From Modestobacter versicolor (GTDB lineage: Bacteria > Actinomycetota > Actinomycetes > Mycobacteriales > Geodermatophilaceae): DNA of 64,000 bases. Of this stretch, positions 1-64,000 are shown in pieces (position 1 is the stretch's first letter; every line of letters starts with the position of its first letter). Below the pieces are notes generated by a model. It was not told the DNA's origin and ran no database searches. It saw only the letters and a program-made list of their open reading frames with translations. Both the position numbers and the translations under genes were made by a program. The stretch spans positions 2,976,001 to 3,040,000 of the forward strand of contig NZ_JACIBU010000001.1 in NCBI RefSeq assembly GCF_014195485.1, read 5' to 3'.

Positions 1-629
1 GCGAGCTCGCCGCGCTGTGCCGCGCGGCCGGCGTCCCGCTGGTGCTCGACGTCGCCCAGGCGCTCGGGCACGTCGACTGCGACCTCGGTGCCGTCGTCGC
101 CTACGCCCCCGCCCGCAAGTGGCTGGCCGGACCCCGCGGAGTCGGCTTCCTGGTGATGCGGCCGACGGTCACCGCCCAGCTCAGCCCGGTGCTGCCGCCC
201 TCGCTCTTCGACGACGACGGCGCCGGGGTCGACCACGCCCGCTGGTACGAGTCGCACGACGCGCACGTCGCCGGGCGGGTGGGGCTGGTCGTCGCGCTCG
301 GGGAGCACCTGGCCGCGGGGCCGGACCGGGTGCGCGCCCGGCTCGCCGCGCTCGGCCGGGCCACCCGGGAGCGCCTCGACGGCCGCGGCGGCTGGACGGT
401 GGTGGAGCCGCTGGACGAGCCGACCGCGATCACCACGCTGCGCCCGCCGGAGGGGGTGGGGGTGCCCGCGACGGCCGCCCGGCTCGCGGCCGAGCACGGC
501 GTGCTGGTCACCCCGGTCGGGCGGGAGCGGGCCCGCGGCGAGCTCACCGGCCCGGTGCTGCGGGTGTCACCGCACGTGGACGCCACGGTCGCGGACCTGG
601 ACGCGCTGGCGGTGGCCCTCGCCCGCTGA
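1..629 (+). CDS. egtE: PLP-dependent class V aminotransferase-fold enzyme, EgtE-like (C-terminal part)
   Basis: The gene is cut by the window start, so only about 208 C-terminal residues are visible, reading in frame from base 3 to a TGA at 627-629. The visible part begins with the strand carrying the PLP-contacting Asp (LVLDVAQALGHVDC), followed by the Schiff-base lysine in ARKWLAGPRGVG. The order and wording of these two motifs resemble EgtE, the hercynylcysteine sulfoxide lyase of ergothioneine biosynthesis in actinobacteria, more than generic cysteine desulfurases. Known of the family: EgtE cleaves the C-S bond to give ergothioneine. The rest of an egt operon would lie upstream of the window and cannot be seen, so the assignment rests on motif wording only. 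Another class V enzyme is possible. Confidence 0.68.
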   Translation, partial: ELAALCRAAGVPLVLDVAQALGHVDCDLGAVVAYAPARKWLAGPRGVGFLVMRPTVTAQLSPVLPPSLFDDDGAGVDHARWYESHDAHVAGRVGLVVALGEHLAAGPDRVRARLAALGRATRERLDGRGGWTVVEPLDEPTAITTLRPPEGVGVPATAARLAAEHGVLVTPVGRERARGELTGPVLRVSPHVDATVADLDALAVALAR

Positions 630-719
630 TCCGGGACCCGGTGCGGCGGCGCTGCATCCACGGCCGGGGGTGGGGCGGAAGGGACGGATGAGAAGCCTCC
701 CCCACCGGAAGGAACCACC

Positions 720-1544
720 GTGAGCCGGATCCGCAGCACCACCCTGGCCGCCGTCGCGGCCAGCGGCCTCGTCGGCGGCCTCGCCGTCTTCGCCGCTCCC
801 GCCGCCCTGGCGGCCGACACCGCCACCGTCTCGGTCCTGCACGCCGTCCCCGGCGTGCCGGTCGACGTCTACGCCAACGGCGAGGAGCTGATCCCGGACT
901 TCCAGCCCGGCACGCTCACCGACCCGCTGGAGCTGCCGGCCGGCAGCTACGACCTGGCCATCTACCCGGCGGGCTCGGACCCGGCCAGCACCCAGCCGGC
1001 CGCCAGCGCCGACGACGTCACCGTCCCGGCCGGCGCGAACGCCACCGTGGTCGCGCACCTGACGCCGGAGGGCGCCCCGGTGCTCACCCCGTTCGTCAAC
1101 GACGTCTCGGCCGTCCCGGCCGGCCAGGCCCGGGTCACCGTCCGGCACACCGCCGCGGCGCCCGCGGTCGACATCCGGGCCGGCGGCGCCGTCGTCGCCC
1201 CGGGGCTGACCAACCCGGACGAGGCCGCGCTGACCGTCCCGGCCGGCACGATCTCCGCCGACGTGGTGCTCGCCGGCACGACCACCGTGGCGATCGGCCC
1301 GGCCGACCTGACCCTGGCCGAGGGCACGAACACCATCGTCTACGCCTGGGGCAGCGGTGACGCCGGCTACCAGCTCGCCGTCCAGACGCTGAGCGGTCTG
1401 CACTCCTCGCCGTCCGGCGTCCCCGGCGGCTCCGCGGGTCTGGCCGACGACGGTGGCCTGCCCACCCCGCTGGTCGCCCTCTCGGCCGCTGGTCTGGTCG
1501 CCGCTGCGCTGGCCGGTCGCCGGCTGCTCGCCACCCGGGTCTGA
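720..1544 (+). CDS. Secreted DUF4397 domain protein with C-terminal membrane anchor
   Basis: The protein has 274 residues with a GTG start preceded by GGAAGGA about 6 bases upstream. Residues 1-31 form a signal peptide ending AALA. A DUF4397-type beta-rich region follows (TVSVLHAVPGVPVDVYANG), with a second related half (ARVTVRHTAAAPAVDIRAGG) from about residue 140. The last 27 residues are a hydrophobic stretch closed by basic residues (GRRLLATRV). They are preceded by LPTPL, which sits where a sortase LPxTG signal would but lacks the TG. A class F sortase gene starts 25 bases after the stop, so the protein is a likely substrate or partner at the cell surface. DUF4397 proteins have no established biochemical role. 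Confidence 0.85.
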   Translation: MSRIRSTTLAAVAASGLVGGLAVFAAPAALAADTATVSVLHAVPGVPVDVYANGEELIPDFQPGTLTDPLELPAGSYDLAIYPAGSDPASTQPAASADDVTVPAGANATVVAHLTPEGAPVLTPFVNDVSAVPAGQARVTVRHTAAAPAVDIRAGGAVVAPGLTNPDEAALTVPAGTISADVVLAGTTTVAIGPADLTLAEGTNTIVYAWGSGDAGYQLAVQTLSGLHSSPSGVPGGSAGLADDGGLPTPLVALSAAGLVAAALAGRRLLATRV

Positions 1545-1569
1545 CCCCCGGTCAGCTCAGGAGGCCACC

Positions 1570-2226
1570 GTGCGCGCCCCCGTCGCCGTGCTCGTGCTGG
1601 GCACCGTCCTCGCTGTCGGCCTGCCGACCGCCTGGGCGGTGACCCGGCCCGAGGCGGCGGCGGGGCCGTCGGTGGCCGCCGTGCTCAGCACGGCACCTGC
1701 ACCGGCCGCCCCCTCGGCGGCCGGTGCGCTGCCGCAGGTGGCGGCCCGCCCGGCCACCCCGCCACCCGTGGTCACCGCCGTCCCGCCGGTCCGGCTGGAG
1801 GTCCCCGGCGCGGGCATCGACGCCCCGCTGGACCCGGTCGGTGTCGAGCCGGACGGCGCCATGACGCTGCCCGAGGACGTCGGCCGCGCCGGCTGGTACC
1901 GGTACGGTCCGGTGCCGGGTGCAACCGAGGGCACGGCGGTCCTCGCCGGTCACGTCGACGACGAGGAGCAGGGGCTCGGCGAGCTCGCGCCGCTGCGCGG
2001 CGTGGAGCCCGGCGCAGAGGTACGGGTGACCGACGCCGCGGGGGTGGTGACCCGCTGGCAGGTGGTCGGCCGCGAGGTGATCGAGAAGCAGGCGGTGCCG
2101 CTGGACCAGCTCTTCCAGCGGACCGGGCCGCCACGGCTGGTGCTGGTCACCTGCGGCGGGGACTTCCTGCCGGAGCTGCGCAGCTACCAGGACAACGTGG
2201 TCGTCGTGGCGGAGCCGCTGCCGTGA
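1570..2226 (+). CDS. Class F sortase
   Basis: A 218-residue protein whose GTG start is chosen because AGGAGG lies at 1559-1564, ideally spaced; an upstream in-frame start would run into the preceding gene. An N-terminal membrane segment (about 4-25) is followed by an Ala/Pro-rich linker and the sortase beta-barrel. The catalytic triad is readable: His128 in AGHVDD, Cys195 in VLVTCGG and Arg204 in ELRSY. The short, single-TM form with an LVTCGG active site matches the actinobacterial class F (SrtF-like) group. Sortases cleave a C-terminal sorting signal and transfer the protein to a cell-wall acceptor. The only nearby candidate substrate is the DUF4397 protein just upstream, although its signal is degenerate. 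Confidence 0.88.
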   Translation: MRAPVAVLVLGTVLAVGLPTAWAVTRPEAAAGPSVAAVLSTAPAPAAPSAAGALPQVAARPATPPPVVTAVPPVRLEVPGAGIDAPLDPVGVEPDGAMTLPEDVGRAGWYRYGPVPGATEGTAVLAGHVDDEEQGLGELAPLRGVEPGAEVRVTDAAGVVTRWQVVGREVIEKQAVPLDQLFQRTGPPRLVLVTCGGDFLPELRSYQDNVVVVAEPLP

Positions 2227-2297
2227 CCGCGGTCCCCCGGGTTCACCTCCCGGTGTCCGCGCCCTACGGTCGACGCATGGTCAGGGAGGTGGTGCCG

Positions 2298-2879
2298 ATG
2301 TCAGCAGTCACCACCGACCCCGACGACGCCGAGGTCGCCCGCCGGTTCGCGGCCGGCGACGAGCAGGCGCTCGCCCTGGCCTACGAGCGGTGGGCCGGCC
2401 AGGTCCACGGCATGGCGGTGCGCGCCTTCGGGCCCGGACCCGACGCCGAGGACGTCACCCAGCAGACCTTCGTGTCGGCCTGGACCGGCCGCGCCGGGTA
2501 CAGCGCCGCCGCGGGCCCGCTCCCGGCCTGGCTGGTCGGCATCTGCCGGCACAAGATCGCGGACAACTGGGCGAAGCTGGAACGGCAGCGTCGGTCCGCG
2601 GAGGCCGTGGCCGCCGACGCCCGCTCCGCCGCGGCCCCGACCGGCGGCGACGGGCTGGCCGGCGCGGTCGCCGACCGGGTGCTGCTGCTCGGCGAGTTGA
2701 ACCGGATCGGCCAGCCGCAACGAAGGATCATCGAGCTCGCGTTCTTCGAGGACCTGACCCACGCCCAGATCGCCGCCCGCACGGGCATCCCGCTGGGCAC
2801 CGTGAAGAGCCACATCCGTCGCACGCTGGAACGCCTGCGGGACCGCTTGGAGGTGGACGGTGCAGCACTGCGCTCCTGA
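2298..2879 (+). CDS. ECF-type RNA polymerase sigma factor
   Basis: A 193-residue sigma-70 family protein. The ATG at 2298 is chosen because AGGGAGGT ends 7 bases upstream; ATG 2277 and GTG 2223 are in frame but lack this. Region 2 is visible (ARRFAAGDEQALALAYERW to AEDVTQQTFVSAW). Region 4 has a helix-turn-helix (LTHAQIAARTGIPLGTVKSHIRR). There is no region 1.1 or 3, as expected for extracytoplasmic function sigma factors. Its end overlaps the next gene, a zinc-binding anti-sigma factor, by 20 bases, which implies translational coupling. With the sortase and surface protein directly upstream, it probably controls an envelope regulon that includes its own neighbours. The target promoter was not identified. 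Confidence 0.93.
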   Translation: MSAVTTDPDDAEVARRFAAGDEQALALAYERWAGQVHGMAVRAFGPGPDAEDVTQQTFVSAWTGRAGYSAAAGPLPAWLVGICRHKIADNWAKLERQRRSAEAVAADARSAAAPTGGDGLAGAVADRVLLLGELNRIGQPQRRIIELAFFEDLTHAQIAARTGIPLGTVKSHIRRTLERLRDRLEVDGAALRS

Positions 2880-3588
2880 GCAGCTCGCGCTGGCCGCGCT
2901 CGCCGAGCAGCTCCCCGCCGGCGACGCCGCCCACCTCGCCTCGTGCCCGCAGTGCCAGGCCGAGGTCGCCTCGCTCCGCCGGCCGGTCGACGTCCTCGCC
3001 GTCCCGCCGCTGTCCGGTGGGGGCACGGAGGTCGCGCCGCCGCCGCGCGTCTGGGACGCCATCGCCGCGGCCACCGGCGTCTCCGCCGCCCCGCGCGCCG
3101 AGGCGCTCACCGGTGACCCCGCCGAGCCGGCGGGCGCCGTCGTCGTCCCGCTGCAGCCCCGGCGCCCCGCCACCCGCTGGCTGACCGTGGCCGCCGCCGT
3201 CCTGGTCGGTGGGGTGCTCGGCGGTGGTGCCGTCGCGCTCACCCGCGACGACGACGGCTCCGTGGTCGCCACCACCGCGCTCGACCCGCTGGCCGCCGAG
3301 AACGCCTCCGGCCGGGCCGAGGTGCGCGAGGTCGACGGCGTCCGCTCGTTGCAGATCGACCTGGACGCCCCCGAGCTCACCGACGGCTACTACGAGGTCT
3401 GGCTGCTGCAGCCCGACGCCGTCCGGATGGTGCCGGTCGGCGTCGTCCGGGCCGGTGACACCGTGCTGCCGCTGCCCTCCGGGCTCGACCTGGGCGAGTA
3501 CCCGCTGGTCGACGTCTCGGTCGAGCCGATGGACGGCGACCCGACGCACTCCGGCATCTCCGTGGCCCGCGGCGAGCTCTCCACCTGA
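2860..3588 (+). CDS. Membrane anti-sigma factor (ZAS/RskA-like)
   Basis: A 242-residue protein starting at a GTG inside the end of the sigma gene. A zinc anti-sigma signature is readable as His25-x3-Cys29-x2-Cys32 (HLASCPQC). A Pro/Ala linker follows, then one membrane segment at about 108-128 (WLTVAAAVLVGGVLGGGAVAL). The extracytoplasmic part carries the RskA-type domain (GYYEVWLLQPDAVRMVPVG). Such proteins hold the cognate ECF factor at the membrane until regulated proteolysis frees it. The overlap with the sigma gene makes it the natural partner. The release signal is unknown. Confidence 0.9.
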   Translation: MQHCAPEQLALAALAEQLPAGDAAHLASCPQCQAEVASLRRPVDVLAVPPLSGGGTEVAPPPRVWDAIAAATGVSAAPRAEALTGDPAEPAGAVVVPLQPRRPATRWLTVAAAVLVGGVLGGGAVALTRDDDGSVVATTALDPLAAENASGRAEVREVDGVRSLQIDLDAPELTDGYYEVWLLQPDAVRMVPVGVVRAGDTVLPLPSGLDLGEYPLVDVSVEPMDGDPTHSGISVARGELST

Positions 3589-3597
3589 CCGTTCTCA

Positions 3598-3638
3598 CTC
3601 TCGGCGCCGAGAGCGAGCCAGGTTTCGGCGCCGGAAAC
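3598..3638. repeat. Paired GGCGCC-centred palindromes between convergent genes
   Basis: Two palindromes lie between the converging stop codons of the anti-sigma and deaminase genes. The first, 3598-3613, is a perfect 16-mer CTCTCGGCGCCGAGAG. The second, 3622-3638, is GTTTCGGCGCCGGAAAC, imperfect, flanked by CCAG/CTGG. The same arrangement (a perfect copy followed by an imperfect one with a TTTCGGCGCC core) recurs at 18397-18446, also between converging units. They may act as bidirectional terminators or belong to a dispersed palindromic repeat family. Confidence 0.6.
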
Positions 3639-3652
3639 TGGAGGAGGTCGGG

Positions 3653-5026
3653 TCAGTCCAGCGCGGCCTGCATGCGCTCGGAGACCCGGCGGTGGACGGC
3701 GAGCTGCTCGTCGAGCCCGGGGTGCACCACCGCGCCGTCGTCCACGACCAGCCGGCCGCCGACGACGGTCTGCCGCGCCGCCACCGGCCCGCAGCGCAGC
3801 CACGCCTCCACCGGGTCGGACAGCGCGCCGGCGAACCGCACGCCCTCCAGCGACCACACCGCCAGGTCACCGCACGCCCCGACCGACAGCTGGCCGATCT
3901 CGCCGGTCCGCCCCAGGCAGGCCGCGCCGCCGCGGGTGGCGATCTCCAGCGCGTCCCGGGCGGACATCGCCGCGGCGCCGTGCCGCAGCTTGCCCTGCAG
4001 CATCGCCGTCCGGGCCTCCAGCCACAGCGAGGCGGAGTCCGCCGACGCCGAGCCGTCGACCCCGAGCCCGACCGGGGCACCGGCGGCGCGCAGCTCCTGC
4101 ACCGGCGCCAGCCCGCTGCTCAGGATCATGTTCGACGACGGGCAGTGCGCCGCGCCGACACCCGCGGCCCCCAGCCGGGCGACCTCGCCGGCGTCCGGCC
4201 ACACGACGTGCGCCAGCCAGGTGCGGTCGGTCATCCAGCCCACGTCGGCCAGGTAGTCGACCGGGCGGCGGCCGAAGGTCTCCAGGCAGAACGCGTCCTC
4301 GTCCTGGGTCTCGCAGAGGTGGGTGTGCAGCCGGACGTCGAGGGTCTCGGCCAGCTCGGCGGTGCGGCGCATCAGCGCGGTCGAGACGCTGAACGGCGAG
4401 CAGGGGGCCAGCGCGATCCGGGTCATCGCCGTCGCCGAGCGGTCGTGGTGGGCCTCGACCAGGCGCTGCGAGTCGGCCAGGATCTCGTCGTCCTCCTGGA
4501 CCACCGAGTCCGGTGGCAAGCCGCCGTCCTTGACGGACAGCGACATCGAGCCGCGGGTGGGGTGGAACCGCACCCCGAGCTCCCGGGCGGCGGTCACCTC
4601 GGCGGTGATCAGGTCGCCGCCGCCGCGCGGGTGCACGTAGGAGTGGTCGGTGCTGGTCGTGCAGCCCGACAGCGCCAGCTCGGCCAGCCCGACGTAGGCG
4701 CTGACGTGCGCCGCCTCCTCGTCCAGCCGCGCCCACAGCGGGTAGAGGGTGACCAGCCAGTCGAACAGCCCGCCGGTCAGCGCGGGGGCGTAGGCGCGGG
4801 TGAGGTTCTGGTAGAGGTGGTGGTGGGTGTTCACCAGCCCCGGCGTCACCAGGCAGCCGCGGGCGTCCACCCGGCGGGTGGCGTCCGGTACGGGGTCGGC
4901 CGGGCCGCCGAGCGCGGAGACGACGCCGTCGGTCACGGCGACCCACCCCCCGGCGATCTCGCGGCGGGCGTCGTCGACGGTGGCGATCAGCTCGGCGTCG
5001 TGCACGAGCAGGTCAGCTGTCTGCAC
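3653..5026 (-). CDS. 8-oxoguanine deaminase (amidohydrolase superfamily)
   Basis: A 457-residue metal-dependent deaminase. GTG at 5026 is preferred: CAGGA lies about 10 bases upstream and the protein then starts directly with the first beta-strand; ATG 5075 would add 16 residues with no ribosome site. Metal-binding motifs are visible: NTHHH at 66-70, RLHTHLCE, HCPSSNM and VDGSASAD. The phrasing around GLFDWLVTLYPLWARL and LSGCTTSTDHSYVHP is that of the 8-oxoguanine deaminase/hydroxyatrazine hydrolase branch, not guanine deaminase. The reaction is 8-oxoguanine to urate plus ammonia. It is transcribed divergently from the xanthine dehydrogenase operon, which also leads to urate. Confidence 0.82.
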   Translation of the reverse strand: MQTADLLVHDAELIATVDDARREIAGGWVAVTDGVVSALGGPADPVPDATRRVDARGCLVTPGLVNTHHHLYQNLTRAYAPALTGGLFDWLVTLYPLWARLDEEAAHVSAYVGLAELALSGCTTSTDHSYVHPRGGGDLITAEVTAARELGVRFHPTRGSMSLSVKDGGLPPDSVVQEDDEILADSQRLVEAHHDRSATAMTRIALAPCSPFSVSTALMRRTAELAETLDVRLHTHLCETQDEDAFCLETFGRRPVDYLADVGWMTDRTWLAHVVWPDAGEVARLGAAGVGAAHCPSSNMILSSGLAPVQELRAAGAPVGLGVDGSASADSASLWLEARTAMLQGKLRHGAAAMSARDALEIATRGGAACLGRTGEIGQLSVGACGDLAVWSLEGVRFAGALSDPVEAWLRCGPVAARQTVVGGRLVVDDGAVVHPGLDEQLAVHRRVSERMQAALD

Positions 5027-5133
5027 GGGCGCATCCTGCCCACCTCGTGTGTCGGAGAGCGCACCGGCCGTCATCTGCGCGGAACGATCCGGGGCTACCG
5101 TGACCGTCCCACCACGGAAGTCGAGGCCCGTAC

Positions 5134-5970
5134 GTGCTCCTGGCTGCACCCCGTTTCGCCCTCCCCGAGACCGTCACCGAGGCGCTCGCCGCGTTGGCCG
5201 AGCGCCCGGACGCCGTCGTCGTCGCCGGCGGCACCGAGGTCATGCCGGACCTGCTGTGGCGCAACCGGACGGCGGCCGGTTTCGTCTCGCTGCGCCGGGT
5301 GGCCGGGCTGCGCGGGGTGAGCAGCGTCGACGGCGAGCTGGTCGTCGGCGCCGGCACCCCGGTCGCCGCGCTCACCGCCGTGCCCGACGCCGGGCTGCGG
5401 TCGGCCGCCTCCTCGCTGGGCACCCCGCTGGTGCGCACCGAGGCGACGATCGGTGGCAACGTGGTGAGCGCGCTGCCCTACCGGAACCTGCTGCCCGCAC
5501 TGCTCGCCAGCGGCGCGACCCTGGAGCTCACCTCGGCGGCCGGCACCCGCACCGTGCCCTTCGACGGGTTCGTGACCGCCCCCGGCCGCACCGGGCTGGC
5601 CGAGGGCGAGCTGCTGACCGCCGTCCGGCTGCCCGCGCACACCGGCTTCGCCGACTACACCAAGGTCGGCCGGCGCAACGCCCAGTTCGTCGCCACGGTC
5701 AGCGCCGCGATCGTCTCCCGCGACGGCGCAGCCCGGCTGGCCTTCGGCAACGCCGCACCCACGCCGCTCCGCTCCGACGACGTCGACGCCGCGGCCACCG
5801 CGCTGCTCGACGGCCGAGCCGATGCCGGTGACCTGCGGGCCGCGGTCGCCGCCGCGGTCGACCCACCCGACGACCCGATCGCCTCGGCCGGCTACCGGCG
5901 GCACGCGCTCGGCGTGCTCGCCGTCCGGCTGGTCACCCGGGCCGCGGTCGACGGGGGGCTGGGCTCGTGA
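5134..5970 (+). CDS. Xanthine dehydrogenase FAD-binding subunit
   Basis: A 278-residue protein of the molybdopterin dehydrogenase FAD-binding family (like PucC/XdhB/CoxM). Two flavin-binding motifs are readable: VVAGGTEVMPDLL near residue 30 and TEATIGGNVVSALP near 110. The C-terminal CO_deh_flav_C domain runs from GFADYTKVGRRNAQFVATVSAA onwards. This subunit passes electrons from the 2Fe-2S subunit to FAD and then NAD+ or another acceptor. It opens a three-gene operon (FAD, 2Fe-2S, Mo) with four-base overlaps. The start is a GTG with no strong ribosome site, so the exact N-terminus is uncertain by a few residues. Confidence 0.9.
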   Translation: MLLAAPRFALPETVTEALAALAERPDAVVVAGGTEVMPDLLWRNRTAAGFVSLRRVAGLRGVSSVDGELVVGAGTPVAALTAVPDAGLRSAASSLGTPLVRTEATIGGNVVSALPYRNLLPALLASGATLELTSAAGTRTVPFDGFVTAPGRTGLAEGELLTAVRLPAHTGFADYTKVGRRNAQFVATVSAAIVSRDGAARLAFGNAAPTPLRSDDVDAAATALLDGRADAGDLRAAVAAAVDPPDDPIASAGYRRHALGVLAVRLVTRAAVDGGLGS

Positions 5971-6470
5971 GCGACGAGGTCCGGTTCTCCCTCACCGTCG
6001 ACGGGACGTCGCACGAGGTGACCGCCCGCTGGTCGGAGTCGCTGCTCACCGTGCTGCGCGACCGGCTCGGCGTCCGCGGCCCGAAGACCGGCTGCGCGCA
6101 CGGCCGGTGCGGGGCCTGCGCGGTACGCGCCGACCTCGGCGACGGCGACCCGCACGTGCTCTGCGCCTGCCTGGTGCCGGCGGCGACGGCGGCCGGCGGC
6201 ACGGTGGAGACGATCGCCTCGATCGGCGGCCCGGACGGCGAGCTCTCCGACGTCCAGGAGGCGTTCCTGGCCGAGGGCGCGGTGCAGTGCGGCATCTGCA
6301 CGGCCGGGTTCGTCACCGCCGCCACGGAGCTGCTGGAGAGCAATCCCGAGCCCACGCGCACCGAGATCGAGGAGGCGCTGTACGGCAACCTCTGCCGCTG
6401 CACCGGTTACGGGCGGATCGTGGCCGCTGTGGAGACCGCCGCCCGCACCCGCCGCGGGGAGGCCCGATGA
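5967..6470 (+). CDS. Xanthine dehydrogenase 2Fe-2S subunit
   Basis: A 167-residue protein with both iron-sulfur clusters of the family. The plant-ferredoxin-type site is Cys43-x4-Cys48-x2-Cys51 (TGCAHGRCGACAV) with a further cysteine near 66-68. The second, helical site is QCGICTAGF together with LCRCTGYGRI. It starts with GTG overlapping the FAD subunit's stop and ends overlapping the Mo subunit's ATG by four bases, so the three products are made in concert. It relays electrons from the molybdenum site to FAD. The homologue in B. subtilis is PucE. Confidence 0.93.
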   Translation: MSDEVRFSLTVDGTSHEVTARWSESLLTVLRDRLGVRGPKTGCAHGRCGACAVRADLGDGDPHVLCACLVPAATAAGGTVETIASIGGPDGELSDVQEAFLAEGAVQCGICTAGFVTAATELLESNPEPTRTEIEEALYGNLCRCTGYGRIVAAVETAARTRRGEAR

Positions 6471-8878
6471 CCCCCGACGCGGTTTCGCGCGAACACGTAC
6501 ACGCGGTTGTGCGCGAGCAAGCGCAGCTGGGTGGGGTCGGGACGTCGGCGCGGCGGCCGGACGGGCCGGCGAAGGTGCGCGGCGAGTTCACCTACGCCGG
6601 CGACCTGGCCGCCGAGGGGATGCTCGTCGGTGTCACGCTGCGCTCGCCGCACCCGCACGCCCGGATCACCCGGATCGACACCGCGGCCGCCCGGGCGCTC
6701 CCCGGCGTGCACGCCGTGCTCACCGCGGACGACGTCCCGGGCGACCTGCACTTCGGTCTGACCCTGCGGGACGAACCGGTCCTGGCCGACGGCGTCGTGC
6801 GCTACGCCGGCGAGCCGGTGGCCGTGGTGGCCGCCGTCGACGCCGCCACCGCCGGCCGCGCCGCGCGGGCGGTCGAGGTCGACTACGAGCCGCTGCCGGC
6901 GCTCACCGACCCGCAGCTGTCGCTGACCGCCGAGCCGCTGCACCCCGACGGCAACGTCTACCGGCACGTCTCCTACCGCTGCGGCGACCCCGACGCCCGC
7001 GGCGTGGTCACGGTCGAGAACACCTACCGGATCGGCATGCAGGACCCGGCGTTCCTCGCGCCCGAGGCCGGGCTGGCCTGGCCCACCCCGGACGGCGGGG
7101 TGGCGATCGACGTCGCGACGCAGTGGCTGCACTCGGACCAGCAGCAGATCGGCTGGGCGACCGGGCTGCCGCCGGAGAAGGTGCACGTGCGGCTGGCCGG
7201 CGTCGGCGGGGCGTTCGGCGGCCGCGAGGACGTCACCCTGCAGACCCACGCCTGCCTGCTCGCGCTGGCCACCGGGCGGCCGGTGAAGTTCGAGTACACC
7301 CGCGAGGAGTCCTTCCTCGCGCACCGGCAGCGGCACCCCGGCACCATCTGGCTGCGGCACTCCGCCGACGCATCGGGGCGGATCGTCAGCGTCGAGGGCC
7401 GGGTGCTGCTCGACGGCGGGGCGTACGCCTCCACCAGCCCGGTGGTCATCACCAACACGGTCACCCTGCTGCAGGGCCCCTACCGCGTCGACAACGGCCG
7501 CTTCGAGGGCTGGTCGGTGCGCACCAACAACCCCTCCTGCGGGGCGATGCGCGGGTTCGGCGTGCCGCAGGCGGCGTTCGCGCACGAGGCCCAGCTGGAC
7601 GCGCTGGCCGCGGCGCTGGGCATGGACCCGGTGGAGGTCCGGCTGCACAACGCGCTGCAGCGGGGCGACGTCGCCACCTACGGGCAGCGCTTCGACGCGC
7701 CGACCCCGGTCCGCGAGGTGCTCGAGGGCGTCCGGGCCGTCCCGCTCCCCCAGGGCCCGGCGCGCAACGCGCCCGGCGGCGTCGGCCGGTCCGCCGAGGG
7801 CGGCACCGTCCGGCGCGGGGTCGGCTACGCGGTGACGATCAAGAACCTGGCGTTCAGCGAGGGGCACGTGGACGAGTCGACGGCCGAGGTGAGCCTCTGC
7901 GACGGGCACGCGACCGTGCACACCGCCTGCGCGGAGGTCGGCCAGGGCTTCGTCACCGTCGCCGAGCAGGTGGCCCGCACGGTGCTGGGCGCCTCGACGG
8001 TGGAGGTCACCCAGCCGGACACCCTCATCGCCTCGGCCGGATCCACCTCCGCCTCCCGGCAGACGATGGCCTCCGGGACGGCGGTGCACCGGGCCTGCCT
8101 CGCCGTCCGGGACCGGCTGCTGGGCCGGGTTGCCCGAGAGCACGGACTGGACGCCGCCGAGCTCACCGTGGCCGACGGCGTGGTCTGCGCCGCCGGGCAG
8201 CCGCTGACCACCGTGGCCGAGGCGGCGCCCGGCCGGACGTTCCGGGCCACCGAGCACTTCCAGCACCCGGACACCCACCCGCTGGGATCGCCCGAGGCTC
8301 GGATGTACGTCGGCTACGGCTTCTCCGCGCAGCGGGCGGTGGTCGACGTCGACGTTGAGCTCGGGCTCGTGAGCGTCGTCCAGATCGCCTCGTGCCAGGA
8401 CGTGGGCACGGTCATCAACCCGACCCAGCTGCTCGGCCAGATCGAGGGCGGCATCGTGCAGGGGATGGGCCTGGCGCTGATGGAGGAGGTGGTGGTCGCC
8501 GACGGGCGGATCACCAACCCGGACTTCCAGGACTACCTGATCCCGACGATCATCGACGCCCCGGAGATCGTGTCCACCTACGTCACCGACCCCCAGCCGG
8601 GGATGCCGCACGGCTGGAAGGGCGTCGGCGAGCCGCCGCTGTGCACCGCGGTGCCGGTGGTGGCCGCCGCCGTCCGGGCCGCGACCGGGCTGGCGCTGCC
8701 CGCGGTGCCGATCAAGCCCGAGCACATCGCGCTCGGGCTGGGCACGCCGCCGACGGTCACCTGGACGACGCCCCGCCCGGCCGACCCCACCCTCATCGGC
8801 ACCGTGGTGCTGGCCGACGAGGAGGTCGAGGACGCGCTCGGGACGATGGCCGAGGAAGGCGCCTCCCCCGGCCGCTGA
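6467..8878 (+). CDS. pucD: Xanthine dehydrogenase molybdenum-binding subunit
   Basis: An 803-residue large subunit, about the usual length for a separate Mo subunit. The start is the ATG inside an ATGA overlap. It shows VGGAFGGRED (pterin contact), SCGAMRGFGVPQAAF with the arginine loop at about residue 361, GQGFVTVAEQV, and the catalytic glutamate Glu722 in GWKGVGEPP. The MRGFG-type loop matches xanthine dehydrogenases and differs from the PYRGAGR loop of the second molybdenum hydroxylase at 46690-49098. The reaction is hypoxanthine/xanthine to urate. The genomic setting (8-oxoguanine deaminase, allantoicase, allantoinase, urease) supports purine catabolism. The molybdenum-cofactor insertion protein XdhC is not in the window. 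Confidence 0.88.
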   Translation: MTPDAVSREHVHAVVREQAQLGGVGTSARRPDGPAKVRGEFTYAGDLAAEGMLVGVTLRSPHPHARITRIDTAAARALPGVHAVLTADDVPGDLHFGLTLRDEPVLADGVVRYAGEPVAVVAAVDAATAGRAARAVEVDYEPLPALTDPQLSLTAEPLHPDGNVYRHVSYRCGDPDARGVVTVENTYRIGMQDPAFLAPEAGLAWPTPDGGVAIDVATQWLHSDQQQIGWATGLPPEKVHVRLAGVGGAFGGREDVTLQTHACLLALATGRPVKFEYTREESFLAHRQRHPGTIWLRHSADASGRIVSVEGRVLLDGGAYASTSPVVITNTVTLLQGPYRVDNGRFEGWSVRTNNPSCGAMRGFGVPQAAFAHEAQLDALAAALGMDPVEVRLHNALQRGDVATYGQRFDAPTPVREVLEGVRAVPLPQGPARNAPGGVGRSAEGGTVRRGVGYAVTIKNLAFSEGHVDESTAEVSLCDGHATVHTACAEVGQGFVTVAEQVARTVLGASTVEVTQPDTLIASAGSTSASRQTMASGTAVHRACLAVRDRLLGRVAREHGLDAAELTVADGVVCAAGQPLTTVAEAAPGRTFRATEHFQHPDTHPLGSPEARMYVGYGFSAQRAVVDVDVELGLVSVVQIASCQDVGTVINPTQLLGQIEGGIVQGMGLALMEEVVVADGRITNPDFQDYLIPTIIDAPEIVSTYVTDPQPGMPHGWKGVGEPPLCTAVPVVAAAVRAATGLALPAVPIKPEHIALGLGTPPTVTWTTPRPADPTLIGTVVLADEEVEDALGTMAEEGASPGR

Positions 8879-8881
8879 GCC

Positions 8882-9997
8882 TCAGCCGTCGAGCAGCGCG
8901 GCCACGGCGGGCGGCAGCTCGCCGGTCAGCGGGCGGCGGCCGACGAGCCGGCCGGCCTCCGACGGGTCGACGCCGAGGGAGCCCAGCACCTGCAGCGCGG
9001 TGACGTCGGGCAGCGCGTCGAACCAGCGCCGTCCGAGCTCCGCCCGGCCGGTCGCCGTCGGCCGGCCCCAGAGCCGCAGCCGGGCCATCCCGCCGTCGGG
9101 GAACACGTCGAGCCGGACCGACCGCACGCCCGGTGCGCCGTCCAGCACGAAGCGGTGCCGGGTGTCGGGCTGCAGCCGGGTGCGGGGCAGCAGCTCGACC
9201 TCGGCGCCGTCGGCGGTGCGCCCGGTGAGCGAGGCCGAGCCCGGGGCGTTGCCCAGGAAGTACGAGGTGTCCAGCTCGGCGAGGGTGACCACGCCCTCGC
9301 TGGCCAGCTCGAGGTCGACCCAGTCGTTGCCCGGGCCGCGCCGGCGGGCGTTCTCCCAGCCGTCGCCCATCGAGCGCGCCAGCCCGCGGCCGATCAGCTG
9401 GTGCGGGCTGCCGTAGTGGGCGTTGCTGACCCCGGTCACCCGGCCGCCGTTCTCCAGCGCCGCCAGGTCGAACGGCCCGGCGTCGACCAGCCGGGGGTCG
9501 GGGACGACGGTGCCGTGCACCCGCAGCCGGGCCACGCCGCCGTCGGGGTGGATGGACAACCGGACGTGCGTGCACCGCCGGTCGGAGGTCACCGGGAAGG
9601 CGTTGGCGGTGTCGCCGGCGAGGTCGGACAGTGGGAGCAGCGGCTGCCAGTCGGCCTTCGCCAGCTCGTCGACCGTCGGGTGCCCCTCGACCGCGGCACC
9701 CTCGACGGAGGCCTGCGGCGGGTAGTTGCCGGTGAAGAAGGCGGTGTCGATGACGACGCCGGCCACGGTGCCGGGGGCGCCGAGCCGCACGATCGCCCAG
9801 TCGTGGCCCGGGCTGCGGCGCCGGCGGGTCTCCCAGCCGTCGTACTCCTTGCCCTTGTGCCCGAACTCGGTGCGCGCGACGGCGGGGTGCGGCAGCACCA
9901 GGTTCTCCCGGGCCGCGAAGAACTCGTCGTTGGCCGCGACGACGGCTCCGCCGAGGTCCCGACGGGCGAGGTCGGGCAGGTCGGTGAACGGAGTCAT
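8882..9997 (-). CDS. alc: Allantoicase
   Basis: A 371-residue protein built from two homologous jelly-roll halves. The repeat is plain in the sequence: KGKEYDGWETRRRRSPGHDWAIVRL in the first half and MGDGWENARRRGPGNDWVDLEL in the second, and IDTAFFTGNYPPQASV against LDTSYFLGNAPGSASL. This doubled pattern is diagnostic of allantoicase, which hydrolyses allantoate to ureidoglycolate and urea. The ATG at 9997 is followed by MTPFTDLPDL; GTGGAGA upstream may serve as ribosome site. It converges with the xanthine dehydrogenase operon three bases away. The urea it makes can feed the urease encoded upstream at 11571-16038. Confidence 0.95.
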   Translation of the reverse strand: MTPFTDLPDLARRDLGGAVVAANDEFFAARENLVLPHPAVARTEFGHKGKEYDGWETRRRRSPGHDWAIVRLGAPGTVAGVVIDTAFFTGNYPPQASVEGAAVEGHPTVDELAKADWQPLLPLSDLAGDTANAFPVTSDRRCTHVRLSIHPDGGVARLRVHGTVVPDPRLVDAGPFDLAALENGGRVTGVSNAHYGSPHQLIGRGLARSMGDGWENARRRGPGNDWVDLELASEGVVTLAELDTSYFLGNAPGSASLTGRTADGAEVELLPRTRLQPDTRHRFVLDGAPGVRSVRLDVFPDGGMARLRLWGRPTATGRAELGRRWFDALPDVTALQVLGSLGVDPSEAGRLVGRRPLTGELPPAVAALLDG

Positions 9998-10085
9998 CGT
10001 TCTCCACTTCTTCGTGCGGATGCGGTTGTCCCGCGCCGCGAGGGTAGGGGAGGGTCGATCGACCACCGACCCCTGGGAGGCACCA

Positions 10086-10241
10086 GTGACCAGCCCCGAC
10101 GACGACCTGAAGGCCCGCGCCAAGCAGCACGTCGAGCAGCTGCCCGCCGAGACCGCGCTGGGCAACGCCGACCCCGCCGGTGGGGTCGACGACGACCCGA
10201 AGATCCTCGACCAGGCCGCCGAGGAAGAGCGCCAGCAGTAG
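10086..10241 (+). CDS. Small acidic hydrophilic protein, function unknown
   Basis: A 51-residue reading frame with GTG start and a good ribosome site (GGGAGG, 10075-10080). The product is charged and has no membrane segment; it starts VTSPDDDLKARAKQHVEQLP and ends AAEEERQQ. It is divergent from allantoicase across 88 bases that contain the perfect 12-mer palindrome GGTCGATCGACC (10053-10064), and it converges with allantoinase with only four bases between stops. I do not recognise a family. The ribosome site and third-position GC pattern make it a plausible real gene. Confidence 0.55.
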   Translation: MTSPDDDLKARAKQHVEQLPAETALGNADPAGGVDDDPKILDQAAEEERQQ

Positions 10242-10245
10242 GGGC

Positions 10246-11574
10246 TCAGTGCCCCCTCGGCGGGCTGATCAGCCGGCCGAGGGGTGCTCCGCCGTCCTCG
10301 AGCAGCTGCCCGCGCAGCCAGGTCCGGCGCACCACCCCGGTCAGCTCGCGGCCGGCATAGGGCGTGACCGGGTTGCGGTGGTGCAGCCGGGTGACGCTCC
10401 ACCGCTCGTCGGGCGCGAACGCGACCAGGTCGGCGTCCTTGCCCACCGCGATCGCCCCCTTGCCGGTCAGCCCGGTGAGCCGGGCCGGCGCCGCGGACAT
10501 CCAGCGGACGACGTCGCCGAGCGCCAGGCCCCGCGCGCGGGCACCGCTCCACACCACCGGCAGGGTCACCTGGAGCCCGGCGATGCCGCCCCAGGCCAGC
10601 GCGAAGTCACCCACGTCGAGCCGTTTGAGCTCCGGGGTGCACGGCGAGTGGTCGCTGACCACCAGGTCGATGTCGCCCTCGGCCAGCGCCGTCCAGAGCG
10701 CCTCGCGGTGCGCGGCCTCCCGGATCGGCGGGCAGCACTTGTACGAGGTGTCGCCGTCGGGCACCTCCTCGGCGCTGAAGGTCAGGTAGTGCGGGCAGGT
10801 CTCCACGGTGATCCGCACGCCCTCGGCGCGCGCGGCCCGCAGCATCGGCAGTGCCCCTGCGTCGGCCAGGTGGACGACGTGCACCCGCGCGCCGGTGTCC
10901 CGGGCCGCGGCGATCAGCCGGCCGATCGCCGTCTCCTCGGCGGCCTCCGGCCGGGAGGCCAGGAAGTCGGCGTAGCTGCGCCCACCCGCGTCCGGCGCTG
11001 CGTCGATCACGTCGTCGTCCTCGCAGTGCGCGATGAGCAGGCCGTCGACCTCGGCGAGCGCGGTGAGCGCGGCGCGCAGCCCGGCGTCGTCCAGGGGCGG
11101 GAACTCGGGCACCCCGGAGTCGAGCAGGAAGCACTTCACGCCGACCGCGCCGTCGGCGAGCAGCCGCGGCAGCTGGCTCGCGTTGCCGGGCACCGCACCG
11201 CCCCAGAACGCGACGTCGACGCTCACCTGCCCCTGCGCCACCTGTCGTTTCACGTGCAACGCCTTGACGGTGACCGTGGGCGGGATCGAGTTGAGCGGCA
11301 TGTCCACGATCGTGGTGATGCCACCGGCGGCCGCGGCCCGGGTGGCGGAGGCGAAGCCCTCCCACTCGGTGCGGCCCGGCTCGTTGACGTGCACGTGGCT
11401 GTCGACGAGGCCGGGGAGGAGCACCTCGTCGTCGGCCAGGGTGACCGGGTGGTCGCCGGCGTCGTCGAACCCGCTCACCGCGGCGACCACGCCGTCCTGC
11501 ACGTGCACCGCCGCCGGCCGCTCGCCGTCGGGGAGCACCACCCGCTGCGCCCGAACCACGAACGCGCTGCTCAC
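10246..11574 (-). CDS. allB: Allantoinase
   Basis: A 442-residue cyclic amidohydrolase. It has the binuclear metal site motifs: GLVDSHVHVNEPGRTEWEGF, GVKCFLLDSG (lysine that is carbamylated in the family), IAHCEDDD, VHVVHLAD and VVSDHSPCTPELK. The wording is allantoinase rather than dihydropyrimidinase. It hydrolyses allantoin to allantoate, the substrate of the allantoicase encoded next to it. It starts at GTG 11574, overlapping the ureD stop by four bases, so it is the last gene of the urease transcript. That ties ring opening directly to urea breakdown. Confidence 0.94.
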   Translation of the reverse strand: MSSAFVVRAQRVVLPDGERPAAVHVQDGVVAAVSGFDDAGDHPVTLADDEVLLPGLVDSHVHVNEPGRTEWEGFASATRAAAAGGITTIVDMPLNSIPPTVTVKALHVKRQVAQGQVSVDVAFWGGAVPGNASQLPRLLADGAVGVKCFLLDSGVPEFPPLDDAGLRAALTALAEVDGLLIAHCEDDDVIDAAPDAGGRSYADFLASRPEAAEETAIGRLIAAARDTGARVHVVHLADAGALPMLRAARAEGVRITVETCPHYLTFSAEEVPDGDTSYKCCPPIREAAHREALWTALAEGDIDLVVSDHSPCTPELKRLDVGDFALAWGGIAGLQVTLPVVWSGARARGLALGDVVRWMSAAPARLTGLTGKGAIAVGKDADLVAFAPDERWSVTRLHHRNPVTPYAGRELTGVVRRTWLRGQLLEDGGAPLGRLISPPRGH

Positions 11575-12287
11575 CGGGTCACCTCCACCAGTTGCGGGTC
11601 ACGGGTGACCGACGCCAGCCGGTCCACCGCGTCGTGCAGCTCGCCGGCCCACGCGGTGGCCACCCAGCCGCCGGGCAACGGCAGCCGGACGGCGTCGACC
11701 CCGGTCTCGACCTCGGGTCGAGGGTCGCCCACCGCGACCGTGGAGACGTAGGCGCGCGGGGCGACCGGCGGGAGCCAGGCCGGCGCACCGGGGCCGAGCC
11801 CGACGGCGGTGTGCAGCACCGGCCGACCTTCGCACACGACGCGGGTCGTACCGGTCCAGCGCCCGGGTGCCTCCCCCACGCGGCCGAGCAGCACCTGCTC
11901 GGTCGCGGTCAGCACCCCACCGTCGGCGACGTCGGCGGACAGCTCGGCGAGGTGGACGGCCCGCGCGGTGACCACGGTCGGCTCCGGCGCGAGGTCCAGC
12001 GCGCCGGCCACTTCCGCGCGCACCAGCTGGCGGGAGGGCGGCGACTCCCCGCGGGCGGGCAGCACCACGGCGGCCGCGACTGAGCGCACGCTCAGCCGCG
12101 CACCCGCCTCGACGACCAGCCGGATCTCCGCGTCGTCGCCGCCCAGCGGGCCGAACGCCGTCGCGACCAGGTGCACCGTGGTCGGCCCGGTCCGGCGGAC
12201 GGCGTACTGCCCGCTGGCCCGGACCACCGGGAGCACCGTGCGGCCGCGCGCGTCGCAGCGCGCGACCACCTCCACCAGCGTCCTCAT
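11571..12287 (-). CDS. ureD: Urease accessory protein UreD (UreH)
   Basis: A 238-residue protein of the UreD family, the scaffold that binds apo-urease and carries nickel through an internal channel. Recognisable stretches are GPTTVHLVATAFGPLGGDD, LVVEAGARLSVRSVAAAVVLP and TEQVLLGRVGEAPGRWTG. It is the sixth gene of ureABCFGD, four bases after ureG, and overlaps allantoinase downstream. UreD sequences vary a lot between lineages; position in the operon and length support the call. No ureE gene is present, which is common in actinobacteria. Confidence 0.88.
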   Translation of the reverse strand: MRTLVEVVARCDARGRTVLPVVRASGQYAVRRTGPTTVHLVATAFGPLGGDDAEIRLVVEAGARLSVRSVAAAVVLPARGESPPSRQLVRAEVAGALDLAPEPTVVTARAVHLAELSADVADGGVLTATEQVLLGRVGEAPGRWTGTTRVVCEGRPVLHTAVGLGPGAPAWLPPVAPRAYVSTVAVGDPRPEVETGVDAVRLPLPGGWVATAWAGELHDAVDRLASVTRDPQLVEVTR

Positions 12288-12291
12288 CTCG

Positions 12292-12972
12292 TCACGAGGT
12301 GGTCTGCAGTGCCTTCGTGCGCACCTGCTCGCGCACCCACTCCGCGACGGCCGCGGCCGTCGGGTCCTCCCGGAGCGAGATGAGCAGCGTGGGCTTGCTG
12401 CCGCGCACCGCGTCGGCGTCCCGGCGCATCACGCCGAGGTCGGCGCCCACCAGCGGCGCGAGATCGGTCTTGTTCACCACCAGCAGGTCCGATGCGGTGA
12501 CCCCGGGGCCGCCCTTGCGCGGCACCTTGTCCCCGCCGGCCACGTCGACGACGAACACCTGCACGTCGACCAGCCCGTAGCTGAACGACGCCGTCAGGTT
12601 GTCGCCACCGGACTCGACGAACACCAGCTCCAGGCCCGGGTGCCGGGACTCCAGCAGCTCGACGGCGTCGAGGTTGGCGGTGATGTCGTCGCGTATCGCG
12701 GTGTGCGGGCAGCAACCGGTCTGCACCGCCTCGATCCGGTCGTCGGGCAGCACGGCGTTGCGGCGCAGGAAGTCGGCGTCCTCGGTCGTGTAGATGTCGT
12801 TGGTGACGACGGCGAGGTCGTACTCGCCGCCCAGCGTCCGGCACAGCGCGGCGGCCAGCGCCGTCTTGCCGGAGCCCACCGGGCCGCCGAGCCCGACCCG
12901 CAGCGGACCGCCGTGGCGGTGGCCGGGGCTGTAGGGGTCGACGTAGTCGTCCAGGTTGTGGTCAGGCGGCAT
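12292..12972 (-). CDS. ureG: Urease accessory GTPase UreG
   Basis: A 226-residue SIMIBI-class GTPase. The P-loop GPVGSGKT is at residues 30-37, the nickel-binding Cys-Pro-His motif is in [20 protein letters not shown] follows, and the guanine-specificity motif NKTD is in [12 protein letters not shown]. The N-terminus is only slightly His-rich (GHRHGG). UreG delivers nickel to urease with GTP hydrolysis in complex with UreF and UreD. It lies 18 bases after ureF and 4 bases before ureD. Confidence 0.96.
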
Positions 12973-12990
12973 GGTGACTCTCCTTCGGGT

Positions 12991-13637
12991 TCATGAGGCG
13001 AAGAACCGGTCTGTGCGCACGGCGTGCACTTCGGCGAGCAGGTCGAGCAGCGGGTCGGCGGGGACCGGCAGCCCGTCGAGGGCGGCCGCGGCGACCTCGT
13101 CGACCTCCGGGCTCAGCCGGGCGGTCACCGCCGCGACGGTGATCGGGTCCATGGCCAGCAGGCGCTGGGCCGCGGTGGCCGGCCCGGAGATCGACAGGTA
13201 GGCGGCGGCTGCTGCGGCGTCGCGGGCGCCGAGCCCACCGGCGGCGGCAGCGACCCCCAGCGCCAGCGGGTGGTGCGGCTGCGCGGGCAGCGCCGCCCAC
13301 GCCGGGTGCGGCCAGGCGCGGCCGCCCACCCGGACCAGCCCGCGCCCCTGCTGCCGGGAGGCGGCCCGGAGCGCCGGCGACGGGGTCCGGGCGTCCGCCT
13401 CGGCGTCCAGGGAGCCGAGCGCGGCCACCACGTCGGCGGCGTCGACCGCCCGGCAGGCGGCCGCGGCCAGCCCGGCCGCGACCGCACCCGAGGTGGTCAG
13501 CCGCCGCCGGAGGAACGCAGCCAGCGAGCCCGGGTCGGTGAGCACCCCCCTCGCGATCGCCTGCTCCACGCCACCGGAGTGGGTGTGCCCCCCGGCGGGC
13601 AGCCGGGAGTCGGCGAGGGTCAGCAGCGCGGCGGTCA

Positions 13638-13641
<4 letters not shown>
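12991..13641 (-). CDS. ureF: Urease accessory protein UreF
   Basis: A 216-residue, mostly helical, Ala-rich protein. The family opening is clear ([24 protein letters not shown]), with the conserved glycine-rich turn that contacts UreD. Later segments are divergent, as usual for UreF. It is thought to gate UreG and nickel transfer. Its ATG overlaps the ureC stop by four bases (ATGA), so the structural and accessory genes are translationally coupled. An acidic or basic tail seen in some relatives is absent. Confidence 0.9.
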
Positions 13642-15358
<1,717 letters not shown>

Positions 15359-15359
<1 letters not shown>

Positions 15360-15739
15360 CAGGCCAGCCCCCCTTCCGCGGTCAGGCCCGGGACGACGCG
15401 GGCGCCGGCCAGCGGGACGAGGGTGACGGTGCGCTGGATGCCGGGCTCGAAGCGCACGGCGGTGCCGGCGGCGATGTCGAGCCGGTGGCCGTGCGCGGCG
15501 GCGCGGTCGAAGGCGAGGGCGGCGTTGGCCTGGGCGAAGTGGAAGTGCGAGCCCACCTGGACCGGCCGGTCGCCGGTGTTGTGCACGGGCAGCTCGATCC
15601 GCGGGGCCCCGGGCAGCGTCTCGATGACGCCCTCGGCCGGGATGACCTCGCCCGGGACCACGCCCGGGGTGACGCCTCGGCGGGTCCCCCCGTCCCCGCT
15701 CACGGGCTCTGCTCGATGGTCCCGCTCGCTGGCGCTCAC
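15359..15739 (-). CDS. ureB: Urease beta subunit
   Basis: About 126 residues from the GTG that overlaps the ureA stop by four bases. A second in-frame GTG at 15703 would give 114 residues and begins closer to the family core ([12 protein letters not shown]). Neither has a convincing ribosome site, so the coupled start is listed. Core motifs are [44 protein letters not shown] and [13 protein letters not shown]. UreB packs against UreC and takes part in the accessory-protein interface. Confidence 0.93.
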
Positions 15740-16038
15740 GGGATCGGGTGGTGGACCGTGACCAGCTTCGTCCCGTCCGGGAAGGTCGCCTCCACCTGCA
15801 CCTCCTCCAGCAGCTCGGGGACGCCGTCCATGACGTCGTCCCTGGTCAGCACGGTGCGGCCGGACTGCATGAGGTCGGTGACCCGCTGCCCGTCGCGGGC
15901 ACCCTCGAGGACGTGGTCGGTGACGATCGCGGTCGCCTCCGGCAGGTTCAGCTTCAGGCCCCGGGCCTGACGACGCCGGGCGAGCTCTGCGGCGTAGCTG
16001 AGCATCAGCCGCTCCTGCTCGTGCGGGGAGAGCAGCAC
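15736..16038 (-). CDS. ureA: Urease gamma subunit
   Basis: A 100-residue protein with the family's start ([34 protein letters not shown]) and end ([19 protein letters not shown]). The GTG at 16038 gives the standard length of 100 residues; GGAGG lies about 10 bases upstream. It is the first gene of the operon ureA-B-C-F-G-D-allB. The 196 bases upstream are shared with the divergent GntR operon. They include GGCGGTGAGGTCCGGA (16065-16080), which partly matches the element upstream of the operons at 29028, 41423 and 45291. Confidence 0.96.
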
Positions 16039-16144
16039 GGTCGTCGGCCTCCTGGGGGTGTCCTGGCGGTGAGGTCCGGAACCTAACCGCCCTGTGTGAC
16101 AACCCTGTTGCCGGGCGGCGCACGACCTGCCGGACGTCGAGGCC

Positions 16145-16196
16145 TTGCCAGGGTCGGCTCCATGGTCCTATGGTTCATTACATGAGTAATGAACCA
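16145..16196 (+). promoter_or_regulatory. Promoter and palindromic operator of the GntR-ABC operon
   Basis: A candidate promoter has -35 TTGCCA (16145-16150), an 18-base spacer and -10 TATGGT (16169-16174). Overlapping the -10 and the likely start point is a perfect inverted repeat, 16171-16196, with 11-base arms TGGTTCATTAC and GTAATGAACCA around ATGA. The site lies 38 bases before the start of a YtrA-type GntR regulator, whose relatives repress their own operons through such palindromes. AT-richness against a GC-rich background makes it stand out. Confidence 0.8.
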
Positions 16197-16234
16197 GCGA
16201 GCCGAACGGTTCGTCGTTCGCTCACCGGAACGGC

Positions 16235-16597
16235 ATGAACGAGGACGCCGGGCCGATCTTCCGGCAGATCGCCGTCCAGCTGGAGGACGCGATCGTCGAC
16301 GGCTCGCTCGCCGAGGAGAGCCAGGCGCCCTCCTCCAACGAGCTGGCCGCCTTCCACCGCATCAACCCCGCCACCGCAGCCAAGGGCCTGAACCAGCTGG
16401 TGAGCGACGGGGTCCTCTACAAGAGACGAGGAGTCGGGATGTTCGTCGCCACCGGTGCCCGCGAGCAGCTGCTGAAGCGGCGGCGCAGCGAGTTCGCCGA
16501 CCAGTACCTCACGCCGTTGCTGGCCGAGGCCGACAAGGTCGGCATCACCGTCGCCGAGATCGCCACGATGCTCCAGGAGCGGGGTGGTCGGTCGTGA
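16235..16597 (+). CDS. GntR-family regulator, YtrA subfamily
   Basis: A 120-residue repressor. The winged helix-turn-helix spans about residues 8-75 (PIFRQIAVQLEDAIVDGSL to RRGVGMFVATGA). It is followed by only a short two-helix tail (about 76-120), the size expected for the YtrA subgroup that dimerises without a large effector domain. It is the first gene of an operon with an ABC ATPase and a membrane protein, and its TGA overlaps the ATPase's GTG. Known YtrA-type regulators answer to cell-wall stress or antibiotics and control a linked exporter; the inducer here is unknown. Confidence 0.92.
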   Translation: MNEDAGPIFRQIAVQLEDAIVDGSLAEESQAPSSNELAAFHRINPATAAKGLNQLVSDGVLYKRRGVGMFVATGAREQLLKRRRSEFADQYLTPLLAEADKVGITVAEIATMLQERGGRS

Positions 16598-17517
16598 CCG
16601 CGGCAGCCACCTTCTCCGACGTCACCATGCGGTTCCGTGGCCACACCGCGCTGAGCGGCGTGACCACGGAGATCCAGGCCGACACCATCACCGGGCTGCT
16701 CGGCCGCAACGGCGCCGGCAAGACCACGATGATGCAGCTGCTCACCGGGCACCGGGTGCCGACGTCCGGGCAGGTGCAGGTGCTCGGCGAGGCGCCGTAC
16801 GAGAACGACGCCGTCCTGAGCCGGCTCTGCTTCATCAAGGAGAACCAGCGCTACCCCGACCAGTTCCGGGTGTGCGACGCCGTCTCCGCAGCCGCGGCCG
16901 TCTTCCCCGACTGGGACCACGACCTCGCCGCCCAGCTGGTCGAGGACTTCGAGCTGCCGGCGAAGCGGACGATCAAGAAGTTGTCCCGCGGCATGACCTC
17001 CGCCGTCGGGATCGTCCTCGGGCTCGCGTCCCGGGCGCCGGTCACCCTCTTCGACGAGCCGTACCTCGGGCTGGACGCCGTCGCCCGGCAGCTGTTCTAC
17101 GACCGGCTGCTCGCCGACTACGCCGAGAACCCGCGCACGATCGTCCTCTCCACGCACCTGATCGAGGAGATCAGCGACCTGCTCGAGCACGTCCTGCTGA
17201 TCGACCACGGCCGGGTGCTGCTCGACGCCGACGCCGAGACGCTGCGGGCCACCGCGCTCACCGTCACCGGTCCGGCCCGGCAGGTGGCCACCTTCGGCGC
17301 CGCGCACCAGCTGCTGCAGACCGAGTCCATGGCCGGCCAGTCGCGGGCGATCGTCCGCACCGGGACGGCGACCGCCCACCGGATGGCCACCGAGCTCGGG
17401 CTGTCTGTGGAGCCGACCTCCATCCAGCACCTGGTGGTCGCCATGAGCCTGAGCTCTGCCGCGACCGACCGAGCTGCTGCCACCGCGTCCTCCGACCTGC
17501 AGGGAGTCTCCCGATGA
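16594..17517 (+). CDS. ABC transporter ATP-binding protein
   Basis: A 307-residue ATPase. Walker A is GRNGAGKTTMM (residues about 40-47), the Q-loop region is CFIKENQRYP, the signature is KLSRGMTSAVG (an LSRG variant of LSGGQ), Walker B is PVTLFDEPYLGLD, and the switch histidine is in LSTHL. The length and the KLSRGM signature match ATPases of YtrB/EcsA type that partner with a separate membrane protein. A C-terminal extension of about 90 residues follows. The partner permease gene overlaps its end by four bases. It probably exports an antibiotic or envelope compound. Confidence 0.92.
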   Translation: MTAAATFSDVTMRFRGHTALSGVTTEIQADTITGLLGRNGAGKTTMMQLLTGHRVPTSGQVQVLGEAPYENDAVLSRLCFIKENQRYPDQFRVCDAVSAAAAVFPDWDHDLAAQLVEDFELPAKRTIKKLSRGMTSAVGIVLGLASRAPVTLFDEPYLGLDAVARQLFYDRLLADYAENPRTIVLSTHLIEEISDLLEHVLLIDHGRVLLDADAETLRATALTVTGPARQVATFGAAHQLLQTESMAGQSRAIVRTGTATAHRMATELGLSVEPTSIQHLVVAMSLSSAATDRAAATASSDLQGVSR

Positions 17518-18215
17518 ACCGCGTCCTCGGCGCCGCTCGCATGCACCTGATGCACCCGGCCCTGAGCGTCGGGGTGCCGTGGGCCATCGTGCTGTCGTCC
17601 TTCGCCATCAACCTCGGCGTCTGGGGGCTCGGGGACGTCGGGGCGGAGACCGACGGTGCTGCCGAGACGGGTGGCTTGGCCTCCCTCTACATCACCGTGC
17701 TGGTCGTCTTCGTCCAGGCGGTGACCCAGATGTTCCCGTTCGCCATGGGGCTGAGCCTGAGTCGACGGGACTTCTACCTCGGCACGGCGCTGACGGCGGG
17801 GGTGACGGCGGTCGGCTACGGCGTGGCCCTCACCGTGCTGGCCGGCATCGAGAAGGCGACGGACGGCTGGGGAATGCAACTGGCCTTCTGGGCGCCCGCT
17901 GGGCTGGACGTCGGCAACCCGGCACTGCAGGTCGTCGTCTACGCGCTGCCGATGCTGGCCTGCGCCTTCGCCGGCATGGGCATCGGGGTGGTGTTCAAGC
18001 GGTGGGGGACGCCGGGCATGTACGCCCTGGCGCTCGGGACCCTGCTGCTGGTCGGGCTGACCGCGGTCTGGCTCACCTGGCGGGAAGTCTGGACGGAGTT
18101 CGGCGGGTGGCTGGCCGACCTCTCGGTCGCCGACGTCACGATCACCCTGCCGATCGCGGTGGCCGCGGCGCTCGCCGCGCTCACCTTCCTCGGGCTGCGG
18201 CGCGCAGTGCCCTGA
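17514..18215 (+). CDS. ABC transporter membrane protein
   Basis: A 233-residue integral membrane protein with about six hydrophobic segments: near 19-38, 57-80, 93-112, 135-158, 165-188 and 205-228. It shows no homology I can name, which is usual for permeases of GntR-YtrB type exporters. The ATG overlaps the ATPase stop, so it is the transmembrane half of the same transporter. Polar insertions include GAETDGAAETGG near residues 42-53, likely an outside loop. A strong hairpin (18229-18267) follows the stop and should end the transcript. Confidence 0.85.
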   Translation: MNRVLGAARMHLMHPALSVGVPWAIVLSSFAINLGVWGLGDVGAETDGAAETGGLASLYITVLVVFVQAVTQMFPFAMGLSLSRRDFYLGTALTAGVTAVGYGVALTVLAGIEKATDGWGMQLAFWAPAGLDVGNPALQVVVYALPMLACAFAGMGIGVVFKRWGTPGMYALALGTLLLVGLTAVWLTWREVWTEFGGWLADLSVADVTITLPIAVAAALAALTFLGLRRAVP

Positions 18216-18228
18216 TCCCCGGAGTACG

Positions 18229-18267
18229 CACGACGGCCGGCCACGGATCCCGTGGCCGGCCGTCGTG
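18229..18267 (+). terminator. Strong hairpin terminator after the ABC operon
   Basis: A perfect 18-base stem (CACGACGGCCGGCCACGG with its complement) closes on the three-base loop ATC, 14 bases after the permease stop. There is no U-tract, which is common for actinobacterial terminators. It can also serve minus-strand transcription arriving from the rRNA operon. Confidence 0.8.
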
Positions 18268-18396
18268 GTTCCGGCCCGGATTACTGCCCTGACGGAATCC
18301 CCTGACACCCGCCGGGCCCACCCCACGGGACGTCCCCTCGGACGAAACGGAGGGTGCGACCGCGCGGACATCCGCCACCGGCCGCCGGCGGACCCG

Positions 18397-18446
18397 GCTT
18401 TCGGCGCCGAAAGCTGATCGGCGGAGCTGGCTTTCGGCGCGGAAAG
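18397..18446. repeat. Paired GGCGCC-centred palindromes, second locus
   Basis: 18397-18414 is the perfect 18-mer palindrome GCTTTCGGCGCCGAAAGC. 18431-18446 is an imperfect copy, CTTTCGGCGCGGAAAG. The same pairing of a perfect and an imperfect TTTCGGCGCC palindrome occurs at 3598-3638. Both loci lie between convergent transcription units, here the ABC operon and the rRNA operon. Confidence 0.6.
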
Positions 18447-18468
18447 TGAAAGCCCGGGAATGCAGAAA

Positions 18469-18496
18469 CGGGGCCACAGCAGATGCTGTGACCCCG
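18469..18496 (-). terminator. rRNA operon terminator
   Basis: Just past the 5S gene on the minus strand, a 13-base stem (CGGGGTCACAGCA paired with TGCTGTGGCCCCG, one G-U pair) with a two-base loop is followed by TTT. This is the expected factor-independent terminator of the rRNA transcript. Confidence 0.82.
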
Positions 18497-18510
18497 TCCC
18501 TGGGAGTTAT

Positions 18511-18629
18511 GTCCGGCGGCGTCCTACTCTCCCACCCAGTCCCCCGGGCAGTACCATCGGCGCTGAAAGGCTTAGCTTCCGGGTTCGGAATGAGACCGGG
18601 CGTTTCCCTTTCGCCATGACCGCCGTAAC
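18511..18629 (-). rRNA. rrf: 5S ribosomal RNA
   Basis: About 119 bases. On the minus strand the gene reads GTTACGGCGGTCATGGCGAA at its 5' end and ends AGTAGGACGCCGCCGGAC, with the typical central GAACCCGGAAGCTAAG. The ends are set by the terminal helix (TTACGGCGG pairing with CCGCCG-type bases) and are good to a few bases. It is the last gene of the operon, 143 bases after 23S. Confidence 0.96.
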
Positions 18630-18772
18630 ACTGTGAACTTGTCCCCCACCCCCACACCCGACCCACGCGACCAGAACACAAAGCTCTGGTGGTGAATCAG
18701 GGGGGGTGGGTTCCGTACGTTCAGAACCACACAGTGGACGCGAGACAAACACATAGCTGGATGATGTGTGGT

Positions 18773-23958
<5,186 letters not shown>

Positions 23959-24339
23959 GATTTGATCACAGGCTGAGACCGAGAGTTGGCACTCTCGTTC
24001 AATCAACCAAAGGAACCCAACGACATCCGAAGACGCCGAATGGGGATTTGTTACTTGGCACTGACTTTCGGCACGCTGTTGAGTTCTCAAGGAGCGGACG
24101 CGCACGTTCCCCGACCGATTGCTCGGCCGTTCTTCGTGGCGGTGATTCCCACTCTACACCGAGTTCCGCAGCAGTCGAACCACGGGGGTTCGTCCGGCGG
24201 TTTCCCAGGCCTTGCGGCCCGGTCCGTTCTCGCTCGGTGCATGGAGAACGATACACGCACTCAGAGGGGCTCTGCAGGGGGGTCCCCGGCGACCCTCTCG
24301 AGAACCCTCGACAGCCGCGCTGAGCTGGCAGGACGCGGC
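23959..24339 (-). promoter_or_regulatory. rRNA operon leader and promoters P1/P2
   Basis: This gene-free stretch of about 381 bases holds the rRNA control region. On the minus strand P1 is TTCGAC (24174-24179), a 17-base spacer, then TAGAGT (24151-24156). P2, upstream, is TGCAGA (24271-24276), 17 bases, then TATCGT (24248-24253). The leader includes CCTTGAGAACTCAACAGCGTG (near 24068-24090), the conserved actinobacterial rRNA leader box. P1 is the better match. Confidence 0.7.
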
Positions 24340-24969
24340 TCAGGCCACCCCTCGGGGGCGGAACTGGACGCTCACCCGGGGACCCACCGGCTTCGTCGTC
24401 TTCGGGATGCAGTGCTCCCACGTGCGCTGGCACGAGCCGCCCATCACGACCAGGTCGCCGTGCCCGAGCGGGAAGCGGAGGCTCTCGCCCCCACCCATCG
24501 GGCGGAGCAGCAGCGGACGCGGTGACCCGAAGGACACGATGGCGACCATCGTGTCCTCGGTGCGGCTGCGACCGATCCGGTCGCCGTGCCAGGCGACGCT
24601 GTCCCGGCCGTCGCGGTACAGGCACATGCCCGCGGTGACGAAGGGCTCGCCGAGCTCGGGCCCGTAGTGCGCGTTGAGGTCGCGGCGGGCCTCGGTCAGC
24701 ATCGGGTGCGGGAGCACCTCGTCACCGCCGTACCACCGGAGCAGCCGCGGGACGGCCACCTCGCGGTCGTACATCTGCCGGCGGTCCTCCCGCCAGCCGA
24801 TGTCGCCGAGCAGCACGTCGAGCACCAGGTCGGAGCCCTCCACCCAGCCAGGGAGGTGGTCGACCCAGGCGCCACGGGACAGGTGGTGCCGGGTGACCCG
24901 GCCGGCCAGCGGGGTGAGCGCGGCCTCCTCGGCGACGTCCCACATGGACGGCTGGTGCGCGAGCGACAT
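24340..24969 (-). CDS. AlkB-like Fe(II)/2-oxoglutarate dioxygenase
   Basis: A 209-residue protein. The iron-binding motif H-x-D is in VAWHGDRIGRS, the second histidine is in TWEHCIPKT, and the 2-oxoglutarate-binding arginine region follows (GPRVSVQFRPR). The substrate-lid segment HYGPELGEPFVTAGMCLYRDG and MVAIVSFGSPRPLLLRP are as in bacterial AlkB relatives. AlkB enzymes oxidatively remove alkyl groups from DNA or RNA bases; a protein or small-molecule target cannot be excluded for actinobacterial branches. Its start lies 56 bases after the stop of the RecQ-like helicase, both on the minus strand, so they may form a DNA-repair operon. Confidence 0.85.
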   Translation of the reverse strand: MSLAHQPSMWDVAEEAALTPLAGRVTRHHLSRGAWVDHLPGWVEGSDLVLDVLLGDIGWREDRRQMYDREVAVPRLLRWYGGDEVLPHPMLTEARRDLNAHYGPELGEPFVTAGMCLYRDGRDSVAWHGDRIGRSRTEDTMVAIVSFGSPRPLLLRPMGGGESLRFPLGHGDLVVMGGSCQRTWEHCIPKTTKPVGPRVSVQFRPRGVA

Positions 24970-25025
24970 GGCAGGACGCTACCGCAGGTTTCGCACAGGT
25001 GTTCGAAAACCTGTGGACAACCCTC

Positions 25026-27278
25026 CTACGCCGAGAGGGCCAGCACGAACGGCAGCACCGAGCCGGCCCCGGCCAGGCGCAGCTCACGGCCGGCGACGGT
25101 CATCGTCCAGCGCGAGTCGGCCAGGTCGTCGACGAGCAGGACCGGGGCGTCACCCAGCTCCGCGAGGCGATCCCGCAGCTCCGGACCGACCACGATCCGC
25201 TGCCACACCCCGGCCAGCCGGAAGGCGCTGTTGCCCCCGGGGCCGCCGGTGGGCCCACCGTGCGCCAGCTCCAGCTGGCCCAGGTACGGGAGCCGCCCCA
25301 ACCGGGAGAGCGCCTCGGCCACCCCGGTGACCAGCGCGGGCCGGCGCCGCGACGGCATGGCCACCACGGCACCGGGACGCTGGGCCCAGTCCCAGGCACC
25401 CAGCACCCGGGCGCAGGCCTTCACCAGCTCCTCGTCCGGAGGGGCGTCCGAGGTGACGCCCGGGCGGATGACCCGGTGCGAGACCTCCAGCGCGGCGTCC
25501 GGGTCCTCCTCCAGCGGCGGGGCCTCGAGGTCCTCGGCCAGGGTGGCCACACCGCCCACGCCGTCGTCCCCGAGCAGGGTGCGCAGCCGCTGGCCCCAGC
25601 CGAGGTCGGTGAGCCTGGCCACGGCCCGGCCGGTCTCCACGGACTCGGTGGCGGGGATCTTGCCCTTCACCTGCACGCCCAGCCGGTCGGCACCGGTGGG
25701 CCACTGCGCGCGCGGGGCCAGCTCCACGCCGGGGCGGTCGAGCCGGGCCGAGGCCGCCTGCGCCGCACCGGCCGGGATGTCGGTGGCGTACCAGGGGCCG
25801 GCGCAGACGTCGCAGCGGCCGCAGGGCGCCGCCGTCGGGTCGTCCAGCGCCTCCTGGAGGAACGCCATCCGGCACTCCGCCGACTCGACCGGCCGGGCGT
25901 AGGTGATCATCGCCCGCTGCTCGGCCTCCCGGGTGGCGGTGACCCGGGCGTACCGGTCGGCGTCGTACACCCACGGGACGCCGGTCGACCGCCAGCCGCC
26001 CTGCACCCGCTCGACCGCACCGTCGACGGCGAGCACCTTGAGCAACAGCTCCAGCCGGGACCGCCGGACGTCGGCGACCGTCTCCAGCCGGGCGACCGAC
26101 CAGGCCTTGCCGTCGGCCATCGCGGTGAGCACCGCGGCAGCGTGGTCCTCCCGGGGCATGGACGACGTGGCGAACCACTGCCAGATCGCGAGGTCCTCCG
26201 GGCCCGGCAGCAGCAGGACGTCGGCGTGCTCGACGGCGCGGCCGGCGCGACCGACCTGCTGGTAGTAGCTGACCGGGGACGACGGCGCCCCCAGGTGGAC
26301 GACGAAGCCCAGGTCGGGCTTGTCGAAGCCCATGCCCAGCGCCGAGGTCGCGACCAGCGCCTTCACCCGGTTCTCCCGCAGGGCCTCCTCGGCGTCCTTG
26401 CGGTCGGCGTCGTCGAGCCGGCCGGTGTAGGCGCGCACCTCGTGCCCGGAGTCGCGCAGCAGGGCCGCCGTCTCCTCGGCCGCGGCCACCGTCAGCGTGT
26501 AGACGATGCCGCTGCCCGGCAGCGACTCCAGGTGCGCGGCGAGCCAGGCCAGCCGGGCCCGGTCGGTGTCCAGCCGCAGGACGCCGAGCCGCAGCGAGTC
26601 GCGGGCCAGCGGACCGCGCACCGTGGTGACCTGCACGCCGCCGGCGCCCAGCTGCTCGGCGACGTCGGCGACCACGCGCTCGTTGGCCGTCGCCGTCGTC
26701 GCGAGCACCGGGGTGCCGGCCGGCAGCTGACCGAGCAGGTCGCGGATGCGCCGGTAGTCGGGCCGGAAGTCGTGGCCCCAGTCGGACACGCAGTGCGCCT
26801 CGTCGACCACCAGCAGCCCGCACCGGGACACCAGGGCGGGCAGCTGCTCGTCGCGGAACCGCGGGTTGGTCAGCCGCTCCGGGGACACCAGCAGGACGTC
26901 GACGTCGTCGGCGGCGAGCCGGGCGTTGATGTCGTCCCACTCGGTGACGTTGGAGCTGGAGATCTCCACCGCCTTGATCCCGGCCCGCGCCGCGGCGGCC
27001 ACCTGGTCGCGCATCAGCGCCAGCAGCGGGCTCACCAGCAGCGTCGGCCCCTTGCCGCGACGGCGGAGGAGCGCGGTGGAGACGAAGTAGACGGCGGACT
27101 TCCCCCAGCCGGTGCGCTGCACGACCAGCGCGCGCTGCTGCCGCTCGACCAGCGCGGCGACCGCGTCGTCCTGCCCCTCGCGGAAGACGGCGTCGGGGCG
27201 GCCGGTGAGCTCGCGCAGCACGGCGAGCGCCTCGTCGGCGGTGCCCTCGACGAAGCCGGTCTCCACAGCGGTGCTCAT
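25026..27278 (-). CDS. RecQ-family DNA helicase with C-terminal phosphoribosyltransferase-like domain
   Basis: A 750-residue protein; ATG 27278 begins just before the helicase core. Walker A is QRTGWGKS (54-61), Walker B is VVDEAHCVSDWGHDFRPDY (DEAH 159-162), and motifs IV-VI include VKALVATSALGMGFDKPD and YYQQVGRAGRA. A zinc module follows (ECRMAF...CGRCDVCAG). There is no HRDC domain. The last 150 residues instead resemble a type I phosphoribosyltransferase fold, with the PRPP-loop-like VLLVDDLADSRWT at about 713-725. The usual TG of that loop is changed to SRW, so catalysis is doubtful. RecQ enzymes unwind DNA 3' to 5' in repair; the role of the fused domain is not established. AlkB lies immediately downstream. 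Confidence 0.86.
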   Translation of the reverse strand: MSTAVETGFVEGTADEALAVLRELTGRPDAVFREGQDDAVAALVERQQRALVVQRTGWGKSAVYFVSTALLRRRGKGPTLLVSPLLALMRDQVAAAARAGIKAVEISSSNVTEWDDINARLAADDVDVLLVSPERLTNPRFRDEQLPALVSRCGLLVVDEAHCVSDWGHDFRPDYRRIRDLLGQLPAGTPVLATTATANERVVADVAEQLGAGGVQVTTVRGPLARDSLRLGVLRLDTDRARLAWLAAHLESLPGSGIVYTLTVAAAEETAALLRDSGHEVRAYTGRLDDADRKDAEEALRENRVKALVATSALGMGFDKPDLGFVVHLGAPSSPVSYYQQVGRAGRAVEHADVLLLPGPEDLAIWQWFATSSMPREDHAAAVLTAMADGKAWSVARLETVADVRRSRLELLLKVLAVDGAVERVQGGWRSTGVPWVYDADRYARVTATREAEQRAMITYARPVESAECRMAFLQEALDDPTAAPCGRCDVCAGPWYATDIPAGAAQAASARLDRPGVELAPRAQWPTGADRLGVQVKGKIPATESVETGRAVARLTDLGWGQRLRTLLGDDGVGGVATLAEDLEAPPLEEDPDAALEVSHRVIRPGVTSDAPPDEELVKACARVLGAWDWAQRPGAVVAMPSRRRPALVTGVAEALSRLGRLPYLGQLELAHGGPTGGPGGNSAFRLAGVWQRIVVGPELRDRLAELGDAPVLLVDDLADSRWTMTVAGRELRLAGAGSVLPFVLALSA

Positions 27279-27357
27279 GCCCCCGACCGTAGGCGGCGGC
27301 ACCGACATCGGGGGCCCGGCGTGCGGCGGCTGTGGACGACCGGTTGGATGGGATCCG

Positions 27358-28185
27358 ATGCTGCCGCCGGACAACCACGTGCACTCCGAGTTCTCGTGGG
27401 ACACCGGCCCACGGGCCTCGCTCCTCCGCGCCTGCGAGCGCGCCGTCGAGATCGGCCTGCCGGCCATCGCCTTCACCGAGCACCTGGACTTCACCGTCTG
27501 GGACGCCGCGGACCGGGCGACCGCGCAGGGCCTGACCGACCGCCACCCCGCCAACCAGCTGCCGATCGACGTCGACCTCTACGCCGAGACCATCTGGGAG
27601 GCCCGGCAGCGTTTCCCGCAGCTGCGGGTCTGGTCGGGGGTCGAGGCCGGCGAGCCGCACCTGTTCGGCGCGAGCGTGGCGGCCCACCTCTCCGCCAGCC
27701 CGGTCGACCGGGTCCTCGGCTCGCTGCACTCGCTGCCGGTCGACGGCCGGCTGATGGGCGTGAACCGGCTGCTGCACGTGCCGGGGGTGGACGTCGTGGC
27801 GACGATGCGCCGCTACCTCACCGAGATGGTCGCGATGATCGAGACCAGCGACGTCTTCCAGGTGCTGGCGCACTGCGACTACCCGCGCCGCTACTGGCCC
27901 GGTGGGCGCGACCTCTACCCGGAGGCGACCTTCGAGGAGGAGTACCGCGCGGTGTTCCGGGCGCTGGCCGGCAGCGGCCGGGCGCTGGAGGTCAACACGA
28001 CCAGCCCGCTGTGGTCGGTCGACCTGCTGCGCTGGTACCGCGAGGAGGGCGGCGACGCGGTCAGCTTCGGCAGCGACGGGCACCAGCCGCACCTGGTCGG
28101 GCAGCGGTTCGACCTCGCGGTCGACGTCGTCGAGCAGGCCGGCTTCCGGCCGGGCCGCGACCGGTTCGACTTCTGGCGTCGCTGA
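27358..28185 (+). CDS. PHP-domain phosphoesterase, histidinol-phosphatase-like
   Basis: A 275-residue protein. The PHP metal motifs are in order: DNHVHSEFSWD (5-15), FTEHLDF, SGVEAGEPH, GSLHSLP, LAHCDYPRRYWPGG, EVNTTSP and GSDGHQPH. This is the trinuclear site of the HisK/HisJ type histidinol-phosphatase group, but other PHP members act on nucleotides or oligonucleotides. The ATG at 27358 follows a divergent promoter region shared with the RecQ-like gene (79 bases). No histidine biosynthesis genes lie nearby, so a role linked to the adjacent repair genes is possible but unproven. Confidence 0.8.
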   Translation: MLPPDNHVHSEFSWDTGPRASLLRACERAVEIGLPAIAFTEHLDFTVWDAADRATAQGLTDRHPANQLPIDVDLYAETIWEARQRFPQLRVWSGVEAGEPHLFGASVAAHLSASPVDRVLGSLHSLPVDGRLMGVNRLLHVPGVDVVATMRRYLTEMVAMIETSDVFQVLAHCDYPRRYWPGGRDLYPEATFEEEYRAVFRALAGSGRALEVNTTSPLWSVDLLRWYREEGGDAVSFGSDGHQPHLVGQRFDLAVDVVEQAGFRPGRDRFDFWRR

Positions 28186-28243
28186 GACGAGCGCCACACC
28201 CGGGTCTGGGACCGTTCCGTCACGGTCGGCCGGTCGGCTGCCG

Positions 28244-28663
28244 ATGACAGCAGGCGTGACGGCTCAGCTCCTCTTCGACGGCACCTTCTCCACCGACGCC
28301 GTGGCGTCCGCGGGCCACCGGCTCGTGCAGCAGCTGCACGACGAGGCGATGGCCACGATCGCCTCCCTCGCGGAGACGTGGGACCGGCCGGCCGAGGACG
28401 CGCCGGCCGTGGACGAGGAACCGCTGACCTACCAGGACCCGGCCACCTGGTCCGTGGTCGACGACGAGGACGAGCAGTACGGCGAGGACGACGAGGACGA
28501 CGACGTCCTCGTGCTGCCGCAGGTCGAGCTGCCGGCCCTGCTGCCGCGCCCGCGGCGGGCGACGACGAACGTCGCCGCCCCGGTCGACCCGGAGCCGGCC
28601 GGGAACGTGGCGGCCGCGGTGACCGACGAGTTCGCCGTCCCGGCGGAGCGCCAGTACGCCTGA
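28244..28663 (+). CDS. Acidic protein with HDEA/LAxTW motif, paralogue 1
   Basis: A 139-residue protein of unknown family, acidic in the middle (VVDDEDEQYGEDDEDDDVLV). Residues 27-47 (LVQQLHDEAMATIASLAETW) match the shorter protein encoded 69 bases downstream (AVAGLHDEALDRIAHLADTW), so the two are tandem paralogues. There is no signal peptide or membrane segment. ATG 28244 is listed; GTG 28256 is an alternative. A short inverted repeat (28671-28689) follows the stop. I cannot assign a function. Confidence 0.65.
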   Translation: MTAGVTAQLLFDGTFSTDAVASAGHRLVQQLHDEAMATIASLAETWDRPAEDAPAVDEEPLTYQDPATWSVVDDEDEQYGEDDEDDDVLVLPQVELPALLPRPRRATTNVAAPVDPEPAGNVAAAVTDEFAVPAERQYA

Positions 28664-28670
28664 CCCCCGA

Positions 28671-28689
28671 GTTCCGGACTTTCCGGAAC
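28671..28689 (+). promoter_or_regulatory. Inverted repeat between the two small paralogues
   Basis: GTTCCGGA, then CTT, then TCCGGAAC: a perfect 8-base inverted repeat 7 bases after the first stop and 43 bases before the second start. It could be a weak hairpin that attenuates transcription or an operator for the second gene. Confidence 0.4.
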
Positions 28690-28731
28690 CAGTGGGTACC
28701 GACTCGGTGGTGCACCGCCGATGAAGGACCC

Positions 28732-28968
28732 ATGACCACTCCCGCAACCACCGACGACGTCGTGCTCGCAGCCGAGGAGACCCCGGCCGGGGTCGCGCTC
28801 GCCGCGGGCCTCGAGGCAGTCGCCGGCCTGCACGACGAGGCGCTCGACCGGATCGCCCACCTCGCCGACACCTGGGCCGCCGCGGACGCCCCGGCGGACG
28901 AGGTGCGGGTGCTGCGCCTCGCCGAGCGCCCGACCGTGGGCCAGCGGGTCGAGGCTGCCGCCGCCTGA
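28732..28968 (+). CDS. Small protein with HDEA/LAxTW motif, paralogue 2
   Basis: A 78-residue soluble protein starting MTTPATTDDVVLAAEETPAG. Residues 25-45 carry the same helix as the preceding gene's product: LHDEALDRIAHLADTW, against LHDEAMATIASLAETW. The remainder (DEVRVLRLAERPTVGQRVEAAAA) has no counterpart in the first protein. The start is supported by in-frame agreement of the shared helix, while the ribosome site (AAGGACCC) is modest. Family and function unknown. Confidence 0.65.
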   Translation: MTTPATTDDVVLAAEETPAGVALAAGLEAVAGLHDEALDRIAHLADTWAAADAPADEVRVLRLAERPTVGQRVEAAAA

Positions 28969-28992
28969 CCCCGAGGTGCGCCTGCGGGTACT

Positions 28993-29021
28993 TCACCGCT
29001 AAGGCAGTTTGCCGCTAGGGT
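28993..29021 (+). promoter_or_regulatory. Operon A promoter with TCACCGCTAA element
   Basis: TCACCGCTAA (28993-29002) lies 13 bases before the -10-like TAGGGT (29016-29021), that is, at the -35 position. Six bases separate TAGGGT from the ATG of carbamate kinase and there is no ribosome site, which implies a leaderless transcript. The same 10-mer, also placed before a TAGCGT, precedes the FdrA operon (41452-41461), and it occurs upstream of the second molybdenum hydroxylase operon (45208-45217). Confidence 0.65.
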
Positions 29022-29027
29022 CGTGCG

Positions 29028-29996
29028 ATGACCCTCCCCCGCCGCGTCGTCATCGCGCTCGGGGGCAACGCCATGACCGGCCCCGACGGGTCGGCCACCC
29101 CCGGCGCCCAGCGGGACGCGATCGCGCAGGCCGCACAGCACGTCGCCGCCGTCGTCGGCACCGGGACAGAGGTCGTGCTCACCCACGGCAACGGCCCGCA
29201 GGTCGGGAACCTGCTGGTCAAGAACGAGCTGGCCGCCCACGAGGTGCCGCCGGTCCCGCTGGACTGGAACGTGGCCCAGACCCAGGCCACCATCGGCTTC
29301 ACCCTCGCCGACGAGCTGGACGCCGCGCTCGCCGCCCGGGGTCTGGGCCAGCGCACCGCCGCCCTCGTCACCCGCACCCTGGTCGACCCGGCCGACCCCG
29401 GGTTCACCGACCCCACCAAGCCCGTCGGCCGCTACCTGCCCCGCGAGGAAGCCCAGCGGTTCATCGCCCTGGGCCAGCGCTGGGAGGACCGCGGCGACCG
29501 CGGCTGGCGGCGGGTCGTCGCCTCGCCCGAGCCGCGGTCGGTGGTCGACGCACCCGCGATCGCGGCGCTGAGCGCGGCGGGCTTCGTCGTCGTGTGCGCC
29601 GGGGGTGGCGGCGTCCCGGTGGTGGACGACGGCCGCGACCACGCGGGCGACGCGACCGCGCTGCGCGGCATCGAGGCCGTCATCGACAAGGACCTCACCG
29701 CCGCGCTGCTCGCCTCCGAGCTGGGCGCCGACACCCTCGTCATCGCCACCGACGTCGCGCACGTCATGGTCGACTTCGGCACGCCGACCGCCCGTCCGCT
29801 GGGCCGGGTGACCGCCGCCGAGCTGCGCGGGCTCGCGGCGGCCGGCCAGTTCGCGCGCGGCTCGATGGGCCCGAAGGTCGAGGCCGTGCTGCGCTTCGTC
29901 GAGTCCGGGGGCACCCGCGCCGTCATCACGTCCCTGGAGCACATCTCCGACGCCGTCAGCGGTGACGACGTCGGCACCGTCCTCACCGCCGAGTAG
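29028..29996 (+). CDS. Carbamate kinase
   Basis: A 322-residue kinase of the amino acid kinase fold (family ArcC/AllK). Motifs: VIALGGNAM at the start, LTHGNGPQVGNLL, CAGGGGVPVVDDG, IDKDLTAALLASELGADTLVI and ARGSMGPKVEAVLRF. The physiological direction is usually carbamoyl phosphate plus ADP to ATP, CO2 and ammonia. No arginine deiminase or ornithine carbamoyltransferase genes are nearby. Instead a ring-opening amidohydrolase gene starts 12 bases later and an FdrA/DUF1116 pair lies at 38555-41423. The carbamoyl phosphate therefore probably comes from a transcarbamylase acting on a ureido compound. Confidence 0.93.
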   Translation: MTLPRRVVIALGGNAMTGPDGSATPGAQRDAIAQAAQHVAAVVGTGTEVVLTHGNGPQVGNLLVKNELAAHEVPPVPLDWNVAQTQATIGFTLADELDAALAARGLGQRTAALVTRTLVDPADPGFTDPTKPVGRYLPREEAQRFIALGQRWEDRGDRGWRRVVASPEPRSVVDAPAIAALSAAGFVVVCAGGGGVPVVDDGRDHAGDATALRGIEAVIDKDLTAALLASELGADTLVIATDVAHVMVDFGTPTARPLGRVTAAELRGLAAAGQFARGSMGPKVEAVLRFVESGGTRAVITSLEHISDAVSGDDVGTVLTAE

Positions 29997-30008
29997 AAGG
30001 AAGAACCA

Positions 30009-31112
30009 GTGCCTGCACCGATCGAGGTCCGCAAGGTCCCGCTGCACAACGTCAGCGACGCCTCCGAGCTCGCCGAGCTCATCGACTCCGGCGTCATGGA
30101 CGCCGACCGGGTCGTCGCCGTCATCGGCAAGACCGAGGGCAACGGCGGGGTCAACGACTACACCCGGATCATCGCCGACCGCGCGTTCCGCGAGGTGCTG
30201 CTGGAGAAGGGGTCGCGCAGCAAGGAGGAGGTCGGCGAGATCCCGATCGTCTGGTCCGGCGGCACGGACGGCGTCATCAGCCCGCACGCCACCATCTTCG
30301 CCACGCTGCCCGAGGACTCGGTCGAGAAGACCGACGAGCCGCGGCTGACCGTCGGGTTCGCGATGAGCGAGGTGCTGCTGCCCGAGGACATCGGCCGGCT
30401 CACCATGGTCGAGAAGGTCGCCGAGGGCGTGCGCCGGGCGATGGCCGAGGCCGGCATCACCGACCCCGCCGACGTCCACTACGTGCAGACCAAGACGCCG
30501 CTGCTGACCATCGAGACAATCCGCGAGGCCAAGTCCCGCGGCCAGGAGACGTACTACGACGAGCCGCACGGCTCGATGGACCTCTCCAACGGCACCACCG
30601 CCCTGGGCATCGCGCTGGCGCTCGGCGAGATCGAGATGCCGGAGCAGAAGCAGGTCATGCGCGACTTCTCGCTGTTCAGCGCGGTCGCGTCCTGCTCGTC
30701 CGGCGTGGAGCTGGACCGGGCGCAGATCGTCGTCGTCGGCAACGCCCGCGGGCACGGCGGCGCCTACCGGATCGGCCACTCGGTGATGAAGGACGCGCTG
30801 GACCAGGACGGCATCTGGGACGCCATCCGCAACGCCGGGCTCGACCTGCCCGAGCGGCCGCGCACCAGCGACCTGGGCGACAAGCTGGTCAACGTCTTCC
30901 TCAAGTGCGAGGCCGACCCGACCGGCTACGTGCGCGGCCGGCGCAACGCGATGCTCGACGACTCCGACGTCTTCTGGCACCGGCAAATCAAGGCGACCGT
31001 GGGCGGCGTCGCCGCGTCGGTGACCGGCGACCCGGCGGTGTTCGTGTCGGTGGCCGCGGTGCACCAGGGCCCCTCCGGCGGCGGCCCGGTCGCCGCCATC
31101 GTCACGGCGTAG
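30009..31112 (+). CDS. Ring-opening amidohydrolase, barbiturase/cyanuric acid hydrolase family
   Basis: A 367-residue protein with AGGAAG before its GTG start. The family's three-repeat design with one Lys/Ser pair per repeat is visible: Lys41 (IGKTEGNGG) with Ser83 (WSGGTDGV), Lys162 (VQTKTPLL) with Ser230/231 (ASCSSGVE), and Lys328 (RQIKATVGG) with Ser356 (GPSGGGPVA). Members open barbiturate to ureidomalonate or cyanuric acid to carboxybiuret; sequence alone does not separate the two with certainty. The setting next to carbamate kinase, with no biuret or allophanate hydrolase in the window, favours a barbiturase-like reaction yielding a ureido acid. A strong terminator follows. Confidence 0.9.
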
Positions 31113-31119
31113 CCGGGAG

Positions 31120-31150
31120 GACGCCGGCCGGGCTGCGCCCGGCCGGCGTC
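31120..31150. terminator. Bidirectional terminator between operon A and the LCP gene
   Basis: A perfect 13-base stem (GACGCCGGCCGGG with CCCGGCCGGCGTC) and loop CTGCG starts 7 bases after the amidohydrolase stop and runs into the last codon of the convergent LCP gene. It should stop transcription from both sides. Confidence 0.8.
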
Positions 31151-32660
31151 AGGCGATGCAGCTGGTGTCCTCCGCGGTGCGCTCGCTGGTGGCGTAGGTG
31201 CCGTCGGTCGGGGTGGCGACGGGCGGCGTGACGGCCACGCCGACGCCGGTGAAGTCCGAGCCCAGCACGAGCTGCACGGTGCCCTGGGGCAGCGCGTCGT
31301 CCACGGTCACCGCGGCGCCGGGCACCTGCGCGGCGACCGCGGCGGCCAGCGCCTCGTCGCCGGCGGCCGCGCTGATCGTGGTGACGTCGGCGGCGTCGGC
31401 GTTGCCCCCGCTGCTGGCGACGAACCCGGCGGCGCTGAGCTCGTCGGCGGTGGTCGCGGCGGCGCCGGCCACCCCGGAGCCGTTGAGGACGCTCACCGTG
31501 ACGTCGCCGGGGTCGGCGGCCTCGACCGCCGGTGCCGCGTCGGCCGGCTCGGGGTCAGCGCTGAGCGAGGCGAAGAAGGCCTTCAGCGCGTCGGGGTCGG
31601 CCGGCTCCAGCACCAGGCCGGCGTCCTCCCGGGCGTCCTTGAGCCCGGGGATGGTCTGGAAGGTGATGGCGCCGGGCTGCACGGCCTGCATCTGCGCGGC
31701 CAGGTCCAGCAGGCTCAGCCCCTCGTCGACGGTGACGCTGTCGCCGACCTGCTCGATGACCTGACGCTGCTTGACCGGGTTGAGCAGCACGCCCGACGAG
31801 AGCACGTTGCGGATCAGACCCGCCAGGAACACCTGCTGGCGGACCTGCCGGTCGATGTCCGTGCGCGGCAGACCGTCACGCTGCCGGACGAACTCGAGCG
31901 CATCGGCACCGCTGATCGTCTGGACGCCTGCCTGGAAGTCCGCCCCGGAGTTCACGTCCGAGGTCGCGTTGCACAGGTTCACCTCCACGCCGCCGACGAT
32001 CGAGCTGATGTTGATGAAGCCGAGCAGGTTGACCTCGGCGTAGTGGTCGATCTGCACGCCGGTGGCGCCGCTGATGGTCTGGATCAGCAGCTGGGCGCCG
32101 GCTGCCTGCTTGTCCGCCTCCGACCCGCTGGCGTCGTTGTAGCCGCGGCCGAAGGCGGAGTTCAGCTTCGCCTCCCCGTACCCGGGGATCGACACGTAGA
32201 GGTCGCGGGGGATGGAGACGAAGGCCGCCGCCGACCCGTCGGCCGGGATGTGCGCCAGGATCATCGTGTCGGTGTTGAGCAGCCCGTCCGGGTCGCCGGT
32301 GTTGAACTCCTGGACCTGCTCGGGGGTCAGCCCGGCGCGGGAGTCACGGCCCACCAGCAGCAGGTTCATCGCCTGCCCGGCGTGGTCGTCGCCCGACGCG
32401 TCGGTGTTGCCGTCGGCCGGGATGGCGTCGGTGCGGCCGACGCTCGCGTCGGCCACCCGCGCCAGGTACCAGCCCCACCCGCTGCCGGCGAGCACCAGCA
32501 CGGCGAGGACGCCGGACAGCGCCCGGACCGCCACGACCAGCCTCCGGGGCGTGCCCGGCCGGGACCGGGCGGCGTGCGCGGCGCTGCGTCCGGCCCGCGG
32601 GTCCCGCCGCGGGTCCAGCCGCGGGGGCAGGGTCGGTCCGGTGGGCTCCTCGCGCGGCAT
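31149..32660 (-). CDS. LytR-CpsA-Psr (LCP) family cell-wall glycopolymer ligase with LytR_C domain
   Basis: A 503-residue protein. A basic, Pro-rich cytoplasmic N-terminus (about 1-43) precedes one membrane helix (about 44-66). The LCP domain spans about 95-325 and includes NLLLVGRDSRAG, LNTDTMILAHIP, SIPRDLYVSIPGYGEAKLNSAF and FVRQRDGLPRTDIDRQVRQQ, with the family's catalytic arginines and aspartates. A LytR_C domain (VTVSVLNGSGVAGAAATTADEL) follows near 400-485. LCP enzymes transfer polyprenyl-linked glycopolymers (arabinogalactan or teichoic-type) to peptidoglycan. It is a single gene facing operon A. Confidence 0.93.
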   Translation of the reverse strand: MPREEPTGPTLPPRLDPRRDPRAGRSAAHAARSRPGTPRRLVVAVRALSGVLAVLVLAGSGWGWYLARVADASVGRTDAIPADGNTDASGDDHAGQAMNLLLVGRDSRAGLTPEQVQEFNTGDPDGLLNTDTMILAHIPADGSAAAFVSIPRDLYVSIPGYGEAKLNSAFGRGYNDASGSEADKQAAGAQLLIQTISGATGVQIDHYAEVNLLGFINISSIVGGVEVNLCNATSDVNSGADFQAGVQTISGADALEFVRQRDGLPRTDIDRQVRQQVFLAGLIRNVLSSGVLLNPVKQRQVIEQVGDSVTVDEGLSLLDLAAQMQAVQPGAITFQTIPGLKDAREDAGLVLEPADPDALKAFFASLSADPEPADAAPAVEAADPGDVTVSVLNGSGVAGAAATTADELSAAGFVASSGGNADAADVTTISAAAGDEALAAAVAAQVPGAAVTVDDALPQGTVQLVLGSDFTGVGVAVTPPVATPTDGTYATSERTAEDTSCIA

Positions 32661-32752
32661 GGCCAGCCTCCAGCAGTCCCCGTGACCCGGCGGTGATCGT
32701 CGGCCCGAACCTATCGGTCCAGGTCAACCGGGTAGCGGCACCACCCGGGCGG

Positions 32753-33793
32753 TCAGCGGCGGGCGGCGAGCACCCGGGCGGCCTCCCGGTCGGCGGCGGT
32801 GTTGACCACGCCGGCCCGCGAGCCGCGCAGCTTCGCCGCGATGTGCTCCCCGATCGTCACCGGCAGGTACCGCGGCTCCTCGCCGGGCGCGAGGCACTCC
32901 GGCAGCGGGGCGACGACCGCCTCGACGTCCCCGTCGTGGAAGAAGGCGGCCGACCGGCGCCGCTGGATCGTGCCGTCGATGATCGGCGGCTTCACCCGGT
33001 GCAGGGTCGACATCCACCGCTCGTTGGTCAGCCGGGCGGTGACGTCGCCCAGGTTGACCAGCAGCGCGCCGTCCGCGGGCACGACGTCGTGCCAGCCGCC
33101 GTCCGTACCGAGCACCTGCAGGCCGGCCACCTGGTCGGCCCACAGCACGGTGACGATCCCGTAGTCGGTGTGCTCGCCCATCCCGGTGAGGTCGCCGTCC
33201 AGCCGCACGGTGCCCTCGGGCAGCGCGTAGTTGTTCATCCGGAGCACGTCGAGCGAGTGGTCGGTGATCCGCGCGAAGAAGTCCGGTGCCAGGCCCAGCG
33301 CGTCGGCGAAGACCCGGGTGAGCGTGCGCGCGACCCGGCCGGCCTCGGCGGACCAGGCCTCGACGGCGGGCCGGAAGCCGGCGACGTCGGGCCAGGTGTT
33401 CTCCGCGTAGTCGGGCTGGGGCAGGCCCGGGGCGTGCGGGTAGCTCGCCTGGGAGGCGCCGACGTTGAACGCCTCGAAGAAGTCGTTCATCCGGGTGGCG
33501 GCCTCGACCCCGAGGGACAGCGACAGCGACTCGCTCTTCGGCGGGCTGTAGCCGCGGTTGACCTCGGGCGGGGTGCGCCAGGCGTTCTTCACCTCGAGCG
33601 GCTGGGCGAAGAACGCGTCCATCGCCCCGGCCAGGCCGTCGGCGACCGCGGCCGGCACGCCGTGACCGACCACCTGGATGAAGCCGACCGTGCGGCAGGC
33701 CTCGTCCAGGGCGGCGGCGACGGCGGCGCGTTCCCCGGGTGACCCGTCGCGCACGTAGGCGGAGACGTCGACGACCGGGACGGCGAAGCTCAT
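32753..33793 (-). CDS. Isopenicillin N synthase-like 2-oxoglutarate/Fe(II) oxygenase
   Basis: A 346-residue protein of the IPNS/2OG-oxygenase family. It has the N-terminal DIOX_N region (VPVVDVSAY to GFIQVVGHGVP), the iron ligands His-x-Asp in GEHTDYGIVTVL and the distal His in MSTLHRVKPP, and RRRSAAFFH, whose Arg-x-Ser binds 2-oxoglutarate. The substrate is not predictable. Family members hydroxylate amino acids, plant hormones and, in fungi, thymine. It is monocistronic between LCP and Ohr genes. Given the neighbouring pyrimidine-type ring genes, a nucleobase substrate is one possibility, but the shared promoter element is absent here. Confidence 0.85.
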   Translation of the reverse strand: MSFAVPVVDVSAYVRDGSPGERAAVAAALDEACRTVGFIQVVGHGVPAAVADGLAGAMDAFFAQPLEVKNAWRTPPEVNRGYSPPKSESLSLSLGVEAATRMNDFFEAFNVGASQASYPHAPGLPQPDYAENTWPDVAGFRPAVEAWSAEAGRVARTLTRVFADALGLAPDFFARITDHSLDVLRMNNYALPEGTVRLDGDLTGMGEHTDYGIVTVLWADQVAGLQVLGTDGGWHDVVPADGALLVNLGDVTARLTNERWMSTLHRVKPPIIDGTIQRRRSAAFFHDGDVEAVVAPLPECLAPGEEPRYLPVTIGEHIAAKLRGSRAGVVNTAADREAARVLAARR

Positions 33794-33832
33794 GCGCGCA
33801 GCCTGCCGTCCCGACGTTGCCGCCGTGTTGCC

Positions 33833-34255
33833 TCAGGCGACGGTCGTCTCCAGGGTCACCGGGACGTTGCCGCGGGTGGCGTTGGAGTACGGGCAGACCT
33901 GGTGCGCGGCCGCCACCAGCTGCTCCGCCGTCGGCTGGTCGATGCCGCCGAGCTCGACGTGCAGGGTGATCTCCAGCCCGAAGCCCCCGGAACCGTCCGG
34001 GCCGATGCCCACCTCGGCGGTGACCCCGGCGTCGACGATCGGCGCCTTCTGCTTGCGGGCCACCAGCTTCAGCGCGGACAGGAAGCAGGCCGCGTAGCCG
34101 GCGGCGAAGAGCTGCTCGGGGTTGGTGGCGCCACCCTCGCCGCCCATCTCCTTGGGCGTCGCGAGGTCGAGGTCGATGAGCCCGTCGGACGAGCGGGTGT
34201 GGCCGTTGCGGCCGTCACCGGTGGCGGTGGCGACGGCGGTGTAGACGCTGGGCAT
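33833..34255 (-). CDS. ohr: Organic hydroperoxide resistance protein (Ohr)
   Basis: A 140-residue OsmC/Ohr protein with ATG 34255 preceded by GGAGG at good distance. The two active cysteines are in place: YAACFLSALKLVA (about residue 61) and VCPYSNATRGNVPV (about 125), the Ohr-type rather than OsmC-type context. It starts MPSVYTAVATATGDGRNGH, as usual for Ohr. The protein is a lipoyl-dependent thiol peroxidase that reduces organic hydroperoxides. No OhrR regulator gene is adjacent. Confidence 0.95.
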   Translation of the reverse strand: MPSVYTAVATATGDGRNGHTRSSDGLIDLDLATPKEMGGEGGATNPEQLFAAGYAACFLSALKLVARKQKAPIVDAGVTAEVGIGPDGSGGFGLEITLHVELGGIDQPTAEQLVAAAHQVCPYSNATRGNVPVTLETTVA

Positions 34256-34337
34256 CAGGGGGACCTCCGGAGGATCGGGGACGACCCACCCTCGGTACCC
34301 CGCGACGGCCGCCCAGACGACGACCCGCGTCACACCG

Positions 34338-35117
34338 TCAGGGCAGGATCGCGTCGACGTACCCGCCGTCCACCCGCAGCGCGCCGCCGGTGGTCGCCGA
34401 CGCCAGCGGGCTGGCCAGGTAGACGCACATGTTCGCGATCTCCTCCGGCTCGATCAGCCGCTGCAGCAGCGACTGCGGGCGGTGCAGCCGCATGAACTCG
34501 TGCTGGGCCTCGTCCCAGGCCAGCTCGTCGCCGACGAGGGAGCGGACGAAGTCCTCCACACCACCGGTGTGGGTCGGGCCGGCGATCACCGAGTTCACCG
34601 TCACCCCGGAACCGGCCGCCTCCTTGGCGAACCCGCGGGAGACCGCGAGCAGTGCGGTCTTGGACATCCCGTAGTGGATCATCTCGGCGGGGACGACGAC
34701 GGCGGAGTCGCTGGCGATGTACTGGACGCGCCCCCAGCCCCGGTCCCGCATGCCGGGCAGGTAGGCCCGGGTCAGCCGGACGGCGGTCAGCACGTTGGTC
34801 TCGAAGTAGGGGCGCCACTCGTCGTCGGTGATCTCCAGGGCGGGCTGCGCGCCGAAGATGCCCAGGTTGTTGACCAGGACGTCGACGTCGGGCACGGCCG
34901 CCAGCAGCGCCGCCGTCCCCTCGTCGCTGACGACGTCGCCGGCCACGGTGGTGACCTCCCCGTCGATCCCGGCCGCCGCGGCCTCGAGCCTGCCGGGGTC
35001 GCGGCCGGTGAGGACGACGGAGGCGCCGGCCCGGGCGAGGCCGGTAGCGATGGCCAGCCCGATGCCCTGCGAGGAGCCGGTGACGAGGGCGCGCTTGCCG
35101 GTGAGGTCGATGTGCAC
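34338..35117 (-). CDS. Short-chain dehydrogenase/reductase
   Basis: A 259-residue classical SDR. The NAD(P) motif is TGSSQGIGLAIA (15-26), with NNLG near 87 and the catalytic YxxxK in MIHYGMSKTALL (about 150-154) after the serine in YIASDSAV. GRDPGRLE after the second strand suggests NADP preference. The start is uncertain: GTG 35117 gives the usual N-terminus (VHIDLTGKRALVTG) without a clear ribosome site. The C-terminal GGALRVDGGYVDAIL is typical. The substrate is unknown and the neighbours give no pathway. Confidence 0.88.
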   Translation of the reverse strand: MHIDLTGKRALVTGSSQGIGLAIATGLARAGASVVLTGRDPGRLEAAAAGIDGEVTTVAGDVVSDEGTAALLAAVPDVDVLVNNLGIFGAQPALEITDDEWRPYFETNVLTAVRLTRAYLPGMRDRGWGRVQYIASDSAVVVPAEMIHYGMSKTALLAVSRGFAKEAAGSGVTVNSVIAGPTHTGGVEDFVRSLVGDELAWDEAQHEFMRLHRPQSLLQRLIEPEEIANMCVYLASPLASATTGGALRVDGGYVDAILP

Positions 35118-35243
35118 GTGGGGGTGCAAGGCGGGCGGGTGGTGCGGTGTTCCGTTGCGCCACACCAGCGTGAGCGGGTGGTTCCTCTAGGTTGTCAGCG
35201 GGTCCGGGGGTGGCCCGCGCCCGGCCGGACGAGGAGCACAGCG

Positions 35244-36347
35244 GTGAGCAGGTCGAGGCGGCTGCAGCGGGTGATGCCCGCAGCTGTGCTGGCGGCGATC
35301 GTCCTCGCCGACCTGCTCGTCGGGCGCGGCCAGTCGGTGATCGGGCTGCTGACCATGCCGCCGCTGCTGGCCGCGACCGCGCTGGGACGCAGGGCCACGA
35401 TCGGCTACGGGCTCCTCGGTTTCACCGCTGCCGTCCTCATCGGCCTCTACGACGACCAGTACAGCGACGCCCGGGTGACCGCCCAGACCATCAGGCTGCT
35501 GGGGATCACCGTGGCGACGGCGCTCGCGGTCGCCGCCTGCACGCTGCGGCTGCGCCGGGAGACCCGGCTCGCCGAGCTCCGCGCCGAGGCCGCGGCCACC
35601 GAGGCCGTGCTGGCGACCGCCGAGTCGTTGCAGCTGAGCCTGCTCGGCGACCCGCCGCAGGTGGCGCCGCTGGAGTCGACGGTGCGCTACCTGCCGGCCA
35701 GCCGGCACGCCCAGGTCGGCGGCGACTGGTACGACGCGTTCACCCTGCCCGAGGGGACCACCATGCTGGTCATCGGCGACGTGGCCGGCCACGACGCCCC
35801 GGCCGCGGCGACGATGGCCCAGGTGCGCGGGATGCTGCGCGCCATCGCCCAGGCCACCGGGGGCTCCCCCGCCACCGTGCTGGACACCCTGGACCAGGTG
35901 CTGACCGACCTCGGGCTGCACACCCTGGTCACCGTCGTCGTGGCCGCCGTCGACCGGGACGCGGACGGCGCGGTGCTGCGCTGGTCCAACGCCGGCCACC
36001 CGCCGCCGCTGCTGGCCCGCGCCGGCGGCGGCGTCGAACTGCTGGCCCGCACGCCCGAGCGGGTGCTGGGTGTGGCCCCGGGCGCGCACCGAACCGACCA
36101 CGAGCTGCCGCTGCTCCCCGGCGACACGCTGCTCCTCTACACCGACGGGCTGGTGGAGCGGCGCGGTGCCCCGCTGGACGACGGGTTCGCCTGGCTGGCC
36201 GGCGCGTGGGAGGCCACCGGCGGCGAGCCGCTGGACCGGCGGTGCGACGAGCTGCTGGCGGAGCTGGGCGGTCGGGTGGACGACGACGTGGCGCTGCTCG
36301 CCGTCCGGCTGCCCACCGCGGTGCCGGCTCAGCCCGGGGCGCGGTAG
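35244..36347 (+). CDS. Membrane PP2C-type (SpoIIE/RsbU) phosphatase
   Basis: A 367-residue protein. Residues 10-110 contain about four membrane segments (VLAAIVLADLLVG, SVIGLLTMPPLLAATAL, IGYGLLGFTAAVLIGLY, ITVATALAVAACTL). A linker helix (ESLQLSLLGDPP) leads into a SpoIIE phosphatase domain with metal motifs GGDWYDAF, VIGDVAGHDAPAAATMAQ, NAGHPPPLL, TDGLVERRG and DDDVALLAV. Such enzymes dephosphorylate STAS-domain anti-sigma antagonists in stress signalling. GTG 35244 has GGAG upstream. Its 3' end overlaps the end of the convergent phosphatase gene by 19 bases. Confidence 0.92.
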   Translation: MSRSRRLQRVMPAAVLAAIVLADLLVGRGQSVIGLLTMPPLLAATALGRRATIGYGLLGFTAAVLIGLYDDQYSDARVTAQTIRLLGITVATALAVAACTLRLRRETRLAELRAEAAATEAVLATAESLQLSLLGDPPQVAPLESTVRYLPASRHAQVGGDWYDAFTLPEGTTMLVIGDVAGHDAPAAATMAQVRGMLRAIAQATGGSPATVLDTLDQVLTDLGLHTLVTVVVAAVDRDADGAVLRWSNAGHPPPLLARAGGGVELLARTPERVLGVAPGAHRTDHELPLLPGDTLLLYTDGLVERRGAPLDDGFAWLAGAWEATGGEPLDRRCDELLAELGGRVDDDVALLAVRLPTAVPAQPGAR

Positions 36348-38128
36348 ACCAGGAAGGCGACGTCGTCGTCCGGGGCGTCGGCCAGCAGCTGGTCGGTGAG
36401 CAGGTCGGCGAGGGCCGAAGGGGCGAGGGCCCGCCCCTCGCAGACCGCCTCCGCCGCCCGGGCCATGCCCTGGTCGAGGTCCTCGTCGCGCCGCTCGACG
36501 AGGCCGTCGGTGTAGAGCAGCAGGGTCGATCCCGGGGCCAGGTCGACGTCCCGCTCCGGCCGCACCAGGTCGTCGACCACCGCGAGCGGCAGCGACCCGG
36601 CGGCGGTGAGGAAGCGGGAGCTGCCGTCGCGGTCGACGACGATCGCCGGCACGTGCCCGGCGCTGCTGTAGCGCAGGGTGCCGGCGGCCGGGTCGATGAC
36701 GGCGCAGAACACGGTGCTGCAGGTGGCGCCGGGCACCAGCTCGGCGAACCGGTCGAGAGCACCCAGGACGTGCCCCGGCGAGTGGCTCTCCAGCAGCAGC
36801 GCGCGGATGGCGCTGCGCAGCTGGCCCATGACGGCGGCCGCCGGCAGCCCGCGCCCGACGACGTCCCCGACGACCACGCCGTACCGCCCGCCGGGCAGGT
36901 CGACGACGTCGTACCAGTCGCCCCCCACCTCGAGGGTGCCGCTGGCCGGTTCGTAGTGGACGGCGAAGCCCTCGGGCAGCACCGTGGGCCCGAGCACGGC
37001 GCGCTGGAGGGTGACGGCGACCTCGGTGAAGAACTGGGCGCGGGCGTTGTCGAACTCGGCCCGCTCCGCCGAGCGCCGGCGCTCGGCCAGCACCGCCTGC
37101 GCATCGGACACCGCGGCAGCCACCTGCCCGGCCGCCAGGGTGAGGAAGACCCGGTACTCCTCGTCGAGCCGCAGGTGCGGGCTCGCCCCGAGCACGATCG
37201 CGCCGATGGGGGCGCCCTGCCCCGCGACGGTCAGCGGCAGCACGACCGCGGTGTCGACGTCCGCGTCGCCGACGGGGCTGGCCCCCGACCGCGTCAGCCC
37301 GGGCATGGCCGCCGCCAGGCCGGTCGTGATGACCATCGAGCGCGTCGCGATCGCCTCCCGCGCCTGTGCGGGGAAGGCGTCGGCACCCACCTCGACCGAC
37401 GGGCCCGTGCCGTAGCCGGCCACCATGGTCAGGGTGTGCCCGTCCGGCTCCAGCAGGTACACCAGCCCGAACGGCGAGTCGTCCCGGGCGTCCGCGAGCA
37501 CGTCCAGCGCCGCGGCGCACGCGTCGGTCACGCTGCCGTGCACCGACCGGGGCAGGCTCCCCAGCTGCTGCAGTACAGCCATCCGCCGGGCAGCCAGGAC
37601 CCGCTGCGTGGTCTCGACGACCGTGTCCAGGATGCCGGCCACCCGGCCGCCGGGCTCCACGACCGGGCTGAAGGAGAAGGTGAAGAACGTCTCCTCGTCG
37701 AACCCGTGCCGGCTGGTGAGGAGCAGGAGGTCCTCGCTGAACGTCGGCGCCCCGGCGTGGACCTGCTCGACCATGCCGCGGAGCGTCGGCCAGATGTCGG
37801 CCCAGACGTCGGAGAGGGAGCGACCGAGCGCGTACGGGTGCCGCGCACCCAGCAGCGGGGCGTAGGCGTCGTTGTAGACCATGACCAGCTCGGGGCCCCA
37901 GATGAGCAGCATCGGGAAGCGCGAGTTCAGGCAGGTGCCGACGACGGCCCGGAGGGTGTCCGACCACTGCTGGGCGGGGCCGAGCGGGGTGCTCGCCCAG
38001 TCGTGGCCGAGGGTCATCCGCTGCAGCTCGGTCCACGGCTGCACCGGGACCAGTTCGGCCAGACGCCCGTCCAGTGCCACACCCCCGTTGGCGCACGCCC
38101 CCGTCGCCCTGGTCGGCGGCGCTGCCAC
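36329..38128 (-). CDS. PAS-GAF-PP2C (SpoIIE-type) signalling phosphatase
   Basis: A 599-residue soluble protein. It has an N-terminal PAS-like domain (about 30-165: DWASTPLGPAQQWSDTLRAVV, MLLIWGPELVMVYNDAYAPLLG), a GAF domain (about 170-345: FGLVYLLEPDGHTLTMVAGYG), a short coiled linker (VLAERRRSAERAEFDNARAQFF), and a SpoIIE phosphatase domain (about 375-597: GGDWYDVVDLPGG, VGDVVGRGLPAAAVMGQLR, SAGHVPAI, TDGLVERRDEDLD, DDDVAFLVYRAP). The sensor half probably sets phosphatase activity toward an anti-anti-sigma factor. It ends inside the convergent membrane phosphatase gene. Confidence 0.92.
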   Translation of the reverse strand: MAAPPTRATGACANGGVALDGRLAELVPVQPWTELQRMTLGHDWASTPLGPAQQWSDTLRAVVGTCLNSRFPMLLIWGPELVMVYNDAYAPLLGARHPYALGRSLSDVWADIWPTLRGMVEQVHAGAPTFSEDLLLLTSRHGFDEETFFTFSFSPVVEPGGRVAGILDTVVETTQRVLAARRMAVLQQLGSLPRSVHGSVTDACAAALDVLADARDDSPFGLVYLLEPDGHTLTMVAGYGTGPSVEVGADAFPAQAREAIATRSMVITTGLAAAMPGLTRSGASPVGDADVDTAVVLPLTVAGQGAPIGAIVLGASPHLRLDEEYRVFLTLAAGQVAAAVSDAQAVLAERRRSAERAEFDNARAQFFTEVAVTLQRAVLGPTVLPEGFAVHYEPASGTLEVGGDWYDVVDLPGGRYGVVVGDVVGRGLPAAAVMGQLRSAIRALLLESHSPGHVLGALDRFAELVPGATCSTVFCAVIDPAAGTLRYSSAGHVPAIVVDRDGSSRFLTAAGSLPLAVVDDLVRPERDVDLAPGSTLLLYTDGLVERRDEDLDQGMARAAEAVCEGRALAPSALADLLTDQLLADAPDDDVAFLVYRAPG

Positions 38129-38200
38129 GTGGTCAGGCAGATCCTCCCATCCGTCGCTGGCGATGCCCTGTGGGGCACGTCGGGCTGGGCGGCCCCGGGC

Positions 38201-38467
38201 TCACCGCTCGTCGGGCGCGCGCCCCGCGTGGTCGACGAGCTGCGCGGCGCTCTCCGGCTCGCCGTGCATGCGGGCGCACGAGGCGCAGCAGAAGAAGACG
38301 CCGTCGGCCTCGACGCCGTGCCCGACCACCTTCACGCCGCAGTGCTCGCAGACCGGTGCCAGCGCGTGGATGGCGCACTCGAAGCTGTCGAAGGTGTGCG
38401 ACACCCCCGCGGTGCGCACCTCGAAGCTGAGCCGGTAGTCGTTGCCGCAGACCTCGCAGCTGGCCAT
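38201..38467 (-). CDS. Small multi-cysteine zinc-ribbon-type protein
   Basis: An 88-residue protein, ATG 38467 with GGAGGG seven bases upstream. It has several metal-binding pairs: CEVCGND (4-10), ECAIHALAPVCEHCG and FFCCASCARMHG. The sequence MASCEVCGNDYRLSFEV looks like a conserved actinobacterial single-domain zinc-ribbon or metallothionein-like protein without known function. It sits between the phosphatase gene and the DUF1116 gene, all on the minus strand; 87 bases separate it from DUF1116, so co-transcription with operon B is possible. Confidence 0.78.
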   Translation of the reverse strand: MASCEVCGNDYRLSFEVRTAGVSHTFDSFECAIHALAPVCEHCGVKVVGHGVEADGVFFCCASCARMHGEPESAAQLVDHAGRAPDER

Positions 38468-38554
38468 GGGGTCCCCCTCCGTCGACGTCGTCACGCCGCA
38501 CTACCCGGTGGCCGAGCTCGCACCCCCGCACCCCGAAGATGGCCATCTCCGGGG

Positions 38555-39970
38555 TCAGGAGGCGGCGCGGGACTCCTCGGCGAGGGCGGCCAGCGCCTGC
38601 TCGAAGCACTGCTGCGGCGGCTGCACCAGGCCCGCACCGACCTGACCGGTGCCGGCGACCCGGCCGGCCATCCCGGTGTTGATCTGCGGCAGCCAGCCGG
38701 TGCGGGCGACCTTGAGGACGTCGATCCCGGTCGGTGACCCGCGGAAGCCCATGATCGGGATCTGCATGGCCGGGTTCTCGGCCAGCGTCAGCTGGTACAT
38801 CCGCTCGGTGGTGGCCAGCGCGTCGGGGACGGTGCCGCCGACGAACCGGACGATCGCCGGGGCGGCGGCCATGGAGAACCCGCCGACGCCGTAGGTCTCC
38901 ATGATCGCGGAGTCGCCGATGTCGGGGTTGGCGTCCTCGGGGCCGTAGTCGCCGAGGAACAGCCCGACCGGGGTGTTGGCCGGCCCGGTGAACCAGCGGT
39001 CGCCGGTGCCGGCGGTCTGGATGCCGAACTCCGTGCCGTTGCGCGACATCACGGTGAGCATCGTCGAGCCGGGCACGCCGCGGGCGGCGTCCATGGCGAG
39101 CTTGGCGGTGGGCATGCCGAGGTTGAGGAAGAAGTGCTCGTTGCCGCCGATGAAGCGCAGCACCTCGGCGATGTCGGACGACGGGGCGTCGACGGCGACG
39201 ATCGACGGGGAGAGCTCGCGCAGCGCCATGAGCGAGCCTGCGCGGTTGCGGTTGTGCCCCTCGTCGCCCATCTGCAGCATCTGGGCCAGGATCGCCTTCA
39301 CGTCCAGCGGCTCGGTGCGCGAGCGCACGGCCTGCTGCAGCACCGGCCCGAGGACGTCGCGCATCCAGGCCAGCCGGGTCAGCACCTCCTCGTTGAAGGC
39401 GCCCATCCGCAGCACCTTGCCCAGGCCCTCGTTGAGGTTGCACCAGGCCTGCGCCCCGGTGGCGGGGTCCTGCAGGCACCACATCCACATCGACGGGCTG
39501 GTCACCCCGGCCATCGGCCCGACGGTGCGGTGGTGGTGGCACGGGTCGAGGGCGACCTCCCCGGCGGCGAGCACCCGTTCGGCGTCCTCGACGTCGGTGG
39601 CCCAGCCCTCGAAGAGGCAGGCGCCGATGAGCGCGCCGCGCATCGGGCCGGACGCGTTCTCCCAGGTCAGCGGCGGTCCGGAGTGCAGCAGCAGCCGGTC
39701 GGGCAGGTCGAGCACCTCGCGGGCCGGCCGGACGTCGACCAGCACCGAGCCCGCCGCGAGCACCCGCTCCACGGCGACCCGGTTGGCCGGGGCGCGCCGC
39801 GGGTCGAGCGCGAGCTGGGCGAGGTCGTCGGCGCTGCCGAAGCCCGGCGGGCGCCAGTCGACGTGGGTGACCGCCGTGCCCTGGTCGCGCAGCGCGGCGG
39901 AGAAGACCTCCACCCCGGCGGCGACGATCGACGGCGGGGCGGCGAGCAGACCGCCGAGGGGCTCAGACAT
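38555..39970 (-). CDS. DUF1116 protein, homologue of oxamate transcarbamylase subunit AllG (YlbE)
   Basis: A 471-residue protein of the DUF1116 family. Typical stretches: MRGALIGACLFEGWATDVEDAE, DPCHHHRTVGPMAGVTSPSMWMW, NEGLGKVLRMGAFNEEVLTRL and MSRNGTEFGIQ. In E. coli the homologue YlbE/AllG works with FdrA/AllF and YlbF/AllH as a transcarbamylase that splits oxalurate with phosphate into oxamate and carbamoyl phosphate. The gene starts 8 bases inside the end of the fdrA-like gene, so both are coupled. An AllH (DUF2877) gene is not seen in the window. The true substrate here may be another ureido acid. Confidence 0.88.
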   Translation of the reverse strand: MSEPLGGLLAAPPSIVAAGVEVFSAALRDQGTAVTHVDWRPPGFGSADDLAQLALDPRRAPANRVAVERVLAAGSVLVDVRPAREVLDLPDRLLLHSGPPLTWENASGPMRGALIGACLFEGWATDVEDAERVLAAGEVALDPCHHHRTVGPMAGVTSPSMWMWCLQDPATGAQAWCNLNEGLGKVLRMGAFNEEVLTRLAWMRDVLGPVLQQAVRSRTEPLDVKAILAQMLQMGDEGHNRNRAGSLMALRELSPSIVAVDAPSSDIAEVLRFIGGNEHFFLNLGMPTAKLAMDAARGVPGSTMLTVMSRNGTEFGIQTAGTGDRWFTGPANTPVGLFLGDYGPEDANPDIGDSAIMETYGVGGFSMAAAPAIVRFVGGTVPDALATTERMYQLTLAENPAMQIPIMGFRGSPTGIDVLKVARTGWLPQINTGMAGRVAGTGQVGAGLVQPPQQCFEQALAALAEESRAAS

Positions 39971-41423
39971 CGCTCTCTCCGATCAGCGACAGGGCGTACC
40001 GGGCGGCGGCGGCGTTGCTCGCGAAGACCGCGGCGCCGGCCTCGGCGAGGGCGTCGGCCTGGCGGGACCAGCCCTGCGGGTCGGCCTCGGTGCCGACCAG
40101 CGCGACGACGGCGGGCAGGCCGGCCGCCCGCAGCGCGGGCACCAGGCTGTGCGCCGGGTCGGGGTCCGAGCCGTGGCCCAGGACGACGTCGAGCAGCAGG
40201 ACGGCGGGCTCGCGGCCGGCGGCGAGGTTGCTGATCGCCTCCAGCCGCAACGTCGGGTCGATCATCGGGTGCGCGCGGCCCACGGTCAGCGCGTCGTCGC
40301 CGAAGTCGATGACCACGTGGCCGCGTGCCCGCAGGTCGGTGCCCAGGTCGAGCTCGGGGCGCAGCGGGGTGTTCGACCGGATGTCGCCCAGCACGGGTGC
40401 CGCGATGAGCATGGCCTCGTCGGCGAGGGTGCCGCCGGAGTAGAACCCCTTGAGCACGGCACCGGGCGGGACGGCGTCGGCGGTGCCCGGACGGCTCGGC
40501 CACTCCGGGACGGCGACGCCCAGGTCGCCCAGCAGGGCCTCGACCGCGGCGGTGAGGTCGGGCTGCTCGGCGCTGAGGACGGCGGAGCGGACCGGCACGG
40601 ACAGCCCGGCCGCCGCCTGCTGCACCCGCTCGGCGACGTCCGGCGCCGGGGGCTTGGAGACCAGCAGCACCCGCTCGGTGGCCGGGTCGGCGTCGAGCGC
40701 GGCGAGGGCGTCCAGGGTGGCCAGCCCGCCGACGGCGGCGGAGAGGTCGCGGCCACCGACGCCGAGCACGTGGGAGACGCCGACGCCGGCTGCGTCCAGC
40801 AGGCTGCTGACCTGCTGGGCGCCGGTGCCGCTCGCGGCGACCAGGCCGACCGGGCCGCGCCGGACGACGTTGGCGAAGCCGAGCGCGACGCCGGAGACGA
40901 TCGCGGTGCCGCAGTCGGGCCCCATGACCAGCACGCCGGCGTCGTGGGCCGCCTGCTTGAGCGCGATCTCCTGCTCGACCGGTACGCCGTCGCTGAACAC
41001 CAGCACCGAGCGGCCGGCGGCGATCGCGTCGGCGGCCTCGGCGGCCGCGTACGGGCCCGGGACGCTGATGATCGCCAGGGTGGGATCGGGGGCGTCGACC
41101 AGGCCGGCGCCGATGGTGCGGGGCGGGATGGTCTGCGCGTCGCCGGCCTTCTCGCGGTGGGCCAGGGCGGCCTCGACGGCGGCGACCGCGGCGGTCAGCT
41201 CGGCGTCGTCGGTGGCGGTGAGCGCGATGAGCAGCTGGTCGGGCTTGGGGTCGCCGTCCGGGGCGAGGCCCATGCCGGCGGCGAGCTCGAGGTTCAGCGG
41301 CGTCGCCATCGCGACCAGCACGGCGCTGACGCCGGGCCGGTCGCCGATCTCGCGGCTGACCTGCATCAACCGGACGGAGTCGGCGTAGACGCCACTGCGC
41401 AGGGAGACGTGCCGGGGGTTCAC
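39963..41423 (-). CDS. fdrA: FdrA-family protein, homologue of oxamate transcarbamylase subunit AllF
   Basis: A 486-residue protein with the succinyl-CoA-synthetase-like fold of FdrA. Visible stretches: SLRSGVYADSVRLMQVSREI at the N-terminus, GLVAASGTGAQQVSSLLDAAGVG, VMGPDCGTAIVSG, LKGFYSGGTLADEAMLI, VIDFGDDALTVGRAHPMIDPTLR and LLLDVVLGHGSDPDP. It is the first gene of operon B. The GTG start has no ribosome site and lies 8 bases after a TAGCGT -10, so the mRNA is probably leaderless. The shared 10-mer TCACCGCTAA sits upstream at the -35 position. Together with DUF1116 it would form carbamoyl phosphate for the carbamate kinase of operon A. Confidence 0.9.
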   Translation of the reverse strand: MNPRHVSLRSGVYADSVRLMQVSREIGDRPGVSAVLVAMATPLNLELAAGMGLAPDGDPKPDQLLIALTATDDAELTAAVAAVEAALAHREKAGDAQTIPPRTIGAGLVDAPDPTLAIISVPGPYAAAEAADAIAAGRSVLVFSDGVPVEQEIALKQAAHDAGVLVMGPDCGTAIVSGVALGFANVVRRGPVGLVAASGTGAQQVSSLLDAAGVGVSHVLGVGGRDLSAAVGGLATLDALAALDADPATERVLLVSKPPAPDVAERVQQAAAGLSVPVRSAVLSAEQPDLTAAVEALLGDLGVAVPEWPSRPGTADAVPPGAVLKGFYSGGTLADEAMLIAAPVLGDIRSNTPLRPELDLGTDLRARGHVVIDFGDDALTVGRAHPMIDPTLRLEAISNLAAGREPAVLLLDVVLGHGSDPDPAHSLVPALRAAGLPAVVALVGTEADPQGWSRQADALAEAGAAVFASNAAAARYALSLIGESDV

Positions 41424-41431
41424 CCCGCGGG

Positions 41432-41461
41432 ACGCTACCGGAGAAGGCCTCTTAGCGGTGA
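41432..41461 (-). promoter_or_regulatory. Operon B promoter with TCACCGCTAA element
   Basis: On the minus strand TCACCGCTAA (41461-41452) is followed after 14 bases by TAGCGT (41437-41432), then 8 bases to the GTG of the fdrA-like gene. Element, spacing and lack of a leader mirror the carbamate kinase promoter at 28993-29021. Confidence 0.65.
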
Positions 41462-41643
41462 GAGACCTCCGGCGTCATGCGATGGAACTCGCCGCGAGAC
41501 CCACGGGTCCGAGTCCCGGTACCTCGACGGTCTCGTGGCCCCGTGGCTGGCGGGCGCCGATGTCCACGCCCAGGTCTGCGGCTTCGACCTCCCGGCGGCA
41601 GGAGGCACCGAGCCGATCGCGGTCCGCCGCTCCTGCCGCCGGG

Positions 41644-44600
41644 TCACCAGCTGACCCGCGCCGAGGCCGAGCCCGTCCGCTCGATGTACTCGACCCGCAC
41701 CACGTGGGGGCCGGCCGTCACCGTCCGCGTGATCCGGGAGGTCCCCGCGGTGGTCCACCGATCGATGATGAGGACGTTGTCCAGCCAGACCCGCACTCCG
41801 TCATCGGTGACGGCGGTGAAGGTCTTGCTGCCGGCAGTGAAGGTGAACGTGCCGGTCCAGCGCGCCGTGAAGTAGTTCACCGGGACGCCGGTCGGGCCAC
41901 CTGTCCCCCAGCTCTTGTTGAGCGGCCCCGCCTCGCACACCGATCTCGCCGGCGTCCCCGCGAGCGTGGTGTTGCCGAAGTACTCGGCCCGGTACTGACC
42001 GGTCGCGCACGCCGCCGGGGGTGGCGGAGCGGTGGGCGTGGCCACCCAGCCCACCTTCGCGACCGCCTCCTGGTAGGAGTCGAAGAACTCCACGCGGACC
42101 TGGTGCCTCCCGGCGGTGAGCGTCCGAGCCGCGGTGAAGGTGGCCTCCTGGTCGCGCCACTGGTCGATCAGGATCGTCCCGTCGACGTACACCCGGATGC
42201 CGTCGTCCGCCGTGGCGGTGAACGTGTACGAGCCGGGGACGGCGAAGTCGAAGTTGCCGGTCCACCGCGCCGAGAAGTTGTCGGGGCCGACTCCGGTCGG
42301 CGCACCCATCGCCCAGTCCTTGTTCAACGGCCCCGCCTCGCAGCCCTGCGACGCAGGCGTCCCGGTGAGGGTCTTGTTGGCGAAGTACTGCGCCAGGAAC
42401 TGGGCGTCGAGGCAGGTCGTCGGCGGGGGCCCCGGGCCACCGACCGCGGCGTAGTTCGCGGTGTAGGTCGCCGCGGTCGCCCCGGCCACGATGTTGTGCG
42501 ACTGACCGCCACCGTCGGACCAGTTGGCGAACTGATAGGAGGTGCCGTTCAGCGACATCGGCGACGGTGCCGACAGGCTGCTGGTGCCACCCTCGATCAT
42601 CGTGGTGGTGAAGGGCGTCACCGCGGTCCGGGCGCCGAAGGTCAGCGACAGCCCCTGCGGGGCGGAGTTCACGGTGACCGCGACGGTCCGGGGGTCGAGC
42701 CGCCGCACGACCGTCGTCTTCGCTCCGGTCGAGTCCGTCGCAGTCAGCTTCAGGTCGATGTAGGCGGGGAACTCGTGGTCGACCGAGAGGAACGACCCGG
42801 AGGCCACGCCGGGGAAGGTCTGCAGTGGGTGGGCATGACAGGCATCCGGGCAGTGCTGGAGAACCGTCTCCCAGCTCAGCGCGCTCGCCGGGAGCACGCC
42901 GTCCTGCGGATCGGTGGCTGACCCCGTGAAGGTGATGGTGTCACCGACCTTCCAGTTCGCGCCTGCCGCCGGGGTGTTGATGACCGGGACCGGCGCCGTG
43001 CTGTTCGGCGGCGGCGGCGCCCCCACCCAGCTCACCTTGGCGACGGCCTCCTGGTAGGCGTCGTAGAACTCCACGCGGACCTGGTGCGTCCCGGCAGTCA
43101 GGGCCCGGGCCGCGGTGAAGGTGGCCTCCTGGTCGCGCCACTGGTCGATGAGGACCGTGCCGTCGATCCACACCCGGATGCCGTCGTCGGCCTGGGCGGT
43201 GAAGGTGTACGTGGTCGCCGTCGGGAAGTCGATGGAGCCGGTGAAGCGGGCCGACCAGTTGTCCGCCGGGACACCGGTCGCGGGCGCGGCCATGACCCAG
43301 TCCTTGTCCAGCATCGGACCGGTCTCGCAGACCTTGGCGGCGGCGGTGCCGGTGAGCGTCGTGTTCGCGAAGTACTCCGCCGTGTACTGACCGGCCGCGC
43401 AGGTGCCCCCCGGCGGCGGGGGCGGCGGCGGGGGCGGGGGCGGCGGCGGGGGCGTGGTGCCGCCGCCGTAGGTGATGCGGCGGATGCTGCCGGTGATGTC
43501 GGCGTAGAAGAGCTCCCCGGCGGGCGACATCTCGAGGTCGACGGGTGCCCGGGCCGGCGAGACGAACGGCCGCGCCGACGCCGGGTTCGGCTGCCCGTCG
43601 GTGCCCAGCGTCATGACCCAGATGCAATCGCGGGCATAGTCGGCGAAGAAGACCGCGCCGTTGTACTCGGCGGGGTACGGGCTCCCCGTGGACCTCGCGA
43701 ACGCGACGCCCGAGGCCGATGACCCGTTGGCCGTGGCACAGGTGTCCGCGGCGTTCATCCTGGCGCCGTGCTGGTAGGAGACGACCGGTTTGGTGTCCAC
43801 GCCCGCCGCGTACAGGTCCTCGCAGATCTTCAGGTTCGTGTTGTCGTACTCGTTGTTCCTGACCGGCCCCTCGTAGCAGGGCCAGCCGAAGTTGGTGACG
43901 GCGGCGGTGGGGTTGGGGATGCGGTTGAGCTCCTCGCTCGTGGCCCAGCCCACGTCGCTGATCCACAGTTCGCTGGTTCCCGGGCGCACGGCCATGCGGA
44001 ACGGGTTCCGCAGTCCGTACGCGACGATCCGCCGGGCGTTCGCATCGGTCGCCGCCAGGTTCGGGTTGCCTGCCGCGGCCGCGCCCGTGGTGGGGTCGAT
44101 CCGGATGATCGTGCCGCTCAGCGAGGTCGGGTCTCCCGGCGTGCGGAGGTCCTGGGACCGGAGCGCGCCGCCCTCGGCGGTGGGCGGGGTCATGGTCCCG
44201 CCGGGGTCGCCGCACGGGTTCTTGGCGGGGTGGCCCGTCTGGCCGTAGTCGACGAAGTCGAAGCTGGCGCCGTCACCGCCGGAGGCGTAGAGCGCACCGT
44301 CGTTGCCGAAGACCAGGTCACCGGCGCTGTGGCTGGGGAACTGCTGGCACCAGTCGTGGATCAGGACCTGCGACGTCGTGGTGGCCGTTCCCGGGTTGGC
44401 GAGATCGAGCGTGAGCCGGACCAGCTTGCTGCTCACCACGCAGCCGTCGGTCGTCGCGCCGGGGGGGCTGGGGCAGGCGTCGTTCCACCTGGGGAGGACC
44501 GGCGCCCCGGGCAGCTGACCGTCGAAGGCGTACATCGCGTAGATGGCCGGCGTGGCGGGGAAGTTCGGGTCGACGGCCAGGCCCAGGAATCCCCGGTCCC

Positions 44601-44910
44601 AGAAGTCGTGGACCTCGCTGCGGAAGTCGGCGACCTGCGTCGCGGTCGTGTCGGTGAGACCGTCGAACATCTGGATGGTGCCGCGCTTCTCGGAGACGAA
44701 GACCTTCCCGTCCGGGGCGAACTTGACCGCGATCGGGTTGGCCAGGTTCCCGAACGCCGTCACCTCGGTGAAGCCGGCCGGGAGCGCGGCCGCCGCCGGC
44801 TGGGCTGTCTGGATCACCGACAGCACGGACACCGCCAGCAGGAGTGCGGCCGTGGCGGCCAGCCCTCGGGCGCGGCTGATCGACCCCGACGAACGCCGTG
44901 CACCGACCAT
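41644..44910 (-). CDS. Secreted glucose/sorbosone dehydrogenase-like protein with three PA14 domains
   Basis: A 1088-residue secreted protein. A signal peptide lies at about 1-41 (ending PAAAA). A PQQ-type glucose/sorbosone dehydrogenase beta-propeller spans about 45-490 (GKVFVSEKRGTIQMFDG, GFLGLAVDPNFP, LVFGNDGALYASGGDG, VAYGLRNPFRMAVRPGTSELWISDVGW). Then come a run of 14 prolines near 495-508, a PA14 domain (about 510-640), an Ig-like region (VPVINTPAAGANWKVGDTITFTGSATDPQDG) and two more PA14 domains (about 830-960 and 965-1088). PA14 modules bind carbohydrate. The protein probably oxidises or binds sugars outside the cell. It is monocistronic, with ATG preceded by GGGAGT. Confidence 0.88.
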   Translation of the reverse strand: MVGARRSSGSISRARGLAATAALLLAVSVLSVIQTAQPAAAALPAGFTEVTAFGNLANPIAVKFAPDGKVFVSEKRGTIQMFDGLTDTTATQVADFRSEVHDFWDRGFLGLAVDPNFPATPAIYAMYAFDGQLPGAPVLPRWNDACPSPPGATTDGCVVSSKLVRLTLDLANPGTATTTSQVLIHDWCQQFPSHSAGDLVFGNDGALYASGGDGASFDFVDYGQTGHPAKNPCGDPGGTMTPPTAEGGALRSQDLRTPGDPTSLSGTIIRIDPTTGAAAAGNPNLAATDANARRIVAYGLRNPFRMAVRPGTSELWISDVGWATSEELNRIPNPTAAVTNFGWPCYEGPVRNNEYDNTNLKICEDLYAAGVDTKPVVSYQHGARMNAADTCATANGSSASGVAFARSTGSPYPAEYNGAVFFADYARDCIWVMTLGTDGQPNPASARPFVSPARAPVDLEMSPAGELFYADITGSIRRITYGGGTTPPPPPPPPPPPPPPGGTCAAGQYTAEYFANTTLTGTAAAKVCETGPMLDKDWVMAAPATGVPADNWSARFTGSIDFPTATTYTFTAQADDGIRVWIDGTVLIDQWRDQEATFTAARALTAGTHQVRVEFYDAYQEAVAKVSWVGAPPPPNSTAPVPVINTPAAGANWKVGDTITFTGSATDPQDGVLPASALSWETVLQHCPDACHAHPLQTFPGVASGSFLSVDHEFPAYIDLKLTATDSTGAKTTVVRRLDPRTVAVTVNSAPQGLSLTFGARTAVTPFTTTMIEGGTSSLSAPSPMSLNGTSYQFANWSDGGGQSHNIVAGATAATYTANYAAVGGPGPPPTTCLDAQFLAQYFANKTLTGTPASQGCEAGPLNKDWAMGAPTGVGPDNFSARWTGNFDFAVPGSYTFTATADDGIRVYVDGTILIDQWRDQEATFTAARTLTAGRHQVRVEFFDSYQEAVAKVGWVATPTAPPPPAACATGQYRAEYFGNTTLAGTPARSVCEAGPLNKSWGTGGPTGVPVNYFTARWTGTFTFTAGSKTFTAVTDDGVRVWLDNVLIIDRWTTAGTSRITRTVTAGPHVVRVEYIERTGSASARVSW
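42129..43149 (-). repeat. Near-identical DNA repeat units in PA14 domains
   Basis: A 40-base stretch is identical at 42129-42168 and 43110-43149, coding for DQWRDQEATFTAAR in PA14 domains 2 and 1. Flanking sequence is also very similar. Identity at DNA level suggests recent duplication or gene conversion between domains; the third PA14 domain (41650-42010) is more diverged. Confidence 0.75.
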
Positions 44911-45290
44911 GACCGACTCCCGGGCTACGAGCTCTCCGACGCTGGCGCACCGGGCGTGCCGGAAGCTAGCGCGCCTCGGGCCGTTGCGGCACCGTTGCCC
45001 GGGCGCTTTTCACAGGGAACGTCCAGCTGCTCACGGCTCGCCGACCAGCAGTCACCCACAGTGCGGGCGGCGACGCCCGAGGTCGCCGATTCCGGCCCGT
45101 CCGGTGACGCTGCGCAGTCGTAGATCGCCAGCACGGCGAGCGCACCCGGCCCCGACCGACCGCTTCGCTGAGCCACTCGGGAAGGCGGCGAACGCCGTCA
45201 CGAAGATTTAGCGGTGAGGTACTTCCGGAGCACAGGAGCGGGTGCCAGAGTCATGCCTTCCCCCGTCGACCCGTGGAGGTGCCGCACCCG
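44911..45290. other. Divergent intergenic region with the TTAGCGGTGA element of operon C
   Basis: These 380 bases separate the sugar-dehydrogenase gene (minus) from the second molybdenum hydroxylase operon (plus). The 10-mer TTAGCGGTGA is at 45208-45217, 73 bases before the operon C start, and continues GGTACTTCCGG. In the mirror orientation it equals the elements at 28993 and 41452. A small open frame on the minus strand (44925-45176) has no ribosome site and unlike composition. I see no RNA gene. Confidence 0.6.
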
Positions 45291-46166
45291 GTGAAGCCCG
45301 CTCCGTTCGGCTACGCCGACCCCCGCTCGGTCGACGACGCCCTCGCCGTCCTGGTCGCCGAGGGCGAGGGCGCGAAGGTGCTGGCCGGGGGCCAGTCGCT
45401 GCTCCCGCTGCTGTCGATGCGCCTGGCCGCGCCGACCACGCTGGTCGACATCAACGGCGTGCCCGGCCTCGACGCGATCGACGCCTCGCCCGACGGCGTC
45501 CGGGTCGGCGCGCTGGTGCGGCACGCGCAGCTGCTGGCCTCCGCTGCCGCGGCCGGCGTCCAGCCGCTGCTGGGCCGGGCCACGGCGAACGTCGCGCACC
45601 CGGCGATCCGCAACCGGGGGACGACGGTCGGCTCCATCGCGCACGCCGACCCGTCGGGGGAGATGACCTCGGTGCTCGCGCTGACGGACGGGTCCGTCAC
45701 GGTCGCCACCCCGAGCGGCCGAGAGACGGTCGGCTGGCAGGACTTCTTCGTCGGGCCGCTGGAGACCTCGGTGCACGGGCCGGCCGTCGTCCTGGACGCC
45801 TTCTTCCCCGCGCTGCCGGCGCGCTCGGGCACCGCCTTCGCCGAGATCGCCCGGCGCAAGGGCGACTACGCGGTGTGCGGCGCGGGCGTCGTCGTCACCC
45901 TCGACGCCGACCGGCGGGTGACCTCGGCGCGGGCGTCCTACATCTCCGTCGGGCTGGTGCCCGAGGTGCACGACCTGACCGACGCCGTCGCGGGCCGGCC
46001 GGTCGACACCGCCGACTGGGCCGCTGCCGGAGAGCTGGCCCGCGGGCTGGTCGACCCCGACGGCGACCTGCACGCCAGCGCGGACTACCGGCGGCTGCTC
46101 GTGGGCACGCTCACCGAACGCACGCTGGCGGACGCTGCCCGTGAGGCAGCCGGGAGGACGGCATGA
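45291..46166 (+). CDS. Molybdenum hydroxylase FAD-binding subunit (CoxM-like), operon C
   Basis: A 291-residue protein. GTG 45291 is preferred because GGAGGT (45275-45280) precedes it and the protein then begins VKPAPFGYADP, the usual CoxM-type start; GTG 45273 would place this ribosome site inside the gene. Flavin motifs are VLAGGQSLLPLLSMRLA (about 30-47) and NRGTTVGSIAHADPSGEM (about 105-122). The C-terminal flavoprotein domain follows. It carries FAD and passes electrons to an external acceptor. It is the first gene of a four-gene operon with four-base overlaps. Confidence 0.92.
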   Translation: MKPAPFGYADPRSVDDALAVLVAEGEGAKVLAGGQSLLPLLSMRLAAPTTLVDINGVPGLDAIDASPDGVRVGALVRHAQLLASAAAAGVQPLLGRATANVAHPAIRNRGTTVGSIAHADPSGEMTSVLALTDGSVTVATPSGRETVGWQDFFVGPLETSVHGPAVVLDAFFPALPARSGTAFAEIARRKGDYAVCGAGVVVTLDADRRVTSARASYISVGLVPEVHDLTDAVAGRPVDTADWAAAGELARGLVDPDGDLHASADYRRLLVGTLTERTLADAAREAAGRTA

Positions 46167-46693
46167 CCCGAGCAGTGAGCACCGACACCGAGCGGACCGT
46201 CGTGGTCACCGTCAACGGTGTCCCACGCGAAGCCACCGTGCCGGTGCGCTGGCTGCTGTCCGACGCGCTGCGGCACGAGTTCGGGCTGACCGGCACGCAC
46301 GTCGGCTGCGAGCACGGGGTCTGCGGCTCGTGCACGGTGCTCGTCGACGGGCAGCCGACCCGCTCCTGCCTGGTGCTCGCCGTGCAGGTCGACGGGCACG
46401 AGGTCACCACGGTCGAGGGGCTGTCCCGGCCCGACCACCAGGGCGGGCAGGTGCTGCACCCGATCCAGGAGGCGTTTCGCGAGTGCCACGCCCTGCAGTG
46501 CGGGTTCTGCACGCCGGGCTTCCTGACCACGATCGCGGCCGGCCTGGACGCCCGCGACCCGTCGGTGGAGATCACCGACGAGGAGGTCGACGAGCTGGTC
46601 GGCGGCAACCTGTGCCGCTGCACCGGCTACGCCAACATCAAGAAGGCCTGCCGGCACGCGGCGGCGGCGATGCGCGACGAGGCGGCCCGGTGA
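46163..46693 (+). CDS. Molybdenum hydroxylase 2Fe-2S subunit (CoxS-like), operon C
   Basis: A 176-residue iron-sulfur subunit. The first cluster is VGCEHGVCGSCTVLVDGQPTRSC, with four cysteines in canonical spacing. The second is LQCGFCTPGF with NLCRCTGYANI. It lies between the FAD and Mo subunits with ATGA and GTGA overlaps. The N-terminal 15 residues are a non-conserved extension. It transfers electrons between molybdenum and FAD. Confidence 0.94.
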   Translation: MTRAVSTDTERTVVVTVNGVPREATVPVRWLLSDALRHEFGLTGTHVGCEHGVCGSCTVLVDGQPTRSCLVLAVQVDGHEVTTVEGLSRPDHQGGQVLHPIQEAFRECHALQCGFCTPGFLTTIAAGLDARDPSVEITDEEVDELVGGNLCRCTGYANIKKACRHAAAAMRDEAAR

Positions 46694-49098
46694 CCACGAA
46701 GTTCTTCGGCGAGCCGGTCCGCCGGCGCGAGGACGCCCGGCTGATCGTCGGCCAGGGCCGCTACCTCGACGACATCGGCTCCGGTGCCTACGCCGCCGCG
46801 TTCGTGCGCAGCCCGTACGCGCACGCCCGGGTGCTGGACGTCGACGTCACCGCCGCGCTGGACGTCGAGGGCCTGCTGGCCGTCTACACCTACGAGGACC
46901 TCACCGGCCCGATGGCCGAGCCGCTGCCGGTGCTCATCCCGCACCCGCAGCTCACCGCGCCGCGCACCGGGTACCCGCTGGTCAAGGACGTCGCCCAGCA
47001 CGTCGGCGAGCCGATCGTCATGGTGGTGGCCACCGACCGGTACGTCGCCGAGGACGCCGCGGCGCTGATCGCCGTCAGCTACGAGGAGCTGCCCGTGGTG
47101 GTCGGCGTCGACGCCGCCGAGGCCGCGGAGCACACCGTCCACGACGACGTCCCGGACAACGTGGCAGCCCGGCACCACCAGGAGACCGGGGACGTCGAGG
47201 CGGCCCTGGCCGCCTCGGCGCACACGCTGTCGTTCACCCAGTACTTCGAGCGCAGCGCGTCCATGCCGATGGAGGGCAAGGGCGTGCACGCCCGCTGGGA
47301 CGACGCGGACTCCTCGCTGCGGGTCTACTCCTCCACCCAGGCCTCGACGTCGGTGCGCGCGGCGATCGCCGCCAAGCTCGAGCTGTCGCTGGAGAAGGTC
47401 GAGGTCATCGCCCCGGACGTGGGCGGCGGGTTCGGCGTGAAGATCGTGCACCCGTGGCCCGAGGAGCTGCTCGTGCCGATGGCCGCTCGCCTGCTGGGCC
47501 ACGAGGTGAAGTGGACCGAGGACCGCCGCGAGCACTTCGTCTCCAGCGCCCACGAGCGCCAGCAGCGGCAGGAGATCACCGTCGGGTACGACGACGACGG
47601 GCGGATCACGGCCCTCGACGTCCTGGTCTGGCACGACAACGGCGCGTACACGCCCTACGGGATCATCGTCCCGATCAACACGGCCACCCAGCTGCTCGGG
47701 CCCTACGACATCCCGGTCTACCGGGCGCAGGTGTTCAGCGTCTACACCAACACCGTCGTCGTCACGCCGTACCGCGGCGCCGGGCGGCCGCAGGGCTGCT
47801 TCGCGATGGAGCGCACGATGGACCGGATCGCCCAGGAGCGCGGCATCGACCGGGCGCTGGTGCGCGAGCGGAACCTAATCCAGCCCGACCAGTTCCCCTA
47901 CGACTGGGGCCTGACGTTCCAGGACGGCCGGCCGCTGGTCTACGACTCCGGCGACTACCCCGGGATGATGGCCAAGCTCAAGGCGCTGGTCTCCTGGGAC
48001 ACCTTCGCCGCGCGCCGGGCCGACGCCGAGGCGCGCGGGAAGCTGCTGGGCATCGGGATGGCCCCCTACGTGGAGGGCACCGGGCCGGGGCCCTACGAGG
48101 GCGCGCACGTGCAGGTGCTGGGCAGCGGCAAGGTGCTGGTCTCCACCGGGCTCACCTCGCAGGGCCAGGGGCACGAGACGGTGTTCGCCCAGCTGGCGGC
48201 CGCCGAGCTCGGCGTCCCGATCGAGGACGTCGAGGTGACCACCGGCGACACCCGGCGGTTCGGCTACGCGGTCGGCACCTTCGCCTCCCGGGCCGCGGTG
48301 GTGAGCGGCAACGCGGTGGCGCTGGCCGCCCGCGGGGTGCGCGACAAGGCGCTGCGGATCGCCGCGGAGGTCCTGGAGGCGGCTCCCGAGGACCTGGAGA
48401 TCTCCGACGGCGTGGTCGGGGTCAAGGGGATCCCGGGGGCGACCATCCCGCTGCGCACGGTCGCGGTGTTGTCGAACCCGCTGCGCTACGCCTTCGACGA
48501 GGCGGCGCGGCAGGCGACCCAGTTCGCCGGGGCCTCCGACGACTCGAAGCCACCGGTCGCGGCCGGCGACGCGCCGGGCCTGGAGCACACCGACTACTAC
48601 TCCCCGCTGCGCTCGACCTTCGCCTCCGGCGCGCACGCCGTGGTGGTGGAGATCGACCCCGCGACCTGGGAGATCTCGATCGTGCAGTACGCCGTGGTGC
48701 ACGACTGCGGGAACATCATCAACCCGATGATCGTCGAGGGACAGGTGCACGGCGGGGTGGCCCAGGGCGTGGGCGGGGCGCTGTACGAGCGGATGGCCTA
48801 CGACCGCGACGGCCAGCTGACCAACGCCTCGTTCATGGACTTCCTGATGCCGTACGCCTCCGAGGTGCCCGACATCGACATCGACCACCAGTCGACGCCC
48901 TCCCCGCTGAACGCGCTGGGGATCAAGGGCGCCGGTGAGGCCGGCGTCATCCCGGGGTCGGCGGCGATCGCGTCGGCGATCGAGGACGCCGTGGGACGGC
49001 GGATCGCGGCGATGCCCATCTCGCCGTCCGAGCTGTACGACCTGGTGCGCTCCGACACCGAGCGCGTGATCAACAACCCGAGTGGAGTCATGGCGTGA
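46690..49098 (+). CDS. Molybdenum hydroxylase catalytic subunit (CoxL-like, PYRGAGR type), operon C
   Basis: An 802-residue large subunit. Pterin motifs are PDVGGGFGVKI (about 240-250), TSQGQGHETVFAQ, and the catalytic Glu750 in GIKGAGEAG. The active-site loop reads TPYRGAGRPQG (Pro360-Arg366). True CO dehydrogenase (form I) has AYxCSFR here, with the cysteine that binds copper; this protein has neither, so CO oxidation is unlikely. It belongs to the broad form II group whose substrates are mostly unknown. Given the shared promoter element with the ring-opening amidohydrolase and FdrA operons, I infer a nucleobase-like ring as substrate, for example uracil to barbiturate. Confidence 0.9.
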   Translation: MTTKFFGEPVRRREDARLIVGQGRYLDDIGSGAYAAAFVRSPYAHARVLDVDVTAALDVEGLLAVYTYEDLTGPMAEPLPVLIPHPQLTAPRTGYPLVKDVAQHVGEPIVMVVATDRYVAEDAAALIAVSYEELPVVVGVDAAEAAEHTVHDDVPDNVAARHHQETGDVEAALAASAHTLSFTQYFERSASMPMEGKGVHARWDDADSSLRVYSSTQASTSVRAAIAAKLELSLEKVEVIAPDVGGGFGVKIVHPWPEELLVPMAARLLGHEVKWTEDRREHFVSSAHERQQRQEITVGYDDDGRITALDVLVWHDNGAYTPYGIIVPINTATQLLGPYDIPVYRAQVFSVYTNTVVVTPYRGAGRPQGCFAMERTMDRIAQERGIDRALVRERNLIQPDQFPYDWGLTFQDGRPLVYDSGDYPGMMAKLKALVSWDTFAARRADAEARGKLLGIGMAPYVEGTGPGPYEGAHVQVLGSGKVLVSTGLTSQGQGHETVFAQLAAAELGVPIEDVEVTTGDTRRFGYAVGTFASRAAVVSGNAVALAARGVRDKALRIAAEVLEAAPEDLEISDGVVGVKGIPGATIPLRTVAVLSNPLRYAFDEAARQATQFAGASDDSKPPVAAGDAPGLEHTDYYSPLRSTFASGAHAVVVEIDPATWEISIVQYAVVHDCGNIINPMIVEGQVHGGVAQGVGGALYERMAYDRDGQLTNASFMDFLMPYASEVPDIDIDHQSTPSPLNALGIKGAGEAGVIPGSAAIASAIEDAVGRRIAAMPISPSELYDLVRSDTERVINNPSGVMA

Positions 49099-49748
49099 AC
49101 CTCGACGGCAGTGCGGTGCTCTCGGCGTCGCCCGAGCAGGTCTGGGCGGTGATCACCGACCCGGCGGTGCTGGCGCGGACCATCCCGGGCTGCGAGTCGC
49201 TGCAGCAGGTCGGCGAGGACAGCTACACGATGGTCGTCTCGGCCGGGGTCGGCGCGATCCGCGGGAAGTACGCCGGCGAGGTGCGGCTGTCCGACCTCAC
49301 CTTCCCGTCGTCCTACGTGATGCACGCGTCGGGCTCCGGCGGCCCCGGGTCGGTGCGGGCGGTGGTGCAGATCAACCTGGCGCCGTCCGAGGGCGGCACG
49401 GAGCTGACCTACTCGGCGGACGCCGTGGTCGGCGGCGCGGTCGCCGGCGTGGGCCAGCGGATGATCGCCGGCGTCGCGAAGCGGATGGCCGGGCAGTTCT
49501 TCTCCGCGGTGGACAAGGAGCTGGTCGAGCCCAACGTGGTCGCCGAGGTCGCGCCGGTGGCCGCCGACGTTCCCGCGGGAACGCCTGCGGCGGCCGCTCC
49601 GGTCAGCTACGCGAAGGCCCCGGCCGCCGCCGTCGCCGGTGGCTGGATCCCCACCGAGGCGCGACCCCTGCTGGTCGGCGCCGCCGGCGGCGGGGTGCTC
49701 ACCCTGCTCGGCGTCTGGATCGGCTACCTCCTCGGCCGCCGCAGCTGA
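49095..49748 (+). CDS. CoxG-like SRPBCC protein with C-terminal membrane anchor, operon C
   Basis: A 217-residue protein, GTG overlapping the catalytic subunit's stop. The SRPBCC/CoxG domain covers about 1-150 (LDGSAVLSASPEQVWAVITDPAVLARTIPGCESLQQVG; GKRMAGQFFSAVDKEL-like end). An Ala/Pro linker and one membrane helix at about 195-213 (LLVGAAGGGVLTLLGVWIGYLL) follow, ending in GRRS. CoxG in the CO dehydrogenase system recruits the enzyme to the membrane. This homologue probably anchors the molybdenum hydroxylase to the inner membrane so that electrons can enter the respiratory chain. Genes coxD, E and F are absent. Confidence 0.9.
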   Translation: MNLDGSAVLSASPEQVWAVITDPAVLARTIPGCESLQQVGEDSYTMVVSAGVGAIRGKYAGEVRLSDLTFPSSYVMHASGSGGPGSVRAVVQINLAPSEGGTELTYSADAVVGGAVAGVGQRMIAGVAKRMAGQFFSAVDKELVEPNVVAEVAPVAADVPAGTPAAAAPVSYAKAPAAAVAGGWIPTEARPLLVGAAGGGVLTLLGVWIGYLLGRRS

Positions 49749-49879
49749 GCCTCCCCGCCCGGCCCGGGCGGGCTGGATCGGACAGGCGGGGCTGACGGCG
49801 TCGACAGCGTGCGCACAGCCCCGCGCTCGACTCTGACGTCGACGGTCGGATGGCCCGACCGGACTCGGAGGACACCATC

Positions 49880-50482
49880 GTGCGCACGAAGCTGATCACC
49901 CTCACCGCGGCGGGCCTGCTGGCAGTGGGCGGCGTCGCGGTCGCCGTCCCGGCCCTGGCCGATCCGGACACGAGCGACCCCACCACCTCGGACACCTCGG
50001 ACACCACCTGGGCCGACCGGATCGCCGAGGCGCTGGCCGGGCTGGTCGAGGACGGTTCCCTCACCCAGGAGCAGGTGGACGAGGTGGCCGCCACCCTGGA
50101 CGACGCCGACCTCGGCGGCGGGCACGGCTGGGGGCACGGCGGCGGGCCCGGCGGGTTCGGCGGGTGGGGCGGCCCGGGCGCGGGCCTCGAGGCAGCGGCG
50201 ACGGCGCTGGGCATGACGGAGGACGAGCTCCGCACGGCGCTCGAGGCCGACGGCGCCACGCTCGCCTCGGTGGCCGAGGAGCAGGGCGTGGCCGTCGAGA
50301 CCCTGGTCGACGCCCTGGTGGCCGCCGCGCAGGAGCGGCTCTCCGAGGCGGTGGCCGACGGCGACCTGACCCAGGCGGAGGCCGACGAGCGCCTGGCGGA
50401 GGTGGAGGAGCGGGTCACCGAGCGGGTGGACAGCACGTGGGGCGGCTGGCCGCAGCGCTGGTCCGACGGCGAGGACGACTGA
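49880..50482 (+). CDS. Secreted acidic protein with Gly/His-rich segment
   Basis: A 200-residue protein. GTG 49880 is chosen because GGAGGA (49867-49872) precedes it and a signal peptide then starts at once (VRTKLITLTAAGLLAVGGVAVAVPALA). The mature part has two related helical segments (IAEALAGLVEDGSLTQEQVDEVAATL near 45-70; LSEAVADGDLTQAEADERLAEVEERV near 155-180) on either side of a glycine/histidine stretch (GGGHGWGHGGGPGGFGGW). Similar secreted proteins occur in actinobacteria without assigned function. The His/Gly stretch could bind metal. A 14-base hairpin follows. Confidence 0.72.
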   Translation: MRTKLITLTAAGLLAVGGVAVAVPALADPDTSDPTTSDTSDTTWADRIAEALAGLVEDGSLTQEQVDEVAATLDDADLGGGHGWGHGGGPGGFGGWGGPGAGLEAAATALGMTEDELRTALEADGATLASVAEEQGVAVETLVDALVAAAQERLSEAVADGDLTQAEADERLAEVEERVTERVDSTWGGWPQRWSDGEDD

Positions 50483-50487
50483 CCCTG

Positions 50488-50518
50488 CGGCGCCGACCGG
50501 GCCACCCGGTCGGCGCCG
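50488..50518. terminator. Hairpin terminator after the secreted protein
   Basis: A perfect 14-base stem, CGGCGCCGACCGGG with its complement, and loop CCA starts 5 bases after the stop. It is followed by TCGTCGG without a U-tract and probably serves both directions. Confidence 0.78.
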
Positions 50519-50609
50519 TCGTCGGTCAGCGCGTGACGAGGTCCGCGTAGTCGGGCAGCTCGATGGCGTCGGCGGGGCGGCAGGCGACCTCGTCGCCGCC
50601 CTCCGGCGC

Positions 50610-50840
50610 CTACGCGTTGGCGCCGGCGTTGGCCAGGATGCTGAGGACGCTCAGCACGACGATCACCCAGCCGGTGACGCGCAGCCCCTTGCCGGTCGAC
50701 TGCGGGGCGGGCGAGCGACGGGCGGCCGAGCGCTTGCGGTTGCCCAGCACGATCAGCAGCACCCCGATCGCCGGGACGAGCAGCCGGCCGACCACCTCAC
50801 CCGCTGCCTGCGCGGCGTCCGCCACGATGATCATCTCCAC
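50610..50840 (-). CDS. Small predicted membrane protein
   Basis: A 76-residue frame with GTG 50840 and GGTGAGGA at good distance upstream. Two hydrophobic stretches are present: VGRLLVPAIGVLLIVLG (about 19-35) and VTGWVIVVLSVLSILANAG (about 55-73), separated by a basic loop (NRKRSAARRSPAPQSTGKG). The TAG stop is followed in the same frame by 27 further sense codons (APEGGDEVACRPADAIELP and more) before a TGA at 50526. That may be a remnant of another gene. It is oriented away from the GAF-EAL gene. No known family. Confidence 0.5.
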   Translation of the reverse strand: MEMIIVADAAQAAGEVVGRLLVPAIGVLLIVLGNRKRSAARRSPAPQSTGKGLRVTGWVIVVLSVLSILANAGANA

Positions 50841-50975
50841 CGCGACATCCTCACCTGCCGTGATCACCGCCGCCGGGTAGGTCGTGCTCAACCCATCCGC
50901 TGCACGTGCCGATGGGTGGGAGAGGGCAACCACCTGGAACACACCGGGGTGCGCCCACCACGGACGGAGTCAGAC

Positions 50976-52163
50976 GTGCGCAGGAAGCGCTCGGCCACCG
51001 AGCAGCAGATCGCCGACCTGCTGCAGACGGCACGGAAGTCGCTGGGCCTCAGCGTGGCCTTCTTCAGCAGGCTGGACGGGACGACCCAGCACCTCGAGGT
51101 CGTCGAGTCCTCGATGCCGCTGGTCTTCAAGGACGGCCTCACCCAGCCGCAGGACACCAGCTTCTGCCAGGCCGTGATGGACGGCGACCTCCCCGCGGTC
51201 ATGCCCGACGTCCGGGACTTCCCCGCGGCGATGAAGCTGCGCCCGGCCCGCGTCCCCCGCATCCGCAGCTACGTCACCGCTCCCGTGACGCTCAGCGACG
51301 GCAGCGTCTACGGCAGCTTCTGCGCCTTCGGGCTGCGCTCCGACCCCGAGCTCTCCGCCCGCGACCAGGCCCTGATGGAGGTCCTCGCCAACGCGGCGTC
51401 GGTGATCATCGAGCCCGACCTGCGCGACCGGCAGCAGCACGACGAGATCGAGCAGCGGCTGCGGCCGATCATGGCCCGCGGCGGCCCGGACGTCGTCCTG
51501 CAGCCCGTCGTGGACCTCGCCTCCGGCGCCCGGGTCGGCGCGGAGGCGCTGAGCCGCTTCCCCGGCGAGTGGGGCATGGCCCCCGACGCCGTCTTCGCCG
51601 AGGCGCACAGCATCGGCGCCGGCGACCGCCTCGAGCTGCTCGCGCTGCAGCAGGCCGCCGCACACCTGGACACCGTCCCCGGCTACATCGCCATGAACGT
51701 CTCCCCCGCGACCCTGCTCACCCGCGACTGCCTCGACCTGCTGGCCTCGCTGCCGCTGCGCCGGGTGGTCCTCGAGCTGTCCGAGCACGACCAGGTCGCC
51801 GACTACGACGCCCTGCATGCCGTCGTCCTCCCGCTCCGCGCCCAGGGCATGACCCTGGCCATCGACGACGTCGGCGCGGGCTTCAGCTCACTGCGGCACA
51901 TCGTCGTCACCAACCCCGACGTCATCAAGATCGACCGGAGCATCGTCAGCGGCCTGGACCACGACCCGGTGCTGGCCAGGCTGGTGGAGTCGCTGGTCGA
52001 GTTCGCCCACGGCTGCGGCGTCCGGGTCGTCGCCGAGGGCGTCGAGACCGCTGCCGAGCACGCGATGCTGCGGACCCTGCAGGTCGACTTCGGGCAGGGC
52101 TGGCTGTTCGGCCGCCCCGGCCCGGCCGACGTCCTCGACGCCCAGCGGGCCCTCGCCGGCTGA
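50976..52163 (+). CDS. GAF-EAL protein, predicted c-di-GMP phosphodiesterase, copy 1
   Basis: A 395-residue protein; GTG 50976 matches the start of its paralogue at 54591 and has GGAG upstream. The GAF domain (about 18-145) contains LSVAFFSRLDGTTQHLEVV and SDGSVYGSFCAFGL. The EAL domain (about 155-390) has the metal/substrate residues: Glu190-Ala-Leu in GAEALSRF, NVSP, ELSEHD, Asp297-Asp298 in AIDDVGAGFSSL, KIDRSIV and AEGVET. These residues are those needed for hydrolysis of c-di-GMP to pGpG, so activity is likely. The GAF domain should sense a small ligand or redox state. Confidence 0.92.
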   Translation: MRRKRSATEQQIADLLQTARKSLGLSVAFFSRLDGTTQHLEVVESSMPLVFKDGLTQPQDTSFCQAVMDGDLPAVMPDVRDFPAAMKLRPARVPRIRSYVTAPVTLSDGSVYGSFCAFGLRSDPELSARDQALMEVLANAASVIIEPDLRDRQQHDEIEQRLRPIMARGGPDVVLQPVVDLASGARVGAEALSRFPGEWGMAPDAVFAEAHSIGAGDRLELLALQQAAAHLDTVPGYIAMNVSPATLLTRDCLDLLASLPLRRVVLELSEHDQVADYDALHAVVLPLRAQGMTLAIDDVGAGFSSLRHIVVTNPDVIKIDRSIVSGLDHDPVLARLVESLVEFAHGCGVRVVAEGVETAAEHAMLRTLQVDFGQGWLFGRPGPADVLDAQRALAG

Positions 52164-52479
52164 CGCCGCGGCGGCCAGGGCCTCGCCGCACCCGTCCCAC
52201 CGGTCACTCGAGTCGCCACGTGACGTGACGCACAGTACCGACGCGACGTGCACTGGTTGGTGACCAGGACTTTCTCCGGGTGAGGGCTTCCCGAGCCGAG
52301 CACCGTCCGTCGATGCTCTGCCTGCTCGCAGGGCGGTCCGACCGGACGTGCCTGCGTGGTCGCGTACGACATCACGGGGGACGGCGGGTCACCGCCGCGT
52401 GGAGGACGACGACGACTGCCCACTCGTGCGCGTCGGCGACGTGAGGGAGCGTTCCGTCTCTCACAGAAGCGAGCCGTAC
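52164..52479. other. Intergenic region before the LPGTG protein
   Basis: This is a 316-base non-coding stretch. It contains small inverted repeats (CTGGTTGGTGACCAG at 52253-52267; CGGCGGGTCACCGCCG at 52383-52398) and probably the promoter and a long 5' leader of the LPGTG protein gene. I looked for c-di-GMP and c-di-AMP riboswitch cores and did not recognise one. Confidence 0.5.
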
Positions 52480-53559
52480 GTGAAGCGCACCACCAGTGTC
52501 CTGCTGACCGCTGCCCTGACCACCGGAACGGCAGCCGTGCTCGCGGCGGCCATCCCGGGCGTCGCCTCGGCCAACGCCTGCGGCGTCATCCCGATCGACC
52601 AGAACTCCTTCACGACGGCGTTCGACACCAAGGACACCCGCGCCACCGGGCACAACGACATCAAGGTCGACAACCCCGGCGCACTGCGCGTCTGGACCGA
52701 GGGCACCAAGTCGACGGACAAGGCGGCTGCGTACTACGGCGGGCTCGACGTGGCCCTCGCCAGCCAGACCGCGCTGACCAACTACTCGCTCAACTACCAG
52801 GGCACCCCGACCGGCACCCTGCCCGGGTACCAGCTGGTCGTCGACCTCGACGACGACGGCACCGCGGACGGCATCCTGATCGGCGAGAAGGCCTACGGCG
52901 CCAACTGGTGGCTGAGCAACGCGACCCCGCAGGAGTTCAAGGACAAGGCGCCGCACAAGGACGGCACCAGTGGCGCAGCTCAGGGCGGCGCCCACTACGG
53001 CACCCTCGACGAGTGGGTCACCGCGTTCCCGGCTGCGGACATCACCGCGTTCGGGTACTCGCTGGGTTCCGGCGTCAAGAACGACCTGTTGATCGACTCG
53101 ATCACCTTCGGCTGCAACGTCGTCGACTTCGGCTACACGAACACCCCGCCCACCGCTGACTTCACCTGGGCCGCGACCGCCACCGACCCGAGCACCATCG
53201 CCTTCGACGCCACCCCGTCGGCGGACGTCGACGAGGTCAACGGCGACGTGCTGACCTACGCGTGGGACTTCCGGGACGGGACGCTCGGTACTGGCGAGAA
53301 GGTCACGCACAAGTACAACGCCCCGGGCACGTACGCGGTCGAGCTGACCGTCACCGACCGCTTCGGCGCGACGGCGAAGAAGCTGATCGACGTGGTCGTC
53401 GCGCGGCCGACGAACACCGCGGGCGGCACCCCGCTGCCGGGCACCGGCGCGAACGTCATCGGCCTGGCCGCGGTCGGTGGCCTGGTCCTGGCCGGCAGCA
53501 GTGCCGGCCTGGTCGCCACCCGTCGCCGCCGTGCCGGGTCCGGAGCCCACGCTGCCTGA
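52480..53559 (+). CDS. Surface protein with PKD domain and LPGTG sorting signal
   Basis: A 359-residue protein with GTG start and a signal peptide at about 1-32 (ending ASANA). Residues 33-220 form a beta-rich N-terminal region of unknown family (YQLVVDLDDDGTADGILIGEKAYGANWW). A PKD domain follows at about 228-312 (PPTADFTWAATATDPSTIAFDATPS, YAWDFRDGTLGTGEKVTHKY, VELTVTDRFG). The C-terminus has the sorting signal LPGTG at 319-323, a hydrophobic segment and RRRR. A class E sortase gene lies directly downstream and is the likely enzyme that anchors it to the wall. Confidence 0.9.
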   Translation: MKRTTSVLLTAALTTGTAAVLAAAIPGVASANACGVIPIDQNSFTTAFDTKDTRATGHNDIKVDNPGALRVWTEGTKSTDKAAAYYGGLDVALASQTALTNYSLNYQGTPTGTLPGYQLVVDLDDDGTADGILIGEKAYGANWWLSNATPQEFKDKAPHKDGTSGAAQGGAHYGTLDEWVTAFPAADITAFGYSLGSGVKNDLLIDSITFGCNVVDFGYTNTPPTADFTWAATATDPSTIAFDATPSADVDEVNGDVLTYAWDFRDGTLGTGEKVTHKYNAPGTYAVELTVTDRFGATAKKLIDVVVARPTNTAGGTPLPGTGANVIGLAAVGGLVLAGSSAGLVATRRRRAGSGAHAA

Positions 53560-53568
53560 CCGGTCCCA

Positions 53569-53602
53569 GCGACGCCCCGCCCGGCACCGGGCGGGGCGTC
53601 GC
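53569..53602 (+). terminator. Hairpin between surface protein and sortase genes
   Basis: A perfect 16-base stem, GCGACGCCCCGCCCGG with its complement, and loop CA begins 9 bases after the surface protein stop. It can act as a terminator or attenuator so that less sortase than substrate is made. It also argues against sortase starts upstream of it (GTG 53531, ATG 53477). Confidence 0.75.
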
Positions 53603-53665
53603 GCCTCCGGGGCGGAGGCGCGACGGGTCAGCGAGCTCGCCCCGCCGCGCGCTCCGGTCCCACTG

Positions 53666-54328
53666 GTGCAGCGCGTCGTGCGGACCGTCTGCCAGGCGGG
53701 GATCACCGCGGCCGTCGTCGTCCTGCTGTTCGTGGCCTACCAGGTCTGGGTGACCGACCTGCGCAGCGACCGCGCCCAGGACGAGGTCGCCGACCAGCTC
53801 CGCGACGACTGGAGCTCGCCGGCACCGCTGCCGGCGAGCACGGCGCCCGACTTCGGCACCGCCTTCGCGTTCCTGCACATCCCCCGGCTCGGCGACGACT
53901 ACGAGCAGGCGGTCGTCGAGGGCACCGACGACGCGGTCCTGGAGGAGGCGCCGGGGCACTTCGTCGACACGGCCCTGCCCGGCGAGATCGGCAACTTCTC
54001 CGTCGCCGGCCACCGGGTGGGCAAGGGCAGCCCGTTCATCGACCTGGACCGGCTCCAGGACGGGGACGAGATCGTCGTCGAGACGGTCGACACCTGGTAC
54101 GTCTACCGGGTGTCCGAGGTGGTCGTCACCGAGCCCACGGCCACCGACGCCATCGCCGCCGTCCCCGGAGCCGCCGGCGACGTCCCGGACCGCGGGTACC
54201 TGACCCTGGTGACCTGCACGCCCAAGTTCACCGACCGGCTGCGCCTGATCGTGCACGCCGAGCTGGACGGCTCGACCCCGAAGTCCGAGTCACCGGACGG
54301 TCCCGCCGTGCTGCTGGGGACGACCTGA
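53666..54328 (+). CDS. Class E sortase
   Basis: A 220-residue protein from GTG 53666. A membrane helix is at about 9-28 (CQAGITAAVVVLLFVAYQVW) and the sortase domain spans about 65-205. The catalytic residues are His116 (VAGHRVGKGSPF), Cys184 (LTLVTCTPKF) and Arg191/193 (DRLRLIVHAEL). The TLVTCTP active site is typical of class E. The start is uncertain: the frame is open upstream, and the best ribosome site (GGAGG, 53614-53618) precedes a GTC codon at 53627. Class E enzymes anchor proteins to the actinobacterial wall, and the LPGTG protein just upstream is the obvious substrate. Confidence 0.88.
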   Translation: MQRVVRTVCQAGITAAVVVLLFVAYQVWVTDLRSDRAQDEVADQLRDDWSSPAPLPASTAPDFGTAFAFLHIPRLGDDYEQAVVEGTDDAVLEEAPGHFVDTALPGEIGNFSVAGHRVGKGSPFIDLDRLQDGDEIVVETVDTWYVYRVSEVVVTEPTATDAIAAVPGAAGDVPDRGYLTLVTCTPKFTDRLRLIVHAELDGSTPKSESPDGPAVLLGTT

Positions 54329-54383
54329 CCGTGTACGGCTGGACTGGCGCCACCTCCCCGGCGGACGGGGCAGCAGGTCGGCG

Positions 54384-54482
54384 ATGTCGGTGCTCCTCGT
54401 CCTCACCGCCTCGGCGCTGCTGCTCTTCGTCGTCTTCCCGGCCGTCGACGACCACGTCGAGTGGTGGAGCCCCACCTTCTGA
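54384..54482 (+). CDS. Possible 32-residue single-pass membrane microprotein
   Basis: ATG 54384 to TGA 54480-54482. The product is mostly one membrane helix (SVLLVLTASALLLFVVFPA) with a short charged/aromatic end (DDHVEWWSPTF). It sits 55 bases after the sortase stop and 108 before the second GAF-EAL gene. The ribosome site (AGCAGG) is weak. Hydrophobicity pattern and position make it worth keeping, but it may be chance. Confidence 0.3.
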   Translation: MSVLLVLTASALLLFVVFPAVDDHVEWWSPTF

Positions 54483-54590
54483 CCCCGCCGGTCGAGGCAC
54501 CCCTGCGGGTGATGTGGCGGAACTGATCCGTCCGGCACGATCCTCCTCCGCCCTCTCACGGCCGAGAGGGCACTGCGCCCAGGAGGACAC

Positions 54591-55802
54591 GTGCAGCGGG
54601 AGTGCACCGAGGCGGAACGGCAGGTCGCGGGGTTGCTGGCGACCGCCCGTCGCAAGCTCGACCTCAGCGTCGCGTTCCTCAGCCGGATCGACGAGACCAG
54701 CCGCACGCTGCAGGTGGTCGACTCGTCGCTCGGCGCGATCCGGGCGGGCTACACCGGCCCCCGGGACAGCGGCTTCTGCCTGGCCGTCGTGCAGGGGCAC
54801 CTCCCCCAGGTCATGCCCGACGCACGCGACGTCCCCGAGGCGGTCCGCCGCCTGCCGGCCGACCTGCCGCCGATCCGCGGGCACGTGAGCGTGCCCGTCG
54901 TCCTCAGCGACGGCAGCGTCTACGGCACCTTCTGCGCCTTCGGCCTGGTCAGCGACCCCGAGGTGTCGGTGCGCGACCTCGCGCTGATGGAGGTGCTCGC
55001 CGAGGCCGCGGCGCTGGTCATCGAGCCGCAGGTGCGCGAGGAGCAGCGGCAGGCCGAGATCTCCGGGCGGCTCGCGCCGGTCATCGCCGACGGGGGCCCG
55101 GACGTCGTCCTGCAGCCGATCGTCGACCTGCGCACCGGTGCCCGGATCGGGGCCGAGGCGCTGAGCCGCTTCCCGCGCGCGTGGGGCCGCACGCCCGACG
55201 TCGTCTTCGCCGAGGCGCACAGCATCGGCCAGGGCGACCTGCTCGAGCTGCTCGCGCTCAGCCGGGCTGCCGACCTGCTGGACGACGTGACCGGTTACGT
55301 GGCGATGAACGTCTCGCCGCAGACCCTGCTGACCCCGCTGTGCCGCGAGGTGCTCGGCGACCTGCCGCTGGACCGCGTCGTCCTGGAGCTCTCCGAGCAC
55401 GAGCAGGTGCAGGACTACGCCGCGCTCGGCGCCGCGCTGGCCCCGCTGCGCGCCCGGGGCATGCGGCTGGCGATCGACGACGTCGGGGCCGGCTTCAGCA
55501 GCCTGCGGCACATCGTCGTCACCGGCCCGGACGTGATCAAGATGGACCGCAGCATCGTCAGCGGCCTGGACACCGACCCGATCCTGGCCAAGCTCGCCCA
55601 GTCGCTGGTCGACTTCGCGCACAGCTCCGACATCTGCGTGGTCGCCGAGGGCGTCGAGACCGCCGCCGAGCACGAGGTGCTGCGGCGACTCGGGGTGGAC
55701 GGCGGCCAGGGCTGGCTGTTCGGCCGCCCGGGGCCCGCCGACCTGCTGGTCGACGCGGGCACCGTGCTCGCCCCCCCGGCCCGGCAGCCGCTGCCCACCT
55801 GA
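54591..55802 (+). CDS. GAF-EAL protein, predicted c-di-GMP phosphodiesterase, copy 2
   Basis: A 403-residue paralogue of the protein at 50976, with GTG start and AGGAGG at 54579-54584. The two align along their whole length (QVAGLLATARRKLDLSVAFLSRIDE against QIADLLQTARKSLGLSVAFFSRLDG; GQGWLFGRPGPADLL against GQGWLFGRPGPADVL). All EAL residues are kept: Glu189-Ala-Leu in GAEALSRF, NVSP, AIDDVGAGFSSL, KMDRSIV and AEGVET. It probably degrades c-di-GMP with a different GAF input. The pair brackets the LPGTG protein and sortase genes, which suggests a linked envelope function or a tandem duplication with insertion. Confidence 0.92.
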   Translation: MQRECTEAERQVAGLLATARRKLDLSVAFLSRIDETSRTLQVVDSSLGAIRAGYTGPRDSGFCLAVVQGHLPQVMPDARDVPEAVRRLPADLPPIRGHVSVPVVLSDGSVYGTFCAFGLVSDPEVSVRDLALMEVLAEAAALVIEPQVREEQRQAEISGRLAPVIADGGPDVVLQPIVDLRTGARIGAEALSRFPRAWGRTPDVVFAEAHSIGQGDLLELLALSRAADLLDDVTGYVAMNVSPQTLLTPLCREVLGDLPLDRVVLELSEHEQVQDYAALGAALAPLRARGMRLAIDDVGAGFSSLRHIVVTGPDVIKMDRSIVSGLDTDPILAKLAQSLVDFAHSSDICVVAEGVETAAEHEVLRRLGVDGGQGWLFGRPGPADLLVDAGTVLAPPARQPLPT

Positions 55803-55804
55803 GC

Positions 55805-56146
55805 TCAGCCGCGCTGGTCGACCATCGCCTGCACCACCCGGGCGAGCAGCGCGCCGGGCAGCGGTTCCACGTGGAGCAACCGCATGGCGTCCTTGGCGCC
55901 GCGGTAGGGCTCGACCTCGGCGGCGAGCTCGGCGTCGAGCGGCGGCAGCGGGTAGAGCCCGATGTGCTGCTTCCACGCCGCGACGTGCAGCAGCGGCAGG
56001 CCGTCGAGGGTGAACGTCGGCATCGCGTAGCTGATCGTCTCCCCGGCGTCCGGCACGACCTCGTGCACGATGCGGCGCACCTCGCCCACCCGCGCCCGGA
56101 CGTCGTCCGGCAGCCCGGCCAGGTACTCGTCGACGGTGCCGGCCAT
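55805..56146 (-). CDS. DUF1801 (YdhG-like) family protein
   Basis: A 113-residue protein with the DUF1801 pattern: VDEYLAGLPDDVRARVGEVRRIVHEVVPDAGETISYAMPTF, HVAAWKQHIGLYPLPP and YRGAKDAMRLLHVEPLP. Family members are small and some are called iron chaperones by homology to B. subtilis YdhG/frataxin-like Fra, but biochemical support is thin. Its ATG overlaps the stop of the upstream Ser/Gly-repeat gene by one base (TGATG), so the two are co-translated. Confidence 0.88.
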   Translation of the reverse strand: MAGTVDEYLAGLPDDVRARVGEVRRIVHEVVPDAGETISYAMPTFTLDGLPLLHVAAWKQHIGLYPLPPLDAELAAEVEPYRGAKDAMRLLHVEPLPGALLARVVQAMVDQRG

Positions 56147-56433
56147 CAGTCCCGCTCGGCCAGCAGCAGCCCGAGGACGGCGGCCCCGGCGACGCAGGCC
56201 GCCTTCGACACGCCACCCACCGAGCGCCAGGACAGCACCGACCCGACCGACTGGGCCGAGAGCGCCGAGCCGACCGACATCCAGCTGCCCGCGGACAGCA
56301 CCGACGTCGAGGACGCGATGCTGCCGATCGAGGCGAACGAGCCGACGCTGCCGATCGAGAGGAACGAGCCCTCCGAGGCGATCGACAGGGCGGAGTCCCG
56401 CGACCACAGCGACATCCACGACCGGGTGCTCAT
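56146..56433 (-). CDS. Serine/glycine-rich short-repeat protein
   Basis: A 95-residue protein. Residues 1-75 are a regular low-complexity repeat of roughly six-residue units S-x-x-S-x-G/S (SIASEGSFLSIGSVGSFASI, then GSIASSTSVLSAGSWMS), with a serine at nearly every third position. A small hydrophobic end follows (ACVAGAAVLGLLLAERD). The regular period suggests a solenoid or fibre-like fold. I recall similar proteins in actinobacteria without known function. It starts 13 bases after the stop of the MFS gene and is coupled to DUF1801, so the three may form one transcript. Confidence 0.7.
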   Translation of the reverse strand: MSTRSWMSLWSRDSALSIASEGSFLSIGSVGSFASIGSIASSTSVLSAGSWMSVGSALSAQSVGSVLSWRSVGGVSKAACVAGAAVLGLLLAERD

Positions 56434-56446
56434 GGCCGCGAGCGTG

Positions 56447-57922
56447 TCACTCCGGGTCGTCGCCCACCAGGGTCCCGCCCGCGACGAGCGCGGCCTCGGG
56501 GTGGCGCAGCGCGACGTCGGGCTCGGCGTGCGTGGCGGGGTCGCGCCGCACGGCGGGGATGAGCAGGGCGGCGAGCGCGGCGGCCACCAGCGCACCGGTC
56601 AGCATCAGGAAGCCGTTGGTGTAACCGGACTCCGCCGGCAGCCCGCCCGCACCGGCGTGCGCGGTCACCACCGAGGCCATGACGGCGGCCCCGATCGACC
56701 CGCCGATCGTGCGGATGTTGGCGTTCATGCCGCTGGCCACCCCGGTCTGCGACGGCGGGACGGCGGCGACGATCAGGTTCGACATCGCGGCGAAGGCCAG
56801 CCCGAAGCCGGCGCCCATGACGACCGAGCCGGCCAGGATCGCGCCCTGCGAGTCGTGCGCCAGCGCGAACGCCAGGTAGCCCGCGGCGACAACCAGCGTC
56901 CCGATGACCAGCACGACCTTGGACCCGATCCGCTGGGCGAGGGTGCCGGAGACGAGGCCGAGGACGAACGAGGCGATCGTCTGGGGGAGCATCAGCAGCC
57001 CCGACTCGGTCACCGTGGAGCCGAAGCCGTACCCCGCCGACGACGGCGTCTGCAGGAACTGCGGCAGGAACGCGAAGGCGGCGTACATCGCCGCCCCGAA
57101 CAGCAGCGCGACGAGGTTGGTCGCCCAGACCGCGCGGACCCGCATCATCCGCATGTCGATCAGCGGCTGCACCGCGCGCGACTCGACGAGCACCCACACG
57201 ACGGCGAGGACGACGGCGGCGACGAGCAGCCCGAGGACCTCCGCCGAGCCCCAGCCCCAGCTCGGCGCCTGGCTGACCGCGAGCAGCAGCGCGACCAGCC
57301 AGCTGGACAGCAGCAGGGCCGCGGCCCAGTTGATCGAGCCGGCGGTGCGCTCCGGCGACTCGGGCACCAGGAACTGCGCGGCCAGCGCGGCGACGACCAG
57401 CACGACCAGCGGCAGCCAGAACAGCCCGTGGTAGCTGAACGCGTCCACGATCGGGCCGGCCACGACCAGCCCGACGCCGGCGCCGACGGCCACCAGGGAG
57501 GAGATCGCGCCGACCGCCCCGGCGACCCGGTCGCGCGGGAACTCGTCGCGGATGATCCCGAACGCCAGCGGCAGCACCCCGCCACCGATGCCCTGGACCA
57601 CCCGGGCGACGACCATCACGGTCAGGTCAGTCGCCAGCGCGGCGAGCAGGCAGCCCAGCGCGAGAGCGGCCAGCGCGACGACGAACATCCGCTTCTTGCC
57701 GGTCATGTCGCCCAGCCGGCCCAGGATCGGCGTGAACACCGACGCGGAGAGCAGGTAGGCGGTCAGCACCCAGGTGACGTCGGACTGGTTGGTGCCCAGC
57801 CCGGCCTCCAGCGTCGGCAGCACCGGCGTCACCAGCGACTGCAGCAGCGAGAACGCGATCACCCCGGTGGCGAGCACCGCGAAGGTGACCCGGTGGTCCG
57901 CCCGCCGTCCCGTGCTGCTCAT
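56447..57922 (-). CDS. DHA2-family MFS drug efflux transporter (14 TM)
   Basis: A 491-residue membrane protein, ATG 57922 with CAGGA upstream. It has about 14 hydrophobic segments. Motif A is GRLGDMTGKKRMF near residues 68-80, motif C is in GPIVDAFSYHGLFWL, and PTLEAGLGTNQSDVTWVLTAYLL lies in the first loop, all typical of the DHA2 (EmrB/QacA-like) group. It exports drugs or metabolites using the proton gradient. No TetR-type regulator lies next to it. It is 96 bases downstream of the aminotransferase gene, possibly on the same transcript as the amino acid transporter operon. Confidence 0.92.
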   Translation of the reverse strand: MSSTGRRADHRVTFAVLATGVIAFSLLQSLVTPVLPTLEAGLGTNQSDVTWVLTAYLLSASVFTPILGRLGDMTGKKRMFVVALAALALGCLLAALATDLTVMVVARVVQGIGGGVLPLAFGIIRDEFPRDRVAGAVGAISSLVAVGAGVGLVVAGPIVDAFSYHGLFWLPLVVLVVAALAAQFLVPESPERTAGSINWAAALLLSSWLVALLLAVSQAPSWGWGSAEVLGLLVAAVVLAVVWVLVESRAVQPLIDMRMMRVRAVWATNLVALLFGAAMYAAFAFLPQFLQTPSSAGYGFGSTVTESGLLMLPQTIASFVLGLVSGTLAQRIGSKVVLVIGTLVVAAGYLAFALAHDSQGAILAGSVVMGAGFGLAFAAMSNLIVAAVPPSQTGVASGMNANIRTIGGSIGAAVMASVVTAHAGAGGLPAESGYTNGFLMLTGALVAAALAALLIPAVRRDPATHAEPDVALRHPEAALVAGGTLVGDDPE

Positions 57923-58018
57923 GCCGGGGTCCTGCGGCGGTGTCGTTGCCTGGTCCAACGATCGGCGCGCACAGCGCGATGATGCCCTGCCCGCCCGCCG
58001 CGCGCGTGCCGGGGCGGC

Positions 58019-59107
58019 TCAGCCCAGCGCGGCGTCCACCCGGTCCAGCGCCGCGGCGGTCGTCGTCGCGTGCACCGACAGCCGCACCCGCTCGCCGTGC
58101 CGGGTGCAGGTGACCCCCGCCCGGCCCAGCGCCTCGTGCAGCGCGGCGCCGTCCAGCCCCGGCACCCGGAAGGAGACGATGCCGGCCCGGCGGGCGGGGT
58201 CGCGCTCGGAGGTGACCACGGCGCCGCGCCGGTCGAGCACCTCCAGCAGCTCGTCGACCCGCGCGGAGATGCGGCCGGCCACCCACGCGGTGCCGGCCGA
58301 CTCCAGCAGCTCCAGCCCCGCGGCCAGGCAGGCCTGCGCCACCGGGCTGGTGTTGGTGGTGGTGAACCGGGCGGCGCCGTCGGCCAGCGGGTGCTCCAGG
58401 CCGTCGTAGTCGGTGGCGCCCTGGACCCCGGTCCAGCCGGCCAGCAGCGGGTCGAGCCGGTCCAGCGCCCGGTCGGAGACGGCGACGACGCCGGTGCTCC
58501 AGCCGCTGCGCAGCCACTTCTGGCCGCCGGCGACCAGCACGTCGGCCGCCGTCCAGTCCATCTCGACCGCCCCCACGCCCTGGATGCCGTCGACCACCAG
58601 CAGCCGCTCCCCCACGACCTCGCGCAGGCCGGCGAGGTCGGCGCGGAAGCCGGTGGCGAAGTCGACGGCGCTGAGCACGACCGCCGCGGCGTCGGTGACG
58701 GCCAGCGCCGCCCGGACGGCGTCCGGCGTGACCGGCCCGGCCGGCAGGTCCGCCACCTCGACCCGACCGGCCGCCGCCGCGCGCCACCACGGGTAGAGGT
58801 TGGCCGGGAACTCCGCCGGGCTGACCAGCACCCGGCCGCGCACCGCGAACGCCGCCTGGAACAGCCCGGCCGAGGTGCTCGGCGAGTAGACGAGGTTCTC
58901 CCGCGGGAAGCCCAGCAGCCGGCACGCCGCCGCGAGGGCCCGCTCCTCGGCGTCCATCAGCCGGTCGACGGTGCCCCGCCCGGCGGCCGACACCGCCGAC
59001 AGCGCGGCGGTGCCGGCCGCGACCACCGCCTGGGACGGCGGGCCGACCCGGGCGAAGTCGAGGTACCCGGTGTCCTCGGCGAACCCGGACAGGTACGCAG
59101 AGCTCAC
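58019..59107 (-). CDS. Class V aminotransferase-fold PLP enzyme
   Basis: A 362-residue protein with GTG start overlapping the ABC ATPase stop by four bases. The PLP lysine is in [17 protein letters not shown] (about residue 198), the Asp/Gln pair is in [17 protein letters not shown], and [13 protein letters not shown] follows. The family contains cysteine desulfurases, kynureninases, isopenicillin N epimerases and aminotransferases; no SufS-type catalytic cysteine context is evident. Being the last gene of an operon for uptake of a polar amino acid, it probably acts on the imported compound. Confidence 0.85.
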
Positions 59108-59883
59108 GCGGTCACCCGGGCCAGGAAGGCGCGGGTGCGCTCGTGCTGCGGCGCCCCGATCACCTGCTCCGGCGGCCCCTCCTCGACCACCACCCCGCCG
59201 TCCATGAACACGACGTGGTCGGCGACCTCGCGGGCGAAGGCGATCTCGTGGGTCACCACGATCATCGTCATCCCCTCCTCAGCCAGCTCGGTCATCACCG
59301 CCAGCACCTCGCCGACGAGCTCGGGGTCCAGCGCGCTGGTCGGCTCGTCGAACAGCAGCAGCTTGGGCCGCATCGCCAGCGCCCGGGCGATCGCCACCCG
59401 CTGCTGCTGCCCGCCGGAGAGCCGGTCGGGGTAGGTGTCGACCTTGTCGGCCAGGCCCACCCGGGCCAGCAGCTCCCGGGCCCGGGCCTCCGCCTCGCGC
59501 CGCGGCACGCCGCGCACCTGCACCGGCCCCTCGGTGACGTTGGCCAGCACGGTGCGGTGCGGGAAGAGGTTGAACCGCTGGAACACCATGCCGATGTCCG
59601 CGCGCTGCCGGGCGACGTCCCGCTCGCGCAGCTCCCGCAGCACCCCGCCGTCGTGCCGGAAGCCGATCGGGACGCCGTCCACCCAGATCTCGCCGCCGTC
59701 GGCGGCCTCGAGGTGGTTGACGCAGCGCAGCAGGGTGCTCTTGCCGGCACCGGAGGCGCCGAGCAGGACGACGACCTCACCGCGGCGCACGGTCAGGTCG
59801 ACCCCGCGGAGCACCTCCAGCGAGCCGTAGTGCTTGCGCAGCTGCCGGGCCCGGACGAGCACCTCGCCCTGCGCCGCGGTCAC
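59104..59883 (-). CDS. Polar amino acid ABC transporter ATP-binding protein
   Basis: A 259-residue ATPase (GlnQ/HisP type). GTG 59883 overlaps the permease stop. Walker A is [15 protein letters not shown], the Q-loop is [18 protein letters not shown], the signature is [16 protein letters not shown], Walker B is [19 protein letters not shown], and the switch is [21 protein letters not shown]. It has a small insertion after the second strand ([24 protein letters not shown]) seen in some members. It powers the transporter made with the permease and lipoprotein encoded upstream. Confidence 0.95.
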
Positions 59884-60839
59884 CGGGAACCCCGGGTGAA
59901 CGGCGGGGTGCGCAGCGAGCCGCCGACCTTCGCCCACACCGACCCGCGGGTGCCCGTGGGCCGGATCGAGGCGTTGTAGTGCCGCTCCAGGTAGTACTGC
60001 CCGACGTTGGCCACGCTCACCACCACCATGTACCAGACGGCCACCGCCAGCAGCGTCTCCATGACCGCCAGGCTGCGGCTGGACAGCGCGTTGGCGGCGT
60101 GGATGAGCTCGGTGAAGCCGATGACCGAGGCGATCGACGTCCCCTTGAGCATGTTGATGAAGTCGTTGCCGGTCGGCGGGATGATCACCCGCATCGCCTG
60201 CGGCAGCACCACCCGGGACAGCACCTTGCGCGGGCCCATCCCGATCGACTTCGCCGCCTCGGTCTGCCCGCGGTCGACGCTGGTCAGCCCGGCGCGGACG
60301 ATCTCGGCCATGTACGCGCTCTCGTTGAGCCCCAGCCCGAGCAGCGCCGCCAGGAAGCCGGTCATCACCGCGTTGGCCGGCTGGTCGAGCAGGTAGGCGT
60401 CGGAGAAGGGCACCGGGATCGTGAACGTCGGGAAGACGAGCGCGATGTTGTACCAGAGCAGGATCTGCAGCAGCACCGGCAGCCCGCGGAACACCCAGAT
60501 GTAGGCCCAGGAGACCCAGCGGAGCACCGGGTTGGCCGAGGTGCGCATCAGCGCCACGATCGTGCCGAGCACGACCGCACCGGCCTGGGCGACCACCGCG
60601 AGCACGATGGTGTCGACCAGGCCCTCCAGGATCACGTCCTGGGTGAGCAGGTCCGGGATGCTGGCGTAGTCGATGTCGCCCTCGGAGACCGCCTGGAGCA
60701 GCAGCCCCAGCACGGCGAGCACGGCGAGCCCGGCGACCCAGCGGCCCCAGTGCCGGATCCGCACCTGGGGCAGCAGCTCGCCGTCCCCGGGTGCGCTCAC
60801 CGACGGGCTGCTCAGCGCCGCCCCGGCGCGGTCAGCCAC
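59880..60839 (-). CDS. Polar amino acid ABC transporter permease
   Basis: A 319-residue permease (HisM/GlnP type). The cytoplasmic N-terminus is followed by about six membrane helices, with the conserved EAA loop [38 protein letters not shown] near residues 200-237 that contacts the ATPase. [19 protein letters not shown] precedes it. GTG 60839 overlaps the substrate-binding protein's stop by 8 bases. One permease gene means the channel is probably a homodimer. Confidence 0.94.
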
Positions 60840-61779
60840 CGTTGACGGTCGCCTGGTCGACCGCGCCGGAGGTGACGTCCCACGCCCCGAGGATCTCGCC
60901 GTAGGTGCCGTCGTCGATCAGCGACTGGAGGGCCTGCTGCATCGCGTCGCGCAGCGCGGCGTCCTCCTTCGCCACGCCGATGCCGTACGGGCCGCCGTTG
61001 ATGGGGTCCTGGTCGACGGTCTCGAAGTACTCGCCGTCGCCGGCGGTCTTGGAGATGTAGACCGCGGTGGGCAGGTCGTTGAGGATCGCGTCGACCCGGC
61101 CGGTGCGCAGCTGGGTCTGGTTCTGCGAGTCGCTCGGGGTGGCGGTGACCTCCAGCGGGTCCTCGCCGCCGGCCTCGCACTCGGCGGACTGCTCGGCGGC
61201 GAAGTCCTCCTGCGTCGTCCCCTGGACGACGGCGATCGCCTTGCCGCAGAGGTCGGCGCTGGCCTCGATGCCGGCCGGGTTCCCCTTCTGCACCATGATC
61301 GTGATGCCCGAGGTGAAGTAGTCGACGAAGTCGATCGACCCCTGCCGCTCGGCGGTGTCGTTCATCCCGGCGATGGTGGCGTCGACCCGGCCGGTCTGCA
61401 GGCTGGTGATCAGCGAGTCGAAGGCCATGTCGGAGTACTCGACCTCCAGGCCGAGCTTCTTGCCGATCGCGGTGATGATGTCGACCTCGAAGCCGACCGG
61501 GGTCGAGCCGTCCTCGGCGTAGAAGTTGTTCGGCGGCGACTGGACGTTCGACCCGACCGCGAGCGCCGAGAGGTCGGCCGGCAGCCCGGCGGCGAGCGCG
61601 TCGTCGGCGGTGACGCCGTCGACGATGTCGGCGGTGTCGGGGACGGCGGAGTCCGCGCTCCCGCCGCTGCTCGAGCCGGCGGCCGCCGGGTCGTCGTCGC
61701 TGCCGCCGCAGCCGGCCAGCAGCAGGGCGGTGGTGAGCGCGACCGGGACGGCGGCGCGGAGGGCGAGGCGGCGGGACAT
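60832..61779 (-). CDS. Polar amino acid ABC transporter substrate-binding lipoprotein
   Basis: A 315-residue lipoprotein. ATG 61779 is chosen because GGAG precedes it and the lipobox follows directly (TTALLLAGC, Cys at about residue 24); ATG 61833 in frame would add a non-signal extension. The mature protein is a type 3 extracellular solute-binding domain: PPNNFYAEDGSTPVGFEVDIITAIGKKLG, MAFDSLITSLQTGRVDATIAGMNDTAERQ, YTSG-like FTSGITIMV, and GTYGEILGAWDV at the end. The Arg and Asp that grip the amino acid's carboxyl and amino groups are in place (TAER, DAILNDLP). The specific substrate is unknown. Confidence 0.93.
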   Translation of the reverse strand: MSRRLALRAAVPVALTTALLLAGCGGSDDDPAAAGSSSGGSADSAVPDTADIVDGVTADDALAAGLPADLSALAVGSNVQSPPNNFYAEDGSTPVGFEVDIITAIGKKLGLEVEYSDMAFDSLITSLQTGRVDATIAGMNDTAERQGSIDFVDYFTSGITIMVQKGNPAGIEASADLCGKAIAVVQGTTQEDFAAEQSAECEAGGEDPLEVTATPSDSQNQTQLRTGRVDAILNDLPTAVYISKTAGDGEYFETVDQDPINGGPYGIGVAKEDAALRDAMQQALQSLIDDGTYGEILGAWDVTSGAVDQATVNGG

Positions 61780-61829
61780 GGGCTGCTCCAGGGTCTGCGG
61801 GTGGACGAGATCGGGACGGGCCGTGCGGG

Positions 61830-62876
61830 TCATGCGGGGGCGCCGTCCGGTGGCGGGCTGGACCGCCGGACGACGAGACGGGTGGGGACGACGACCGACC
61901 GCGGCGGCAGCCCCGGGGCGGCGATCCGCTCGAACAGCAGGTCGACCGCGGCCTGGCCGATGCCGCCGGCGTCCTGGGCGACCGTGCTGAGCGGCGGGTC
62001 GAGGACGTCGGCGAGGTCGAGCTCGTCGAAGCCGACGTGCGCCGGGCGCGGGCCGGGGCGGTCGTGCAGGTGGTGCAGCAGGGCGACGCTGGCCCGGTTG
62101 TTGCCGGTGACCACGGCGGTGACGCCGGAGGCGGCCCAGCCGGCGGCCGCGGCCGCGACGCCGTCGGGGTCCAGCGCGCCCAGCGTGACCAGGCCCTCGG
62201 TGGGCAGCCCGCGCTCGGCGCAGGCGGCGAGGAAGCCGTCGCGGCGCTGCCGGGAGGTCCAGAACCGCTCGTCGTCGCCGAGGTAGGCGATCCGGCGGTG
62301 GCCCTGGTCGGCCAGGTGGTGGACCGCCTGCGCGACGCCGCCGGCGTTGTCCGACAGCACCTCGTCGGTGCCGTGGTCGGCGCTGGGCCGGTCGAGCAGC
62401 ACCGCGGGGACGTCGGGCGGCAGGTTCGCCGTCAGCACCTCGTCGCCGACCAGGTTGGGGGCGATGAGCAGGCCGTCGACCCGGCGGGCCGCGAAGGCCT
62501 GCACCAGCCGGCCGGCCCGCTCGGGGTCGCCGTCGGCGGAGCCGGTGAGCAGCAGGTAGCCGCGCTCGCGGGCGCTGCGCTCGACCGCGGCGGTGACCGC
62601 CGAGTAGAACGACCCGGCGAGGTCCTCCAGGACCAGCCCGATGCTCGCGGTGCTGGTGCCGCGGCGCAGGTGGCTGGCGCCGTCGTGGCGGCGGAAGCCC
62701 AGCTCGGCGATGGCCCGCTGGACGCGCTCGACGGTCTCCGGGCGCACCCCGGGCTCGGCGTTCACCACCCGGCTGACGGTCTTCTGCGAGGTGCCGGCCG
62801 CCCGGGCGACGTCGACCATCGTGGGCAGCCGGGCACCGCCCTGGGCTGCGGCGACGTCGGATGACAACGTAGTCAT
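61830..62876 (-). CDS. LacI-family transcriptional regulator
   Basis: A 348-residue regulator from ATG 62876; ATG 62912 and ATG 62820 are in frame. The helix-turn-helix is TMVDVARAAGTSQKTVSRVVNAEPGV (about 19-44), followed by the hinge helix and a periplasmic-binding-protein-like effector domain (SIGLVLEDLAGSFYSAVTAAVE, DGLLIAPNLVG, AVVTGNNRASVALLHHL, DELDLADVLDPPLSTVAQDA). The gene heads the amino acid transporter operon and its start region overlaps two copies of its likely operator. LacI proteins usually sense sugars, so control of an amino acid importer is less common. Confidence 0.9.
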   Translation of the reverse strand: MTTLSSDVAAAQGGARLPTMVDVARAAGTSQKTVSRVVNAEPGVRPETVERVQRAIAELGFRRHDGASHLRRGTSTASIGLVLEDLAGSFYSAVTAAVERSARERGYLLLTGSADGDPERAGRLVQAFAARRVDGLLIAPNLVGDEVLTANLPPDVPAVLLDRPSADHGTDEVLSDNAGGVAQAVHHLADQGHRRIAYLGDDERFWTSRQRRDGFLAACAERGLPTEGLVTLGALDPDGVAAAAAGWAASGVTAVVTGNNRASVALLHHLHDRPGPRPAHVGFDELDLADVLDPPLSTVAQDAGGIGQAAVDLLFERIAAPGLPPRSVVVPTRLVVRRSSPPPDGAPA

Positions 62877-62912
62877 CGGCTCGTCGGGTGCGCCCGATGA
62901 CAACGTAGTCAT
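62861..62912. promoter_or_regulatory. Two LacI-type operator copies
   Basis: ATGACAACGTAGTCAT occurs at 62861-62876 and again at 62897-62912, 36 bases apart. Each copy is a 16-base palindrome with one mismatched pair, and the core GACAACGTNGTC is the classic LacI-family operator shape with a central CG. The copies lie at or just upstream of the lacI-type gene's start, which fits autoregulation of the whole operon. Confidence 0.82.
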
Positions 62913-63058
62913 GCGGGGGATCGTCGGGGTGATGGCGAGCACATGTCAAGCGACCGGCCGGAAGTCGAACGGGCCGAGTCCGTTCCGTGTCGCTCCCGGT
63001 TGCCGGCTGCCCGGCCGGGCCGGGAGTGTTCCCCCAGCTCACGCGACCGGAGGCCCGC

Positions 63059-63550
63059 ATGACCACTGCCCTGCCCGCACCGGGCACCTACCTCGTCGAC
63101 CCGGCCGGCTCGACCGTCCGGTTCACCACCACGCACCTGTGGGGGCTGGGCACCGTGCGCGGCAGCCTGGCGGTCACCGGGGGCCGGATCACCGTGGCCG
63201 CTGACCGGGTCGAGGCGGTCGGCACGGTCGCAGCGGCCAGCTTCGACACCGGGAACGGCGCGCGCGACGGGGCGGTGCGGTCGGCGAGGTACCTGGACGC
63301 CGAGGCGCACCCGGAGATCACGCTCCGGGCGGCCGGCCCGCCCACCGGTCCGGTGCCGGGTGAGCTCACCGTGCGTGGCCGGACGGCGCCGGTGGAGCTG
63401 GCGGTGGTCGACGTCCAGCCCGACGGCGACGTCCTCGTCGTGCGGCTGACCACGACGGTCGACCGCTACGCCCACGGCCTGACGGCGCAGAAGGGGATGA
63501 CCGGCCGGCACCTGCAGCTCGAGCTCACCGCCCGGGCCACCCGCGCCTGA
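63059..63550 (+). CDS. YceI-family protein
   Basis: A 163-residue protein with ATG 63059 and CGGAGG upstream. The YceI lipocalin-like fold is recognisable: GTYLVDPAGSTVRFTTTHLWGLGTVRGSLAVTGG, SFDTGNGARDGAVRSARYLDAEAHPEITLRA, and VRGRTAPVELAV. There is no signal peptide, so it is cytoplasmic. YceI proteins bind long-chain isoprenoid or other lipids; the ligand here is unknown. It is divergent from the LacI-type regulator and convergent with the oxidoreductase. Confidence 0.93.
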   Translation: MTTALPAPGTYLVDPAGSTVRFTTTHLWGLGTVRGSLAVTGGRITVAADRVEAVGTVAAASFDTGNGARDGAVRSARYLDAEAHPEITLRAAGPPTGPVPGELTVRGRTAPVELAVVDVQPDGDVLVVRLTTTVDRYAHGLTAQKGMTGRHLQLELTARATRA

Positions 63551-63560
63551 CCTCCTGCGG

Positions 63561-63612
63561 TTGCGCCCTGGAGCACGCCCCCCCCGGGTGGGATGCGCGC
63601 TCCAGGGCGCAA
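63561..63612. terminator. Large bidirectional terminator
   Basis: The 14-base arms TTGCGCCCTGGAGC and GCTCCAGGGCGCAA pair perfectly around a 24-base GC-rich loop that can pair further. It lies between the converging stops of the YceI gene and the flavin oxidoreductase gene. Confidence 0.75.
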
Positions 63613-63617
63613 ACGGA

Positions 63618-64000
63618 TCAGCTCTGGCTGAGCTGCAGCGTCGGGTAGTCGGTGTAGCCCCGCGCGCCCGGTGCGTAGAAGGTCGCCGGGTCGGGCTCGT
63701 TCTCCGGGTGCTCACCGGCCCAGCGCTCGACCAGGTCGGGGTTGGCGATGGCCAGCCGGCCCACCGCGACGCAGTCGGCGTGCGCGGCCTCGATCAGCCG
63801 CACCGCCTCCTCGCGGGTGGTCACCGTGCCGAAGCCGGAGTTGGCGATCAGCGGGCCGCCGAAGCGGCGGCGCAGCTCCTGGACGAGCTCACCGGCCGGC
63901 TCGGCGTGCAGCACCGACAGGTAGGCCAGGCCCAGCGGGCGCAGCGCGTCGATCAGCGCGCCGTAGGTGGCCCGGACGTCCTCGTGGTCGGTCTCCAGCG
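63618..64000 (-). CDS. Old-yellow-enzyme family NADH:flavin oxidoreductase/alkene reductase (C-terminal part)
   Basis: The reading frame runs off the window end; about 126 C-terminal residues are visible. It has GGPLIANSGFGTVTTREEAVRLIEAAHADCVAVGRLAIANPDLVERW, containing the FMN phosphate-binding GFG and GR motifs of the TIM-barrel family, and ends DPATFYAPGARGYTDYPTL. This ending is typical of the NemA/alkene reductase group. Such enzymes reduce activated double bonds or nitro-esters with NAD(P)H. The start lies outside the window. Confidence 0.88.
   Translation of the reverse strand, partial: LETDHEDVRATYGALIDALRPLGLAYLSVLHAEPAGELVQELRRRFGGPLIANSGFGTVTTREEAVRLIEAAHADCVAVGRLAIANPDLVERWAGEHPENEPDPATFYAPGARGYTDYPTLQLSQS

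Follow-up and report, generated by a model that had tools for sequence, protein, structure and literature searches.

Three operons in the window, the whole 64-kb stretch of DNA analyzed here, are best read as belonging to a single regulon for the oxidative breakdown of uracil, in which ureidomalonate would be split with phosphate by an AllFGH-type enzyme; we put the probability of this reading at about 0.77. The operons encode carbamate kinase and a predicted barbiturase, an AllG-like and an AllF/FdrA-like subunit, and a molybdenum (Mo) hydroxylase with CoxG (Table 1). In the oxidative pyrimidine pathway, uracil is degraded via barbiturate and ureidomalonate to malonate and urea, with barbiturase and ureidomalonase as enzymes. 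Carbamate kinase forms ATP and carbamate from carbamoyl phosphate and ADP, and enzymes of the HyuAB group carry out ATP-dependent amide hydrolysis. The oxidative pathway was described in the 1950s and is called rare in the consulted portion of PMC3758960. The present system shares with it a barbiturase of the same signature but differs in that ureidomalonate is apparently split with phosphate, through AllFGH and carbamate kinase, rather than hydrolyzed to urea.

In the proposed pathway, uracil would be imported by a uracil-type permease encoded elsewhere and oxidized to barbiturate by the Mo hydroxylase, with electrons passing to quinone via CoxG. Barbiturase would open the ring to give ureidomalonate (3-oxo-3-ureidopropanoate), which AllF, AllG, and AllH would cleave with phosphate, yielding malonamate and carbamoyl phosphate, as oxamate carbamoyltransferase does with oxalurate. 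From carbamoyl phosphate and ADP, carbamate kinase would then yield ATP, NH3, and CO2. Malonamate would lose a second NH3 to an amidase, a nitrilase, or HyuAB, a step that would rest on HyuAB in the source genome, and the resulting malonate would reach acetyl-CoA via a CoA-transferase plus a carboxyltransferase-like decarboxylase. We infer the uracil step and every step after barbiturase, including the malonamate step and the fate of malonate. Carbamate kinase can return one ATP and HyuAB may spend it; the initial annotation had called the pathway energy-conserving, but a net gain is in doubt because HyuAB, which carries the same upstream motif, may consume ATP.

Table 1. Pathway genes and operator-like motif matches in the window (positions within the window)
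Feature	Position	Strand	Remarks
Operator-like motif	28986..29002	-	2 mismatches; 25 bp upstream of carbamate kinase
Carbamate kinase	29028..29996	+	289 bits to NF009007 (cut-off 266); 341 to TIGR00746 (below its cut-off, 358)
Predicted barbiturase (ring-opening amidohydrolase; barbiturate to ureidomalonate)	30009..31112	+	PF09663, signature, PDB match
AllG-like (DUF1116) subunit of oxamate-carbamoyltransferase-like enzyme	38555..39970	-	PF06545, 317 bits
AllF/FdrA-like subunit	39963..41423	-	391 bits to NF004760, below cut-off of 433
Operator-like motif	41452..41468	+	3 mismatches; 28 bp upstream of AllF
Operator-like motif	45208..45224	+	0 mismatches; 48 bp upstream of FAD subunit gene
Mo hydroxylase FAD subunit (proposed uracil dehydrogenase)	45273..46166	+	Profile match
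Mo hydroxylase 2Fe-2S subunit	46163..46693	+	Profile match
Mo-cofactor subunit	46690..49098	+	NF040766 match; PYRGAGRPQG, not CO dehydrogenase motif
CoxG (proposed electron route to quinone)	49095..49748	+	3' of Mo subunit gene

All the named genes are open frames of high GC3, with coordinates essentially as first given, and frames and profile matches confirm the three gene sets of the initial annotation. Its Mo hydroxylase operon (45291-49748) stands as an operon but not in its start, as the ORF of the FAD subunit opens at 45273 and 45291 is an alternative start. The AllG and AllF/FdrA-like genes overlap by 8 bp, and each junction among the FAD, 2Fe-2S, Mo subunit, and CoxG genes is a 4-bp overlap. 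Between the groups lie genes for an LCP protein, a 2OG-Fe oxygenase, OsmC, an SDR, a SpoIIE/GAF protein, and a glucose/sorbosone dehydrogenase with PA14; none recurs in nine compared clusters, except for SDR and SpoIIE/GAF counterparts, both in a single genome (G048). Carbamate kinase is found at 74 of 80 named barbiturase loci and at 29 of 30 loci in another set.

The initial annotation had held that the three operons belong together and had proposed a search for their co-occurrence, which was carried out in 246 genomes of the class. Counted raw and uncorrected for kinship, barbiturase occurs in 58 genomes and Mo hydroxylase in 58, with both in 57 of the 59 that have either; barbiturase is accompanied by AllG in 56 genomes, and all four markers (barbiturase, Mo hydroxylase, AllG, and AllH) occur in 54. 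The 58 barbiturase genomes carry 14 family labels, 48 of them falling under four. Barbiturase was called at an identity of at least 72%, so that 6 of 64 matching genomes were dropped: G031, G093, G100, and G122 (36-42% identity), G094 (a weak stretch), and G023 (a 24-residue fragment). The barbiturase of G209, in two pieces, was counted once, and second, weaker matches to the Mo subunit (G051, G183) and to AllG (G068, G007) were not counted separately. Where both genes share a contig, barbiturase lies within 50 kb of the Mo hydroxylase in 34 of 35 genomes and of AllG in 27 of 34, while AllG and AllH are at most 3 kb apart in 53 of 54. In nine relatives, whose regions were chosen rather than random, the clusters also include HyuAB and a PucR regulator and mostly a permease of the uracil type.

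A 17-bp operator-like motif, consensus TTAGCGGTGARGTACTT, lies upstream of all three operons. With as many as 3 mismatches allowed, it has three matches in the window, one per operon and none elsewhere (0.04 expected); allowing 4 mismatches adds two, at 29688 and 41870. Across 119 loci (2.05 Mb), all 56 matches with at most 2 mismatches precede pathway genes, a count to be read with the origin of the consensus, namely the upstream stretches of 13 carbamate kinase and 4 FAD-subunit genes: 18 of the 56 fall inside the source stretches (11 carbamate kinase, 4 FAD-subunit, and 3 AllF) and 38 outside. Permuted patterns (n = 100) gave a mean of 0.05 matches, against the 56 real ones. Carbamate kinase is preceded by the motif at 27 loci, including the window. 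In the stretches of the source genome that were read (about 170 kb), the motif occurs outside the window only upstream of the permease and hyuA, and not upstream of the CoA-transferase operon or AllH. An inverted-repeat scan of the upstream regions gave nothing useful. The common motif predicts that the three operons form one regulon, and a PucR-type regulator probably binds it. Together, co-occurrence, clustering, and the common motif are more than chance.

The remaining candidate genes lie elsewhere in the source genome: AllH, the permease, and the PucR regulator together at 1.216-1.221 Mb of contig C1, HyuAB at 3.0635-3.0674 Mb, and the CoA-transferase with the carboxyltransferase at 2.406-2.409 Mb. 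More genes would belong to the pathway set than the initial annotation listed. The permease matches RutG best and then uracil permease, in both cases below the cut-offs of these specific models. The stretches read revealed no counterpart of the amidase or the nitrilase. Carboxyltransferase is present in 38 of 58 barbiturase genomes against 36 of 188 others (p 1e-10); it was rejected as a pathway-specific marker, as 36 of 188 genomes lacking barbiturase have one, 16 of these in the order of the window. The AccDA-type gene L004:14581, just 36% identical, was likewise discarded as a candidate, the 70% homologue being C1:2407434.

Genomic context suggests that the Mo hydroxylase would oxidize uracil to barbiturate. 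Its Mo subunit nevertheless exceeds the cut-off of NF040766, a model named for aerobic CO dehydrogenase (1451 bits against 950), and CO dehydrogenase operons typically include CoxG according to the available part of PMC13240472; the enzyme could thus be a CO dehydrogenase, or act on another N-heterocycle, with an indirect link to barbiturase. We consider this unlikely. The Form I CO dehydrogenase motif (A/S)YRCS(F/L)R is absent from the window protein, which has PYRGAGRPQG instead. Among 26 tblastn segments of the Mo subunit from other loci, PYRGAGRPQG occurs in 23 and PYRGAGRPQA in one (L137), while two partial segments (L073, L119) have neither motif and none of the 26 has an AYxCSFR-type motif. 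The closest solved structure is quinoline 2-oxidoreductase, and Mo hydroxylase accompanies barbiturase in 57 of 58 genomes as well as in the Rhodococcus erythropolis barbiturase locus, where the Mo subunit counterpart is 61% identical. In relatives, CoxG lies 3' of the Mo subunit wherever that stretch was read. The window enzyme resembles Form II or 'group 5' aerobic CO dehydrogenase-like Mo hydroxylases in its CoxMSL plus CoxG layout and in exceeding the NF040766 cut-off, and differs from them in PYRGAGR, barbiturase linkage, and proposed uracil oxidation.

For the carbamoyl-transferring enzyme, window AllG scores 412 bits with PDB 3clq, and window AllF 238 bits with PDB 3dmy (FdrA). The FdrA/DUF1116 pair of the initial annotation is therefore upheld as AllF and AllG but hardly as a pair: AllH is encoded 1.8 Mb away (G000:C1:1220279-1220590), so that the source genome encodes all three subunits, with a carbamate kinase partner under the same motif, and a conventional AllFGH of three subunits is probable. 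By analogy, it would cleave ureidomalonate with phosphate to carbamoyl phosphate. The E. coli enzyme is proven on oxalurate/oxamate in the accessible text of PMC11326118, and the window contains allantoinase, allantoicase, and urease genes and an XDH-like Mo hydroxylase, so that purines are probably degraded; AllFGH might accordingly act on oxalurate from allantoin, its proximity to barbiturase being incidental. This reading is quite unlikely and was put low. The AllD family (Ldh_2, PF02615) has no match in the source genome, which leaves no known source of oxalurate there, and allantoicase plus urease offer an alternative route. AllD-family proteins are slightly commoner in genomes with AllG (18 of 66, compared with 27 of 180 without it; p 0.04), yet only those 18 of 66 have one above cut-off. 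AllG tracks barbiturase (56 of 58 genomes) and shares its motif and neighborhood. A tree of 77 AllG sequences, built from fetched loci (G020 is among the genomes outside it) without duplicates or tblastn segments shorter than 300 residues and read from its topology alone, separates the AllG of the barbiturase genomes it contains from E. coli AllG and YahG as a single clade; the one exception is G051, whose sole AllG match groups elsewhere. Because AllD (ureidoglycolate dehydrogenase) is missing, we describe the enzyme as AllFGH-like in action and do not class it as oxamate carbamoyltransferase. It has the same subunit families and carbamate kinase partner as E. coli AllFGH with AllK (oxamic transcarbamylase, carbamate kinase), but differs in its separate AllG clade, the lack of an AllD family, barbiturase linkage, a proposed substrate longer by one CH2, and an AllH gene remote from AllFG.

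The pathway could also be oxidative with ureidomalonate hydrolyzed by HyuAB or an amidase, leaving AllFGH and carbamate kinase to a later or different carbamoyl compound. HyuA and HyuB occur in all nine cluster regions and bear the motif, an amidase occurs in 4/9 and a nitrilase in 3/9, and in R. erythropolis an amidase gene adjoins that for barbiturase, with no AllG or AllH match. We nonetheless hold this to be improbable: ureidomalonate is the sole ureido compound of the known route, its hydrolysis to malonate and urea would leave no substrate for AllFGH, and the carbamate kinase gene lies only 12 bp upstream of that for barbiturase. The four Rhodococcus-type barbiturase loci, with a uracil-type permease nearby and an amidase-like gene, lack carbamate kinase, and their genomes also gave no match to AllG (0/4, against 27/27 other named barbiturase genomes searched) or AllH (0/4, against 29/29), a contrast of one lineage in draft genomes of unstated completeness, some of the named genomes sharing coordinates with the class set and so not being independent. 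This joint absence, with an amidase-like gene instead, supports the earlier suggestion that ureidomalonate is handled like oxalurate. The R. erythropolis locus has a similar permease, a full Mo hydroxylase, CoxG, and malonate-type genes; its gene L137:12768, considered as PucR-like, was rejected because Pfam identifies a class III aminotransferase. G206, a 100% complete genome, has barbiturase and hydroxylase without AllG and AllH, and the 47 kb read there hold no reference match for carbamate kinase, amidase, or HyuAB; AllFGH is thus not indispensable. The same choice between phosphorolytic and hydrolytic cleavage is seen among bacteria in the reductive uric acid pathway, where, in the excerpt available of PMC12507026, E. 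coli YgeW/YqeA makes a phosphorolytic cut with carbamate kinase and C. difficile UacY a hydrolytic one, although that pathway is reductive and its carbamoyltransferase is of a different family.

The ring-opening enzyme is of the Amido_AtzD_TrzD family (PF09663, 493 bits) and is predicted from its residues to prefer barbiturate. The Bar-like signature in AtzD numbering (N195, H321, K325, V345, S/A346; PMC3758960, as far as its consulted text goes) is matched 5/5 by N194, H324, K328, V348, and A349 at the positions matched in an alignment with AtzD, and Asn stands where all four aligned cyanuric acid hydrolases have Arg. These residues, and a score of 625 bits with PDB Barbiturase where the best cyanuric acid hydrolase reaches 329, support the first assignment as barbiturase. 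That the enzyme is instead a cyanuric acid hydrolase in a gene set for s-triazines, with AllFGH splitting biuret-type products, is very improbable on the signature, the scores, and the uracil-type permease and malonate-type genes of the clusters, despite a passed NCBIfam CyanAcHdlAtzD cut-off (474 against 360 bits) and comammox MAGs in which allFGHK adjoin triuret/biuret genes (PMC12625717, in the part seen).

On balance, we favor the wider view that oxidative uracil degradation of this phosphorolytic kind is widespread in the Actinomycetes. Carbamate kinase would then be supplied by AllFGH acting as a ureidomalonate (malonamate) carbamoyltransferase, and the PYRGAGR proteins annotated as 'group 5 aerobic CO dehydrogenase' would be the uracil dehydrogenase. 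For the known pathway, the analysis provides concrete candidate genes for the oxidation of uracil and proposes a second chemistry by which ureidomalonate could be cleaved. If the view is correct, the recently identified AllFGH enzyme family would gain a new substrate, and many annotated CO dehydrogenases of soil actinobacteria would be pyrimidine-degrading enzymes.

The window (G000:C1:2976001-3040000, 73% GC) belongs to a genome of 4.59 Mb that is 99% complete. Gene finding and profile searches located the three gene groups reported in the initial annotation: a carbamate kinase with a barbiturase, AllG with AllF, and a molybdenum hydroxylase with CoxG. The carbamate kinase and AllF each fall short of the cut-off of the NCBIfam model that matches them best. 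These genes were read as a route from uracil through barbiturate and ureidomalonate to malonamate, carbamoyl phosphate and ATP; the chemistry of this route is predicted, and the reading is supported by genome evidence exceeding that from which it was first drawn. The genes between the three groups look unrelated to them, and two of them, an SDR and a SpoIIE/GAF gene, are matched in a single region of the nine compared in relatives. A large glucose/sorbosone-dehydrogenase-like protein with PA14 repeats has no counterpart among the nine clusters compared. The window also holds a purine-nitrogen block, which is a route separate from the uracil finding, and, antisense to the urease alpha gene, an Rfam 5_ureB_sRNA match that may be merely conserved coding sequence. 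Positions are collected in the table.

Features of the window, of the remaining own genome and of two compared loci
Feature	Position	Strand	Remark
Carbamate kinase, barbiturase			12 bp between them
AllG, AllF		-	overlapping
FAD, 2Fe-2S and Mo subunits, CoxG		+	overlapping
TTAGCGGTGARGTACTT sites in the window	carbamate kinase, 25 bp upstream; allF, 28 bp upstream; FAD subunit gene, 48 bp upstream		
PA14-repeat protein	window 41644-44910	-	between AllF and hydroxylase
Purine-nitrogen block	window 5822-16038		XDH-like Mo hydroxylase, allantoicase, allantoinase, urease subunits, accessory genes
5_ureB_sRNA match	window 14906-15199	+	
16S-23S-5S rRNA operon	window 18511-23957	-	
Class V aminotransferase	window 58019-60839	-	adjoins ABC transporter ATPase and permease genes
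AllH, third subunit	G000:C1:1220279-1220590		near PucR gene and permease
HyuAB	3.0635-3.0674 Mb, own genome		
CoA-transferase/carboxyltransferase pair	2.406-2.409 Mb, own genome		66-70% identical to cluster members
Class III aminotransferase	L137:12768-13991		within R. erythropolis barbiturase locus
yahE-yahI, E. coli K-12	L186:4926-10116		second AllH/AllF/AllG-like set, carbamate-kinase-like gene; no annotated substrate

The amidohydrolase is predicted to be a barbiturase. It scores 625 bits against a structure deposited as Barbiturase (5hwe), versus 329 against the best cyanuric acid hydrolase, and shares 95-96% identity with barbiturases from a number of strains of Modestobacter, Klenkia, and Blastococcus, which makes the genome probably one of the Geodermatophilaceae. 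The enzyme is also above the cut-off of the NCBIfam cyanuric acid hydrolase model. The Bar-like signature given in PMC3758960 (Asn195, His321, Lys325, Val345, Ser/Ala346), paired by hand with window residues on the alignment, corresponds to N194, H324, K328, V348, and A349.

The Mo subunit of the hydroxylase carries the NCBIfam name aerobic CO dehydrogenase 'group 5'. The Form I motif of CO dehydrogenase is absent from the window protein, and the CO dehydrogenase motif occurs in none of 26 segments, 23 of which have PYRGAGRPQG; the R. erythropolis enzyme has PYRGAGRPQA. PMC13240472 describes AYRGAGR for Form II, whose activity it calls unresolved, and CoxG as a menaquinone-binding protein that hands electrons to the quinone pool. 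We infer uracil as the substrate from the permease, the barbiturase, and the R. erythropolis locus. The own-genome NCS2 permease matches RutG best, with uracil permease next among the specific models, both below their cut-offs.

All four genes were counted in one common set of 246 class-level genomes. Barbiturase (at least 72% identity) is present in 58, six weak genomes among 64 matched having been left out, the Mo subunit (E up to 1e-150) in 58, AllG in 66, and AllH in 59. Barbiturase and the Mo subunit occur together in 57 genomes and alone in one each: barbiturase in G020, and the Mo subunit in G023, an 80% complete draft that holds a barbiturase fragment too. Barbiturase and AllG are shared by 56 genomes, with AllG alone in 10 and barbiturase without AllG in G014 (72% complete) and G206 (100% complete). 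The co-occurrence proposed as a check in the initial annotation was borne out, all four genes being together in 54 of the 246 genomes. Fisher tests on the co-occurrence have p < 1e-41, with kinship ignored. The 58 barbiturase genomes span 14 family labels, four of which account for 48.

Where both genes lie on one contig, barbiturase is within 50 kb of the Mo subunit in 34 of 35 genomes and of AllG in 27 of 34; the distance from the Mo subunit to AllG is at most 20 kb in 40 of 47, and that from AllG to AllH at most 3 kb in 53 of 54. Draft contigs of relatives often end about 5-7 kb before barbiturase, possibly because of the rRNA operon. In the nine regions, which were chosen for close gene spacing and then read, a PucR-family regulator and an NCS2 permease (a match of just 33% in G102) surround the shared genes. 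HyuA and HyuB are present in all nine, an amidase in four, and a nitrilase-family protein in three, with a weak match in G161 and neither in G030; in some, genes for a family III CoA-transferase and for a carboxyltransferase are present too. These genes would fit a path with malonate and acetyl-CoA as its end. The carboxyltransferase is enriched with barbiturase, yet not specific to it (38/58 barbiturase genomes versus 36/188 others). In the own genome AllH, HyuAB, and the CoA-transferase/carboxyltransferase pair are found at separate places, and most of the pathway is therefore present but scattered; the own-genome stretches read contain no amidase or nitrilase counterpart. In E. coli, all three single mutants were interrupted in oxamate production (PMC11326118).

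The operons share an upstream motif. The same word, TTAGCGGTGARGTACTT, was derived from aligned stretches upstream of carbamate kinase (13 sequences) and FAD subunit (4 sequences) genes. With up to three mismatches it has three matches in the window against 0.04 expected, and other own-genome sites, with three mismatches each, lie solely before the permease and hyuA (177.7 kb scanned, about 170 kb distinct). With up to two mismatches in 2.05 Mb (119 loci), all 56 matches, 18 within the motif-defining stretches and 38 outside them, lie no more than 220 bp upstream of a pathway gene's estimated start (27 for carbamate kinase, 15 for AllF, 8 for the permease, 4 for the FAD subunit, and 1 each for barbiturase and HyuA); with 100 permuted patterns the number of matches averaged 0.05 and never exceeded 1. 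Some AllF and permease sites, located between divergent genes, may serve both. All 56 belong to the window or to loci L092-L125, which come from Geodermatophilaceae and a small number of closely placed MAGs; with up to two mismatches, the remaining loci scanned, from other families, have no match.

In a FastTree phylogeny of 77 AllG sequences from the loci fetched, the AllG of barbiturase genomes forms one clade, except the sole AllG match of G051, which falls outside. Also outside are the AllG of eight genomes without barbiturase, a second copy in G068, and E. coli AllG and YahG, while two genomes without a counted barbiturase, G023 and G108, both 80% complete drafts, fall inside. YahG, from the yahE-yahI locus, clusters with the AllG sequences of three actinobacterial genomes in which barbiturase is absent.

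Carbamate kinase is present in 74 of 80 named loci; it is missing from L094, from L138, and from the four of Rhodococcus type, namely L131, L132, L137, and L133, the last of which is filed as Rhodococcoides fascians. Among 33 genomes searched, AllG is present in 28 (27 named genomes and G020), with no match in the four Rhodococcus-type genomes and G206; AllH is present in 29 and was not found in the same four, which are drafts of one lineage. All four Rhodococcus-type loci have an amidase-like match (39-41%). In R. erythropolis NBRC 15567 (L137) the order is barbiturase, amidase, class III aminotransferase, permease, Mo hydroxylase (61% identity to that of the window), and CoxG, with a CoA-transferase and a carboxyltransferase nearby. 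Barbiturase and a hydrolytic ureidomalonase have reportedly been characterised from R. erythropolis JCM 3132. This strain is named in the tree of PMC3758960, which gives malonic acid and urea as pathway products. The phosphorolytic set is thus missing where hydrolysis would be expected. The same kind of exchange is described for uric acid breakdown, in which E. coli YgeW forms carbamoyl phosphate whereas C. difficile uses a hydrolase (PMC12507026). G206 does not fit this contrast: listed as 100% complete, it has barbiturase and the hydroxylase (L087-L089) and no AllG or AllH match, and the 47 kb read shows no reference match for carbamate kinase, amidase, or HyuAB.

HyuAB is closest to caprolactamase subunits, far below the cut-offs of those models; caprolactamase-type enzymes use ATP. 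Among the papers listed from a mostly open-access literature, none was seen to join barbiturase with AllFGH or to give a gene for uracil dehydrogenase. In the predicted pathway, one ATP per ureidomalonate could be recovered through carbamate kinase, with a possible net gain of ATP, and the hydroxylase could deliver electrons to quinone.
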